The translations under genes were made by a program, and so were the position numbers. This document shows, in pieces, positions 1-44,527 of a DNA stretch of 44,527 nucleotides (positions are counted from its first letter, which is position 1; every line of letters starts with the position of its first letter). The stretch covers positions 1-44,527 of the forward strand of contig CAMLIY010000004.1 of the NCBI GenBank assembly GCA_946480125.1. Reading direction: 5' to 3'. The notes under the pieces were generated by a model. The model ran no database searches and was not told the DNA's origin. It saw nothing but the letters and a program-made list of their open reading frames with translations. This DNA comes from an uncultured Asticcacaulis sp. GTDB taxonomy: Bacteria; Pseudomonadota; Alphaproteobacteria; Caulobacterales; Caulobacteraceae.

Positions 1-880
1 GCTCGAACGCCAGAGCGCAGCTTTCGGCATGGAACGAGGTGATCGAGCCGCTATGGCCGGTCGTCAGCAGCTTCAGGAAATCGAATGCCTCCGATCCCCG
101 CAGTTCAGCCAGTAGTACGCGGTCGGGCCGCATGCGCATGCACGCCGCGATCAAATCGGCCGGTGTCACCTGTGCGACGCCCTGTCTGCCTTTGCTATAC
201 AGCAAATGCACTCGGTTTTCGTGGTTGGGCAATGACAGTTCGCGCACATCTTCGATCGTCACGAGCCGGTCTTGCGTCGGAATGTGCTGACACAAGGCCT
301 TCATCAGGGTCGTCTTGCCGCTACCGGTGTCGCCGACGACAGCGATATTGCAACGCGCAGCGACGGCCTCGGTCAGAAACGCGGACAGATTTCTGGATCG
401 CAGGCGATCCAGCAGGCTTTGATCCGTTGATGAGATGTCGGCATATGCCGAGCGACCTGGCAGTGACCAGCGAAACTGATCGAATGCCCCCTCCGCCTGG
501 TATTCCTCCAATTGCCGGATTGTGCGGATGGGCAAACGGATCGACAGACTGACCGTATCGGCTGGCACCGCCGGCGGCACGAGGATCTGTATCCGCTGTC
601 CGTCCGGCAAGATAGCCGACAGGATGGGATGCGCGGGTCCGATATCCTGGTCGGAATAGGTCGCGATGGCTCGCGCCAGCGCTTCAAGGCGACTGTGGTC
701 GAGGTCAGCAACCGCTTCGCTCTGCCAGTTCGCGCCGGTCTCGATCAGGATCTCGCCAGGCCGGTTGACGACGATCTCCGTCACATCTGCCAGGGCCAGG
801 TATGGCGCGAGCGGTCGTAGCAGTTCCCTGACCGCCGTGTCGCGGCCGAAGCTAATGACGGACGCGGAGTGTGTAGACAC
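1..880 (-). CDS. virB11: VirB11 T4SS traffic ATPase, C-terminus cut by window edge
   Basis: Hexameric cytoplasmic ATPase that powers type IV secretion pilus assembly and DNA substrate transfer. The translated frame shows a Walker A motif GDTGSGKTT near residues 182-190, followed by the VirB11/GspE-type stretches VTIEDVRELSLP, HENRVHLLYS, RMRPDRVLLAELRGSEA and TTGHSGSITSFHA. About 293 codons lie in the window. The family is usually 330-345 residues, so roughly 40 C-terminal residues lie beyond base 1. I chose a GTG start at 880 because no ATG precedes the conserved N-terminal region; it overlaps the end of virB10 by 29 bases, consistent with translational coupling. It is the last gene of the virB operon seen here. 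Family assignment is firm; the start codon is less certain. Confidence 0.93.
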   Translation of the reverse strand, partial: MSTHSASVISFGRDTAVRELLRPLAPYLALADVTEIVVNRPGEILIETGANWQSEAVADLDHSRLEALARAIATYSDQDIGPAHPILSAILPDGQRIQILVPPAVPADTVSLSIRLPIRTIRQLEEYQAEGAFDQFRWSLPGRSAYADISSTDQSLLDRLRSRNLSAFLTEAVAARCNIAVVGDTGSGKTTLMKALCQHIPTQDRLVTIEDVRELSLPNHENRVHLLYSKGRQGVAQVTPADLIAACMRMRPDRVLLAELRGSEAFDFLKLLTTGHSGSITSFHAESCALAFE

Positions 881-2186
881 TGGAAAAGTCCAAATCTCGG
901 GCCACGAAGATGACCGCGCGGTCGCCCTGGTTCTTGTAGATCGTCGGCGGGATATTGATCGACTGATCGAGTATGCGCTGCGCCATCTGATCGCCGGTCT
1001 GCGCCGTGTTGCCAAGCACGATCGTACCGCCGCCCGATTGCGCCTGGGCCTTCGCCGTCTCGTATTGAATTGCGTCCTGGACCGTCGACAGCAGGAATGC
1101 CGACCCGATGCGCTCGAACCAGTGATTATCGACCCGGCCGTCAAGGCCCGTCGCGCCGAGCGCGTCCGCCCCCGGAGACTGGAGATTGATGACGATTCCG
1201 CCTGGCGTAATGATCCGGTTCCACAGAACGAACAGCCGGCGCTGGCCCTGCGTGACGCCAGACCTATATTCTCCGACCGCCTCGCTCCCGCGCTCGATCA
1301 ACAACACCCGCCCATTCGCCGAATAGACGTTCTGAGTCACGATGCAGGTGGTAAGACCGGCCAGCGACGACACCACCTTTACCGACAGGCCGCAGTCGAT
1401 TGTCCGCCCCTTCGGTAGAAGGGTGTTCAGGTCCGACACACGTCCCGCCTGGACCATGGGGGTCGAAGAGGGCGTGAGCTGCCGTTCCAGGGCGTCTGCG
1501 GGGGCTTCGGTCAGCAGCCCCTCGGTTTGCTGCCGCTCGCCCGCCACGGGCGTCTGGAGGGCCGCCAGGACGGCCTGCGGGTCGTTTAGGTAGGGTAGCG
1601 ACGGTGCGGCCCCGTATTTGCCGTCATTGAGCATCATTTGGCCATCGCTGCCGATCTGTGGGGACGCAGAGGGCTGGTAGCCTGGCCCAGCCGCCGATTG
1701 ACGGGTGACCGGGATAGGCGCCGCCCTGGGCGACGCTGTTGGGCCAAGGACCTGGCCATTGGCGCACACCCGTACGCCCTGCCCTGCTGCGTTGCGCACC
1801 ACGACGCCGTCCGTTCCGCGCAGCTCACTGCCAGGCGAGCCATCCGGGCATGACGCCTGCGTCCCTGCGGCTGGAGCTGAGGCCGTAGCAGAGGTGCCCG
1901 GAAGGGGTGGCGCGTCGTCGCCCGGGAAAGTCCGGCTCAGCATCGACGCCTCGGACGCCTGAGTTGGCGCCAGTTTCGGCCCGGCCAGCTTCGCCCGGAT
2001 GATGTTTACCGTCAGCACCCCGAAGATCAGGATGACCAGCGCGATGCCGCCGATAACGATGAACGGGGTCGCCGGGCCATTGCCACGCCGCCCGCGATCA
2101 TTGACCGACACGATCTGATCGGTCGGCGCCAGGCCACTGGGGTTGGCCTGAGCGGCCGCCAACTCGGGTTGCTGATCAACTGGCAT
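852..2186 (-). CDS. virB10: VirB10 T4SS inner/outer membrane bridging protein
   Basis: VirB10 spans the inner membrane and periplasm and forms part of the outer-membrane core pore. The 444-residue protein has a short cytoplasmic N-terminus, one transmembrane segment at about residues 40-62 (ATPFIVIGGIALVILIFGVL), a Pro/Ala-rich periplasmic linker to about residue 230, and a C-terminal TrbI/VirB10 beta-barrel domain. That domain includes LLPKGRTIDCGL, TCIVTQNVYSANGRVLLIERGS and LFVLWNRIITPGGIVINLQSPG. The start ATG overlaps the virB9 stop by 11 bases. Length and architecture match the family. Confidence 0.96.
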   Translation of the reverse strand: MPVDQQPELAAAQANPSGLAPTDQIVSVNDRGRRGNGPATPFIVIGGIALVILIFGVLTVNIIRAKLAGPKLAPTQASEASMLSRTFPGDDAPPLPGTSATASAPAAGTQASCPDGSPGSELRGTDGVVVRNAAGQGVRVCANGQVLGPTASPRAAPIPVTRQSAAGPGYQPSASPQIGSDGQMMLNDGKYGAAPSLPYLNDPQAVLAALQTPVAGERQQTEGLLTEAPADALERQLTPSSTPMVQAGRVSDLNTLLPKGRTIDCGLSVKVVSSLAGLTTCIVTQNVYSANGRVLLIERGSEAVGEYRSGVTQGQRRLFVLWNRIITPGGIVINLQSPGADALGATGLDGRVDNHWFERIGSAFLLSTVQDAIQYETAKAQAQSGGGTIVLGNTAQTGDQMAQRILDQSINIPPTIYKNQGDRAVIFVARDLDFSSVYTLRVRH

Positions 2187-2988
2187 GATCCGCCCCCTTC
2201 GTCTCGCGCGTCACGCCTGGCACCGTCACGCCATCGGACGGCGTCTCGCCCAACGGATCGAAACGCTCGTTCCAGACGGATACAACCGACTTGCCGAGTC
2301 TCAGCACGAACTTTCGGCCCAGCCGCTGCACCACCATGTAATCCCCCTCCATGCTGTAATTCGTCCTGGCCTCCAGGCCGTCCGCGCCAATCACAAAGAT
2401 GGTCGGCAACTCGCTGTTGCCCGGAAAGCGGAAATAGGTGAACCGGCCGTCGTCGAAGACGGCTGCCGGCTTGATGTCGGCCCCGCGGCGATTGCTCTCC
2501 AGCGTGTAGGCGCTGTTCTTGGCGACCGGCTGCGCTTGCATCAGACGTTCGGCAAGCAGTGCCTGCTCATCAGGTTGAGGTTCCGCCACGGTCGCCGGCG
2601 GCTTCGGATAGGTCAGCACCACCCGGTAGGTCGCGACGGTCCCAACTACCAGCTCGAAGCTGTAGTCGCGTCGGTCCGTCTTGAGTTCGAGATTGTTCCG
2701 GGCCGCGCCGACGCGCGGCTTCACCCAGATTTCATTGGCATCGGCATTGGCGACCACGCACCACTGCAACTGTTCCGTCTCACACTTCGACGGAATGCCG
2801 GTCGCGGCCGCGATGATCTTTTCGCCGGGCTCCAGCACGATGCGCGTCACGACACCGCGCGACACCGGCACCGCAATCACTGCGTCCTGTCGGTACTCCA
2901 AGGTCCGTATGCGGGTATCCGAAGTCTGGTAAGGGACGGGCGCGGTGGGAGTGGTCGCGGCCAGCATCAGAAGGCTAAACCCGATCAT
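2176..2988 (-). CDS. virB9: VirB9 T4SS outer-membrane core protein
   Basis: VirB9 (TrbG/CagX family) forms the outer-membrane core complex with VirB10 and, usually, the lipoprotein VirB7. The 270-residue protein begins with a short hydrophobic signal (MIGFSLLMLAATT). An N-terminal domain follows, with DTRIRTLEYRQDAVIAVPVSRG, GEKI and the ELVVGTVATYRVVLTYP strand. The C-terminal domain contains NRRGADIKPAAVFDDGRFTY and LPTIFVIGADGLEARTNYSMEGDYMVVQRLGRKFVLRLG, which is the classic VirB9 C-terminal signature. The ATG overlaps the virB8 stop as ATGA, so translation is probably coupled. No VirB7 lipoprotein gene was recognised nearby. Confidence 0.95.
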   Translation of the reverse strand: MIGFSLLMLAATTPTAPVPYQTSDTRIRTLEYRQDAVIAVPVSRGVVTRIVLEPGEKIIAAATGIPSKCETEQLQWCVVANADANEIWVKPRVGAARNNLELKTDRRDYSFELVVGTVATYRVVLTYPKPPATVAEPQPDEQALLAERLMQAQPVAKNSAYTLESNRRGADIKPAAVFDDGRFTYFRFPGNSELPTIFVIGADGLEARTNYSMEGDYMVVQRLGRKFVLRLGKSVVSVWNERFDPLGETPSDGVTVPGVTRETKGADHAS

Positions 2989-3731
2989 GTGCCGCCCTCC
3001 CCTTCGCTGCCAGGCGTGACGCCCGGCACGCCGCCGATCTCCGGGTCGGCACGGAACATGGTCACCGTGTAGCCGAGCGGATTGCGGATCAGGTCCTGCT
3101 CTTTGCCCGAACGGTCGGGATGATATTCGTAGGCAAGCGTCGCAATGTAGTGCTCCAGGGGCGCAAGGGTGTTCGTCTGCGCGTCCCGCTGCTGGATCGT
3201 ATAGCGCACGACTACCTTCTGGCTGATCGCGTCCGGCGCAAGCTGGATCGACGTCACCGTCACACGCCGCTCCGTATTCGCTCCCCAGACCTTGGTAATG
3301 GCGCGCGGCCCATCAAAGCGGGCAACATAGTCACGGCCGACCTGCGGCGCAGAGAAAGCCACCGTGTTGTTGAAGTCGGTCTGCAACAGCCGCCAGTCAT
3401 AGCTTTCATGCGCGATGACATAGGCGTTGGCGAAATGCTTATCGAGCAGGTCCTGGTTGCCGGCGATGCTGCGCTGGCCGGCGGCGTCCATCAGGGTCAA
3501 CTGACCCGTCTGGCGATCGATGGCATAGACATAGGGCACGACCCGCTTCAACGGCAGGAGCACTATGACCGCGGCGACCGCCATGGCCGTCACCAGGCAA
3601 GCACACAGGGCAACCAGCCAGGCGCGGCGTTCGCTGCGCGCGATCAGCGCCGCGCGGTCCGCTTCCCAGCCCATCGCCGTGGCGAAGAGGTTCGGTGCAG
3701 TCATCGTTTCACTATCCCGCGCCATGGTCAC
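2985..3731 (-). CDS. virB8: VirB8 T4SS assembly scaffold protein
   Basis: Bitopic inner-membrane protein that nucleates the T4SS periplasmic complex. The 248-residue product has a cytoplasmic N-terminus, one transmembrane helix at about residues 37-60 (AWLVALCACLVTAMAVAAVIVLLPL) and a periplasmic NTF2-like domain. Family motifs include VVPYVYAIDRQTGQ, NAYVIAHESYDWRLLQTDFNNTVAFSAPQV and VVRYTIQQRD, ending in a region with NPLGYTVTMFRADPE. The GTG start forms a GTGA overlap with the virB5 stop; an in-frame ATG at 3725 is the alternative. Ends as an ATGA overlap with virB9. Confidence 0.95.
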   Translation of the reverse strand: MTMARDSETMTAPNLFATAMGWEADRAALIARSERRAWLVALCACLVTAMAVAAVIVLLPLKRVVPYVYAIDRQTGQLTLMDAAGQRSIAGNQDLLDKHFANAYVIAHESYDWRLLQTDFNNTVAFSAPQVGRDYVARFDGPRAITKVWGANTERRVTVTSIQLAPDAISQKVVVRYTIQQRDAQTNTLAPLEHYIATLAYEYHPDRSGKEQDLIRNPLGYTVTMFRADPEIGGVPGVTPGSEGEGGT

Positions 3732-4510
3732 TGACCTGCCGTCGCGTAGCCGAGGCCGGTAAAGCTGAAGCCATCCAGGGCCGAGGTCTTGTTGGTCGCC
3801 ATGAGGGCATTGACGCGCTCCGCTTCGGCCTGCGCAGCGGCCTGGCGATTTGCCGCCAGCATGTTGGATGCCAGTGCGATCTTGGTCTGGTCGTTGTCGA
3901 CCTGGGCCTGCTCGGCCGCGATCCGCGCCTGCAACTCGGCGATCGCCTTGGGGTCCTGGGTCGTGTTGATCTCGGCGCGGAGGCTGTCGATTTGTGTGGT
4001 GCGCTGGTTTAGCAGCGCCATGGTGTCCTGCTGGAATGCCTGGGCCTGCGCGGTCTGCCCCAGCAGGGCCTGACAGTTTCGGCGCGCGGCCGTATTGGAC
4101 AGGTCGGCGCAGTTATAGACGGCGGAAGCCTCGCGAAGGCTCAGCGCGTGGCCGTTTAGTACACCCGTTGAATTGAGGTCGGCCAGGTCGCTACTGAGCG
4201 TCCCCGGCACGATCGCCCGCAACATCGGATTATTCAGGATGTCGCCGAAACCGCGTACCCCTGTCAGAGCGTCGACCTGGCTTTTGGCCGCCTGGTAAGT
4301 GGACTCCGCCTTGGCAAGCGCCTGGGTCATCTGCCGGTACTGCTGCTCCCAGGCCTGCACCTGCTTGATCGCCTGGGCGTAGTTCGAGGGATCATAGACG
4401 ATGTCACCGATACCGCCGATGGCCAGGGCCGTGCCCGCAGGTACCACCAGCGCCAGGGCGGCGAACGCGACCCGAACGGTACGGGTGGGAAAACGCATGG
4501 ATTTGAACAT
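3728..4510 (-). CDS. virB5: VirB5/TrbJ-like T4SS minor pilus component
   Basis: Exported protein expected to act as a minor pilin or adhesin at the T4SS pilus tip. The 260-residue sequence has a signal peptide ending near ALA (residues 1-30). It continues with GGIGDIVYDPSNYAQAIKQV, a stretch shared by VirB5 and TrbJ proteins, and then long alpha-helical, Gln- and Ala-rich coiled-coil segments. A Cys pair (YNCADLSNTAARRNCQ) lies in the middle. An AGGTGA ribosome site precedes the ATG at 4510. The gene sits after virB6 rather than before it, the reverse of the Agrobacterium Ti order. The VirB5 name is inferred from position and the N-terminal motif. Confidence 0.85.
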   Translation of the reverse strand: MFKSMRFPTRTVRVAFAALALVVPAGTALAIGGIGDIVYDPSNYAQAIKQVQAWEQQYRQMTQALAKAESTYQAAKSQVDALTGVRGFGDILNNPMLRAIVPGTLSSDLADLNSTGVLNGHALSLREASAVYNCADLSNTAARRNCQALLGQTAQAQAFQQDTMALLNQRTTQIDSLRAEINTTQDPKAIAELQARIAAEQAQVDNDQTKIALASNMLAANRQAAAQAEAERVNALMATNKTSALDGFSFTGLGYATAGQ

Positions 4511-4517
4511 GGATCAC

Positions 4518-5495
4518 CTATCTGGACAGATTGCCGATGACATTGCGGCGGTAGACGGGAACGCCCCCGTAAAGCGTCTGGCTGCGGTCGTGCTGGATCT
4601 GACCGCCACTGAAAGACGTGGGCTCGGTTTGGGATTGGCGCCGGGGCGCGCCCGAATTGACGCGCGGCAAGGCCACGTGCGGCAGCGGCGAGCCACCGAC
4701 CAGTTGCGCCGACAGCATCGGCAGATAGCCGAAGATGGCGCCGAACGAGACCGACATAACCATGATCTTCAGGCAGTCCATCAGAACCGCTGTGGTATCG
4801 AAGTGGCCTGACACCTCGGCAACGACCGATTTAAGGAACAGCACGCTGATGGTGAGGACGATCCCCGCCAGGACCTTGACGATGACCGTGTTCAAGGCCG
4901 CGGACAGCCAGGCGTCGGCGAAACGCTGAATGGGCGGGAAAATGAGCGTGGCGATGAAGGCTGGCCCCAGCGCGACCACAAGGACACCGGCAACCTTCGC
5001 CAACATGAAGACGCAGACCGCCAAGCCGAAAAACACAAAGCAACCGAGCGCCAGTAACAGAATCGCGAAGCAGACGGCGACATTGGGGAACATGCCCATG
5101 CCGTCTCCTTTGACGTTCTCGACAAGCTGATTGAACAAGGAGATGAACGCCTGAAGCGTTTGATCCAGGAGTTCGCCGCCTCCGGCAGCGCCGGTCGTCG
5201 CCTGAAACAGCGCACCCTCCAGCCCGCGCAGGCTTCCAACCACATAGGTATTGAACCCTCCGGCGCTAAGCGCAACGGCCGCAATCAGCGACCATTTGAC
5301 GGTCTTCCATAGCGCCGAGTGCAGACTGTCGCTCGCCTCCCCTCTGATGATCGCGTAACCGATGAGGATGATATAGATCACGACACCAGCTGCAACGGCG
5401 GGCGCCGCAATGGCGCACAGAGCCGAGGCCGTGCCACTGAGGTAGAAACTCAGTTGCTGGTCCATACCCGCCTCGAAGGACTCGAAGAAGTTCAT
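4518..5495 (-). CDS. virB6: VirB6/TrbL polytopic inner-membrane T4SS protein
   Basis: Polytopic inner-membrane component of the T4SS translocation channel. The 325-residue protein has at least five to six hydrophobic segments, including APAVAAGVVIYIILIGYAII, VAVCFAILLLALGCFVFFGLAV, VAGVLVVALGPAFIATLIF and VIVKVLAGIVLTISVLFL. These match the VirB6/TrbL architecture with its large central periplasmic loop. The C-terminal 60 residues are polar and cytoplasmic-looking. ATG at 5495 is preferred over GTG at 5498 because the AGGTG ribosome site is better spaced. It lies between the small exported protein gene and virB5. Confidence 0.92.
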   Translation of the reverse strand: MNFFESFEAGMDQQLSFYLSGTASALCAIAAPAVAAGVVIYIILIGYAIIRGEASDSLHSALWKTVKWSLIAAVALSAGGFNTYVVGSLRGLEGALFQATTGAAGGGELLDQTLQAFISLFNQLVENVKGDGMGMFPNVAVCFAILLLALGCFVFFGLAVCVFMLAKVAGVLVVALGPAFIATLIFPPIQRFADAWLSAALNTVIVKVLAGIVLTISVLFLKSVVAEVSGHFDTTAVLMDCLKIMVMSVSFGAIFGYLPMLSAQLVGGSPLPHVALPRVNSGAPRRQSQTEPTSFSGGQIQHDRSQTLYGGVPVYRRNVIGNLSR

Positions 5496-5503
5496 CACGG
5501 CAC

Positions 5504-5833
5504 CTATTGCCCAGCCGGCACGGGGTCGTCGCCAACCGGTTCCGGATCGGCCTCAGTGCGAGGAATAAGCTTTGCCGTTTCGCGGATGTGCGCGCGCTGC
5601 GGCGTGTCGCACCGTTTGCCCTTACAGTCCCAGGCGGCCCAATATTCCTGACCCAGCTTGGGCCAAAGCGTCAGCCACTGGCGCCGGGTCGTTTTTCCCA
5701 GGAGACGATCAGGGGTCACCAGGGCGAACAGGTCTGGATCGTTGTCGAGTACGCTTTTCTTGGCGAGCGCCGCCAGGCTTGGCGTGCCAATGACAAAAAT
5801 CGCCGTTGCGATCGCAAGAATTGTCTTCTTCAC
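5504..5833 (-). CDS. Small exported protein of the virB operon, unknown function
   Basis: A 109-residue product that I do not recognise. The GTG start at 5833 overlaps the virB4 stop as GTGA, so it is translationally coupled to virB4. The N-terminus is a clear signal peptide (VKKTILAIATAIFVIGTPSL, cleavage probably after ALA). There is no lipobox cysteine, so it is not an obvious VirB7. The mature part contains RRQWLTLWPKLGQEYWAAW followed by a CKGKRC cysteine pair. Its place between virB4 and virB6 recalls the position of entry-exclusion or accessory genes in other transfer operons, but no function can be assigned from sequence. Confidence 0.8.
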   Translation of the reverse strand: MKKTILAIATAIFVIGTPSLAALAKKSVLDNDPDLFALVTPDRLLGKTTRRQWLTLWPKLGQEYWAAWDCKGKRCDTPQRAHIRETAKLIPRTEADPEPVGDDPVPAGQ

Positions 5834-8268
5834 GCGGTTACCTTCCTGTCGGTCCTGGATTGACGTTTTTCGTGGAATGCCGGCAGCCACAGCTCCGGAT
5901 CGTCGCCCGTCGCGGCGCGGATTTCATCGAGCAGCGCGACGCTCTCTGTCGTGCCGGACAAGACACCCAGCACCTCGGTGAGCCCGCCCAGGTCGAACCG
6001 GCAGATCGCGCTGGACTGGCTCTGCTTGACCAGGAAGGTGCGCGAATTGTCGGCCAACGACCGGATGATCTCATATTCCGCCTCGGACACCTTGAAGCCA
6101 TCGACATAGTCAGCCCGGTCGGCCCGCGGGTTTGGCAGGTAGATTTGCGTGACGCTTTGCTCGACCATGGTCTTGCCGATCGGATGGGTGAGCACATCCG
6201 ACGGCGATTGGGTGACGAAGATGCCCAGCCCGTTCTGCTTGCGGATGGTCTTCTGCTTGTTCAGCGCGAAGTCGCTGAAATGCGGGTCCATCAACGGCTT
6301 CCAGAACTCCTCCATTACGTAGATGAACGGCCGGCCGTCGATCAGGGCTTCGGTCACATGAAGCAGGTAGGCCATGACCGGCGTACGGATCTCCGGATCG
6401 TCGAGGAATTCCGTGTAGTCGAAGCCGAAGACCTGTCCCGCTGTGAAGTCGAGGGTGTCAGCTTCGTTGTCGAAGACCCAACCCAGCGATTGACCGCGCT
6501 GCCATTTGCGTAGGCGCGCGGCCAGTGAGTTGTCTCCCACCGCAGAAAGGTTCTGGACCACCAGCGAGAGGCACCGCACGCTTAGCTCGATGCGGTCCGA
6601 CATCACCGTTCTGACCGCGTGTGAAACCTCTGCCTCTTCCTTGGCCGTCAGGTCGCCGCCGATGAGCAGCCGCACCAGTTTCTCGGCGAACTGGACGTTG
6701 TCGTCGTTGGGCGCCATCTGGAACGGGTTGAAACCGGTAGGCCGGCCACGCTCCAGCGCTCGATACGCGCCCCCTAATGCACGGATGCCTACCTCCATCC
6801 CGCGGTCCTTGTCGAAGCACACCGCTCGCAGGCCTGGATACTTTAGCGAAAACGCCAGCAGGCTTGTTTGCAGGACGGTCTTGCCCGAGCCCGTTGAGCC
6901 GCAGATGAAGGTGTTGCCAGGCAGGGCCTCGCCGAGGGTATCGCGATTGGCCGGCGAGACATGGAAGTTGAAATAATAGGGCTGTCCGGACGGTGTCTGG
7001 AACAAGGCCACCGCCTCCCCCCACGGATTGCCGTCGCGTTTGCCGCTGTCGAAATTGTGGAACGGCGATAGCCCGGCAAAATTTCGGCTGGTCAGTTTCG
7101 CCTCGCGCGGCCGCAGGTCCCAGTTGCCCGGCAACTGCGCAAACCAGGCCGCTTCAGGCACGACATCGATCGGCGACATCTTGAACCCGGCCTGCTCCTG
7201 AAGCACGGCCCGCGCATCCGACATCGCCTTTGTCAAGGCATCCGAGGTCTCTGTCATCACGGCCAGGGAATAGTGATATTCGCCGACCTCGATCTGCCCC
7301 GACACCAGGTCGTCAAGCGCCTGCGTTATCTCGGTGATTTCCGAGACGGAGGCATCTTCCGCCACCTGCATGTGCCCTCTTTGCCGCTCAAGGGCGCTTT
7401 GTGCATCCCGCCGGTTTAAAAGCGAAAAGCTCTGCGTCTCGATATATTCGTAGTCCGAATAGAGCACCGCATTGCCGATACCGCTCTCGGTCCAGCGCGG
7501 ATAGTCCTGGATGTCCAGGAACCCGACAAAGCGTTGCCCCGTCGGATGGACGATCTGCAGCCGGCCGTTCGTATCGCCAAAATGCAACCGGCTCGACGGC
7601 AGGTACTGGTCAATGAAAGCGGCGCGCACAGGGACCTCTTCCCAGACGCCGTTCACCAGATACCCGAAGAGCCGCAGCAGCTCCGAATAGGTGAACCCGC
7701 CGCGCACATTGCAATCGAGACGCTCCGGACGATAGGCATCCATCGCCCGCTCAACCATTTTCGAGGCGTCTTCCAACTCGTCCAGTGCCTGTCGCTCACT
7801 CGCCGCGATGTCATCGACGGAGCGCTTGCCGGCGCCGAACAAACGCCCGAACAGGTTCGGCAATTGGCCGACGGTGGGACGATAGACCAGGGTTAAATAT
7901 AGCTCGGTCCGCATCTGCCGGTGATGACGGAAGGTTGCGCTGTAATCGTTCTGAAGTTTAGCAGCGAAAGGGTTCTCCGGAATAGCGCTCAGGCGCTCGT
8001 AGACCCGCCGCCGGATCTTGTGCGACCATAAGGCCCACTGGCCGCCACCCAGGCCACGAAGCAGGTTGATCAGGCCGTTTTTGGCAGAGGCAATGTCCGT
8101 TTCATCCTGCGTCTCGAACGCAATGCCGGCGAGCTTCCAGGTCGCCACCAGGTCGCCGCTACGCTTCAGCTTGATGACGTCAGACGCTATATGGCTTCCG
8201 AAAGGGATGTATTCGCTCGAGGAGACCTGTGCCGCGACAGCCTCTTTGATCTGTTTTCTGGTCTTCAT
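5830..8268 (-). CDS. virB4: VirB4 T4SS ATPase
   Basis: Large inner-membrane-associated ATPase that energises pilus biogenesis and substrate transfer. The 812-residue protein has the CagE/TrbE/VirB4 N-terminal domain, then a P-loop GSTGSGKTVLQTS near residue 456, a Walker B-like FIYVMEEFWK, and the downstream RKQNGLGIFVTQSPSDVL and VEQSVTQIYLPNP motifs typical of VirB4. A strong GGAGG ribosome site precedes the ATG. Length and motif order agree with the family. It lies three bases after virB3 and is coupled to the small gene downstream. Confidence 0.97.
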   Translation of the reverse strand: MKTRKQIKEAVAAQVSSSEYIPFGSHIASDVIKLKRSGDLVATWKLAGIAFETQDETDIASAKNGLINLLRGLGGGQWALWSHKIRRRVYERLSAIPENPFAAKLQNDYSATFRHHRQMRTELYLTLVYRPTVGQLPNLFGRLFGAGKRSVDDIAASERQALDELEDASKMVERAMDAYRPERLDCNVRGGFTYSELLRLFGYLVNGVWEEVPVRAAFIDQYLPSSRLHFGDTNGRLQIVHPTGQRFVGFLDIQDYPRWTESGIGNAVLYSDYEYIETQSFSLLNRRDAQSALERQRGHMQVAEDASVSEITEITQALDDLVSGQIEVGEYHYSLAVMTETSDALTKAMSDARAVLQEQAGFKMSPIDVVPEAAWFAQLPGNWDLRPREAKLTSRNFAGLSPFHNFDSGKRDGNPWGEAVALFQTPSGQPYYFNFHVSPANRDTLGEALPGNTFICGSTGSGKTVLQTSLLAFSLKYPGLRAVCFDKDRGMEVGIRALGGAYRALERGRPTGFNPFQMAPNDDNVQFAEKLVRLLIGGDLTAKEEAEVSHAVRTVMSDRIELSVRCLSLVVQNLSAVGDNSLAARLRKWQRGQSLGWVFDNEADTLDFTAGQVFGFDYTEFLDDPEIRTPVMAYLLHVTEALIDGRPFIYVMEEFWKPLMDPHFSDFALNKQKTIRKQNGLGIFVTQSPSDVLTHPIGKTMVEQSVTQIYLPNPRADRADYVDGFKVSEAEYEIIRSLADNSRTFLVKQSQSSAICRFDLGGLTEVLGVLSGTTESVALLDEIRAATGDDPELWLPAFHEKRQSRTDRKVTA

Positions 8269-8271
8269 GGC

Positions 8272-8589
8272 CTACCTCCTTTTGAAGACGAGCGGTACAT
8301 AGGTCAGCGCGCCCCAGAAGCGCCGGCCGGCGCGCATGCGAACCCGCATACGCAGTCTCAGGATCAACTGATTGAGCCTCTGGTCATCAGCCTTTGCCAC
8401 AGTCCGCATCCAGGCATAGATCGGCACTGCGATCGGTATGACGGCAATGGGCACAAACACACTGACGAACAGACCCAGCATGCCGATCAGAACCGATGCC
8501 CCGATCAGCAGCATGACCGGTATCATCGGCGCACCCAGGAACATGGCCGGCCTTGTGCAGCCTCGGAAGACGGTATCACGATAGGTCAT
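8272..8589 (-). CDS. virB3: VirB3 T4SS inner-membrane protein
   Basis: Short inner-membrane protein that associates with VirB4. The 105-residue product has the N-terminal stretch TYRDTVFRGCTRPAMFLGAP typical of VirB3, two adjacent hydrophobic segments (IPVMLLIGASVLIGMLGL and FVPIAVIPIAVPIYAW), and a basic C-terminus. The start at 8589 is supported by a GAGGAGGGGG ribosome site a few bases upstream. A longer in-frame extension exists but is Arg/Ser-rich, overlaps virB2 and is not protein-like. Confidence 0.92.
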   Translation of the reverse strand: MTYRDTVFRGCTRPAMFLGAPMIPVMLLIGASVLIGMLGLFVSVFVPIAVIPIAVPIYAWMRTVAKADDQRLNQLILRLRMRVRMRAGRRFWGALTYVPLVFKRR

Positions 8590-8602
8590 TCCCCCTCCTC
8601 GC

Positions 8603-8908
8603 CTAAGGCGTCGCGCCGCCACCGCCAAATAGCTGTGGCCCGATCGCCGCGGCGCCGCCGACCAGGATGCCGCCGAAGAAGATGTGGGCCACCTGGCTCC
8701 ATTTCGCATGCTGGAACATCATCTGGATGCCCGTCCACATGATCGCGATAATGATCACCACGACCCCGATGCCCGTAATCGTCGTTTTAATCCAGTTGAG
8801 GCCGCTGGTCAGTTGCGCCACCTGCGCAAAGGCGGGCGTGGCCAGAACCAAGCCGAACCCGGTAAGATAGCCCAGACGGGCAATGCGATTTTGATGGTCG
8901 GATGTCAT
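8603..8908 (-). CDS. virB2: VirB2 major pilin
   Basis: Major subunit of the conjugative pilus. The 101-residue precursor has a signal sequence cleaved probably after AFA (near residue 28), then two hydrophobic helices (IGVVVIIIAIMWTGIQMMF and VAHIFFGGILVGGAAAIGP) separated by a short polar loop. This is the standard VirB2/TrbC layout. AGGAGA lies upstream of the ATG. It directly follows virB1 and precedes virB3. Confidence 0.93.
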   Translation of the reverse strand: MTSDHQNRIARLGYLTGFGLVLATPAFAQVAQLTSGLNWIKTTITGIGVVVIIIAIMWTGIQMMFQHAKWSQVAHIFFGGILVGGAAAIGPQLFGGGGATP

Positions 8909-8920
8909 AGTCAGAATCTC

Positions 8921-9535
8921 CTAGAAAAGAAGGGCCGTATCGGATCCGGCAGATGCCGCTGCTGGCGATTGGCTGCTGGGGGCGACGGTGAGAAGGGCCT
9001 CGCCACCACGGGCCGGCTTCAAAGCTTCGCGGCGGTGCGGGACGTACGGTTTATCGGGAACCACACCGATCGCCGAAGAGCCGGTCAGGCTTCCTGATAT
9101 CGTCAGGCGCGCGGTCATGACCTTCGTCACATACCCATTGCTGTAGCCTGAGTGGAAATTACCGCTGTTGTAGCAGCTTAGGGCATCGCCGAGCCTGTTC
9201 GTTGTCGCTGGCGCGCGGTCATAACAGTCCTTCAGGATGAAAGCCCCGGCGCGAAGATTGGTGCAGGGGTCGAAGGCCGTCCGGCTGGTCAAGCCAAACC
9301 GCAGAAAATGGGCCTTGTTGACCTGCGCCAGTCCCAGCGAATAGTTGTAGCCGCCGGCTGCCAACGCATCCGCTGTCGCTACCGCCTCGTCTAGCGAGCG
9401 TGGTTGACGTTCCAGACGACCGCCCACGACTCCAATGGCAAACGGGTTGAAACCCGATTCCACAGAGATGATACCCGACAGTGTTGTCGTCTCAATGTTC
9501 GGAGCGCAAAGCTCCGCCATCGCCGCGAAATCCAT
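8921..9535 (-). CDS. virB1: VirB1 lytic transglycosylase
   Basis: Muramidase that opens peptidoglycan for T4SS assembly. The 204-residue protein carries an SLT domain with the catalytic Glu in SGIISVESGFNPFAIG (residues about 19-34), followed by SLGLAQVNKAHFLRFGL, NLRAGAFILKDCYDRA and DALSCYNSGN, all typical of the VirB1 subgroup. No N-terminal signal peptide is evident in this frame, and the ribosome site is weak, so the true start could differ slightly. The C-terminal 50 residues are low-complexity. It is the first gene of the virB operon, downstream of the operator array. Confidence 0.92.
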   Translation of the reverse strand: MDFAAMAELCAPNIETTTLSGIISVESGFNPFAIGVVGGRLERQPRSLDEAVATADALAAGGYNYSLGLAQVNKAHFLRFGLTSRTAFDPCTNLRAGAFILKDCYDRAPATTNRLGDALSCYNSGNFHSGYSNGYVTKVMTARLTISGSLTGSSAIGVVPDKPYVPHRREALKPARGGEALLTVAPSSQSPAAASAGSDTALLF

Positions 9536-9639
9536 GTCCGCACGCCATTTGTTCTGAATTGTCAGTGAGTTACGCCTTTGGTACTAAACTACCAATAGTA
9601 CGGAGATTTTGATATGGCAACCCCGAATTGCACGCAAAA

Positions 9640-9690
9640 TGCAATTTCGCTTAAGCGTTATGCAATATCGCTTCAACGATATGCAATAAT
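9640..9690 (-). promoter_or_regulatory. Operator array upstream of virB1 (21-bp phased repeats)
   Basis: Two 21-bp direct repeats (9640-9660 and 9661-9681) plus a partial third (9682-9690) each begin TGCAAT and contain a CGCTTAAGCG-type inverted core, perfect in the first copy. Bases 9635-9665 match the complement of the operator before incC (28322-28380) almost base for base, and both arrays have the same orientation relative to the downstream gene. The site lies about 100 bp before virB1. A separate small inverted repeat, GTACTA (9581-9586) and TAGTAC (9596-9601), sits between it and the gene. Function as a repressor target is inferred. Confidence 0.75.
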
Positions 9691-9749
9691 GTCACAATGA
9701 TCGGGGGATAATTCTCGCGGCGGGGGAAAAGTACGGGCGACGAGCGAAT

Positions 9750-10070
9750 TCAGTCGCCATTGACTTCAACCAGGGGCTCGTCAAGCAGCTCGAAGTGGAT
9801 GGTCTTGAGGCCGGACATCCGAACGGCAAGCTGGACGCATCGCCCCAGATTGGTGAAGTAGCGCGGTGTCGTTGGATTGCGCGACGGCGATAAAACATAC
9901 TCGGTTTGCGTAGCGGGGTCTCTCGCGGCGATCATGAAGGCGTTCTCGGCAACCTGCCGAACATAGAGATGGTCGGCCTGGAGAATCCCAAGCGTTTGTT
10001 TAAACTGATGCTCTAAGCGTAAAACCTTGGTGAACCCCGGCACCTGTAACCTCCGACTCGTATCCGGCAT
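9750..10070 (-). CDS. Hypothetical protein near oriV
   Basis: A 106-residue product with no recognised domain. The start at 10070 is chosen because GGAGAC lies five bases upstream; the frame stays open further upstream but without a ribosome site. The sequence looks like a folded globular protein (HLYVRQVAENAFMIAARDP, CVQLAVRMSGLKTIHFELLDEP) and has neither a signal peptide nor a visible helix-turn-helix. It lies between the candidate oriV and the virB control region on the same strand as both, so a role in replication or transfer control is possible but unsupported. Confidence 0.6.
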   Translation of the reverse strand: MPDTSRRLQVPGFTKVLRLEHQFKQTLGILQADHLYVRQVAENAFMIAARDPATQTEYVLSPSRNPTTPRYFTNLGRCVQLAVRMSGLKTIHFELLDEPLVEVNGD

Positions 10071-10189
10071 TGTCTCCAACCTGCTCTGACCCGTCCATTG
10101 ATTTCTTTGCCCTGTGACCTGCACCGGTCGGTGACCTGGCAGAGATGCAGCGCATTTGAACGAAGACGATCGGGCAGATGAATTCCTAT

Positions 10190-10428
10190 AAAAAAATATC
10201 TCAAATAATCAAAACCCTGTTTAGAGGGTTAAATAAAATAATTTAGAAGGTTAAGGGCATTCGGGTACGCGTTTTTCACTTGCCTGTAAAGGGTTTGCGG
10301 CAATAGCCCGTTCTTGATGTGTCAGGGGATTGTTCCCGATGGATCAAAGGTGCCGTTCCCGAAGTGTCAGGGGATTGTCCCCGATAGATCAACGGTCGTT
10401 CCTGATGTGTCGAAGCCTTGTGGATAAG
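10190..10428. other. Candidate plasmid replication origin (oriV)
   Basis: Downstream of repA there is a gene-free stretch with three origin-like elements in order. First is an AT-rich tract at about 10190-10255 with runs such as TATAAAAAAATATC. Next are three direct repeats starting at 10309, 10354 and 10397. Last is TGTGGATAA at 10419-10427, the complement of the perfect DnaA box TTATCCACA. A DnaA box beside iterons and an AT-rich region is the standard layout of Rep-dependent plasmid origins. That RepA binds the repeats is inferred. Confidence 0.7.
10309..10428. repeat. Three iteron-like direct repeats, 43-45 bp period
   Basis: Each unit starts CGTTCYYGAWGTGTC. The first two continue with AGGGGATTGTYCCCGATRGATCAA, nearly identical over about 40 bp; the third diverges after its first 15 bp and runs into the DnaA box. 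Unit starts are 10309, 10354 and 10397. Within a unit, GGGGA and TCCC-type arms form an imperfect inverted repeat. Probably RepA-binding iterons. Confidence 0.7.
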
Positions 10429-10557
10429 CCCGGACAATTGAATCAATTTTGGCCAAAGCAACCGGAAACTCGTTCAAAATGATTCGCGCCGCCGCGCTAA
10501 ATGACGATTGTGACAGTGCGGAGAGATTCAGTGCTGTCATTTCGGGAACGCTTCGGC

Positions 10558-11712
10558 TCAGGACGCGCGAAGCTGATGGCGGTTCTTTTCGTGATAACGC
10601 TTCACAAAGCCAATAAAGGCGCTCTGGTACTTTTCAGGACTCCGGTCGCCGCTCTGCGAAATCCAGTCACGAAATTCCGCATGCAAGGCCTGCATGTCCC
10701 AACCGCCATAGTGTTTGCGCAGGTATACCAGCGTCTCTTCAGTCGGGTAGTTCCTCGGTTCCTCGGTATGGCCGGTAGGACCGGCCTTCGCGGCGGCGCT
10801 ACTGACTTTGGAGGTATCGAAATTAACAGGCGCTGCGGGGCGGTTCCCCTCCCCGTCCGGCAGGATTGTATCCAGGCGCCGGGTCATGACCAGCAGCGGC
10901 TCGCGCGTGGTGACGGCATCCGCCAGCCGCAGATCGAAACCGGGCAGATCATTTCGCCGGACGACGGCTGCGATCTCGTACTTGAAACGACGATACTGGC
11001 CTTCGGCGCCGGACTTCTCGAACAGGGTCGGCAGAGCGATGGCGAAACCCTCAGGACCTGCACCGCCGGCGTGTTTACGGGCAACCTTGTAGAGCCACCG
11101 CTCCCGCCCGCCGGTGATGTCGAAATAGGCGCGGTCGATGGAGAGCACGCCGCCGTTCATCAAGACACCGTCGTAGAACCAGCTTGAGAGCGATATGCTC
11201 AGGCCTTTTGAACGCTCAGTCTTGGCGTCGACGAGCTGGCTCCAGTTATCGAGCCACGAGAAGGTCGCCTCGAATCGTTTCTCTGCGCGAATGTTCGTCT
11301 TGACGGTCGTCGACTGCAGGCGGTCCAGTGCGGCGCCCAGGAGGTCGTAGGAGCGCCCGGAAATGGGTCTGCCTATCGACCTGAGGAGATCGTACGGCAT
11401 GATCTTCAGCGTCCGTGGGATTTCGTTGACCCGGCGCTGCTTAAGGTCGTTCAATACGCTTGCGCAGTAGATCAGGATGTCGGCATCCCAGATCGTCGCC
11501 ATGCCGTAGTCTGGATTGGCTGAGACGTGGACGAAGGTCTTGCCGTCGGGAGAGGTATAATCGATCGGCTTGAGACGTTTTGATTTGGCCAGGCTGAAAA
11601 ACGGGCGCTCCATGACTTCACGCTGATCACGCAGATTGAGGTCTGCGAGATAAGGGAGGAAGAGGTCGATTTGTTCGTTTTTCTCGATATGGTCCATCAG
11701 ACCGTCTTTCAT
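10558..11712 (-). CDS. repA: RepA replication initiator (RPA family)
   Basis: Plasmid replication initiator of the alphaproteobacterial replication initiator protein A family. The 384-residue sequence has the conserved N-terminal block DLFLPYLADLNLRDQREVMERPFFSLAKSKR, then YTSPDGKTFVHVSANPDYGMATIWDADILIY and LKIMPYDLLRSIGRPISGRSYDLLGAALDRLQSTTVKTNIR, all hallmarks of the family. The frame opens upstream to 11820, but that extension runs through a palindromic repeat and is not protein-like. ATG 11712 (or 11697) is therefore preferred, which leaves the repeat at 11727-11752 just upstream as a possible operator. Confidence 0.93.
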   Translation of the reverse strand: MKDGLMDHIEKNEQIDLFLPYLADLNLRDQREVMERPFFSLAKSKRLKPIDYTSPDGKTFVHVSANPDYGMATIWDADILIYCASVLNDLKQRRVNEIPRTLKIMPYDLLRSIGRPISGRSYDLLGAALDRLQSTTVKTNIRAEKRFEATFSWLDNWSQLVDAKTERSKGLSISLSSWFYDGVLMNGGVLSIDRAYFDITGGRERWLYKVARKHAGGAGPEGFAIALPTLFEKSGAEGQYRRFKYEIAAVVRRNDLPGFDLRLADAVTTREPLLVMTRRLDTILPDGEGNRPAAPVNFDTSKVSSAAAKAGPTGHTEEPRNYPTEETLVYLRKHYGGWDMQALHAEFRDWISQSGDRSPEKYQSAFIGFVKRYHEKNRHQLRAS

Positions 11713-11726
11713 TTGCGCGGCGGAAA

Positions 11727-11752
11727 TTAACGACTTTCCCCAGGGAAAGATT
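11727..11752. repeat. Palindromic repeat copy 1, before repA
   Basis: TTAACGACTTTCCCCAGGGAAAGATT, the least perfect of three copies in direct orientation. Its core is CTTTCCCC/AGGGAAAG with one mismatch from the perfect palindrome. It lies 15 bp upstream of the preferred repA start, so it could serve as an operator or partition-protein site. Confidence 0.75.
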
Positions 11753-11831
11753 ATCGTAGTGCGATTCTCGCAAATGCAGAGTCCCACGGCACTTAGCCGA
11801 CTGATCAGCGCCTCGCCCAAGTAGAAGGTCT

Positions 11832-11858
11832 GTTAACGACTTTCCCCGGGGAAAGATT
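11832..11858. repeat. Palindromic repeat copy 2, repA-parB intergenic
   Basis: A 27-bp copy with the perfect 16-bp palindrome CTTTCCCCGGGGAAAG flanked by GTTAACGA on the left and ATT on the right. It is identical to copy 3 over its whole length and has the same orientation as copies 1 and 3, spaced about 106 and 136 bp from them. Confidence 0.8.
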
Positions 11859-11967
11859 CTACCGACGTTCCATTCTGAAACGACGTATTACCTGACGAAC
11901 AAGCAGGGGCTACCGCAGTATGCCCTGGCAGGTTCTTTGTCTCATACCCAAAGTTTCGGACATGCGC

Positions 11968-11994
11968 GTTAACGACTTTCCCCGGGGAAAGATT
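11968..11994. repeat. Palindromic repeat copy 3, adjoining parB stop (parS candidate)
   Basis: A 27-bp copy with the perfect core CTTTCCCCGGGGAAAG, ending one base before the parB stop codon. In plasmid P1 the parS centromere also lies immediately downstream of parB, so this group of repeats is a reasonable parS candidate. It does not resemble the chromosomal parS consensus. Confidence 0.75.
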
Positions 11995-13098
11995 TTAACC
12001 GCGAGCGCCCCTGCCCTGCTTTTCGACAGCCTGAAGCGCCGATCTGAACATAGTCACCAATTCGGCTTCAGTTGCACCGGATCCGGCATGCACTCGAACC
12101 GAAACGCCATTCCGGTTGGACGAGAGAACGCTGAGCGCCGTCCGGCCGCTAGACGCATCGAACTTAATAACGGGCCCCGCCGTGTCGGCCTCGACGCCGG
12201 CGTCCATCAATTGCTTTACGACGTCAACGGCGGGCACTGAAGCCTTGCCACACGCGTGCGCCACTGACTGATCAGCCGCCAACTTCGCGGCTACGGCCTT
12301 CAGCGCCTTCATCAGCTCAGGCTCAGCGATCTGGGCCATCTGCACTTTCTTGGCCAGCGGATAGACTGTTTTCAGCTGAATGTCGGCCGGGCTCGCGAAG
12401 GCCCGGACACACCAGTCGGGCAGGGCGCCGACGCTGAGCATCTTCGACAGCCAACCTTCGGACAGCTTCAGGCGTTCCGCCATCCGCGCCTGCTTACCGC
12501 CATAGTGGGCCTTCAAGGCCTCTACATAGGTCTTGGCCCGCTCGAAATCCGAAACGTCCTTCCGTGCCCGGTTCTCAATATCCGACAGACGGAATGCCGC
12601 CTCGTCATCCAGGGTATGAACCTGGGCGAGGAACATCATCTCAGGATAGTTGTTCGCGCGCAGCCAGCGAATAGCCCAATGGCGCCGCGAACCGGCGATT
12701 ACTTCGTAGTCGTAACTGGGGTCGTCTTGTACGCGACGGACAATGGCAGGCACCTTTTGGCCACCTTCCGACAGAATCGCGTCGATGAGGTCGCGGACGG
12801 ACTCCTCCGACAGCGATGCCTGGTGGCGGGCATTGCCATGCCAGATGCGAACCCGTGCGGGGTCCAAAAGTAACTGCGTCACCTGGCGGACTTCACCACT
12901 GGCCACGCGCGACAGCGCCGAGTCCCGCGCCAGAAGGTTCATAGCCGCAGGACGGGCGCCAACCTCAGTGGTCGCGGACGGAGGTGTAGCAGGCACAGCC
13001 GGCGCCGCAGCGGGTGCCGATGCAACCGGAGCAGGGGAGGGGGGCGGCGTGTCCCCGCTCAGCAATGAAGAAAGATAGTCAGCTTGCTTTTTCGACAT
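11995..13098 (-). CDS. parB: ParB plasmid partition protein
   Basis: DNA-binding partition adaptor that works with ParA in plasmid segregation. The 367-residue protein has a Pro/Ala-rich N-terminal tail (residues 1-60), then a ParB/Spo0J N-terminal domain with VPAIVRRV, the Arg-rich GSRRHWAIRWLRANNY box and LSDIENRARKDVSDFERAKTYVEAL. A helix-turn-helix region follows (GGKQARMAERLKLSEGWLSKMLSVGALP). The C-terminal domain has a RepB/P1-like dimerisation character. It follows parA by 10 bp, and a palindromic repeat adjoins its 3' end. Confidence 0.92.
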   Translation of the reverse strand: MSKKQADYLSSLLSGDTPPPSPAPVASAPAAAPAVPATPPSATTEVGARPAAMNLLARDSALSRVASGEVRQVTQLLLDPARVRIWHGNARHQASLSEESVRDLIDAILSEGGQKVPAIVRRVQDDPSYDYEVIAGSRRHWAIRWLRANNYPEMMFLAQVHTLDDEAAFRLSDIENRARKDVSDFERAKTYVEALKAHYGGKQARMAERLKLSEGWLSKMLSVGALPDWCVRAFASPADIQLKTVYPLAKKVQMAQIAEPELMKALKAVAAKLAADQSVAHACGKASVPAVDVVKQLMDAGVEADTAGPVIKFDASSGRTALSVLSSNRNGVSVRVHAGSGATEAELVTMFRSALQAVEKQGRGARG

Positions 13099-13108
13099 TT
13101 CGCGTTCC

Positions 13109-14347
13109 TCAGCCTGCGGCCATCAATAGTGGAGAAGGCTCGCTTTCGAGCCGGCCCCAGCGACGACGGATCAACTGCTCCACCTGACCCATGGCCTCGT
13201 CGATATTGTTGCGGCATCGCTTATGGGTCTTGGGCGTTCCGACCGGCTTTTCGAGCTCGTAGATCGTCATCATGCGCAAGGCCGCGTGGCTGATTTCTGC
13301 GGATTCAAGCATGGGGACCGGCAGCAATGCGCCGCCAAAAGTTTTCTCCATCAAGCTCTGGATCAGGGCGTGTGACGGGTCATTGCTGGCAAACTTCGAG
13401 CAGATCAGCCGGCAGAAATCGTACTCGACCCGAATGCCGGCATCCTTCAACTGGCTGATCACCTGGTTCAACATCGACAGGAACTGAACAGTCGAACAGA
13501 AGTCAGGCGTTGTCGCCGCCAGCGGGACAAGCAGGGCGTTGGCAGCCTGCATGACGGCGAGCGAAATCGTACCGAGGGCAGGGGGCGGGTCCAGCAGGAC
13601 GACGTCATAGTTCTGGGCCAGCTCATGCAGTCCCTGGCGGAGCTTGCGGAACCGCGAGGCGAGTACACTGCCGCCCCCCGTGCCCGTGGCTGCCAGCTCA
13701 TATTCGACGTCGAACATCTGCAGGTTGGACGGAATGAGATCGACATTGGGCCATGCGGTGTGCTTGACCGCGTAGCTCAAATCATCTTCGGTCGGTTCGA
13801 TTGACAGATAGGGATAAAGGGTCTCTTCGCGCTTGATGGCAAAGTGCGGATTGAAACCAAACAGAGTGGTGGTCGTGGCCTGACTGTCGCAGTCCACGAC
13901 GAGAACGCGGTAACCCTGAACAGCCAGATAGTGCGCCAAATGGGTCGTAACTGTCGATTTGCCGACGCCACCCTTGAAGTTCTGAACTGTGATGATCGCC
14001 GGCGGATCTTCAGGTGCGCGCTGGGGCGAGGCACCGAGGACCTTGCGCATGTTCAAAAGAGCGGGAATATCGTAACCTAGGCGGCGACCAGATTCGCTTT
14101 CGGGCGGGACTGGCAGTCGGCCATCTTCTTCCGCCATCCGGATACGATTTGTCGAACATCCCAGAAGCTGCGCGGCCTCGGCTACGCCCAGGCGCACATT
14201 GAGGGACTTGGCCTTGCCTGGGAGAAAAGCGGTCGTCCGCATGCGTTCAACCATCAGCTCGCCGGCCTGGGCCAACTGACCAATACGCTCGGCTTCGGCG
14301 AGATGCGTTTCACCAAATTCCGCATCTTTCCATTGATTTGAAGTCAA
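13109..14347 (-). CDS. parA: ParA plasmid partition ATPase with N-terminal HTH
   Basis: Type Ia Walker-type partition ATPase. Residues about 50-105 contain a MerR-like helix-turn-helix (GVAEAAQLLGCSTNRIRMAEEDGRLPVP) for self-repression of the par promoter. The ATPase domain begins with IITVQNFKGGVGKSTVTTHLAHYLA (deviant Walker A), then RVLVVDCDSQATTT and YDVVLLDPPPALG. The start is uncertain: TTG at 14347 is preceded by GGAGG with correct spacing and gives 412 residues; the frame extends to a TTG at 14407 without a ribosome site. It heads the parA-parB operon. Confidence 0.92.
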   Translation of the reverse strand: MTSNQWKDAEFGETHLAEAERIGQLAQAGELMVERMRTTAFLPGKAKSLNVRLGVAEAAQLLGCSTNRIRMAEEDGRLPVPPESESGRRLGYDIPALLNMRKVLGASPQRAPEDPPAIITVQNFKGGVGKSTVTTHLAHYLAVQGYRVLVVDCDSQATTTTLFGFNPHFAIKREETLYPYLSIEPTEDDLSYAVKHTAWPNVDLIPSNLQMFDVEYELAATGTGGGSVLASRFRKLRQGLHELAQNYDVVLLDPPPALGTISLAVMQAANALLVPLAATTPDFCSTVQFLSMLNQVISQLKDAGIRVEYDFCRLICSKFASNDPSHALIQSLMEKTFGGALLPVPMLESAEISHAALRMMTIYELEKPVGTPKTHKRCRNNIDEAMGQVEQLIRRRWGRLESEPSPLLMAAG

Positions 14348-14540
14348 TTCCGCCTCCAGCGATGATGTTGAAGCTTTTCCGATCAAAAGCTGCCAATATT
14401 CGTTCAATCGGCCAATAAGGTTAATTCATCGTTAATGTTGGGAAGTCAATGATTCGACCGGGCGTTCCCAAACACGTGATTGATCAACCAGGACATGAAC
14501 GTCCAATTTAACGCTACTCATTTGAATATTTAAGGAATTT

Positions 14541-14555
14541 AGAGGGAGAGGGGGC
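14541..14555 (+). promoter_or_regulatory. 15-bp upstream element, copy 1
   Basis: AGAGGGAGAGGGGGC occurs identically at 14541, 18129 and 18718, each 66-75 bp before the start of a plus-strand gene (here the ParB-domain gene at 14621). The sequence between element and gene includes the hairpin CTGAGAG-AGAGG-CTCTCAG and an SD CGGAGA. The rest of the 14348-14620 intergenic region is AT-richer and probably holds divergent promoters, with short inverted repeats (TTGATCAA; GGAC-N6-GTCC) but no recognised operator. Function is unknown; a shared promoter or transcript-leader element is inferred. Confidence 0.65.
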
Positions 14556-14620
14556 TTCGCGGGTCTCGACGGGTTTAAGACTGAGAGAGAGGCTCTCAGG
14601 CGACCGTCCGGAGACTGAAT

Positions 14621-16726
14621 ATGTCGAAATCCCAGACCACTATCCCGCAAAATCGATCTGTCGATATCCCCTTCAATCAACTGGTCCTCTCTCAGGCCAA
14701 TGTCCGGCAAACCAAGACCGGCGTGTCATTGGAGGAGTTGCGCGAGGACATAGCTGTCCGCGGTATCCTCCAAAGTCTGAGCATTCGCCCGATCCTCGGC
14801 GAGGACGGAAAAGAGACAGGCCAGTACGAGGTCCCCGCCGGCGGGCGCCGCTTCCGCGCCCTCGAACAACTGGTAAAGGCCAAGCGCCTGCCGAAGACAG
14901 CTCTGATCCCATGTGTAATCCGCGACACCGCGGCAACAACATCTCGGGAAGACGACAGCATGGCTGAAAACGTCCATCGCCTGTCGCTCCACCCGCTCGA
15001 TCAGTACAGGGGCTTCCTGGCCCTCCGCCGCCAGAATATGACGGAGGAGGAGATCGCCGCGCGTTACTTTGTAAGCGTTTCGGTCGTGAAGCAGCGGTTG
15101 CGCCTCGCCTCGGTGTCACCGAGCCTGCTCCAACAATACGCCGATGAAGCCATGACGCTAGAACAGCTGATGGCATTTTCGGTCACTGGCGACCATGGGC
15201 GGCAGGAGCAGCTGTGGGATCTGATCAAGGAGGGCCAGTCTTACTTGAGAGACCCTTACCACATCCGCCGACAGCTGACCGACGCCGCGGTCGAGGCAAC
15301 GGATCGCCGGGCGCAGTTTATCGGGATCGAGGCCTATGAAGCGGCCGGTGGAGAAGTGCTACGCGATCTGTTCCACCTGGACAACGGCGGCTGGTTGCAA
15401 GACCCGGTGATGCTTGACCGTCTGGCCAATGAAAAGCTGGCCGATGCTGGCCAGTCCGTCGCGGGTGAAGGCTGGCAGTGGGTCGAAGTGCTCCTCAGCG
15501 TGCCGTTCGACCATTTCCACGACCTCGAACGCCTGGAACCGCAAATGGCCGATCTGAACGAGCGGGATAGCGCTGCGCTATCTGCGGCCAAATCGGAGTA
15601 TGAAGCTCTGTCGATCGAATTTGAAGGATGGGAAGAACTGCCGGAGGAAGTGGACGAACGCTTCGCCGTGCTCGAACGCGAAATCGAGCGTGTCGAGGCC
15701 CTGGCAAACCCCACCTTTGCACCGGAGGACAAGGCGAAGGCGGGCGCCGTCGTGACGATTGATCGCAATGGCAAACTGCTGATTCAGCGCGGCTTCGTCC
15801 GAACGGTGTGTGAAACCCCGACGCTTTCGGGTATGCTCGACGATGAGGACTCTCACGCCTTGGGCGAGGGCACGCCAGCGGTAATCACGATCGGTGGCGG
15901 TGATCACCTGGCCCCAGCGGTCGAGCCGGCGCCAGAAGAGGAAGGCGAGACCATCCGCCCGATGCCGGAAAAGCTGGTCCTGGAGCTGTCGGCGTTTCGG
16001 ACAGCCGCTCTGCGCGATGCCGTGGCCGGCAACTCACGCGTCGCCATGACGCTTCTGCTGCACAGGCTCGTCGGCGATACCTTCCGTCCCCGATCCGAAG
16101 GGACTTGCCTGCAGGCCTTCATCTCGCCGCCCCAACTCCTGGGTATTGCCCCGGGTGACCTTGGGGAATCCATCCCCGCAATCTCGATGGACGAGCGACG
16201 CGCACGCCTGGCCGCTCAGTTGCCGGTGAACGGCGAGGACCTTTGGGCTTGGCTCGACGCGGCAACCGATGACCTGCGGGCGGAATTGCTGGCGTTCTGC
16301 GTGAGCTTCGGGGTCAATGCGCTCGTTGAGCGGCCAAATCCCTTTGGTGCGGGGCCGACCGAACGCACAATTCGAGACCGCCTCGCCATGGCTGACCGGG
16401 TCACGGCTGCGACCGGGCTCGACCTGATCGAGGCCGGCTGGCGCCCGACGGCCACCAGCTATTTGGCACGCGTGCCGAAACCCCGCATCCTGGAAGCGGT
16501 CAGGGAAGGGTGTGGCGAGCGCGCGGCTCAGCTCATCGACCATCTGAAGAAAGGCGATATGGTCGTCGAGGCGGAACGTCTCCTGGCAGATACGGGGTGG
16601 CTGCCTGAGCCGCTTCGCGGTCCTGACGTAGCGGTTAGCCTGCCTGAACCCGACGTCGATCTCCCGGCGTTCCTTGATGACGATCAAGGACAGATCGAAG
16701 TCGTTTCGCCCATCGCCGCCGAATAG
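14621..16726 (+). CDS. YubM-like ParB/RepB/Spo0J-domain protein
   Basis: A 701-residue plasmid protein with a ParB-type N-terminal domain and a long C-terminal region. The N-terminus shows IPFNQLVLSQANVRQ, LREDIAVRGILQSLSIRP, the GGRRFRAL box, and MAENVHRLSLHPLDQYRGF. A helix-turn-helix follows (EEEIAARYFVSVSVVKQRLRLASVSP). This resembles the F-plasmid leading-region protein YubM more than a partition ParB, and no ParA is adjacent in its operon. The middle has an acidic coiled-coil-like section (residues about 300-370). It may act as a DNA-binding or nuclease-type protein during plasmid establishment; the exact activity is not shown. Confidence 0.88.
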   Translation: MSKSQTTIPQNRSVDIPFNQLVLSQANVRQTKTGVSLEELREDIAVRGILQSLSIRPILGEDGKETGQYEVPAGGRRFRALEQLVKAKRLPKTALIPCVIRDTAATTSREDDSMAENVHRLSLHPLDQYRGFLALRRQNMTEEEIAARYFVSVSVVKQRLRLASVSPSLLQQYADEAMTLEQLMAFSVTGDHGRQEQLWDLIKEGQSYLRDPYHIRRQLTDAAVEATDRRAQFIGIEAYEAAGGEVLRDLFHLDNGGWLQDPVMLDRLANEKLADAGQSVAGEGWQWVEVLLSVPFDHFHDLERLEPQMADLNERDSAALSAAKSEYEALSIEFEGWEELPEEVDERFAVLEREIERVEALANPTFAPEDKAKAGAVVTIDRNGKLLIQRGFVRTVCETPTLSGMLDDEDSHALGEGTPAVITIGGGDHLAPAVEPAPEEEGETIRPMPEKLVLELSAFRTAALRDAVAGNSRVAMTLLLHRLVGDTFRPRSEGTCLQAFISPPQLLGIAPGDLGESIPAISMDERRARLAAQLPVNGEDLWAWLDAATDDLRAELLAFCVSFGVNALVERPNPFGAGPTERTIRDRLAMADRVTAATGLDLIEAGWRPTATSYLARVPKPRILEAVREGCGERAAQLIDHLKKGDMVVEAERLLADTGWLPEPLRGPDVAVSLPEPDVDLPAFLDDDQGQIEVVSPIAAE

Positions 16727-16775
16727 GCCAGTAGGGGCGTCGTGGCAGCGGCGCCCCACTTCCATGGAGATTATC

Positions 16776-16997
16776 ATGCCGATTATAGGCCCCTTGTGCG
16801 AACGCCGCGTCGTTTTCCAGTTCCTCGTCCCCGTAAACGTCGAAGTCGTCGGCGGCGATGTCGTTTACGTCGCCGTTCTCGATGAAACCCCAGTCACCAA
16901 CCCACATGCGGTCGAGGGCGACTCCACCTACCTCAACGAAGCTGTCGAGGCCGCTAATGACGGCCAGGCATGGCCCGCCTGGCGCTTCGGCTACTGA
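16776..16997 (+). CDS. Small hypothetical protein
   Basis: A 73-residue product (MPIIGPLCERRVVFQFLVPV...AWPAWRFGY) with no recognised domain. GGAGA lies seven bases before the ATG at 16776; an alternative ATG at 16764 has no ribosome site. The preceding intergenic contains a hairpin with GGGGCG (16734-16739) and CGCCCC (16752-16757) arms. A strong terminator follows. Its acidic composition and position among leading-region genes recall small DNA-mimic or anti-defence proteins, but this is speculation. Confidence 0.6.
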   Translation: MPIIGPLCERRVVFQFLVPVNVEVVGGDVVYVAVLDETPVTNPHAVEGDSTYLNEAVEAANDGQAWPAWRFGY

Positions 16998-17025
16998 GCG
17001 AGCCACACAAATCAACCTTTTCCCT

Positions 17026-17051
17026 AAGCCCGGCCGTCGCGCCGGGCTTTT
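17026..17051 (+). terminator. Rho-independent terminator
   Basis: Perfect nine-base stem AAGCCCGGC (17026-17034) and GCCGGGCTT (17041-17049), loop CGTCGC, followed by a short T run. It closes the transcription unit of the ParB-domain gene and the 73-residue gene. Confidence 0.8.
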
Positions 17052-17065
17052 CATTGGAGGCAGAC

Positions 17066-17476
17066 ATGGCCGAATATTTCACCCACTTCTCGTGCGTCCT
17101 TCCGGTCGCAACTTACGCGAACGCGGAACGCGCCCTCGAACTCTATCACGATCTGAAACTCGAATACGGCCAGGACGGCATGGACGTCCGGTTCGTTGTC
17201 ACTCATGAGATCGGCTCCCCGGATATCCTTTGGATTCGCAATGACGAATCGGGGGATCCGGAACACGTCATCGAATTCGTCCGCCGCTGCGGCGCCGCGC
17301 TTCGATTGTCGGGGTACTGGGGCTTCGAATGGGCAAACACCTGCAATCGTCCGGAATTCGAAGCCTTTGGTGGCGGCGCGCACGTGCTGGATCTGGCCAC
17401 CGGCCGGACGGTCAACTACGTCGATACGCATGACTGGCTGGTGACGCTCGTGGGAGAGGAGACGCACCATGCCTGA
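17066..17476 (+). CDS. Hypothetical protein
   Basis: A 136-residue protein that I cannot assign. The start at 17066 is supported by GGAGG five bases upstream. The sequence (MAEYFTHFSCVLPV, ALELYHDLKLEYG, VTHEIGSPDILWIRNDESGDPEHVIEFVRRC, WANTCNRPEFEAFGGGAHVLDLATG) is acidic and globular, with no membrane segment. It overlaps the next gene by eight bases, so the two are probably co-translated. Similar conserved hypotheticals are common on conjugative plasmids and phages. Confidence 0.75.
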   Translation: MAEYFTHFSCVLPVATYANAERALELYHDLKLEYGQDGMDVRFVVTHEIGSPDILWIRNDESGDPEHVIEFVRRCGAALRLSGYWGFEWANTCNRPEFEAFGGGAHVLDLATGRTVNYVDTHDWLVTLVGEETHHA

Positions 17477-18113
17477 GACAGTCGAAATCACAGTCTACAG
17501 GTTTGACGAACTAAACGACGACAGCAAAACCCGCGCACGCGACTGGTATCGCACGGGCGCGTTCGATTATCCGTGGTTCGAGTCGCGCTTTGATGAGTTT
17601 GAGGCGGTTTGCCGGTTGCTCGGCGTCGATCTGCGGACCTCAGCAGTCCCGCTTATGGGCGGCGGCACCCGGAAACGGCCGAACATCTTCTTCCGTGGCT
17701 TCTGGAGCCAAGGTGACGGGGCGAGCTTCGAAGGGCACTATCGTTATCGCAAAGGCGCCGACGCGGATCTTCGCCTGCAATACCCCAAGGACACCGAATT
17801 GCTTGGGATCGCGGACCGGATCACAAACATCCAGCGCCGCAATTGCTACCAGCTCGAGGCGACTATCGATCGACGGGGCAGATATTGTCACGAATACAGC
17901 ATGATTATCGATGTCGAGCGGTCAAGTGCCCAAGGGCAGGAACCAACCCCTGACGCGGACGACATTTTGCGCGAAGCCATGCGGGATCTGGCGCATTGGT
18001 TTTACCGCGGGCTTGAGCACGAATTCGAGTACCTGAATTCCGACGAAGCCATCGACGCGGCTTTGATCGCCAATGACTGGCGGTTTACCGAAGGCGGCGC
18101 GGTGCACGGATAA
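17469..18113 (+). CDS. Conserved phage/plasmid hypothetical protein
   Basis: A 214-residue protein of a family seen in phages and plasmids, sometimes labelled antitoxin-like without proof. Typical features are the N-terminal ITVYRFDELNDDSKTRARDWYR, the central FFRGFWSQGDGASFEGHYRY block, and RGRYCHEYSM. The ATG overlaps the end of the upstream gene by eight bases. No catalytic motif or membrane segment is visible. The recognition is of the family pattern only; the function is unknown. Confidence 0.75.
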   Translation: MPETVEITVYRFDELNDDSKTRARDWYRTGAFDYPWFESRFDEFEAVCRLLGVDLRTSAVPLMGGGTRKRPNIFFRGFWSQGDGASFEGHYRYRKGADADLRLQYPKDTELLGIADRITNIQRRNCYQLEATIDRRGRYCHEYSMIIDVERSSAQGQEPTPDADDILREAMRDLAHWFYRGLEHEFEYLNSDEAIDAALIANDWRFTEGGAVHG

Positions 18114-18128
18114 GGGGGGCTTGGATAG

Positions 18129-18143
18129 AGAGGGAGAGGGGGC
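18129..18143 (+). promoter_or_regulatory. 15-bp upstream element, copy 2
   Basis: Identical copy of AGAGGGAGAGGGGGC, 73 bp before the antirestriction gene start at 18216. The flanks share little with the other two copies, so the element itself seems to be the conserved part. Confidence 0.65.
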
Positions 18144-18215
18144 GTTGGGAAGGCGAGACGGACTGCGCGAGAGCGGGGTCCGGCTTCTCATCAAACCCCA
18201 CACCTGGAGGCCATC

Positions 18216-18647
18216 ATGCCCGCTCAATATGAAACCGAACCCAATCGTCCCGTCGCAACGCGCGTTGCCGAGGCTGAACGCGAAACCTTCCTGCCTACAC
18301 TGTTCGGCAATCGTCACTTTCTCGTGGCGGAAAACACTCTGTACGGCCTCATGGGCTGGCTGAGTCCGCAGGACTATGGCGGCGGCTTTTGGGAGTTCCA
18401 CCAACTCGACGGACAGCCGCTCTACATGGTTCCGCCGTCAAAGGACCGGTATCGCATCGCCTGCGAAACAAATGGTTACTCCGGAGAGGTATCGTCTGAT
18501 GCTGCGGGTATAATCGTTACCCTGTTCACTTTCTCGCACCTATCGTTCAAGTTCGAGTCCGACCACCTCTCAGACGGCTATCAGCGCCTTTACGCATACG
18601 CGGCTGAACATCCGGAAGCTTCCGCCATCTTCAGAGCCATCGACTAA
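18216..18647 (+). CDS. klcA: KlcA/ArdB-family antirestriction protein
   Basis: Protects incoming plasmid DNA from type I restriction without DNA mimicry. The 143-residue protein matches the antirestriction family along its length: ETFLPTLFGNRHFLVAENTLYGLMGWL, YGGGFWEFHQLDG, LYMVPP, SGEVSSDAAGIIVTLFTF, and the C-terminal AAEHPEASAIFRAID. An SD TGGAGG precedes the ATG. It stands as a single gene between a shared upstream element and a strong terminator, and its location fits a leading-region anti-defence gene. Confidence 0.93.
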   Translation: MPAQYETEPNRPVATRVAEAERETFLPTLFGNRHFLVAENTLYGLMGWLSPQDYGGGFWEFHQLDGQPLYMVPPSKDRYRIACETNGYSGEVSSDAAGIIVTLFTFSHLSFKFESDHLSDGYQRLYAYAAEHPEASAIFRAID

Positions 18648-18668
18648 CTGAAAATTAGCTTTGATAGC

Positions 18669-18701
18669 AGCGCCCGACCCACAAGGTCGGGCGCTTTTTT
18701 T
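18669..18701 (+). terminator. Rho-independent terminator after klcA
   Basis: Eleven-base perfect stem AGCGCCCGACC (18669-18679) and GGTCGGGCGCT (18685-18695) with loop CACAA and a seven-T tract. A textbook intrinsic terminator. Confidence 0.93.
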
Positions 18702-18717
18702 CGTCTCCGGCGTTCCC

Positions 18718-18732
18718 AGAGGGAGAGGGGGC
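18718..18732 (+). promoter_or_regulatory. 15-bp upstream element, copy 3
   Basis: Third identical copy of AGAGGGAGAGGGGGC, starting 17 bp after the klcA terminator and ending 75 bp before the strawberry-notch gene. Because the terminator closes the previous unit, the element lies at the beginning of a new transcription unit, which favours a promoter or leader role. Confidence 0.65.
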
Positions 18733-18806
18733 GAGGGGTCTTGCGAGTTGATCGCCCGAAGAGAGGGCACGGCTCGACCCTTTCCACCTTTTGTGAGGAT
18801 ACCCCG

Positions 18807-21800
18807 ATGAATGCCATGCTCCCGGCCGCTGCCTTGCTGGCCACCCAGCTCAATAGACCCACATTGGCCCGTCAGAGTGCGATCGCCACTGTCGACGCCG
18901 CCACTGCCTTGCTTCCGATAATGGAGGCAGGCGGACGGATCGATGCGACTGCCTTGCGCGCGGCCATGACCGACGCTTTTCATTCCAGCGACGCAGAAGG
19001 CGGCTGGGACTGGAAAATGGCCTACGACGCTTGCGAGATCGCGAGCATTCTGTTCATCCGCAAGTACGGTTCCGCCCTGAAACGTAAGGTGCCGCCCGCC
19101 TCGGCGTTGCTGCCAACTCTGCATAAGGTCGCGGGCCTGTTGCCCACCCATACACGCCGCTCACTGGACAGCCAGACCTACCAGCAGTTTTCCACGCCCC
19201 TACCGCTGGGGTGGGTGGCGGCAACAGCCGCCATGATCGGTGCGACCGACACCGTCGTTGAGCCGTCGGCAGGCACCGGCCTGTTGGCGATCCTCGCCGA
19301 GATGATGGGGGCCAGCCTCATTCTGAATGAGCTGGAGCCCGGACGGTCCGAAGCCCTGGACCTGCTCTTTCCCGACGCGGAACGTGCCCGCTGCGACGCC
19401 GCTCAACTCGACGACTACCTGGCGCCAGGTCTCTCGCCGACAGTGGTGCTGATGAACCCACCCTTCTCCGTTTTGAAGGGCGTGACAGGGCCAGTTCGGG
19501 GAGCCGCGATGAAGCATATCCGCTCGGCGTTTGCGCGATTGGCACCCGGCGGTCGCTTGGTGGCGATCACCGGCGCCGGCCTGTCACCTGACGTGCCGGA
19601 ATGGCGTCAGGCCTTTATCGACCTTCAGACCGAGGGGCGCGTGGTCTTTACAGCCGCCGTCGACGGTTCCGTCTATGCGAAGCACGGCACGACGGTTGAT
19701 ACTCGTCTCACTGTCATCGATAAGGTGCCCTCGGACAGCCCCAATATCCTTGTTGCCTCGGCGGGAAGAGCACCTGATGTCGAAACCCTCCTGACGTGGG
19801 TTGTCGATCGCGTGCCGCCCCGCGCACAGCTCGCTGGCGTAGACGGTTTGCGGCCGAACAGTAGCCGACAAACCGTCTTTGAGGCCCCCAAACTCAGCCC
19901 GTATGCGTCAAAGCCCTCAAAAACGGCGCAGGAAGCCTCAGCAGTGGAGTTGGCTTACGAGACGAAGGACTGGAGCCCCGAGGGCGCTCAGCGCCTCTCA
20001 GATTCGATTTATGAGCCCTATAGCCTGCAAAGCATAACCATTCCGGGCGCCAAACCCCATCCGACCACCTTGGTACAGTCAGCCGCGATGTCGTCGGTCG
20101 CGCCACCAAAGCCCACCTATCGCCCACACCTCCCTGTCGGAGCGGTGGAAAAGGGTGTTCTTTCGGATGCGCAGTTGGAGTCGGTGATCTATGCCGGCGA
20201 GGCCCACACCGCTCAATTGTCGGGCTGGTGGCGCGTCGATGAGACCTACGACAACCTGTCGGCCGCGCCCGAGGGGGCTGATGGAGCGTTTCAGTTCCGT
20301 CGTGGTTGGTTCCTGGGCGATGGCACGGGCGCCGGCAAGGGCAGGCAGTCGGCCGCCATTATTCTGGACAACTGGCTTAAGGGCCGCCGCAAGGCCGTCT
20401 GGATATCGAAGTCCGATAAGTTGCTTGAAGATGCCCAGCGCGACTGGTCTGCGATGGGGCGCGAGCGCCTGGAGGTGACGCCCTTGTCACGCTACAAACC
20501 GGGTGGGGCGATCACTCTGGACGAGGCCGTGTTGTTCACGACCTACGCCACCCTCCGTTCAGAAGAGCGCGGCACCAAGAAATCGCGCATTCAGCAAATC
20601 GCCGACTGGCTGGGCCGCGATTTTGACGGCGTTATCATCTTCGACGAAGCGCATTCGATGCAAAACGCTGCCGGCGGCACCTCGGAGTGGGGCGATGCAG
20701 AAGCGTCGCAGCAGGGGAGGGCGGGGCTCCGCCTACAGCACGCCCTGCCGAATGCTCGGGTCGTCTATGTATCCGCGACCGGGGCGACCAATGTCCATAA
20801 CCTGGCATATGCCCAGCGCCTGGGTCTGTGGGGTGGCGAAGACTTCCCGTTCGCCAATCGCGGCGACTTCATCTCGGCCATCGAAAACGGCGGGGTGGCG
20901 GCGATGGAGGTTCTGGCCCGCGATCTCCGCGCGATGGGCCTCTACACCGCCCGCTCCCTGTCCTATGAGGGTGTCGAGTACGACATGCTGGTCCATGAGC
21001 TGACGCCGGAGCAGGTGCGCATCTACGACGCCTATGCCGAAGCCTTCGCCGTGATCCATAACAATCTGGACGCTGCTATGTTGGCGTCGAACGTCACCGG
21101 CGACAATGGTACTATGAACCGCCAGGCCAAGTCGGCCGCCAAGAGCGCGTTCGAAAGTACAAAACAACGCTTCTTCGGCCATCTTCTGACCTCGATGAAG
21201 ACGCCGACTCTGCTTAAGGCGATCCAGCAGAACCTCGACGATGGCCACAGCGCGGTCATCCAGATCGTCTCCACGGGTGAAGCGCTAACGGAGCGCCGCC
21301 TGGCCGAGGTCCCGACCGAGGAGTGGAACGACCTCCAGATCGACATTACGCCGCGCGAGTATGTCCTCGATTACCTGCGCCATTCGTTTCCGGTCCAGCT
21401 ATACGAGCCCTATTCAACCGATGACGGCAAGATCGTATCGCGGCCGGCCTACCAGGATGGCCAACCGGTCGAATGCCGGGCGGCTGTCCGGGCCCGTGAC
21501 GACCTTATAGAGAACCTGGCCAGCCTGTCCGCCGTTCCCGGCGCCCTCGACCAGATCGTCCAGCATTTCGGGGTGGATTTGGTTGCTGAAGTCACTGGCC
21601 GTTCGCGACGCATCGTGCGGAAAGGCGAGCGCTATGTTGTGGAAAGCCGTCCTGGCGCTGCGAACTTGATAGAAACGCAAGCCTTCATGGATGATCAAAA
21701 GCAGATCCTGATCTTTTCCGAGGCCGGCGGCACGGGACGGAGTTACCATGCGGAACTGTCGGCGAAGAACAAGCGCCTGCGTGTCCACTACCTGCTGGAG

Positions 21801-23138
21801 TTCGGCTGGAAGGCGGATGCGGCTGTGCAGGGCCTCGGCAGAACCAACCGCACCAATCAGGCCCAGCCACCCTTGTTCCGGCCGATCGCCACTAATGTGA
21901 AGGCGGAGCGCCGGTTCCTGGCGACCATTGCACGCCGTCTCGACACCCTGGGCGCCCTGACCCGCGGCCAGCGCCAGACCGGCGGTCAGGGCCTGTTCCG
22001 TCCCGAGGACAACCTTGAAAGTGTCTATGGTCGCGATGCGCTGCGTCAGCTCTACAAGATGATCTACAGCGGCAACCTCGATGGTTGCTCCCTGCAGACG
22101 TTCGAGAAAATCACTGGCCTGAAGCTAGGCGATGAAACAGGACTGCGAGACGACCTGCCACCAATCAACACCTTCCTCAACCGTCTGTTGGCCCTTACAA
22201 TTTCGATGCAGGAACTGCTGTTCACAGCCTTCGAGGACCTTCTGTCGGCCAAAATCGAAGGTGCCATTGCATCCGGCACTTACGAGGTGGGTCTCGAAAC
22301 CCTTCAGGCGGTCAGCTTCCAGGTTACGGATCGGCGGGTCATCAACCAGCATCCAACGACCGGCGCGGAAACGACTATGATCAGCGTGCGCCGCCGGCAG
22401 AATACCGAGATCATGACGGTCATCGAAGCCCTGGAAAAGGCAGAGTCACGGTCGGGCACGCTTCTGGTCAATGCGAAAACGGGCCACGCTTGTGTCCAGC
22501 ACAGGGTGCGCGGCTTGTTGTTGGAGGACGGCGGCGTGGAGGATCGTGTGGTCCTGATCGGACCAAAACACGAGCGCTTTACATCCCTGGCATCCATGAC
22601 CGATAGTCAGTGGCGGACCGTAGAGCGAGCGGCATTCATCGAAGCCTGGGAAGCAGAAGTGGCCACCATCCCTGAATTCAGCGAAGACACGATCCATGTT
22701 GTGTCAGGTCTGCTGCTGCCGATCTGGAACCGCCTGCCGAGCGAGGGCGCACGCGTCTATCGGCTCCAGACCGACGATGGTGAGCGGGTGGTCGGGCGAT
22801 GGGTATCGCCGGCCTGGGTTGCCAATGCCAGCACGGTCGGCGGAATCAACCTCGCGCCAGCCGACGCCCACGCGGCCCTTATGGAAGGGAAAACCGTCCT
22901 GTCCCTTGCCGATGGTCTGCAGCTACGCCGGGCCCGCGTCATGGGCTCGAACCGCATCGAGTTATCCGGCTTCGGCGACAACATGCGTGATCGTCTTAAG
23001 GCCTATGGCCTTTTTCACGAGATCATTTCCTGGAAGCTCCGGATGTTCGTACCTGTCTCTGCTGACGGGGTAGATGTGTTGGCAAGGGTGCTCGACGCTT
23101 ATCCCATCGAGCGCGTCAGCGAAAAGGAGGCCGCGTGA
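18807..23138 (+). CDS. Strawberry-notch family methylase/helicase fusion protein
   Basis: A 1443-residue protein combining a DNA-methylase-like domain with an SF2 helicase. Residues about 150-165 carry the SAM-binding motif VEPSAGTGLLAILAE, and about 216 the NPPF catalytic motif of amino-methyltransferases. The helicase domain has Walker A GDGTGAGKGR at about 504-513, the DEAH box (FDEAHSMQN) at about 611, and the strawberry-notch helicase C half with LIFSEAGGTGRSYHAEL and VQGLGRTNRTNQAQPP. The start at 18807 has a GAGGA site. The family is frequent on phages and plasmids, where its role (DNA protection or remodelling) is not settled. It overlaps the Toprim gene. Confidence 0.9.
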   Translation: MNAMLPAAALLATQLNRPTLARQSAIATVDAATALLPIMEAGGRIDATALRAAMTDAFHSSDAEGGWDWKMAYDACEIASILFIRKYGSALKRKVPPASALLPTLHKVAGLLPTHTRRSLDSQTYQQFSTPLPLGWVAATAAMIGATDTVVEPSAGTGLLAILAEMMGASLILNELEPGRSEALDLLFPDAERARCDAAQLDDYLAPGLSPTVVLMNPPFSVLKGVTGPVRGAAMKHIRSAFARLAPGGRLVAITGAGLSPDVPEWRQAFIDLQTEGRVVFTAAVDGSVYAKHGTTVDTRLTVIDKVPSDSPNILVASAGRAPDVETLLTWVVDRVPPRAQLAGVDGLRPNSSRQTVFEAPKLSPYASKPSKTAQEASAVELAYETKDWSPEGAQRLSDSIYEPYSLQSITIPGAKPHPTTLVQSAAMSSVAPPKPTYRPHLPVGAVEKGVLSDAQLESVIYAGEAHTAQLSGWWRVDETYDNLSAAPEGADGAFQFRRGWFLGDGTGAGKGRQSAAIILDNWLKGRRKAVWISKSDKLLEDAQRDWSAMGRERLEVTPLSRYKPGGAITLDEAVLFTTYATLRSEERGTKKSRIQQIADWLGRDFDGVIIFDEAHSMQNAAGGTSEWGDAEASQQGRAGLRLQHALPNARVVYVSATGATNVHNLAYAQRLGLWGGEDFPFANRGDFISAIENGGVAAMEVLARDLRAMGLYTARSLSYEGVEYDMLVHELTPEQVRIYDAYAEAFAVIHNNLDAAMLASNVTGDNGTMNRQAKSAAKSAFESTKQRFFGHLLTSMKTPTLLKAIQQNLDDGHSAVIQIVSTGEALTERRLAEVPTEEWNDLQIDITPREYVLDYLRHSFPVQLYEPYSTDDGKIVSRPAYQDGQPVECRAAVRARDDLIENLASLSAVPGALDQIVQHFGVDLVAEVTGRSRRIVRKGERYVVESRPGAANLIETQAFMDDQKQILIFSEAGGTGRSYHAELSAKNKRLRVHYLLEFGWKADAAVQGLGRTNRTNQAQPPLFRPIATNVKAERRFLATIARRLDTLGALTRGQRQTGGQGLFRPEDNLESVYGRDALRQLYKMIYSGNLDGCSLQTFEKITGLKLGDETGLRDDLPPINTFLNRLLALTISMQELLFTAFEDLLSAKIEGAIASGTYEVGLETLQAVSFQVTDRRVINQHPTTGAETTMISVRRRQNTEIMTVIEALEKAESRSGTLLVNAKTGHACVQHRVRGLLLEDGGVEDRVVLIGPKHERFTSLASMTDSQWRTVERAAFIEAWEAEVATIPEFSEDTIHVVSGLLLPIWNRLPSEGARVYRLQTDDGERVVGRWVSPAWVANASTVGGINLAPADAHAALMEGKTVLSLADGLQLRRARVMGSNRIELSGFGDNMRDRLKAYGLFHEIISWKLRMFVPVSADGVDVLARVLDAYPIERVSEKEAA

Positions 23139-24181
23139 TGCGGCTCCCCGACGCAAGCGAGATTGCTGAAAAACTGGCTGCCCGCGCAGAAGCGGTGTGC
23201 CGAACCTATCTGCCAAAGGGCCGCAAAGAGGGCAACTACTGGAGAATAGGGGACGCCACAGGCGTCCCCGGTCAGTCCACACACGTTCGTTTGCGGGGAC
23301 CAACGGCGGGTAAGGGGGCGGCTGGACGGTGGGTTGACGAGGCCACGGGCGAATTCGGCGATCTTCTGGACATTATCCGATTGAGCCAAGGACTGACAGA
23401 GTTCCCCGCCGTTCTCACGGAAGCCGCGCGCTTCCTAAACCTGCCAGATCCTGCGCCGACGAATTCCAACAGCGAACGCCGGGAGCGTCCGTCCACCGAT
23501 GGCCGGTCGTTCGCGTCCCGCCTGTTCACTTCTAGCCGATCCCTGGCCGGATCGATAGCTGAAACCTATCTGAACAGTCGCGGCATCGTCTTGCAGCCCG
23601 ACTTCGATGCCTTGCGTTTCCATCCGCGCGTGTTTCACGGCTCAGATGCACACGGCAATCCGATCTTTTGGCCGGGGCTCATTGCAGCGATCACCGATCT
23701 GGAAGATGACCTGACCGGGGTGTCGCGCACCTTCCTCCGTCGTGACGGCCTGGACAAAGCGCCGATCGAGCCTCAGCGTCGGTCCAAGGGTGACCTTTTG
23801 GGCAATGGTACGCGCTTCGGCTTAGCGGCCGATGTCCTGGCCGTCGGGGAGGGGCTGGAGACCACCCTAACCCTGCGGGCTGCCATGCCCACCATCCCGC
23901 TCGTTTCGGCGACCAGCGCCAATCACCTGTCGGCCCTGCTGTTTCCAACCAGCTTGCGAACACTCCTGGTCATCCGCGACAACGATTATGCCGGCGATGC
24001 GGCTACAGACGCGCTCTTTGCTCGCAGCCAGGCCGCCGGCATCGATGTGCATCTCATTGAGCCCGAACTTGATGATCTCAACCGCGACCTGATGACACTC
24101 GGGCGCGGGCGGTTGATTCATCGTATTCGGACGCAACTGCCACAAGGCCTTATCGAGCGGTTCATGGCGGCCGGCGTCTGA
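23138..24181 (+). CDS. Toprim-domain primase-like protein
   Basis: A 347-residue protein with a DnaG/TOPRIM-like C-terminal domain. Motifs are LAVGEGLETTLTLRAA (the Toprim glutamate) and LLVIRDNDYAGDAATDAL (DxD metal-binding pair), preceded by a primase-associated N-terminal half (YLPKGRKEGNYWRIGD, GRWVDEATGEFGDLLDIIRL). The ATG shares one base with the upstream stop and follows AGGAGG, so it is coupled to the helicase gene. The pair recurs on proteobacterial conjugative elements and may act in lagging-strand priming or repair of entering DNA; this is inferred. Confidence 0.88.
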   Translation: MRLPDASEIAEKLAARAEAVCRTYLPKGRKEGNYWRIGDATGVPGQSTHVRLRGPTAGKGAAGRWVDEATGEFGDLLDIIRLSQGLTEFPAVLTEAARFLNLPDPAPTNSNSERRERPSTDGRSFASRLFTSSRSLAGSIAETYLNSRGIVLQPDFDALRFHPRVFHGSDAHGNPIFWPGLIAAITDLEDDLTGVSRTFLRRDGLDKAPIEPQRRSKGDLLGNGTRFGLAADVLAVGEGLETTLTLRAAMPTIPLVSATSANHLSALLFPTSLRTLLVIRDNDYAGDAATDALFARSQAAGIDVHLIEPELDDLNRDLMTLGRGRLIHRIRTQLPQGLIERFMAAGV

Positions 24182-24408
24182 TATCCAGCCAAATCCGTCT
24201 GCGGCCTGCCCGGCAATGTCACGAGAAGGCCCGCGCCTCGGCCTTCTTCAGAGGGCGACCGAACCCCAAGTCCATGCCGCTGGCAAGGCCTGTCGGCCTC
24301 CTTCGCTTTGCTACGGCCGGCGCACGCGCCGGTGCAAGCCTCATGGGCGAGGGGTTTTCGGCGCCATGAAGGCCGCGATGGCGCGGTCACATGACGAGGA
24401 TGCCGAAC
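24182..24408 (+). other. Hairpin-rich leader before the DUF2493 gene
   Basis: A 227-base non-coding stretch. A stem AGAAGGCC/GGCCTTCT (24224-24247, eight bases) may act as a weak terminator for the Toprim gene. Further hairpins are AGGCC-TGTC-GGCCT (24286-24299) and CCGGCG-CACG-CGCCGG (24317-24332). Its section from 24284 resembles the ssb leader from 26729 (GCAAGGSCTGT pattern). No ORF is supported. Possible roles are a structured mRNA leader or a single-strand promoter. Confidence 0.5.
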
Positions 24409-25335
24409 ATGACCTACCAAGACGCCGATTTTGAACCCGTCCATCAGGGCACTTCAACCGACCACTACCTGACTGAGCTTGAGCTTTACGGCTATCGACC
24501 GAACCTTGACGAACCGGACCCACGTCCGCTACCCGAAGACGTTCAGGTCCAGGGTGCGGTACTGGAAATCATGGATGCATTGATCGGCACACTCGACGAC
24601 ACGGCGATGGAGCCCGACCTGGAAGACCTGCTCTGGGGTGCCGTCAACCTCTTCCACCGTGCCGCAGACCGCCTGGGTCGCGAGCTTGATGACAACGAGG
24701 TGGCCCAGCGTCGCGGCCAGAACGAGCAGGATGGCTCGGAGGTGCGGTCGGTCGAACTGGAACGCCTCATTGTTGCCGGTCGCGGGCTCATCGGCCGGCG
24801 CGATGCGTTGGAAGCGATGCGTGACCAGGCCGCCGACCTCTACCAGTCTTACATGCGCTCGCCCTGGCGCCCCAAATACGGCTCCCAGGTCAACCACAAG
24901 ACCATGACCTCTGCCTTGGTCGATAGCCGTGACTATCTAGCGGCCAAGCGCAAAGCGTCGACCGAAGTTCTGATACCGGCGGGTCCGAAGATCATCTTCA
25001 CAGGTGGTCTCGAATTTGAAGATCACCGTTTGATCTGGGATAAGCTCGACAAGGTTCGCAACCAACATTCCGACATGGTGCTTGTGCACGGCGGCTCACC
25101 GAAGGGAGCCGAGCTGATCGCTGCAAAATGGGCGGATAATCGCAAGGTCCCGCAGATCGTTTTCAAACCGGATTGGACAAAACATGGCAAATCGGCGCCG
25201 TTCAAACGCAACGATCAGATGCTCGATATCCTGCCGATTGGTGTCATCGTGGTAGCTGGCGGCACCGGAATCCAAGAAAACCTGGCCGATAAGGCGCGTG
25301 CCAAGGGCATCCGGATCTTGCGGATTGGGGGCTAA
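24409..25335 (+). CDS. DUF2493 (SLOG/YspA-like) protein
   Basis: A 308-residue protein whose C-terminal third is a DUF2493 domain of the SLOG nucleotide-binding superfamily: KIIFTGGLEFEDHRLIWDKLD, MVLVHGGSPKGAELIAAKWAD, KPDWTKHGKSAPFKRNDQML and VIVVAGGTGIQENLADKARAKGI. The N-terminal two thirds is acidic and helical and has no assigned domain. The start at 24409 is supported by GAGGA eight bases upstream. DUF2493 proteins are recurrent in plasmid leading regions. The ligand is unknown. Confidence 0.88.
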   Translation: MTYQDADFEPVHQGTSTDHYLTELELYGYRPNLDEPDPRPLPEDVQVQGAVLEIMDALIGTLDDTAMEPDLEDLLWGAVNLFHRAADRLGRELDDNEVAQRRGQNEQDGSEVRSVELERLIVAGRGLIGRRDALEAMRDQAADLYQSYMRSPWRPKYGSQVNHKTMTSALVDSRDYLAAKRKASTEVLIPAGPKIIFTGGLEFEDHRLIWDKLDKVRNQHSDMVLVHGGSPKGAELIAAKWADNRKVPQIVFKPDWTKHGKSAPFKRNDQMLDILPIGVIVVAGGTGIQENLADKARAKGIRILRIGG

Positions 25336-25386
25336 TAGGCGCCCATTTCGTGCGGTCTATTGGGGGTGTGCGGAATAAAGCTGGCT

Positions 25387-25441
25387 TTTATCGATCATAT
25401 TTGCCTATATTGTGATCGATAAAGGGAGCCTTTATAGATCA
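25387..25441 (+). promoter_or_regulatory. Fic operator: inverted repeat plus third half-site on start codon
   Basis: TTTATCGATCA (25387-25397) and TGATCGATAAA (25413-25423) form a perfect 11-bp inverted repeat with a 15-bp AT-rich spacer. A third near-copy, TTTATAGATCA (25431-25441), overlaps the A of the fic start codon. The arrangement suggests self-repression, possibly through the winged-helix-like C-terminus of the Fic protein. Confidence 0.65.
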
Positions 25442-26553
25442 TGGTCTGGAACTGGCAACTCGAAGACTGGCCCAATTTTAAATGGGACAGGGAACGACAT
25501 GCAAGGTCCGAAAGGGCCTTTATCGAGAGAGCTGGTGTTGTCATTGGCAGCGCGAAGCACCTAATCGAGCCTGATAGACAAAAACTTAGCATTGAACTCC
25601 TGAGTCACGAAGCCGTAGACACCTCCGCAATAGAAGGTGAGATGTTGGACCGCGACAGCATACAGTCCTCCATCCAACGCCAGCTTGGCGTCTCCATGGG
25701 GCGGCGCAAGGCATCGCCAGCAGAATCAGGTATCGCCGAAATGATGGTGGACCTCTATCGTTCCCTGGCCGCCCCATTGACCGAAGACGACCTATTTCGG
25801 TGGCACCGGATGGTATCGAACGGTCGCTCCGACCTCATCGATATTGGACGCTATCGGTCGGATAGGGAACCCATGCAGATCGTTTCAGGGGCTATCTATG
25901 AACCAAAGGTACACTTCGAGGCGCCCCCCTCCGAACGCATTCAATCGGAGATGACCCGATTTCTGGCGTGGTTTGCCTCAACTTCGCCGGCAGGCGGCAA
26001 CGGGATGTCGGCCGTTACGCGTGCAGCTATCACCCATCTCTGGTTTGAAAGCATACACCCTTTCGAAGACGGGAATGGCCGCATTGGTCGTGCAATCGCG
26101 GAGAAAGCTCTAGCGCAAGGGTTGACGACGCCTGTCATCACGGGCCTGGCCGGGACGCTCCTTAAGAACCGCAAAGGGTATTATGCCGCTCTTGAACAGG
26201 CCAGTCGCACGCTGGAAATTGACAGTTGGGTTTCCTGGTTTGCGGATCATACGCTTTTGGCACAAGCACGTCTCACAGCTCTCGTGGATTTCACGCTTGC
26301 GAAAGCGCGGCTTCTAAACAGCCTAAGGGGCAAGCTCAATCTCCGGCAGGAGAAAGCTCTTTTGCGCATGTTCGACGCCGGGCCCGATGGCTTTCTGGGC
26401 GGTTTAAGCGCGGCAAATTACATATCGATCACCGGCACGCCTACGGCTACGACAACTCGCGATCTGACGGAGCTTGTCGCATTGGGTGCCCTTGTTCGCC
26501 AGGGTGAACGCAAATCCACTCGATATTTCCTAAACCTCGCAACCGCCCCGTAG
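25441..26553 (+). CDS. Fic-domain AMP-transferase with N-terminal inhibitory motif
   Basis: Fic enzymes transfer AMP or related groups to target proteins. The 370-residue protein has the intact catalytic motif HPFEDGNGRIGR at residues 206-217 and an N-terminal DUF4172-type region with the inhibitory (S/T)xxxE(G/N) motif TSAIEG at 61-66, placing it in the class with intramolecular inhibition. The C-terminal 70 residues resemble a winged helix (LRQEKALLRMFDAGPDGFLGG, TTTRDLTELVALGALVRQGE). It is a single gene behind its own inverted-repeat operator and appears more AT-rich in places than its neighbours, suggesting a cargo gene inserted in the leading region. Confidence 0.93.
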   Translation: MVWNWQLEDWPNFKWDRERHARSERAFIERAGVVIGSAKHLIEPDRQKLSIELLSHEAVDTSAIEGEMLDRDSIQSSIQRQLGVSMGRRKASPAESGIAEMMVDLYRSLAAPLTEDDLFRWHRMVSNGRSDLIDIGRYRSDREPMQIVSGAIYEPKVHFEAPPSERIQSEMTRFLAWFASTSPAGGNGMSAVTRAAITHLWFESIHPFEDGNGRIGRAIAEKALAQGLTTPVITGLAGTLLKNRKGYYAALEQASRTLEIDSWVSWFADHTLLAQARLTALVDFTLAKARLLNSLRGKLNLRQEKALLRMFDAGPDGFLGGLSAANYISITGTPTATTTRDLTELVALGALVRQGERKSTRYFLNLATAP

Positions 26554-26870
26554 GCCCAACTCTGATAAAATCGACGGCCAACAGTTGAGACTGCGATCTT
26601 GCTGAGCCAGTCGGCCGGTTCGCAATCGCGTGTTTCATTTCACTACATGTGAACCCTAACCCCCTCCAGCGAGCCAGGCGGGAGTCACTCGATCAAGGAT
26701 GCGGACGTTAGGCCGTCCTGCGTCCGCCGCAAGGGCTGTGCCCTTCTCCACTCCGTTTCGACCCTTCGGGTGCAGCGCGCCGCTTCGGCCGGCCAAGGAC
26801 GTCGCATGATCGCGGTGAAGCCGCGGCCCGATGGGGATGGGCCCCAAGGGTGAACATCATGGAGACTAAA
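26554..26870 (+). other. Hairpin-rich leader before ssb
   Basis: A 317-base non-coding stretch before ssb. Its second half is very GC-rich and foldable: GCGGACG/CGTCCGC (26701-26707 and 26721-26727), AAGGGC-TGT-GCCCTT (26731-26745), ACCC-TTC-GGGT (26761-26771), and GGGGATGGGCCCC further on. The stretch AAGGGCTGTGCCCTTCTCCA followed by GACCCTTCGGGTGCAGCGC is of a type I recall before plasmid establishment genes. No protein-like ORF is present. A structured leader or single-strand promoter is possible. Confidence 0.5.
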
Positions 26871-27284
26871 ATGAACAACGTCGTAAACCTGATTGGCCGC
26901 CTGGGTGACAAACCAACCTGCCGCACCCTCAATGACGGTGCCCGCGTCGCCAACTTCTCGATCGCTACGGATGACGGCTACAAAGATCGCGATGGCAAAT
27001 GGGTGGACCGCACCACCTGGCATCGGGTCACCGTCTGGGGCGATAAGCGTGTCGACTACATCGAAAAGCACTACGGCAAGGGTGATCTCGTTCAGTTCTC
27101 AGGCCGTCTGAGCTATAGCCAGTCCGAAAGCAATGGCGTCAAGTACAACAATGCCGAACTGACCGGCAGCACCTCACTCCTGGCCTCGGTCAATCGCGCT
27201 GAAACCGAGACGAAACAGAAGTCCAGCCAGCGCAGGAAAGTGACTGAACCTCAACACGACCTCGACGATGAAATTCCGTTCTGA
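26871..27284 (+). CDS. ssb: Single-stranded DNA-binding protein
   Basis: Coats single-stranded DNA, here probably the entering T-strand. The 137-residue protein has the OB-fold core NVVNLIGRLGDKPTCRTLNDGARVANFSIAT, WVDRTTWHRVTVWGDK and KGDLVQFSGRLSYSQ, and ends in the acidic tail DDEIPF that recruits partner proteins. ATG 26871 is chosen because GGAG lies six bases upstream; an in-frame GTG at 26850 is less likely. It is the closest recognisable leading-type gene to oriT apart from small genes and incC-korB. Confidence 0.96.
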   Translation: MNNVVNLIGRLGDKPTCRTLNDGARVANFSIATDDGYKDRDGKWVDRTTWHRVTVWGDKRVDYIEKHYGKGDLVQFSGRLSYSQSESNGVKYNNAELTGSTSLLASVNRAETETKQKSSQRRKVTEPQHDLDDEIPF

Positions 27285-27297
27285 GCCCGATAACCCG

Positions 27298-27317
27298 CCC
27301 TCCGGTTCGCCGGAGGG
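27298..27317 (+). terminator. Hairpin after ssb, weak terminator
   Basis: CCCTCCGG (27298-27305) and CCGGAGGG (27310-27317) around a stable TTCG tetraloop, 14 bases after the ssb stop. The following ATTCCTTCT is only weakly T-rich, so termination may be partial. Confidence 0.6.
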
Positions 27318-27344
27318 ATTCCTTCTGTGCTATGGGTTAGGGTC

Positions 27345-27650
27345 ATGTGTAAGGTTTTGAACAAACATCGAGACGGCGTGCCGACCGGCGCAATCTACAT
27401 CGGCCGGGGATCTAAATGGGGGAATCCCTTTGTCATCGGACGCGATGGTGATCGCGCGGCCGTCGTCGAAAAGCATGAACGCTGGCTGGCGGGTCAACGT
27501 GGGCTGTTGCAAGCGATTGACGCGTTGCAGGGGTATGACCTCGTCTGTTTCTGCGCTCCGGCCAGCTGTCATGGTGATGTGCTTTTGCAACTGGCCAATG
27601 CGTCACGGGACGAGCGGATTGCCTGGTGGCGCTCCATGAAGGCGGCTTAG
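27345..27650 (+). CDS. DUF4326 protein
   Basis: A 101-residue protein of the DUF4326 family: IYIGRGSKWGNPFVIGRDGDRAAVVEKHERWL, followed by LQGYDLVCFCAPASCHGDVLLQLAN. The CFCAPxxCHGD pattern is the family signature. ATG 27345 is preferred over upstream alternatives because it starts at the conserved N-terminus; the ribosome site is weak. The family is common on plasmids and phages and has no established activity; the conserved Cys and His residues hint at metal or nucleotide handling. Confidence 0.85.
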   Translation: MCKVLNKHRDGVPTGAIYIGRGSKWGNPFVIGRDGDRAAVVEKHERWLAGQRGLLQAIDALQGYDLVCFCAPASCHGDVLLQLANASRDERIAWWRSMKAA

Positions 27651-27934
27651 CAGGAAGAACGGCGCCTCGGCCAGATGCGTTGGCATCGGCTTTCGGCGCC
27701 GCGCATCCACGCCTGCGGCTTAGGATGGCCGCCCGCCCGCTGCGCTAGACGCAGGCGCGACGATGTGAGGCGCGTCCTGACATCCCACCTTACCAAGCAC
27801 CCCGATCCGTCAACGGATTCGCCTTTTTCCTCCATTCGGACCGCGCGCTGCCCGCGCAGTCCGTCTATCGGTGACCGATCGAGGCCCCGCTTGGTCGGTC
27901 GAATGTCTCAATCACGCTCACATGGAGATATTTT
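27651..27934 (+). other. Hairpin-rich non-coding leader
   Basis: A 284-base stretch, GC-rich in its first half. GGCGCC occurs at 27661-27666 and 27695-27700 as arms of a long hairpin, and CTGCG-CTAGA-CGCAG forms another at about 27740-27754. No protein-like frame is present. It precedes the 107-residue gene at 27935 in the same way as the leaders before ssb and the DUF2493 gene. Confidence 0.45.
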
Positions 27935-28258
27935 ATGCATAGTCGCCGAAACGATATTCTGACTGCCGTTTTTCAAACTCGTGGTCACGCTTTCCGAATT
28001 CTTGGGCGTAGCTCCGGCTGCCCGGAAATGGATGATATGACGCGTCAGTTCATTGCCGAAGATGTTCGTAGTCTGTCATGGACAGCGTTGAAGAAGCTTC
28101 GCGCCGATGCAGCGCTAGGAACGGCTGTTACCGAGAAGTGCAACGGCCTTTACGGCGCAGAATTCCATCTCGTACCCATTCGCCATGCTGTTTGGCGTAA
28201 AATGAACCGTTCGGTTACGCGCATCAACCGGTTGTGCGACCGCTGGCTGACAGGCTAA
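27935..28258 (+). CDS. Small basic hypothetical protein
   Basis: A 107-residue, Arg-rich product (MHSRRNDILTAVFQTRGHAF, TRQFIAEDVRSLSWTALKKLRADAALG, WRKMNRSVTRINRLCDRWLTG) with no recognised domain. The ATG follows TGGAG with good spacing. It is the last gene before the incC-korB operator and would be among the first genes to enter a recipient. A DNA-binding role is possible from its charge, but nothing more can be said. Confidence 0.65.
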   Translation: MHSRRNDILTAVFQTRGHAFRILGRSSGCPEMDDMTRQFIAEDVRSLSWTALKKLRADAALGTAVTEKCNGLYGAEFHLVPIRHAVWRKMNRSVTRINRLCDRWLTG

Positions 28259-28321
28259 GCGGGGAACAGAGAGGTAAGGGAGGGCCATCGCCATCCCAGT
28301 AAATCGCCACTTCCAGAATCG

Positions 28322-28380
28322 ACAAAATGCAATATCGCTTATACAAAGTTGCATAACGCTTAAGCGATATTGCATTTTGT
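28322..28380 (+). promoter_or_regulatory. Operator before incC-korB: perfect 20-bp inverted repeat
   Basis: The arms 28322-28341 and 28361-28380 are perfect 20-bp complements (half-site AATGCAATATCGCTTA) separated by 19 bp. The right arm plus spacer also holds CGCTTAAGCG at 28357-28366. TGCA recurs at 28328, 28350 and 28371, so the site is phased at 21-22 bp. About 31 bases match the virB operator, in the same orientation relative to transcription. It ends 13 bp before the incC start, where a bound protein would block transcription or initiation. Confidence 0.85.
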
Positions 28381-28393
28381 TAGTGGGGCGATC

Positions 28394-29212
28394 ATGAAAA
28401 CACTTGTGCTAGCCAATCAAAAAGGAGGCGTCGGCAAGAGCGCCATCGCAACCCAGCTTGCCCACTATATGCGTAGGCGCGGCTTCTCGGTCCTGGTCAT
28501 AGATCTGGACCACCAACAGAACACCTCGGCACCTTTGCGTCTGAACGGAAGCGTTCTCGAGGCGCCATTTTCTGCGACACGGTTATTCGAAGGCGGCGCC
28601 GACCTCTGGGCATTGGAAGGCACGTTCGCTCTGGTGCCCGGTGACGATGGCCTTTCATTGCTAGAACGCCAGCCGGACAAGCACAATCAGTACGCCGGCA
28701 ATCTCCGTGCCGCTCTCACAGGAGCGGGTAGATTTGACGCCTGCATCTTAGACACCAATCCCAATCCAGATATTCGTTATGCAGCGGCCCTTATCTGCGC
28801 CGACTATGTGCTGGCGCCGATCCAGCTGAACCAGGAAGCGGTGAACGGCATAGCAGGCCTTCTCAATCATCCCAAATACGGAATTGGGCGTATCAAAGCG
28901 GCGCTGAACCCGGGCCTCGAGTTCCTGGGCATTCTACCGAACCTTGTCGAACCAACGCCATTCCAACGCGCTAATCTGAGGGCCCTGATCGAACGGTTCG
29001 GCTCGCGGCTATTATCAGAGGAGGGGTCCGGCCAACGGCGTTTCGCGCATATTGCCAAACGATCAGCCGTGGCGGAGGCGCAGGCCGCCGGCGTTTTCCT
29101 CCCCGATCTGGCCAAGTCCAGTGCGCGCGAGGCCTGGCGTGAAATCAAACCGGTCTTCGACATGATCGTGAACCGCATGAACCTTCAAATAGCCACCGAG
29201 GCTTCGGCATGA
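28394..29212 (+). CDS. incC: IncC-like ParA ATPase
   Basis: Walker-type partition ATPase resembling IncC of IncP plasmids. The 272-residue protein starts MKTLVLANQKGGVGKSAIATQLAHY (deviant Walker A at the very N-terminus, as in IncC), followed by FSVLVIDLDHQQNTSAPL, FDACILDTNPNPDIRYAAALICADYVLAPIQL and FLGILPNLVEP. Unlike the other ParA in this window it has no N-terminal HTH. ATG 28394 follows a GGGG-type site; a TTG at 28370 is inside the operator and unlikely. It overlaps korB as ATGA. Confidence 0.88.
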   Translation: MKTLVLANQKGGVGKSAIATQLAHYMRRRGFSVLVIDLDHQQNTSAPLRLNGSVLEAPFSATRLFEGGADLWALEGTFALVPGDDGLSLLERQPDKHNQYAGNLRAALTGAGRFDACILDTNPNPDIRYAAALICADYVLAPIQLNQEAVNGIAGLLNHPKYGIGRIKAALNPGLEFLGILPNLVEPTPFQRANLRALIERFGSRLLSEEGSGQRRFAHIAKRSAVAEAQAAGVFLPDLAKSSAREAWREIKPVFDMIVNRMNLQIATEASA

Positions 29213-30132
29213 CGGTCTCTCTCATCGATCTTGGCGCTCTCGATGCACTCGATGGCCTGGACGGCGTGCCCATGGCCGGCAAACCCATTCTTTTGGATGT
29301 CGAGCTCATCCATGAAGACCCTGATCAGCCTCGCAAGGTATTTGATGACGCCAAGCTGTTGGAGTTCAGCGCCAGCGTTGCCGAAAGCGGTATCCGGGTT
29401 CCGATATCCGTCAAAACACATCCCTCGCTACACGGGCACTACATGCTCAATTTCGGCGCCCGTCGTCTTCGCGCTGCTATTTCCTGTGGGCTCAGGCAGG
29501 TGCCAGCCCTGATCGAAGAGCTGTTGACGGACTTCGATCAGGTCATAGAGAATCTGCAGCGCGCGGACCTGACGCCGATGGAGATGGCCCTCTTCATAGC
29601 CGACAAACAGAAAGAGGGAATGAAACCGTCCGAAATCGCGCGCCGACTCGGCTTAACACGATCGGCCATCAGCAAATACCTCGCCCTGGTCGATGCGCCA
29701 GCCGAGATTGAAGCCGTATATGCCGCAGGCCGGACCACGTCGCCAGATACGATCTATGATCTGCGGGCCGTCTTTAGCCGATGGCCGGCGGAGACGAAGG
29801 CATGGCTTGCCACCGACGTTGACGTGACCCGAAGATCGATCGACGCCTTCAAGCACAAGCTGGGCGTTGAAGGTCCAGACCTTCTGAACACAGCTGTCTC
29901 GACGAAGCCGCTATCGGACCCATTGGTTGTGCGCCGGCCCATCATTGTCATTCAGGTCTCAGATCGTATCGGCCAAATCGTTCTGACGCGTCGTGCTGTC
30001 AGCACTGATCACCTGCTGGTTAAATGGAATGATTCAGGCGAAGTCGAGGCAGTGCCGGTCTCGAGAGTGCATCTCGTCCGTCTCGACGATGCGAAACGAT
30101 ATGAGCCGGTCAATCGCGGGCTGCGGCAATGA
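29209..30132 (+). CDS. korB: KorB-like ParB/regulator
   Basis: ParB-family DNA-binding protein of the KorB type, which in IncP plasmids acts both in partition with IncC and as a global repressor of replication and transfer operons. The 307-residue sequence has the ParB N-domain (DQPRKVFDDAKLLEFSASV), the box ENLQRADLTPMEMALFIADKQ, a helix-turn-helix at about 138-168 (MKPSEIARRLGLTRSAISKYLALVDAP), TIYDLRAVFSRWPAETKAWL, and an SH3-like C-terminal domain (residues about 245-300) typical of KorB. Start and overlap with incC indicate coupling. It is the best candidate to bind the shared operator. Confidence 0.87.
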   Translation: MTVSLIDLGALDALDGLDGVPMAGKPILLDVELIHEDPDQPRKVFDDAKLLEFSASVAESGIRVPISVKTHPSLHGHYMLNFGARRLRAAISCGLRQVPALIEELLTDFDQVIENLQRADLTPMEMALFIADKQKEGMKPSEIARRLGLTRSAISKYLALVDAPAEIEAVYAAGRTTSPDTIYDLRAVFSRWPAETKAWLATDVDVTRRSIDAFKHKLGVEGPDLLNTAVSTKPLSDPLVVRRPIIVIQVSDRIGQIVLTRRAVSTDHLLVKWNDSGEVEAVPVSRVHLVRLDDAKRYEPVNRGLRQ

Positions 30133-30137
30133 CAGCG

Positions 30138-30215
30138 CCATCCAACTGTTTCGCATGCGAAATTATAGATGGATCAGTTTGTCTTGTAATGGTTTGGCAG
30201 GATAGGCCAAAGGCC
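30138..30215 (-). other. oriT: Candidate origin of transfer (oriT) with RP4-like nic
   Basis: In the 100 bp between korB and mobC, the minus strand reads CCTATCCTGCC at 30206-30196, matching the RP4/IncP nic core TATCCTG|C. The predicted nick is between 30198 and 30197 on the minus strand. Next to it are the perfect palindrome TTTCGCATGCGAAA (30149-30162) nested inside CCATC/GATGG arms (30138-30142 and 30168-30172), and the repeat GGCC-AAA-GGCC. Inverted repeats beside nic, directly upstream of mobC and the relaxase gene, are the expected oriT layout. Transfer would proceed leftward into the window. Confidence 0.75.
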
Positions 30216-30232
30216 GAAAGTGTATTACACAC

Positions 30233-30805
30233 ATGACGGTCAGACGAGAGAACGAGAAATCGGCACGCGCCAATAAGATCAGATCGACCACGCTCGTCGT
30301 CGATCTGAAAGATCTGAAGGCCCCATGGTCGGCCTGGTGCGCCATACAGAACCTGACGCCCAGTGAGGCCGTTCGGCGCGCCTTGGGTGAGGTTCTGCGC
30401 AGTGCCGGCGTCGTTCAAGGTACTGCTGGCCCCGGCAAGGCTTTGACGGAAGGCGAACGGAAGCGCATCGAACTTCGCGTGTCAGCAGATGAACTCGCCG
30501 CAATTGTATCGGCGGCGGCGAATGAGGGGATGAGCGTTCCGCGATGGATGCATGCCTTGCTTGCGGTCCATCTTCTTAAGCGAGCACAGTTCGGCGCGCC
30601 GGAGGTGGAGGCTCTGGTTAAATCGAGCCAGGCCCTCCTTGCCATTGGCCGCGGACTGAACCAGATCGTCCGTGAAATGCCTGGTGCGCCCTCGGTCTCG
30701 GAACTTAGCCTGGCACAAATCGCATTTCTCACCGATTTGATCAAAAGCCATACGAAAGAGGTCTCCCAGCTTCTCACGGCCAATGCGCGCCGGTGGACGT
30801 CGTGA
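30233..30805 (+). CDS. mobC: MobC relaxosome accessory protein
   Basis: Small DNA-binding protein that helps the relaxase open oriT. The 190-residue protein has a basic N-terminus and the MobC block ERKRIELRVSADELAAIVSAAANEGMSVPRWMHALLAVHLLK followed by FGAPEVEALVKSSQALLAIGRGLNQIVREM. The start lies 27 bp from the nic motif, without a clear ribosome site. It overlaps the relaxase gene by 13 bases. Confidence 0.88.
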   Translation: MTVRRENEKSARANKIRSTTLVVDLKDLKAPWSAWCAIQNLTPSEAVRRALGEVLRSAGVVQGTAGPGKALTEGERKRIELRVSADELAAIVSAAANEGMSVPRWMHALLAVHLLKRAQFGAPEVEALVKSSQALLAIGRGLNQIVREMPGAPSVSELSLAQIAFLTDLIKSHTKEVSQLLTANARRWTS

Positions 30806-31806
30806 GACTTCCAAAAGCCTATGTCGACGGTTTCCTCGTCGAGTGGGAGACCGGCGAATATGCGGCAGAGGTGCGAATGCTGGCACAGCGTTCCAAATCC
30901 TTGACGGTCGAGCTCGATGTTGGCCGAGGCAAGGTGGACCACGCGGTGTCTACGAGGGCTCAAGCCGTTCGCGAGAGGCTGGCGCGTACGCTCAAGCGCG
31001 TGCCCGAGGTCATGGTCAAGATTACCTCGTCCTGTAAGGGCATGCGCCAGATAGGAAAACATATCGACTATATCAGCCGAAAAGGTGAGCTGGAGCTGGA
31101 AGACCAGGATGGGTTCCTTTTGAAAGGCAGGAGTGAACTGCAAGACTTGAAGTCGGATTGGCGGATAAACGGCCCTGAAGAGATCGGCCCGACGAGTGAA
31201 CGTCGGGACACCTTCAACATCGTTTTTTCCATGCCGGCGCATACCGACGAGGTCAGCATGAAACGGGCTGTGCGCGCGTTCGCTGCCGCCGAGTTCGCAG
31301 GTCACTCCTATGTTTTCGCCTATCACACGCAGGCGACAGATCCAGATCCCAGTCCGCCGGCGCACCCCCATGTCCACCTTTCCGTAAAGGCTCAAGGACA
31401 TTCCGGCCGCCGGCTAAATCCGCGAAAAGCGGACCTTCAGCGTTGGCGAGAGGGCTTTGCTGCGCAGTTGCGTGCCCATGGCATTGAGGCGAACGCAACA
31501 AGTCGCCTGGCGCGGCTGAAGCGGGAGAGAGGAAGCAAGCGCTCAGTCCTGGCGATGTCAGAGCGAGGCGAAATCGCTATTGCCGCGAATGCAGGACGTA
31601 AAGACACAAAACAAGTTGCCCGCGCCCAGCAGTTGGAACGTGACCGTTTGGCCTATTATCAAATTGCCGCGGATACCCTGTCTAAATCGGAGGATCGAGA
31701 CGATCGGCGTTTAGCCGCGGCTTTGGCAGAGACCTTGCGCGATCGGGGTGAGGTAGGCGGCGATAAGACCGTGACGGACTTACCTTCGCGAGATCCACAC
31801 CGGTAA
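30793..31806 (+). CDS. MOBP-like relaxase/mobilisation nuclease
   Basis: Nicks oriT and pilots the T-strand. The 337-residue protein contains VKITSSCKGMRQIGKHIDYISRKG, where Tyr93 is the probable catalytic tyrosine. The metal-binding histidine motif HPHVHLSVKAQG is at residues 191-202, preceded by SYVFAYHTQATDPD. It lacks any C-terminal helicase or primase. The GTG start at 30793 overlaps mobC; a second GTG at 30802 forms a GTGA with the mobC stop. The RP4-like nic next door agrees with a MOBP assignment. No VirD4 coupling protein is in the window. Confidence 0.88.
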   Translation: MDVVRLPKAYVDGFLVEWETGEYAAEVRMLAQRSKSLTVELDVGRGKVDHAVSTRAQAVRERLARTLKRVPEVMVKITSSCKGMRQIGKHIDYISRKGELELEDQDGFLLKGRSELQDLKSDWRINGPEEIGPTSERRDTFNIVFSMPAHTDEVSMKRAVRAFAAAEFAGHSYVFAYHTQATDPDPSPPAHPHVHLSVKAQGHSGRRLNPRKADLQRWREGFAAQLRAHGIEANATSRLARLKRERGSKRSVLAMSERGEIAIAANAGRKDTKQVARAQQLERDRLAYYQIAADTLSKSEDRDDRRLAAALAETLRDRGEVGGDKTVTDLPSRDPHR

Positions 31807-31873
31807 TAGGGCGGATAGTTTAGAACCGTCTTTCACCGAATTGGACATTTTCAACGGATGGTGAAGATGGCGT

Positions 31874-32107
31874 CTATTCCTCGAGCGCGGCTTGATATCC
31901 TGCCGCGAAGGCTTCAGCGGGATCTTTGATATCTCGGGCCACGACGAAAATCAGGAACGCTACGCCGGCGGCGGACGCCGATAGAACACCTTTTTCGTCT
32001 TCAAAGACAAATCCTAGTCGCTGACATTCCGTCATTGTGCCGAGGCGCTCGATGAGCGCGTTTAAAGTGAGACCTGTTTCAAAGTCTATGGCGTTGCCGT
32101 TTGTCAT
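31874..32107 (-). CDS. Small hypothetical protein
   Basis: A 77-residue product (MTNGNAIDFETGLTLNALIERLGTMTECQRLGFVFEDEKG...GYQAALEE). It contains a hydrophobic stretch, AAGVAFLIFVVARDI, that could be a short membrane or core helix. It is divergent from the SRAP-like gene, with a LexA box 104 bp upstream of its start that might influence both. No family is recognised. Confidence 0.5.
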   Translation of the reverse strand: MTNGNAIDFETGLTLNALIERLGTMTECQRLGFVFEDEKGVLSASAAGVAFLIFVVARDIKDPAEAFAAGYQAALEE

Positions 32108-32210
32108 AGCCAGATCTTACCACGCGATGGCTTCGGCGCCAATTATGCGACCTGACAGCACACAGTTTGGGTAGATATGGAAACCAGGTCTTGACTCTCC
32201 GTGGCTTTGA

Positions 32211-32225
32211 GAACAAAAATAGAAC
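32211..32225. promoter_or_regulatory. LexA box before the SRAP-like gene
   Basis: GAAC-AAAAATA-GAAC, the complement of the alphaproteobacterial LexA consensus GTTC-N7-GTTC, with both tetramers exact. It lies in the divergent intergenic region, 116 bp before the SRAP-like start and 103 bp from the small minus-strand gene. Confidence 0.8.
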
Positions 32226-32341
32226 ATTCGTTTCCGTTAGTGCTCTTATGAAGTTGCTACGATTCAAACTGGAAACACGAGGTCTTTGCTGGATATCTGG
32301 CGGTGCCGCCGCCTTTTAGGCGACTTCTGAGAGAGGATAAT

Positions 32342-32872
32342 ATGTTGACCGGGAAGAAGGTCGAGGTATTCGCCAGGAACAGTCAGGGCTTACATGTTCT
32401 GAAAGAGATGCAATGGGGGTTTGTCCCACCCTATATTTCAATGCCGGAACTGTTCGAAGGCAAGTGCTTCCACGCGCGTGTCGAGACCGCGAACGACAAG
32501 TCGTATTTTACTGATGCGTGGCGCCGGAAATGGCGCTGCATTTTTCCGATGGAAGCGTTCCATCAAAAGGTAAAAGGCAAGAGCGATCTGTTCGGCACAT
32601 CTGTGCGAAATGCGAAACTGGCCATTCGACGAGCCGATGGCTTACCACTCGGTGTTGCGGGCCTCTATAGCGCGATTAAAACGGATAACGGCCTGTTCCT
32701 GTCAGCGGCCATGCTGACGCGCGATCCGGGGCCGCAAATGGCGAAAATCCATGACCGCGAGCCGGTCGTCATTGACCCAGCAGATTTTGCGGCATGGCTG
32801 GATGGTGCGGATAACTTGAATTTGGAAGCCCCTTGGGCGGACGATGCCTTTACTTATAAGCTGATCGCCTAG
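32342..32872 (+). CDS. SRAP-like protein lacking the N-terminal catalytic cysteine
   Basis: A 176-residue relative of SRAP (SOS response-associated peptidase/HMCES) proteins, which crosslink to abasic sites through Cys2. The usual first 30-40 residues with MC at the start are absent; the protein begins in the strand before MQWGFVPPY. The usual NARVET motif reads HARVET and the FxE active-site glutamate region reads MEAFHQKV, while the KIHDREPVVI histidine motif is kept. GAGAGGA precedes ATG 32342. No frame upstream encodes the missing part. It may be degenerate or have a changed activity. A LexA box lies upstream. Confidence 0.8.
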   Translation: MLTGKKVEVFARNSQGLHVLKEMQWGFVPPYISMPELFEGKCFHARVETANDKSYFTDAWRRKWRCIFPMEAFHQKVKGKSDLFGTSVRNAKLAIRRADGLPLGVAGLYSAIKTDNGLFLSAAMLTRDPGPQMAKIHDREPVVIDPADFAAWLDGADNLNLEAPWADDAFTYKLIA

Positions 32873-32879
32873 GGAAGAC

Positions 32880-33599
32880 TCAAAACAGATCCATTTGTGG
32901 CGGCGCCTTGGCTGGCCGCCTTTTGTGACGGGGTTCGGCCGACGGAGGATCCCATTTTTCACCGCGGGCGACCACTTGGAGGGTGTCGTTGGGCAGTGCC
33001 TTTTGCAGATCCAAGGCATCGTCGACATCAGCGGTTAGCCAATAGTCGACGGCGGCAGGGGTCCGCAGAATGACTGGCATTGCCTTGGGGTGGAAGGCCC
33101 TGACTTCATCGTTCGCGTCCGTCGTCAGGAAGGCGTAGAGGTCTTCCGTGGTTTCGCCCTCGGAAACCTTACGTACGCTCGTCCATTGCGGCAGCCATAT
33201 CCCGGCGAAGAAGAACAGAGGACGATCCGCGCTGAGTGCGAACCAGATATTCTCTTTGGTTCCGCCAGCCTGGTCGGGTTCACAAAAGGAGTTTGCCGGC
33301 ACAACGCAGCGGTTGCCTATCTCCAGCCACTGCCGCCAATGGCGTGACTCCGTTTTGCGGACATTGGTGACGCCGCTGTCGTAGTTCTTACCCTGGAGGT
33401 TATATGGATTGTTCGGCATTCCCCAGCGCGCAACCGCCAGCTCGCGACCTTGGGGCGTGTTTCGGACAACTGGCCCATAGTCGTTTGCAAAAACATCGGG
33501 GTAGGGGCCCAGATTGTCAGCATTCGTTGCCACCGTCAGGAATTTGGTGAATTCCCGCAGCGCCTCTTTATTGCTGACCATGGAGTAGAGATTGCACAT
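32880..33599 (-). CDS. SRAP/HMCES-family abasic-site protein, catalytically complete
   Basis: Protects abasic sites in single-stranded DNA by covalent attachment through the second residue. The 239-residue protein starts MCNLYSM, giving the required Cys2 after Met removal, which fixes the start at 33599. Other expected active-site positions are present: Asn in GVTNVRKTES, Glu in VPANSFCEPD and His in VRAFHPKAMPVIL. It is tail-to-tail with the atypical SRAP-like gene, seven bases apart. The 285 bases upstream (33600-33884) hold no convincing gene and no perfect LexA box. Confidence 0.92.
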   Translation of the reverse strand: MCNLYSMVSNKEALREFTKFLTVATNADNLGPYPDVFANDYGPVVRNTPQGRELAVARWGMPNNPYNLQGKNYDSGVTNVRKTESRHWRQWLEIGNRCVVPANSFCEPDQAGGTKENIWFALSADRPLFFFAGIWLPQWTSVRKVSEGETTEDLYAFLTTDANDEVRAFHPKAMPVILRTPAAVDYWLTADVDDALDLQKALPNDTLQVVARGEKWDPPSAEPRHKRRPAKAPPQMDLF

Positions 33600-33884
33600 A
33601 GAAGGCGTCCGCTGCGACTGGCTCTGCCAGTTATTGAGTATGCGGACGAAAAGGTCAAATTTACGCGACCGCTCAACAGCTTGGCTTATGTTCACGCCTG
33701 CCCAGGAATTGGAAAAGCCTTGGATCCGCATGCCTCACCACGCGTCACCAAGGCTTTCTCGCCAGACCTCAGGTCCTTACCTGGCGGTTCGATTCGTCTA
33801 TCACGCGAATGGTTAACGGTGCATTAGCCAATTTTCTGTGCGGCAACTTTCCGGTTGGCCCGCATGACGCTTGTTCGGCGCCGG

Positions 33885-34130
33885 TTAAGCCAGCAGGGCC
33901 TTAGGCGCGTTATATTGCGTCGACAGCCCCAGCAACCTGGCATCCTGAAGGCTCAACAGGCGGAGAATTTCAGGTACGGTCTCTGAGAAATAAAATGCGC
34001 GGCCGTCGATATCATAACGATAGCCGCCGGCATGGAAGACGGCCGGATTTGACTGATCCTTCTGAACCAGCTGAGGCGTATCGACGCCTCGCATTGCGAC
34101 CCACGCGCTGTCATATAATCTTATACCCAT
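33885..34130 (-). CDS. Small hypothetical protein
   Basis: An 81-residue product (MGIRLYDSAWVAMRGVDTPQLVQKD, FHAGGYRYDIDGRAFYF, then an LLSLQDARLLGLS helix). AGGTGGGG precedes the ATG. It is compact and protein-like, with no recognised domain. It lies downstream of the LexA-linked 94-residue gene on the same strand and could be co-transcribed with it. Confidence 0.55.
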   Translation of the reverse strand: MGIRLYDSAWVAMRGVDTPQLVQKDQSNPAVFHAGGYRYDIDGRAFYFSETVPEILRLLSLQDARLLGLSTQYNAPKALLA

Positions 34131-34196
34131 GCCCCACCTATAGCCGAGATAATGCGAAACCGTCTACTCATGACAGGCCGATCGCCCTGAATTTGA

Positions 34197-34481
34197 TCAG
34201 GCATGCAGGCGTTCGAATATCGGTTCGAAGTGAAAAGTCGGGATCAATCCGTCGAAACGTTTTTGGCGCTCGCTGATCTGGCGGGCGCCCGGTACCTTTC
34301 CATCCCAGGTGCCGGCAATTGCCGGCGCATCTGGATGCAGGGCATTGCCGGTGGCATCATAAGGGTAGCTGCCGACGTAAAGGACGCCAGTATACCGGGC
34401 ATCAGCTTCGACCACGAATACGCGCCAATCGTCGGCCACGTCCGCAAAGACACCGGGTGTAAGGTCGATGGCCGTGTTCAT
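34197..34481 (-). CDS. Hypothetical protein with LexA box (probable SOS gene)
   Basis: A 94-residue product (MNTAIDLTPGVFADVADDWRVFVVEADARYTGVLYVGSYPYDATGN...PIFERLHA) of unknown function. ATG 34481 is chosen because GGAG lies eight bases upstream; the longer frame to 34658 is Arg/Ser-rich and unlikely. A perfect LexA box at 34504-34518 ends 23 bp before the start, overlapping the expected promoter, so DNA-damage induction is probable. It is aromatic-rich and acidic, without membrane segments or known motifs. Confidence 0.7.
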   Translation of the reverse strand: MNTAIDLTPGVFADVADDWRVFVVEADARYTGVLYVGSYPYDATGNALHPDAPAIAGTWDGKVPGARQISERQKRFDGLIPTFHFEPIFERLHA

Positions 34482-34503
34482 CTGATCGCTCCATTTTATC
34501 GAT

Positions 34504-34518
34504 GTTCTTATTTTGTTC
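34504..34518 (-). promoter_or_regulatory. LexA box before the 94-residue gene
   Basis: GTTC-TTATTTT-GTTC, an exact GTTC-N7-GTTC alphaproteobacterial LexA site, 23 bp upstream of the ATG at 34481. The Ku gene starts far away at 35451, so this box does not serve it. Confidence 0.85.
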
Positions 34519-34593
34519 TTATGGTATGCAAGAGTCAAGCGGCCAATTTTCTGACCGGGTGTGTCTCGCAGTAGTGTACCAATCGATGAGGTA

Positions 34594-35451
34594 TTATCCG
34601 GCCTTCCGACTGCGTGCCGGCTTCGCCTTGGCCTTGGTTTCCACCACTGCGACGGCACTTTCTGTGCTGTCGTTGGCGGCGGCGGACTCCCTTAGGCTCG
34701 CTCGCAATGCGTCCATCAGGTTGACGACCTTGGCAGCAGGCCTTTCTTCGGAAATTACAGGTGCGCGGTTTTCGATACGGGATTCGACCAGTTCTTTCAG
34801 AGCGTCACTGTAACGGTCATGGAATTCTTCGGGCTCGAATTCGCCTATCTTCCGTTTGATCAGTTGCTTGGCCAGGTCCTTTTCGTCTGAATCGACCGAG
34901 ACCGTTTTGATATCACCAAAGACATATCCGCTTTTTTTGATTTCGTCGGCATAGTGAAGCGTCTCCAGTAACAGACCAGGCCCGCAGGGCTTTACCGCGC
35001 ATAAGCGTTCGCTCCCGGAAATGACAATTTGGCCCAAGCCCATGACCTTCATCTCGCGCATGGAATCGCGGATCACGCTGAAAGTAGCGAGATCCCCCTT
35101 GCCTGATGGCGCCAGATAATAAGGGGTATCAAAATAGATGGCGTCGACCGCGTCATAGGGGACAAAGCGCACCAACTCCATGGCCTTGCTGGAGGCAATC
35201 TTCAGGTCCTTGATCTCGTCTGGATCGAACAGGACGTACTCGCCTTTTTCGACCTCGTAGCCTTTTACAATATCGAAGCGCGCGACCTCTACGTCGCCGG
35301 CGACCAGTTTCTGCCGGACGCGTTCGCCAGTGGGCTTATAGATTTGGTGAAAGGCTATTTTCTGGCCAGCATCCAGCGCAGTGAACATATCCACGCTCAG
35401 GGAGACCAGCGACACGCGAATGGTGCCGCTCCAGTAAGGGCGTATTGCCAT
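34594..35451 (-). CDS. ku: Ku protein (non-homologous end joining)
   Basis: Bacterial Ku binds DNA double-strand ends and recruits a ligase. The 285-residue protein follows the family: MAIRPYWSGTIRVSLVSLSVDMFTA, IAFHQIYKPTGERVRQK, VEKGEYVLFDPDEI, FDTPYYLAP, LGQIVISGSERLCAVKP, GLLLETLHYADEI and IGEFEPEEFHDRYSDALKELV. A lysine-rich C-terminal tail (KAKAKPARSRKAG) is typical. No LigD lies in the window, so it would need a partner encoded elsewhere. Confidence 0.95.
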   Translation of the reverse strand: MAIRPYWSGTIRVSLVSLSVDMFTALDAGQKIAFHQIYKPTGERVRQKLVAGDVEVARFDIVKGYEVEKGEYVLFDPDEIKDLKIASSKAMELVRFVPYDAVDAIYFDTPYYLAPSGKGDLATFSVIRDSMREMKVMGLGQIVISGSERLCAVKPCGPGLLLETLHYADEIKKSGYVFGDIKTVSVDSDEKDLAKQLIKRKIGEFEPEEFHDRYSDALKELVESRIENRAPVISEERPAAKVVNLMDALRASLRESAAANDSTESAVAVVETKAKAKPARSRKAG

Positions 35452-35533
35452 GAGTAGCCTCGTTTCTTCGAGTGATTACGACTCAAAGGGCTAACTCATG
35501 GCACGTAAGTTTTCAGTTCGATTGCAGTCGCAG

Positions 35534-35794
35534 TTAGACGGCGTGACCGTCTTTTTCTTCCTCGAACAAGGTGACGGCTACATCGGCATTGGCCGACAGC
35601 CGAACTGTACCCTCTTCGACATCGGCGACTAGGCCGAGATCGATATAGTGATGGTGACCTTCATGCCGACCTTCGCCGCTATCAGGCTTTCTCAGCTTGA
35701 TACGATGACCGTCGACGTGGTCGACTTCACCGACGTGGACGCCGTCAGCGCCAATAATTTCGGCGTGTTCTTTGATTTGTGCTGCATCTACCAT
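35534..35794 (-). CDS. DUF2171 protein
   Basis: An 86-residue protein of the DUF2171 family, a small PRC-barrel-like fold often linked to stress genes: MVDAAQIKEHAEIIGADGVHVGEVDHVDGHRIKL, then a His-rich GRHEGHHHYIDLGLVADVEEGTV. ATG 35794 follows GGAG by seven bases. It lies 82 bp upstream of ku on the same strand. Function unknown. Confidence 0.85.
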   Translation of the reverse strand: MVDAAQIKEHAEIIGADGVHVGEVDHVDGHRIKLRKPDSGEGRHEGHHHYIDLGLVADVEEGTVRLSANADVAVTLFEEEKDGHAV

Positions 35795-36178
35795 GTTCGA
35801 CTCCATCTATTTTCATTGGCCCGACATGCGTCTGGGCCAGGGGTGTCTTGCATTTGGGGGGCGTAAAATAACAATGCGGGGAATACAGTTTTTACTGGAA
35901 GACCGGGTTCAAAGGTTTGTGACTGCTGGAAGCCTATAGGCGCTGAGGTGCACTTTGCATTCGCCCGGCGTCTAAGCCGGCGCATGTCGAGATTGAGCCT
36001 TCCCGCCGGCGGCAGACTCGTTTGAGAAGCAAGCCGACAAGCTTAAGCTCTCATCCTCACTTGCTCACTTGTGCTGTCGGAGCACAGTGGTTTAGGCTTG
36101 GAAGCTATTGCCTCGCATGGCGCTTGAATCTTGGCTGTAACAAAAACAGATGCGTCATATTCTGCTCAGGGAATTAAT
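35795..36178. other. Intergenic region, nothing recognised
   Basis: Between DUF2171 and the WYL-like gene, which diverge, so promoters for both should lie here. I see no convincing ORF, LexA box or long inverted repeat; only short GC hairpins such as GCCGG/CCGGC (about 35977-36010). Confidence 0.5.
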
Positions 36179-36508
36179 ATGCGAAATCCCGAACTTGAAC
36201 GCCTCCTCGCCGAAGCCATCGAAAAGAAAGTGCGCGTCATTCTGCGCTATGATGGTGGCATTAACGAGCGTACCTTTGAACCGGCTGCGCTTTATTATTC
36301 GTCGAAAGACCGCTTGCAGGTCAACGTGAGCGGCGTGCAGGTGAGGGATTCGGCGAAGGCCAATGCGCCTATTTCTCCTCACGTTTTCAACGTTGCCAAG
36401 ATATCTAAAATCACCCTGACTTCGAAAAAGTTTAAGCCAGATCCACGATTTAACCGGCTAGATAAGATGTATGCCAACGGCATTCTGGCTTATGCGAAGG
36501 TCGTTTAA
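36179..36508 (+). CDS. Stand-alone WYL-like domain protein
   Basis: A 109-residue protein. LERLLAEAIEKKVRVILRYDGGINERTFEPAALYYSSKDRLQVNVSGVQV resembles the WYL ligand-sensing beta fold, but no helix-turn-helix is attached. The C-terminal part (SKKFKPDPRFNRLDKMYANG) is basic. ATG 36179 follows AGGGA by seven bases; the frame's earlier start lacks a site. WYL domains often sense DNA fragments in DNA-damage or defence regulators, so placement in a repair island is suggestive but not proof. Confidence 0.6.
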   Translation: MRNPELERLLAEAIEKKVRVILRYDGGINERTFEPAALYYSSKDRLQVNVSGVQVRDSAKANAPISPHVFNVAKISKITLTSKKFKPDPRFNRLDKMYANGILAYAKVV

Positions 36509-36759
36509 ACCGTCGTCATTGCATGGGCTTTCGCGCGTTCCAGAATATCATGGAGATGTTCGTTTCCACGCGTCTTCAGGGCTTTTTCAAGACAAGCTCG
36601 GCAAACCGTGTAGGGAATATCGTCATCATAGACTAGGGTCTCGAAATATTCCTCGATGTCGTCGATCGTTTGCTCGGCCGGACGGCCTGTCAGCTTGAAG
36701 TTCTTTTGCACGATCGCCGCGACCCATGGGCGATTTTCAGCTCTTCTATATTCAAGCAT
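36505..36759 (-). CDS. Small hypothetical protein
   Basis: An 84-residue product (RPWVAAIVQKNFKLTGRPAEQTIDDIEEYFETLVYDDDIPYTVCRACLEKALKTRGNEHLHDILERAKAHAM). It overlaps the WYL-like gene tail-to-tail by four bases. A single CRAC cysteine pair and helical composition are visible; no family is recognised. The 229 bases to the XRE gene hold nothing I can identify. Confidence 0.55.
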   Translation of the reverse strand: MLEYRRAENRPWVAAIVQKNFKLTGRPAEQTIDDIEEYFETLVYDDDIPYTVCRACLEKALKTRGNEHLHDILERAKAHAMTTV

Positions 36760-36988
36760 TGGTCTAACTTTCGCTTAGAGTGCCTGCCGTCAGAGATCAC
36801 GACATGTCGTGTGCACCGCCCATGGCAAGATTTGATTTTTACTCGCCCTATGCTGTTCCTGGCAACGCTTCCGGGAGTCTCAAATTGTCTGGTTTGTCGT
36901 AATGCTCCGTAAGTGAAGCGCGATGAGAAGCGTCCAGGCCAAGATCACCGCGACGAAGGCACGATTGGCAATGCCGTGAGGCGCGCCC

Positions 36989-37399
36989 TTAGGCGATGGT
37001 TGTCTCAGCGAGCGCATGCACCAGGTCCAAGATTTTGCGCCGCTGCTTTGTCGACCGAATGCGTGGATAAGCTTCTGCGAGTTCAATGCCTTCGGTCGTC
37101 ATAAGGAAATTATGGACGAATTTTTCGGAGTCGGATGTCTCGAAGCCATCAAGGGTTTCCCCCTCGGCATAGCCGTCGAAGAAATATGATGCCGGAACCT
37201 TGAGAACCTTGGATATATCCCAAAGCTTTGAAGCGCTGATCCGGTTTGATCCGCGTTCGTACTTCTGAACCTGTTGGAAAGTCAGGCCGATCGCGTCCGC
37301 GAGGTCACTTTGAGAGAGCCCGAGGAACTTGCGACGCGTGCGGACCCTGCCACCCACATGAAGGTCGATCGGATTAATGCCCGTGTCGTCAAATGCCAT
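36989..37399 (-). CDS. XRE-family transcriptional regulator
   Basis: A 136-residue regulator with an N-terminal Cro/cI helix-turn-helix: LHVGGRVRTRRKFLGLSQSDLADAIGLTFQQVQKYERGSNRISASKLWDISKVLKVPASYFFDG. This arrangement is a very common alphaproteobacterial type. The C-terminal half is helical and may mediate dimerisation. ATG 37399 is preferred over an in-frame TTG at 37420. It diverges from imuA, so it could regulate the neighbouring region; its target is not known. Confidence 0.9.
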   Translation of the reverse strand: MAFDDTGINPIDLHVGGRVRTRRKFLGLSQSDLADAIGLTFQQVQKYERGSNRISASKLWDISKVLKVPASYFFDGYAEGETLDGFETSDSEKFVHNFLMTTEGIELAEAYPRIRSTKQRRKILDLVHALAETTIA

Positions 37400-37745
37400 C
37401 CTGAAGCCTCGTGAAAACAAATTGCCTGCCGCATCTGCTACAGCGATGTCTTATCTTTATCGCATTTGATGTGCTCTGCAAGGTGGCGACACCTTGGTCC
37501 TCCGCACCAGCAGAATTGCCGCAGGCATGCGCCCGGAAGTTTGAGCACAGATTTTTTTTAAAGTGCAAAGATCAGATTAAGTCCCTGTTCGGATTGTAGA
37601 ATCCGCATCCGATTCAGAGCTGTGGACAATCAGGCCGACGAATCACCGACTCAGTACGTATTGACTCTTTTAAATTACAAGAACAAAAAGGGAACATAAT
37701 TTCTAAAAACTATCCATTTCCAGTTCAGAAAGGACCCTTGATGTC
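37400..37745. other. XRE-imuA divergent intergenic region
   Basis: A 346-base region, AT-rich towards imuA. It contains the LexA box at 37681-37695 and TTGACT near 37663 as a possible -35 element for imuA. No ORF is supported. Confidence 0.5.
37681..37695. promoter_or_regulatory. LexA box before imuA-imuB-dnaE2
   Basis: GAAC-AAAAAGG-GAAC, an exact inverted form of GTTC-N7-GTTC, 50 bp before imuA. LexA control of this cassette is well established in alphaproteobacteria. Confidence 0.9.
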
Positions 37746-38507
37746 ATGCCTCCCGCCAGTACGGCCAAGCTCGCAGACCTCCGCCAGCAGATCGAAGGCA
37801 TTGAACGCGTCCAAGCCCGCGCCCGATCGGCGCTACCATTCCATGTCACCGAGATCGATGACAAGCTACCGGGGCGAGGACTTGCGATGGGTGCGCTGCA
37901 TGAGGTTGCTGGCGGCGCCGCCGGCGCAGTAGACGGCGCGGTGGCAGCGGCGTTCGTTGCCGGCATCGCGGCCCGGACTGGTGGCAAGGTCCTGTGGTGC
38001 CATACGACATCGGATCTGTTCCCACCGGCCCTGGCGCAATCGGGCCTCTGGGACGATCAGGTGTTCTTCTTCAAACCGCGCGATGAAATCTCGCTGCTGA
38101 AGGGTTTTGAAGAGGCGCTGAAGCACGGCGGGCTGACGGCCGTCGTCGGCGAACTGAGCAGCTTTACGACCGTGGCCTCCCAGCGCCTCCAACTGGCGGC
38201 AGAGCAATCCGGAACAATGGCCATCGCGCTGCGGCGGTGGCGAAAGTCCGTCGATGCCCGGGAGTTCGGCCTCCCGACGGCGGCCTTCACCCGATGGCGG
38301 GTCACAGAGCTGAACTCAGCCAAACTTCCAACCCGTGGCGTTGGCCGGGCGCGATGGATGCTGGAGCTAATGCGCTGCCGGGGCGGGCAGGAGGATATGG
38401 ATTTCGAAGTGGACGCGTGCAATGGGAAGGGTCTTATCAGTCTATCTGCCGATGTGGCCGACCGAGCGGCTGAGACGCAGCCTTGGACGCGCCGCGCCGT
38501 CGGCTGA
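37746..38507 (+). CDS. imuA: ImuA translesion mutagenesis accessory protein
   Basis: RecA/SulA-like accessory factor for ImuB and DnaE2 in damage-induced mutagenesis. The 253-residue protein has the ImuA pattern ALPFHVTEIDDKLPGRGLAMGALHEVAGGA, GGKVLWCHTTSDLFPPALAQSGL, HGGLTAVVGELSSF, QRLQLAAEQSGTMAIALRRWR and AFTRWRVTELNS. AAGGA lies about ten bases upstream. Its 3' end overlaps imuB by 86 bases, indicating coupled expression. The LexA box upstream predicts SOS induction. Confidence 0.93.
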   Translation: MPPASTAKLADLRQQIEGIERVQARARSALPFHVTEIDDKLPGRGLAMGALHEVAGGAAGAVDGAVAAAFVAGIAARTGGKVLWCHTTSDLFPPALAQSGLWDDQVFFFKPRDEISLLKGFEEALKHGGLTAVVGELSSFTTVASQRLQLAAEQSGTMAIALRRWRKSVDAREFGLPTAAFTRWRVTELNSAKLPTRGVGRARWMLELMRCRGGQEDMDFEVDACNGKGLISLSADVADRAAETQPWTRRAVG

Positions 38508-39945
38508 CCAGGCACTGGTCCTTAAAGGACTGGTCAAAGGCAAGCGTATTGTGATGGCCTGCGATGATCTGGCCTTGCAGATCGGCGTGCGGGTCGGCAT
38601 GCCGGTAGCCAAGGCGGAATCGCTGTTTGCCGATCTCACGATCATGGATGCCGATCCCGTGGCGGACGCGCAGGCGCTGGACAAGCTGGCCATCTGGGCC
38701 TTGCGCCTCTATTCGCCGATCGTGGCTGCCGATCCGCCGGACGGCCTGATCCTCGATGTCACGGGCGCCACTCATCTTTACGGTGATGAAGCCGGTCTTG
38801 TCGCCGATATCGTCAAACGCCTGGTCGATCTTCACATCACGGCAAATGCGGTGCTGGCCGATACCTGGGGCGCGGCCCATGCCCTGGCTCGGTTCAGCAG
38901 GCACACCACGCTGATCGTACCACAAGGCACCTCCGGCCAGGTCATTCAAAAGCTGCCGGTGCCAGCGCTTCGTTTGCCGGCAGACACGATCTCTGACCTC
39001 CGCGTACTAGGCCTCGACACCATCGGGGAACTGGCGGCTCGTCCCAGACCACCCTTGGCCAAGACGTTTGGGCTCGCCCTGATCAAACGGATCGATCAGG
39101 CGTTCGGGCGGGTGCCGGAACCCATCGAGCCTGTGGATGCGCCAGAACTGATCCGCGTGCAGCGGATTTTCGCGGAACCGATCAGCGCGCCAGAGACATT
39201 GGATAAATACACGCGCCGCCTGACCGAACAGATATGCGAAAAGCTGGAAGAGGCGGGGCTGGGCGTAAAGCGTCTTGATCTGCACTTTACCCGTAACGAC
39301 AACAAGATCGAGACCATCTTTGTCGCCACAGCCAAGCCGGTGCGCGAACCGAAGCGGTTGGCCAAACTGTTGTGCGACAAGATAGAGACGGTCGATCCGG
39401 GCTGGGGCGTCGATAAAATGACCATGACCGCCGCCTTTGTCGAACCGCTGGCGCTTAAGCAGGCGGCGGCGTCTTTTGCGGCGCCGCCCCGGCCGGACAT
39501 CGAAGATCTTTGGGACACCTTTGCCAACCGCTATGGCGCTGACAGCGTTTATCGTGCGGTCGCCGTGGCCACGGATATTCCGGAACGGGCGGTTCGATGC
39601 CTGCCGCCCACTTCGACTGAGACCGGCGCGCGGCGCAATGCCAAGTTCCGCCGTCCGCAACGTCTGTATCGGCCACCGGAGCACATCCAAACCTTGGCCG
39701 CTTTACCGGATCATCCGCCGCGCGCCTTCACCTGGCGCGGGCAGCGCTACAGTGTCCTGTGCGCCGATGGGCCGGAACGCGTGCACGGCGAATGGTGGGT
39801 GAGTGACAAGGAGATCGGCAAGGTCCGCGACTATTTCATCCTGGAAGTCGAGAGCGGGGAGCGCTTCTGGGTGTTCCGGGGCGGTGATGGCCAGCACGAA
39901 GGCACGGGGTCATTGGACTGGTATCTCCAGGGGAAATTCGGCTGA
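38422..39945 (+). CDS. imuB: ImuB Y-family polymerase-like protein
   Basis: Y-family polymerase homologue that lacks polymerase catalytic residues and bridges DnaE2 to the sliding clamp. The 507-residue protein starts GRVLSVYLPMWPTERLRR, continues with ALQIGVRVGMPVAKAESLFADL, GLILDVTGATHLYGDEAGL, LGLDTIGELAARPRPPLAKTFGL and the long ImuB-specific C-terminus ending in RDYFILEVESGERFWVFRGG and WYLQGKFG. Overlap with imuA and a two-base gap to dnaE2 show one operon. Confidence 0.94.
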   Translation: MGRVLSVYLPMWPTERLRRSLGRAAPSADQALVLKGLVKGKRIVMACDDLALQIGVRVGMPVAKAESLFADLTIMDADPVADAQALDKLAIWALRLYSPIVAADPPDGLILDVTGATHLYGDEAGLVADIVKRLVDLHITANAVLADTWGAAHALARFSRHTTLIVPQGTSGQVIQKLPVPALRLPADTISDLRVLGLDTIGELAARPRPPLAKTFGLALIKRIDQAFGRVPEPIEPVDAPELIRVQRIFAEPISAPETLDKYTRRLTEQICEKLEEAGLGVKRLDLHFTRNDNKIETIFVATAKPVREPKRLAKLLCDKIETVDPGWGVDKMTMTAAFVEPLALKQAAASFAAPPRPDIEDLWDTFANRYGADSVYRAVAVATDIPERAVRCLPPTSTETGARRNAKFRRPQRLYRPPEHIQTLAALPDHPPRAFTWRGQRYSVLCADGPERVHGEWWVSDKEIGKVRDYFILEVESGERFWVFRGGDGQHEGTGSLDWYLQGKFG

Positions 39946-39947
39946 GC

Positions 39948-42900
39948 ATGGCAGCTTATGTTGAGCTTCAGTGCATGTCCTATTTCTCGCTCTTGCGGGC
40001 ATGCAGTTCGCCGAGCGATTTGTTCGAACAAGCTCGGGCGTGGGGGATGGAGCGTCTGGCGATTGCAGATCGTAACACGGTTGCCGGCATGGTGCGGGCA
40101 CACGTTGCCGCCAAGGACACAGGCGTGGCGTTGATCCCAGGCTGCCATCTGGCTTTGAGAGACGGCATGTCCTTGCTGGTCTATCCGGAAAACCGGATAG
40201 GCTGGGCCAATCTGTGCCGTCTGTTGACGCTCGGCAAGACGCGAGGCGGGAAGGGGCAGTGCTTGATCGACTGGCCAGATGTGGAGGCCTTCAGCGATCA
40301 ACTGATGGCCATCTTCATCCCCGACGAAGCGGACGAACTGTGTGCGCAACGTCTGAGCAAATTCAAGGCGTGCTTTGCCGACCGTGCCTATATGGCGCTG
40401 ACCTTGCGTAGGCGGCAGAACGACCACTTGCGCCTACATGAGTTGTCGAACCTGGCCGCCAGATGCCGGGTGCCGACGCTTGTCACCAACGATGTGCTCT
40501 ACAGCACGCACAAACGCGCCATGCTGCACGATGTCGTCAGCTGCATCCGCAACCGCTGCACAATCGATACCATGGGGGAACTGCGCAACCTCTATGCCGA
40601 CCGCTACCTGAAATCTCCTGAGGAGATGGGCCGGCTATTCTCGGATTACGGCCCGGCGCTTCAGCGCACCGTCGATTTCGCTGATCGCTGCAGGTTCAGT
40701 CTGGATGATCTTCAGTACCAGTATCCGGACGAGTGTGTGGTGCCCGGCATGTCGGCCATGGAAACCTTAAAGCGCCATACCTGGGCCGGCGCCAAGTGGC
40801 GTTATCCGGATGGCGTGCCGCCCAAGGTCATGGAGCTGCTACGGCGGGAGCTGGAACTGAGCGAAAAGCTGGAATACGCTCCATATTTCCTGACGGTCCA
40901 CTCCATCGTCAGATACGCCCAGTCCATCGATGTGCTCTATCAAGGGCGAGGCTCGGCCGCCAATTCCTGCGTTTGTTATGTCTTGGGCATTACACCGGTA
41001 GATCCCGATCGCAATGACCTCCTGTTCGAACGCTTCATGTCGGCGGAGCGGAGGGAGCCGCCAGATATCGACGTCGATTTCGAACACCAAAACCGCGAAC
41101 CCATCATGCAATGGATTCCGCAGCGGTACGGCAAGGAGAAGGCAGCCATTGTCGCGGTCGTGACCCGTTTCCGAACGCGCCAGGCGTTACGCGATACGCT
41201 GAAGGTGCTCGGCTTCCCACAGGACACAGTCAAACAACTGGCGTCGTCAGTCCGGCGCCTCCACCATGACGGCTGGACGGAGGAGGCAGCCGAAGGGCTG
41301 GGGCTGAATACCCAGGACCGCCGTCTGCGTTTGGCGTTCGAGCTGCATCTTTTGCTGCTCGATGTACCGCGGCAACTCAGCCAGCATACCGGTGGCTGGG
41401 TACTGACGCACGACCGATTAGACGAACTGGTGCCGATTGAACCGGCCCGTATGAAAGATCGGCAGATCATCGAGTGGGACAAGGACGACATCGAGGTCCT
41501 GAGATGGATGAAGGTCGATTGCCTGGCCCTGGGCATGATGAGCTGCATGAAGCGCTGCTTCGATATGTTGGCGGAGTATAAGGGCCTGTATATGGATCTG
41601 TCGTCCATTCCGCCTGAAGATCCCAAGACATACCGTATGATCTGCGCCGCCCAGACGACGGGGGTCTTCCAAATTGAATCCCGGGCGCAAATGTCCATGT
41701 TGCCAAGGACGCGGCCGCGCACATTCTATGACCTTGTCATTCAGGTCGCGATCGTAAGACCAGGCCCAATTCAAGGCGATATGGTCCACCCCTATCTGCG
41801 GCGTCTTAATGGCGAGGAGGAAGTCACATATCCGACGCCGGAACTGGAAGGCATTCTTGGGAAGACCAAGGGCGTGCCCTTGTTTCAGGAACAGGCGATG
41901 CGAGTGGTTATGGTCTGCGCCGGTCTGTCTGCAGGGGAGGCGGAACGTGTGCGTAAAGCGCAGAAAACCTTCAAGGCTACGGATGGCCTGGGCGAGGTCG
42001 CCCAGATGATCGTCGATGGCATGATAAGGAACGGCTACACGGAAGAGTTTGCCATGGGGCTGGTCAATCAGCTCAATGGCTTTGGTTCCTACGGCTTTCC
42101 GGAAAGCCACGCCTTCGCGTTCGCCATTATTGCCGAGGCCTCGTCCTATATGAAATGCCATCATCCGGAAGTCTTCCTGGCCGGCATACTGAACTCCCAA
42201 CCCATGGGCTTCTATGCGGCTGACGATTTGATCCGTGAAGCCGAACGCGCCCGCGTCGAAATCCGCTTCTTTTGTGCAAACCATTCCAGGTGGGACTGCA
42301 CCCTGGAGCCGGGGACAAAGCCGGGGAAACTGGCCGTTCGGCTGGGCTATCGCCTGATCAATGGTATCCGTAGCGCGGATATCGCAGATCTGATCATGCG
42401 TCGTGGCGAGGCGCCTTATAAATCGATCACAGATCTCTGGCGCCGATCCCTAACCCCGGTCGCCACCCTGAAGAAATTGGCCAAGGCGGACGTCTTCCTG
42501 GAAAGCTTTAAGCAGCAGCGGCGGGATGCGCTTCTGGAGGTCAAGAACCTGCGTGACGAGACAATGTCGCTGTTCGACTTCGTGCTCGATGAAAACGGCC
42601 GGGGCATCGCCGACACAAACTGGGCCGGGCTCGATCTCAAGCCGATGACGGCCGGCGCGGAAGTGGTCGAAGACTACAATACGGTTGGCTTTAGCCTCCG
42701 GTCGCATCCCGTCGCCTTCCTGCGCGAAGACCTGGCCGAGCGCGGATATATCACCTGCGATGAGGCCATGGAGTCCAAGGATAAACGCTACGTGTCCGTC
42801 GCCGGTATGGTCAAGGTCCGCCAGCAACCCGGCACGGCCAAGGGCGTGATCTTCGTGACGCTTCAGGATGAAACTGGCGATGCCAATGTCATTGTCTGGG

Positions 42901-43175
42901 AGAAGGTAGGTCAAGGTCATTGCCAGGCTCTGTACGGCGCAAGCCTGATGTTGGTGACGGGGTTCATTCAGCGGGAAGGGAAGTGCGTCCATCTGATTGC
43001 CCGCTCTATTGTCGATCTTTCCCATCTTCTGGCCGAGATCGGCGATCGCGACACGGCATTGAACCCGCCTCACCAGCCAGGCGACGAATTCCGAAACGGC
43101 GGGCCGCATTTCGATCGTCGATTGACGGCGGAGGCGAGGGCGCAGCTCCAGCATCGGAGCCGCGATTTTAGGTGA
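39948..43175 (+). CDS. dnaE2: DnaE2/ImuC error-prone DNA polymerase
   Basis: C-family polymerase performing translesion synthesis with ImuA and ImuB. The 1075-residue protein has an N-terminal PHP domain (AAYVELQCMSYFSLLRACSSP, MERLAIADRNTVAG), the palm motifs GRGSAANSCVCYVLGITPVDP and PDIDVDFEHQNRE (near residue 372), PLFQEQAMRVVMV, and FGSYGFPESHAFAFA, and an OB-fold near the C-terminus. It ends in HRSRDFR, close to the usual DnaE2 terminus, so it appears complete despite an IS element just downstream. Confidence 0.96.
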   Translation: MAAYVELQCMSYFSLLRACSSPSDLFEQARAWGMERLAIADRNTVAGMVRAHVAAKDTGVALIPGCHLALRDGMSLLVYPENRIGWANLCRLLTLGKTRGGKGQCLIDWPDVEAFSDQLMAIFIPDEADELCAQRLSKFKACFADRAYMALTLRRRQNDHLRLHELSNLAARCRVPTLVTNDVLYSTHKRAMLHDVVSCIRNRCTIDTMGELRNLYADRYLKSPEEMGRLFSDYGPALQRTVDFADRCRFSLDDLQYQYPDECVVPGMSAMETLKRHTWAGAKWRYPDGVPPKVMELLRRELELSEKLEYAPYFLTVHSIVRYAQSIDVLYQGRGSAANSCVCYVLGITPVDPDRNDLLFERFMSAERREPPDIDVDFEHQNREPIMQWIPQRYGKEKAAIVAVVTRFRTRQALRDTLKVLGFPQDTVKQLASSVRRLHHDGWTEEAAEGLGLNTQDRRLRLAFELHLLLLDVPRQLSQHTGGWVLTHDRLDELVPIEPARMKDRQIIEWDKDDIEVLRWMKVDCLALGMMSCMKRCFDMLAEYKGLYMDLSSIPPEDPKTYRMICAAQTTGVFQIESRAQMSMLPRTRPRTFYDLVIQVAIVRPGPIQGDMVHPYLRRLNGEEEVTYPTPELEGILGKTKGVPLFQEQAMRVVMVCAGLSAGEAERVRKAQKTFKATDGLGEVAQMIVDGMIRNGYTEEFAMGLVNQLNGFGSYGFPESHAFAFAIIAEASSYMKCHHPEVFLAGILNSQPMGFYAADDLIREAERARVEIRFFCANHSRWDCTLEPGTKPGKLAVRLGYRLINGIRSADIADLIMRRGEAPYKSITDLWRRSLTPVATLKKLAKADVFLESFKQQRRDALLEVKNLRDETMSLFDFVLDENGRGIADTNWAGLDLKPMTAGAEVVEDYNTVGFSLRSHPVAFLREDLAERGYITCDEAMESKDKRYVSVAGMVKVRQQPGTAKGVIFVTLQDETGDANVIVWEKVGQGHCQALYGASLMLVTGFIQREGKCVHLIARSIVDLSHLLAEIGDRDTALNPPHQPGDEFRNGGPHFDRRLTAEARAQLQHRSRDFR

Positions 43176-43242
43176 AGCGCAGACGCCTATTTATTAGCCT
43201 GTCTAATGAAGACTATCTCATTTTAGTGTCTAGGTTCGAGAC

Positions 43243-43668
43243 TCAATCAGCCCACCAAGTAATTGCGATAGCAATAGCAACTGCGGCAGCAAAGTTGGCT
43301 GCGAGTTTATCGTATCGTGTGGCGACACGTCGCCAATCCTTTAATCGGCAGAACATCCGCTCGATCTGATTGCGCTTTTTGTAGGCGATGGGATCGAACG
43401 GATGGAACCGCTTTCGCGTTTTATTGTTGGGAATGACAGGTGTGGTTCCGCGCTCCATCAAGAAGCGGCGCAAACCATCACTGTCATAAGCAGCATCGGC
43501 GGATAGAGTTCGCTCTGGGCAGAGGAGCGATAAGCGGCAAGGCTGCGCGAATATCTCCCAACTGGCCAGCGGTCACGTCAAAGGCCAAGGGCTTTCCGCA
43601 ACTGTTTGTTATGACGTGGATTTTAGTTGTTCGGCCACCGCGTGAGCGGCCGATGGCCTGGTTGTGCG
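43243..43668 (-). pseudogene. IS5-family transposase orfB, frameshifted
   Basis: Carries the DDE catalytic half: RSRGGRTTKIHVITNSCGKPLAFDVTAGQLGDIRAALPL in one frame, then LSADAAYDSDGLRRFLMERGTTPVIPNN and the terminal NQIERMFCRLKDWRRVATRYDKLAANFAAAV in another. The two halves of the family sequence lie in different frames near 43520-43540, so this copy is probably inactive, unless that is a sequencing error. Confidence 0.75.
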
Positions 43669-43995
43669 CCCCCCTTTTCCGCCTGCGGCGGAACGGTGAG
43701 CTTTGGCGGTCGTAGAATCGATCATGTGTTCATCGTCAGGAAAAGCTTTGACCAAAGCCTCCAGCATTTTGTGCCATATGCGCCGTCCCGACCAACGGTG
43801 AAACCGATTATAGATTGTCGTCGGCGGGCCGTAGGTAGAGGGACAATCCTGCCATCGGCATCCGGATTTTAGAACGTGAATGATGCCGCTGATAATCCGA
43901 CGATCATCATCTCGTCGTGATCCGGAATAGACCTTTGGCAAGACAGGCTCGATTGCCGACCATTGTGCGTCACTAAGCCAAAACTCATGAGACAT
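43609..43995 (-). CDS. IS5-family transposase, orfA
   Basis: A 128-residue N-terminal transposase part: MSHEFWLSDAQWSAIEPVLPK, RRIISGIIHVLKSGCRWQDCP, YGPPTTIYNRFHRWS and MIDSTTAKAHRSAAGGKGG, matching IS427-type orfA. The GGAAAAGGGGGG run at 43680-43669 (minus strand) is a slippery site where a -1 shift would enter orfB (GAHNQAIGRSRGG). ATG 43995 is preferred over the upstream frame start. Confidence 0.85.
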   Translation of the reverse strand: MSHEFWLSDAQWSAIEPVLPKVYSGSRRDDDRRIISGIIHVLKSGCRWQDCPSTYGPPTTIYNRFHRWSGRRIWHKMLEALVKAFPDDEHMIDSTTAKAHRSAAGGKGGRTTRPSAAHAVAEQLKSTS

Positions 43996-44084
43996 TGCTT
44001 CGTCTCCTCGAACAAAGGCGAAGAGAATCAATGTTCGCACATTAAATCAATAGGCTGATTAGGTTTTAACCCTAGGCCGTAGAC

Positions 44085-44527
44085 TCATAACGCCCTGATC
44101 CAGATGCGTGTAGCAACGATTTTTACGGCTGCAAGAAAGTTCAGGGGATTTTTGTCGTATCGGGTGGCAATGCCTCTGAACTGCTTGAGTTTGTTGAAGA
44201 AGCGTTCGACGAGATTTCTCTGTCTGTATACCCAGCCGCAGAAGGTGAAGCTATCTTTGCGGTTGGACTTGGCTGGAATATTGGCCCAGGCCTCCTTCTG
44301 ATCAGCAGCGGCGCGCAGGGCATTGGTGTCGTAGGCCTTGTCGGCCAGCACGATCGTGCCCTGTCTCATCGCGCCCAGCATAGGAAGGCTCATCTGGCTA
44401 TCGTGCTTTTGCCCGGCGGTCAGATCGAGCGCAATGGGGCGGCCTTCAGCATCGACGACGGCATGGATTTTAGTGGTCAGCCCACCACGGGAACGTCCCA
44501 TGCAGCCATCGTCAAGACCCCCTTTTT
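44085..44527 (-). CDS. Second IS5-family transposase, N-terminal part beyond window
   Basis: C-terminal DDE part of a different IS5-family transposase: GLDDGCMGRSRGGLTTKIHAVVDAEGRPIALDLTAGQKHDSQM, IVLADKAYDTNALRAAA, IPAKSNRKDSFTFCGWVYRQRNLVERFFNKLKQFRGIATRYDKNPLNFLAAVKI. The frame is open to the window edge. An A/G-rich run at the very edge (44527-44519) suggests a frameshift fusion like the neighbour's. It is clearly distinct in sequence from the first element, and its boundaries are not visible. Confidence 0.85.
   Translation of the reverse strand, partial: KGGLDDGCMGRSRGGLTTKIHAVVDAEGRPIALDLTAGQKHDSQMSLPMLGAMRQGTIVLADKAYDTNALRAAADQKEAWANIPAKSNRKDSFTFCGWVYRQRNLVERFFNKLKQFRGIATRYDKNPLNFLAAVKIVATRIWIRAL

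What the first reader, a model, noticed from the sequence alone, without database searches (positions are those of the whole stretch)
14541..30215. Candidate conjugative leading region, with oriT, nick strand and gene direction all consistent
The minus strand at 30206-30196 reads CCTATCCTGCC, matching the RP4 nic core. If it is nicked there, the T-strand is the minus strand and the DNA from 30.2 kb down to about 14.6 kb enters first. Every gene in that stretch (korB, incC, ssb, fic, DUF2493, Toprim, strawberry-notch, klcA, YubM-like) lies on the plus strand and points to oriT, so the entering strand is the template. The content fits known leading regions, and several other genes here are unknown and may be establishment or anti-defence factors.
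Basis: partly seen in the sequence, partly recalled or inferred. Interest (0 to 1): 0.75.

Follow-up and report, generated by a model that had tools for sequence, protein, structure and literature searches.

The report
Leading region with orientation-locked DNA element
This plasmid stretch is very probably the part that enters a new cell first during mating, and it carries a folded DNA signal, apparently undescribed, that sits in front of such first-entry genes in a number of related plasmids.

Summary
CCTATCCTGCC occurs once in the window, on the minus strand just upstream of a NikA/MobC-like gene and a PF03432 relaxase. In all 10 related relaxase loci compared, the nic core lies on the strand opposite the relaxase gene (9 exact, 1 with one mismatch). 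The minus strand is therefore the likely T-strand, and 30.2 to 14.6 kb enters first. The genes there are on the plus strand, templated by the T-strand.

Beyond the finding: the core of this region (ParB-like, unknowns, KlcA, methylase/strawberry-notch helicase, Toprim, DUF2493) is a conserved alphaproteobacterial module. The helicase gene lies upstream of the relaxase on the same strand in 47 of 47 genomic copies with a PF03432 relaxase within 20 kb. Several relaxase types occur, but most copies share one relaxase family.

New: a two-hairpin element with strong covariation and no Rfam match precedes leading genes (ssb, DUF2493, DUF736, ArdC-like) by 49-91 nt in 12 assigned cases. In plasmid records, 22 of 23 copies at E<=1e-3 lie upstream of the relaxase on its strand (23 of 23 same strand). 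I read it as a single-strand-active promoter or priming signal (inferred); an RNA leader is the main rival.

The parts
30196..30206 (-). oriT nic core CCTATCCTG/CC; inferred nick on the minus (T) strand
   Evidence: exact match; same strand and place in 10 of 10 related loci, 1 with a mismatch
30207..30230 (-). conserved oriT flank with inverted repeat GTGTAATACAC
   Evidence: conserved in pSB102 and partly in others
30233..30805 (+). NikA/MobC-like relaxosome gene (weak family match)
   Evidence: PF21983 21 bits, below its cut-off of 27; position of annotated mobC in relatives
30793..31806 (+). relaxase, MobP1-like
   Evidence: PF03432 27.5 bits, over cut-off 24.6; NF041450 124 bits, below cut-off 200
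29209..30132 (+). korB (ParB/KorB)
   Evidence: PF08535, PF06613
28394..29212 (+). incC (ParA-type)
   Evidence: PF13614 (on the ORF from 28370)
28322..28380 (.). 20-bp perfect inverted repeat holding the operator-like sequence AAGCGATATTGCAT, upstream of incC
27935..28258 (+). unknown 107-aa gene
   Evidence: no Pfam match
27345..27650 (+). DUF4326 gene
   Evidence: PF14216
26859..27284 (+). ssb
   Evidence: PF00436 (on the ORF from 26850)
26724..26779 (+). core of the structured leading-region element, copy 1, upstream of ssb (outer stem extends to about 26709-26795)
24278..24341 (+). structured leading-region element, diverged copy 2, upstream of DUF2493
   Evidence: R1 25.1 bits, E 0.003; used in R2
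25441..26553 (+). fic
   Evidence: PF02661, PF13776
24391..25335 (+). DUF2493 (YAcAr, SLOG-like)
   Evidence: PF10686; relative downstream of the helicase gene in 71 of 80 genome loci, always plus strand
23135..24181 (+). DUF7146-Toprim_3, primase-like
   Evidence: PF23639, PF13362; relative downstream of the helicase gene in 80 of 80 loci, median distance 10 bp
18807..23138 (+). methylase/strawberry-notch helicase (Sno)
   Evidence: PF13872, PF13871 (on the ORF from 18741); invariant NPPF in an alignment of 8
18216..18647 (+). klcA antirestriction
   Evidence: PF03230
17469..18113 (+). unknown 214-aa gene of a large family, predicted fold without a PDB match
   Evidence: 899 homologues; pLDDT 91.7; no PDB match at E<=0.001
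17066..17476 (+). unknown 136-aa gene
   Evidence: 463 homologues
14621..16726 (+). ParB-like 701-aa gene (YubM-like by recall), far end of the module
   Evidence: PF02195; relative upstream of the helicase gene in 65 of 80 loci, always plus strand

Best explanation
14.6-30.2 kb is the leading region of a PromA-like conjugative plasmid, with a relaxase related to MobP1, probably of an alphaproteobacterium. The relaxase nicks the minus strand at CCTATCCTG/CC (inferred from conservation). The T-strand then brings in korB, incC, ssb, fic, DUF2493, Toprim, the methylase/helicase, klcA and the ParB-like gene, all templated by the entering strand. The genes look like an arrival kit: ssDNA binding, priming, protection from restriction, and regulation. 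A conserved structured element in front of ssb and DUF2493 may fold on the entering single strand and serve as an Frpo/ssi-like start signal for transcription or priming. That last step is inferred (about 0.42).
For: nic on the strand opposite the relaxase in 10 of 10 relatives. Same leading genes and orientation in DW145. Sno copies with a PF03432 relaxase within 20 kb: 47 of 47 in genomes have it downstream on the same strand; within 60 kb 50 of 51 in genomes and 14 of 14 in plasmid records. nic-like motif scored >10 on the opposite strand in 49 of 62 upstream stretches against 1 of 62 on the same strand; 27 of the 62 trained the matrix, so 22 of the 35 others. MOBQ nic also opposite in 4 of 4, one with a mismatch. 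Element: 8 of 16 pairs with two-sided change in 8 copies, 0 of 500 shuffles as good; covariation 0.334 against 0.108 in 36 copies. 23 of 23 copies at E<=1e-3 on the relaxase strand, 22 of 23 upstream. 12 of 12 assigned gene starts 49-91 nt downstream.
Against: No expression or nick-mapping data. NF041450 and NikA-like scores are below curated cut-offs. The five PromA-type relatives searched whole (pSB102, pAtCFBP6625c, pTer331, Acidovorax, Variovorax) have no element. One plasmid (W07) has element and Sno 28-34 kb on the other side of its MOBQ relaxase, and one genome copy (G037) runs opposite. No nic-like score >10 in 13 of 62 stretches. No sigma-70-like promoter was found around the ssb element. 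G.T and A.C cells are about equal (24:24 and 32:34), so the folding strand is not told. T-strand DNA folding is only modestly better than shuffles for the element (z -0.9 to -3.2). In the 36-copy set two of five measures are not exceptional (38 and 46 of 500 shuffles as high), and I drew the structure from the copies themselves. Weaker element matches include one opposite and one downstream. 48 of 70 relaxases form one cluster, so the counts are not independent.
Confidence: 0.85

Rival explanations
1. The element is an RNA leader in the 5' untranslated region of ordinary mRNAs of establishment genes, regulating translation or termination. Early expression comes from derepression by Kor-type regulators on double-stranded DNA, as reported for RP4.
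For: Element end to start codon is 49-91 nt in 12 of 12 assigned cases, a usual leader length. The RP4 authors attribute zygotic induction, which covers klcA and korA-incC-korB, to derepression (PMC7314908 passages). The window has an operator-like AAGCGATATTGCAT at incC and at the T4SS operon.
Against: No excess of G.U over A.C pairs. No sigma-70-like promoter found upstream of the ssb copy, though alphaproteobacterial promoters may be missed. No Rfam family in the places searched.
Confidence: 0.35
2. The element is a plasmid ssi (priming) site used by the neighbouring Toprim primase to start complementary-strand synthesis; its nearness to genes is secondary.
For: A Toprim relative lies just downstream of Sno in 80 of 80 loci; structured site on the entering strand; Iyer 2017 reads Toprim_3 domains of mobile elements as DnaG-like primases (PMC5512222 passages).
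Against: The short distance to start codons fits gene control better. Element and Sno occur apart: W03 has the element without Sno; W05, W06, W08, W11 and W16 have Sno without a match at E<=0.05.
Confidence: 0.2
3. The oriT is right, but co-orientation reflects operon history or replication direction and has nothing to do with entry.
For: Most Sno-relaxase pairs belong to one relaxase cluster, so the co-orientation could be inherited.
Against: Holds across the window's cluster, other MOBP clusters and 2 of 3 MOBQ records with Sno, with spacing from 6 to 33 kb, while the T4SS genes lie on the other strand here and in several relatives.
Confidence: 0.12
4. The 11-mer is a chance match and the true nick lies elsewhere.
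For: Not mapped by experiment; near matches with 2 mismatches are as common as by chance.
Against: Exact, unique, and conserved in place and strand in 10 of 10 relatives, one with a mismatch; in the related plasmid RA3 two-base changes at the putative nick site abolished detectable transfer (PMC4175270 passages).
Confidence: 0.03

Closest known systems
PromA plasmids pSB102/pTer331 (and IncU RA3) oriT-mobC-relaxase region
   Same: ssb-korA-incC-korB-(gene)-oriT-mobC-relaxase on one strand in pSB102; nic on the opposite strand
   Different: No Sno-Toprim-DUF2493 module seen in the annotated stretches fetched, no structured element found in the whole records; relaxases of pSB102 and pTer331 42-43% identical over three quarters of the length
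RP4/IncP leading region
   Same: nic core (recalled); klcA, ssb and incC-korB transcribed from the transfer strand (PMC7314908 passages)
   Different: VirB-type instead of Trb T4SS and no traK-L-M next to oriT (both by reading)
Leading-region anti-defence islands (Samuel 2024, PMC11541004)
   Same: SSB, antirestriction and methylase genes oriented for transcription from the T-strand
   Different: 'Strawberry' and 'Alphaproteobacteria' do not occur in its main text; supplements not seen
Frpo/ssi single-stranded promoters of F-type plasmids
   Same: Structured site upstream of ssb and other leading genes, fixed orientation
   Different: No -35/-10 found at the ssb copy; two-hairpin three-way structure; similarity to F Frpo not tested
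Asticcacaulis plasmid pASDW145_2
   Same: Nearest relative found: same module order, 83% identical Sno, two element copies at E<=1e-6, nic core
   Different: korB/incC lie beyond a block of five opposite-strand genes; fic replaced by an opposite-strand gene

Membership tests
Conjugative leading region | lies on the side of nic that enters first | tested here: met
   nic strand by conservation in 10 of 10 loci; nick itself not mapped
Conjugative leading region | genes use the T-strand as template | tested here: met
   the 13 genes listed are plus strand
Conjugative leading region | early expression in recipients | not testable with these tools
   needs mating and RNA
RP4/P-type oriT | nic core TATCCTG/C beside relaxosome genes | tested here: met
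   core recalled from knowledge, related putative nick sites in PMC4175270 (passages)
MobP1 family relaxase (NF041450) | score over curated cut-off 200 | tested here: not met
   124 bits, E 8e-36; so not filed as a member, only as related
Relaxase PF03432 | score over gathering cut-off | tested here: met
   27.5 against 24.6 bits
PromA plasmid backbone | incC-korB-oriT-mobC-relaxase order | tested here: met
PromA plasmid backbone | homologous replication protein | not tested
   RepA not compared
Frpo/ssi single-stranded promoter | conserved secondary structure upstream of leading genes | tested here: met
Frpo/ssi single-stranded promoter | -35/-10 elements in the folded strand | tested here: not met
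   0 sigma-70-like sites at 26540-26870; not filed as Frpo
Frpo/ssi single-stranded promoter | transcription or priming from ssDNA | not testable with these tools
   needs in vitro assay
DNA methylase-helicase dyad (DarB-like, polyvalent) | adenine-methylase motif plus SNF2/Sno helicase in one protein | tested here: met
   NPPF invariant in 8, AAA_34 and Helicase_C_4; no methylase Pfam match, padloc mad2 match E 2.2e-10

The most novel reading that the evidence does not exclude
Alphaproteobacterial conjugative elements of both MOBP and MOBQ type share their own structured signal, different in shape from F's Frpo, that folds on the entering single strand and starts expression (or priming) of leading genes before the second strand is made. 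It would be a lineage-wide counterpart of Frpo/ssi that marks leading regions and their unknown anti-defence genes.
Probability: 0.42. Interest if true: 0.82.

Novelty: new variant of a known kind. Interest (0 to 1): 0.62.

Why it matters
How genes on entering single-stranded DNA are switched on is known mainly from F-type plasmids. A covarying element in fixed orientation in front of first-entry genes in rhizobia, sphingomonads and roseobacters gives a concrete sequence to test for single-strand activity, and a marker to find leading regions and their unknown genes. The conserved Sno-Toprim-DUF2493 module, found with several relaxase types, is a candidate general arrival kit that links a methylase-helicase and a primase to plasmid establishment.

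Tried and rejected
Whole-genome context: no genome is held for the window. RP4-like Trb T4SS: rejected on reading, since the genes look VirB-type; not tested by profiles. Rfam: no match in the window at gathering; on 9 element loci only one weak unrelated match (M23, E 0.63). AGAGGGAGAGGGGGC as a general leading-region motif: three copies in the window and three in DW145, but 2 hits in 1.66 Mb of 80 Sno loci, so set aside. Frpo by the incC-upstream hairpin (z -7.6): read instead as operator repeats, because the same 14-mer recurs at the T4SS operon. RNA or DNA by G.U against A.C: inconclusive. Folds of the two unknown genes: 214-aa protein no PDB match (best E 0.22); 136-aa protein weakly like LsrG-type and monooxygenase-like small proteins (best E 0.012). 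PDB by sequence: none for the 214-aa protein or the relaxase. Paper searches: Frpo, ssDNA, leading region, Rhizobium (3 of 4 terms): 17 papers, 'rhizobium' 0 times in all 15 listed; DUF736+DUF2493+plasmid, 0 papers; strawberry notch+plasmid+conjugative, 1 paper; Alphaproteobacteria with leading region or single-stranded promoter, 14 papers, listing only apart from PMC7314908; rhizobial plasmid/ArdC/oriT/leading region, 3 papers, listing only; strawberry notch with methyltransferase, helicase or Rhizobium, 8 listed of 161. The claim 'undescribed' rests only on these and on Rfam.

Rows dropped before counts: 50 of 80 Sno loci were given to (mostly longer contigs, chosen by me); 20 fragment rows were left out of the 85 copies. 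One of these, G037:C7 minus, lies 2.9 kb upstream of that contig's relaxase on its strand, so the G037 exception may be a second copy. 50 of the 51 genome pairs within 60 kb were fetched for nic, G037 left out. R2 was built on all 36 copies of A6, including doubtful ones such as L178 and L189. In one search downstream genes were recognised by eye, not by a profile, in 9 of 24 loci; the other 15 were unclear, and several of those matches overlap long ORFs and may be chance. The 12 distances are copies for which I could assign a start; the ssb start in the window (26859) is my choice.
Full report
1. The oriT. CCTATCCTGCC is exact on the minus strand at 30206-30196, the only exact copy in 44.5 kb; near matches with 2 mismatches are no more frequent than in shuffles, so the case rests on exactness, place and conservation. 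It lies 26 bp before a NikA-like gene (30233) that overlaps a PF03432 relaxase (30793-31806). The relaxase's best plasmid matches are DW145 (47%) and MobP1/TraS-type relaxases, but its NF041450 score is below the curated cut-off. In 10 loci with related relaxases (window, DW145, pSB102, S. yanoikuyae, B. elkanii, S. paeninsulae, pAtCFBP6625c, pTer331, Acidovorax, Variovorax) the core TATCCTGC lies 36-283 bp upstream of the mobC-like gene, on the strand opposite to it; 9 are exact and S. yanoikuyae has one mismatch (560 bp searched in each). For pSB102 the site (11426) falls inside the oriT interval that the RA3 authors aligned (11373-11494; PMC4175270, passages); they also report that two-base changes at RA3's putative nick site gave no detectable transfer. 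By the RP4 rule (recalled) the nick is between G and C, so the minus strand enters 5' first toward lower coordinates.

2. The leading region. Thirteen plus-strand genes cover 88% of 14541-30215. Below 14.4 kb the par/rep genes and a T4SS that reads as VirB-type are on the minus strand (T4SS and rep names by reading only). The nearest plasmid found, pASDW145_2 of Asticcacaulis, has ParB-like, two unknowns, KlcA, Sno (83% identical), Toprim, DUF2493, SSB and DUF4326 in the same order, all pointing to oriT, with one opposite gene where fic stands here. pSB102 has ssb-korA-incC-korB-gene-oriT-mobC-like gene-traS.

3. A conserved module beyond this plasmid. In those 80 loci, relatives of the window's proteins, where found, lie on the Sno strand and on one side: ParB-like 65 of 65 upstream, 168-aa ORF 39 of 39 upstream, 214-aa 27 of 27 upstream, KlcA 8 of 8 upstream, Toprim 80 of 80 downstream (median 10 bp), DUF2493 71 of 71 downstream, SSB 8 of 8 downstream. 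Against this, DUF4326 (4) is upstream, unlike in the window; Fic (1) is on the opposite strand; IncC is found once; KorB, NikA, the relaxase and the 107-aa gene were not found (loci are cut at contig ends, so absence means little). For 50 of the 80 loci the whole genomes (49) were searched. Of 85 Sno copies, 57 share a contig with a PF03432 relaxase. Within 20 kb, 47 of 47 have it downstream on the same strand; within 60 kb 50 of 51; beyond 60 kb 0 of 6. In 18 plasmid records, 15 of 19 copies share the record with PF03432; within 60 kb 14 of 14, the fifteenth lying 98 kb upstream. Relaxases of this comparison plus others fall into 10 clusters at 40% identity (48, 10, 3, 2, 2 and five singles of 70), so most genomic cases are one relaxase family and are not independent.

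4. Nick strand in the other relaxase types. Upstream of 62 relaxases (50 genomic, 12 plasmid) exact TATCCTG occurs 19 times on the opposite and 3 times on the same strand. A matrix trained on 27 sites scores above 10 on the opposite strand in 49 of 62 stretches (22 of the 35 not used for training) and on the same strand in 1 of 62; in 13 of 62 no site scored above 10. In 4 MOBQ plasmids the Q-type core TAAnTGCGCCC (recalled consensus) lies 116-156 bp upstream of the relaxase domain on the opposite strand (3 exact, 1 with a mismatch). So the Sno side is the leading side in most cases. The exceptions are W07, whose Sno is 28 kb on the other side of its MOBQ relaxase though on the same strand, and G037; W08 and W15 have Sno upstream of their MOBQ relaxase.

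5. A structured element. The gap before ssb (26590-26868) matches 26 plasmid records, in unannotated gaps in 23 of the 25 listed. A 71-bp copy from Acuticoccus matches 160 of 72,556 records, many of them Rhizobium; in all 60 rows listed the feature column reads 'none' or that the record has no annotation. Eight copies align to a three-way structure that I drew from them: an outer stem, hairpin 1 (AAGGGC/GCCCTT type), a conserved linker CTCCACTGCGTTGCG, and hairpin 2 (ACCC/GGGT type). 91.4% of cells pair (shuffled 77.7%), 8 of 16 pairs change on both sides (0 of 500 shuffles as many), and sliding the partner destroys it. With flanks, 17 of 25 predicted pairs have two-sided changes, extending the stem. 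With 36 copies on a model-fitted alignment, covariation is 0.334 against 0.108 shuffled and no shuffle reaches the paired cells, but the number of pairs with two-sided change (10 against 8.6) and of pair types is reached by 38 and 46 of 500 shuffles. A diverged second copy precedes DUF2493 at 24278-24341 (25.1 bits).

6. Where the element sits. In 24 sources 14 matches at E<=1 (8 of them the copies the model was built from) lie on the strand of the relaxase. In the 80 Sno loci 14 of 14 lie on the Sno strand, but 12 of these have E>0.01 and one lies inside the Sno gene. In 27 whole plasmid records model R2 gives 23 matches at E<=1e-3, 11 of them copies used to build R2. On records with PF03432, 16 of 16 lie on the relaxase strand, 2.9-39 kb upstream. 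Of 7 on MOBQ records, 6 are upstream on the relaxase strand and 1 (W07) is on the same strand but 34 kb downstream (by reading the coordinates). Of the 12 copies not used in R2, 11 are upstream on the relaxase strand, W07 being the exception. Eight weaker matches (E 0.003-0.04) are mixed: 4 same strand and upstream, 1 opposite, 1 same strand but downstream, 2 without PF03432, of which the one on W15 is opposite to its MOBQ relaxase. The five PromA-type relatives have none. In 385 genomes drawn from the class of G002, 18 have a match at E<=0.01, 24 matches in all. Read by eye, the downstream gene is DUF2493-like in 5, ArdC-like in 2, DUF736-like in 1 and ParB-like in 1 of the 24; 15 are unclear and some may be chance. 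These are the same sorts of genes as in annotated plasmids. Element end to assigned start codon is 49-91 nt in 12 of 12 cases that I could assign.

7. Mechanism. Shown: conserved nic place and strand, T-strand-templated genes, conserved module, structured element in fixed orientation just before leading genes. Inferred: the nick itself, early expression, and that the element acts as single-stranded DNA. The folding strand is not settled: G.T and A.C cells are about equal, DNA folding of the T-strand is only modestly better than shuffles, and no sigma-70-like promoter is seen near the ssb copy. The main rival is an RNA leader plus Kor-type derepression, as described for RP4, where klcA and korA-incC-korB are induced and transcribed from the transfer strand (PMC7314908 passages). 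The window has an operator-like 14-mer twice before incC and once exactly (once with a mismatch) before the T4SS genes, which fits such a circuit. Both could act together.

8. Known or new. Leading regions rich in anti-defence genes on the T-strand, with Frpo-type promoters, are known (PMC11541004: outline, sections 5, 6 and 8, and passages seen). Methylase-SNF2/Sno proteins of mobile elements were proposed to act on transferred DNA (PMC5512222 passages). New here, as far as Rfam and the paper searches reach: the alphaproteobacterial module's place and orientation with several relaxase types, and the structured element. The finding as given is a new member of a known kind; the element makes it a new variant.

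Noticed in passing
9639-9673 and 28327-28375: Operator-like AAGCGATATTGCAT, exact twice before incC and once (plus a 1-mismatch copy) before the minus-strand T4SS genes; probable shared Kor-type regulation.
   Followed up: partly
14541, 18129, 18718: AGAGGGAGAGGGGGC repeated upstream of the ParB-like, klcA and Sno genes; three similar copies at the same places in DW145, but 2 hits in 80 genomic Sno loci.
   Followed up: partly
14568-14616: Conserved stretch just before the ParB-like gene with matches in dozens of Sno loci, sometimes twice per locus.
   Followed up: no
17469-18113: 214-aa protein: 899 homologues, no Pfam domain, confident predicted fold (pLDDT 91.7) with no PDB match at E<=0.001. 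Several sources name it 'antitoxin of toxin-antitoxin stability system'; I saw no support for that.
   Followed up: partly
32303-43175: Lagging-side cargo for DNA damage: two SRAP genes and Ku, and genes that read like imuA-imuB-dnaE2; DW145 and S. yanoikuyae carry error-prone polymerase genes near their relaxase too.
   Followed up: no
L168 4003-6701 (R. leguminosarum pRlvC): Three element copies in a row, each 58-74 nt before an ArdC-like, a DUF736 and an unknown gene, upstream of a MOBQ relaxase.
   Followed up: partly
25441-26553: Fic protein close to padloc SoFic (E 8.5e-37) inside the leading region; DW145 has an opposite-strand hypothetical gene there instead.
   Followed up: no
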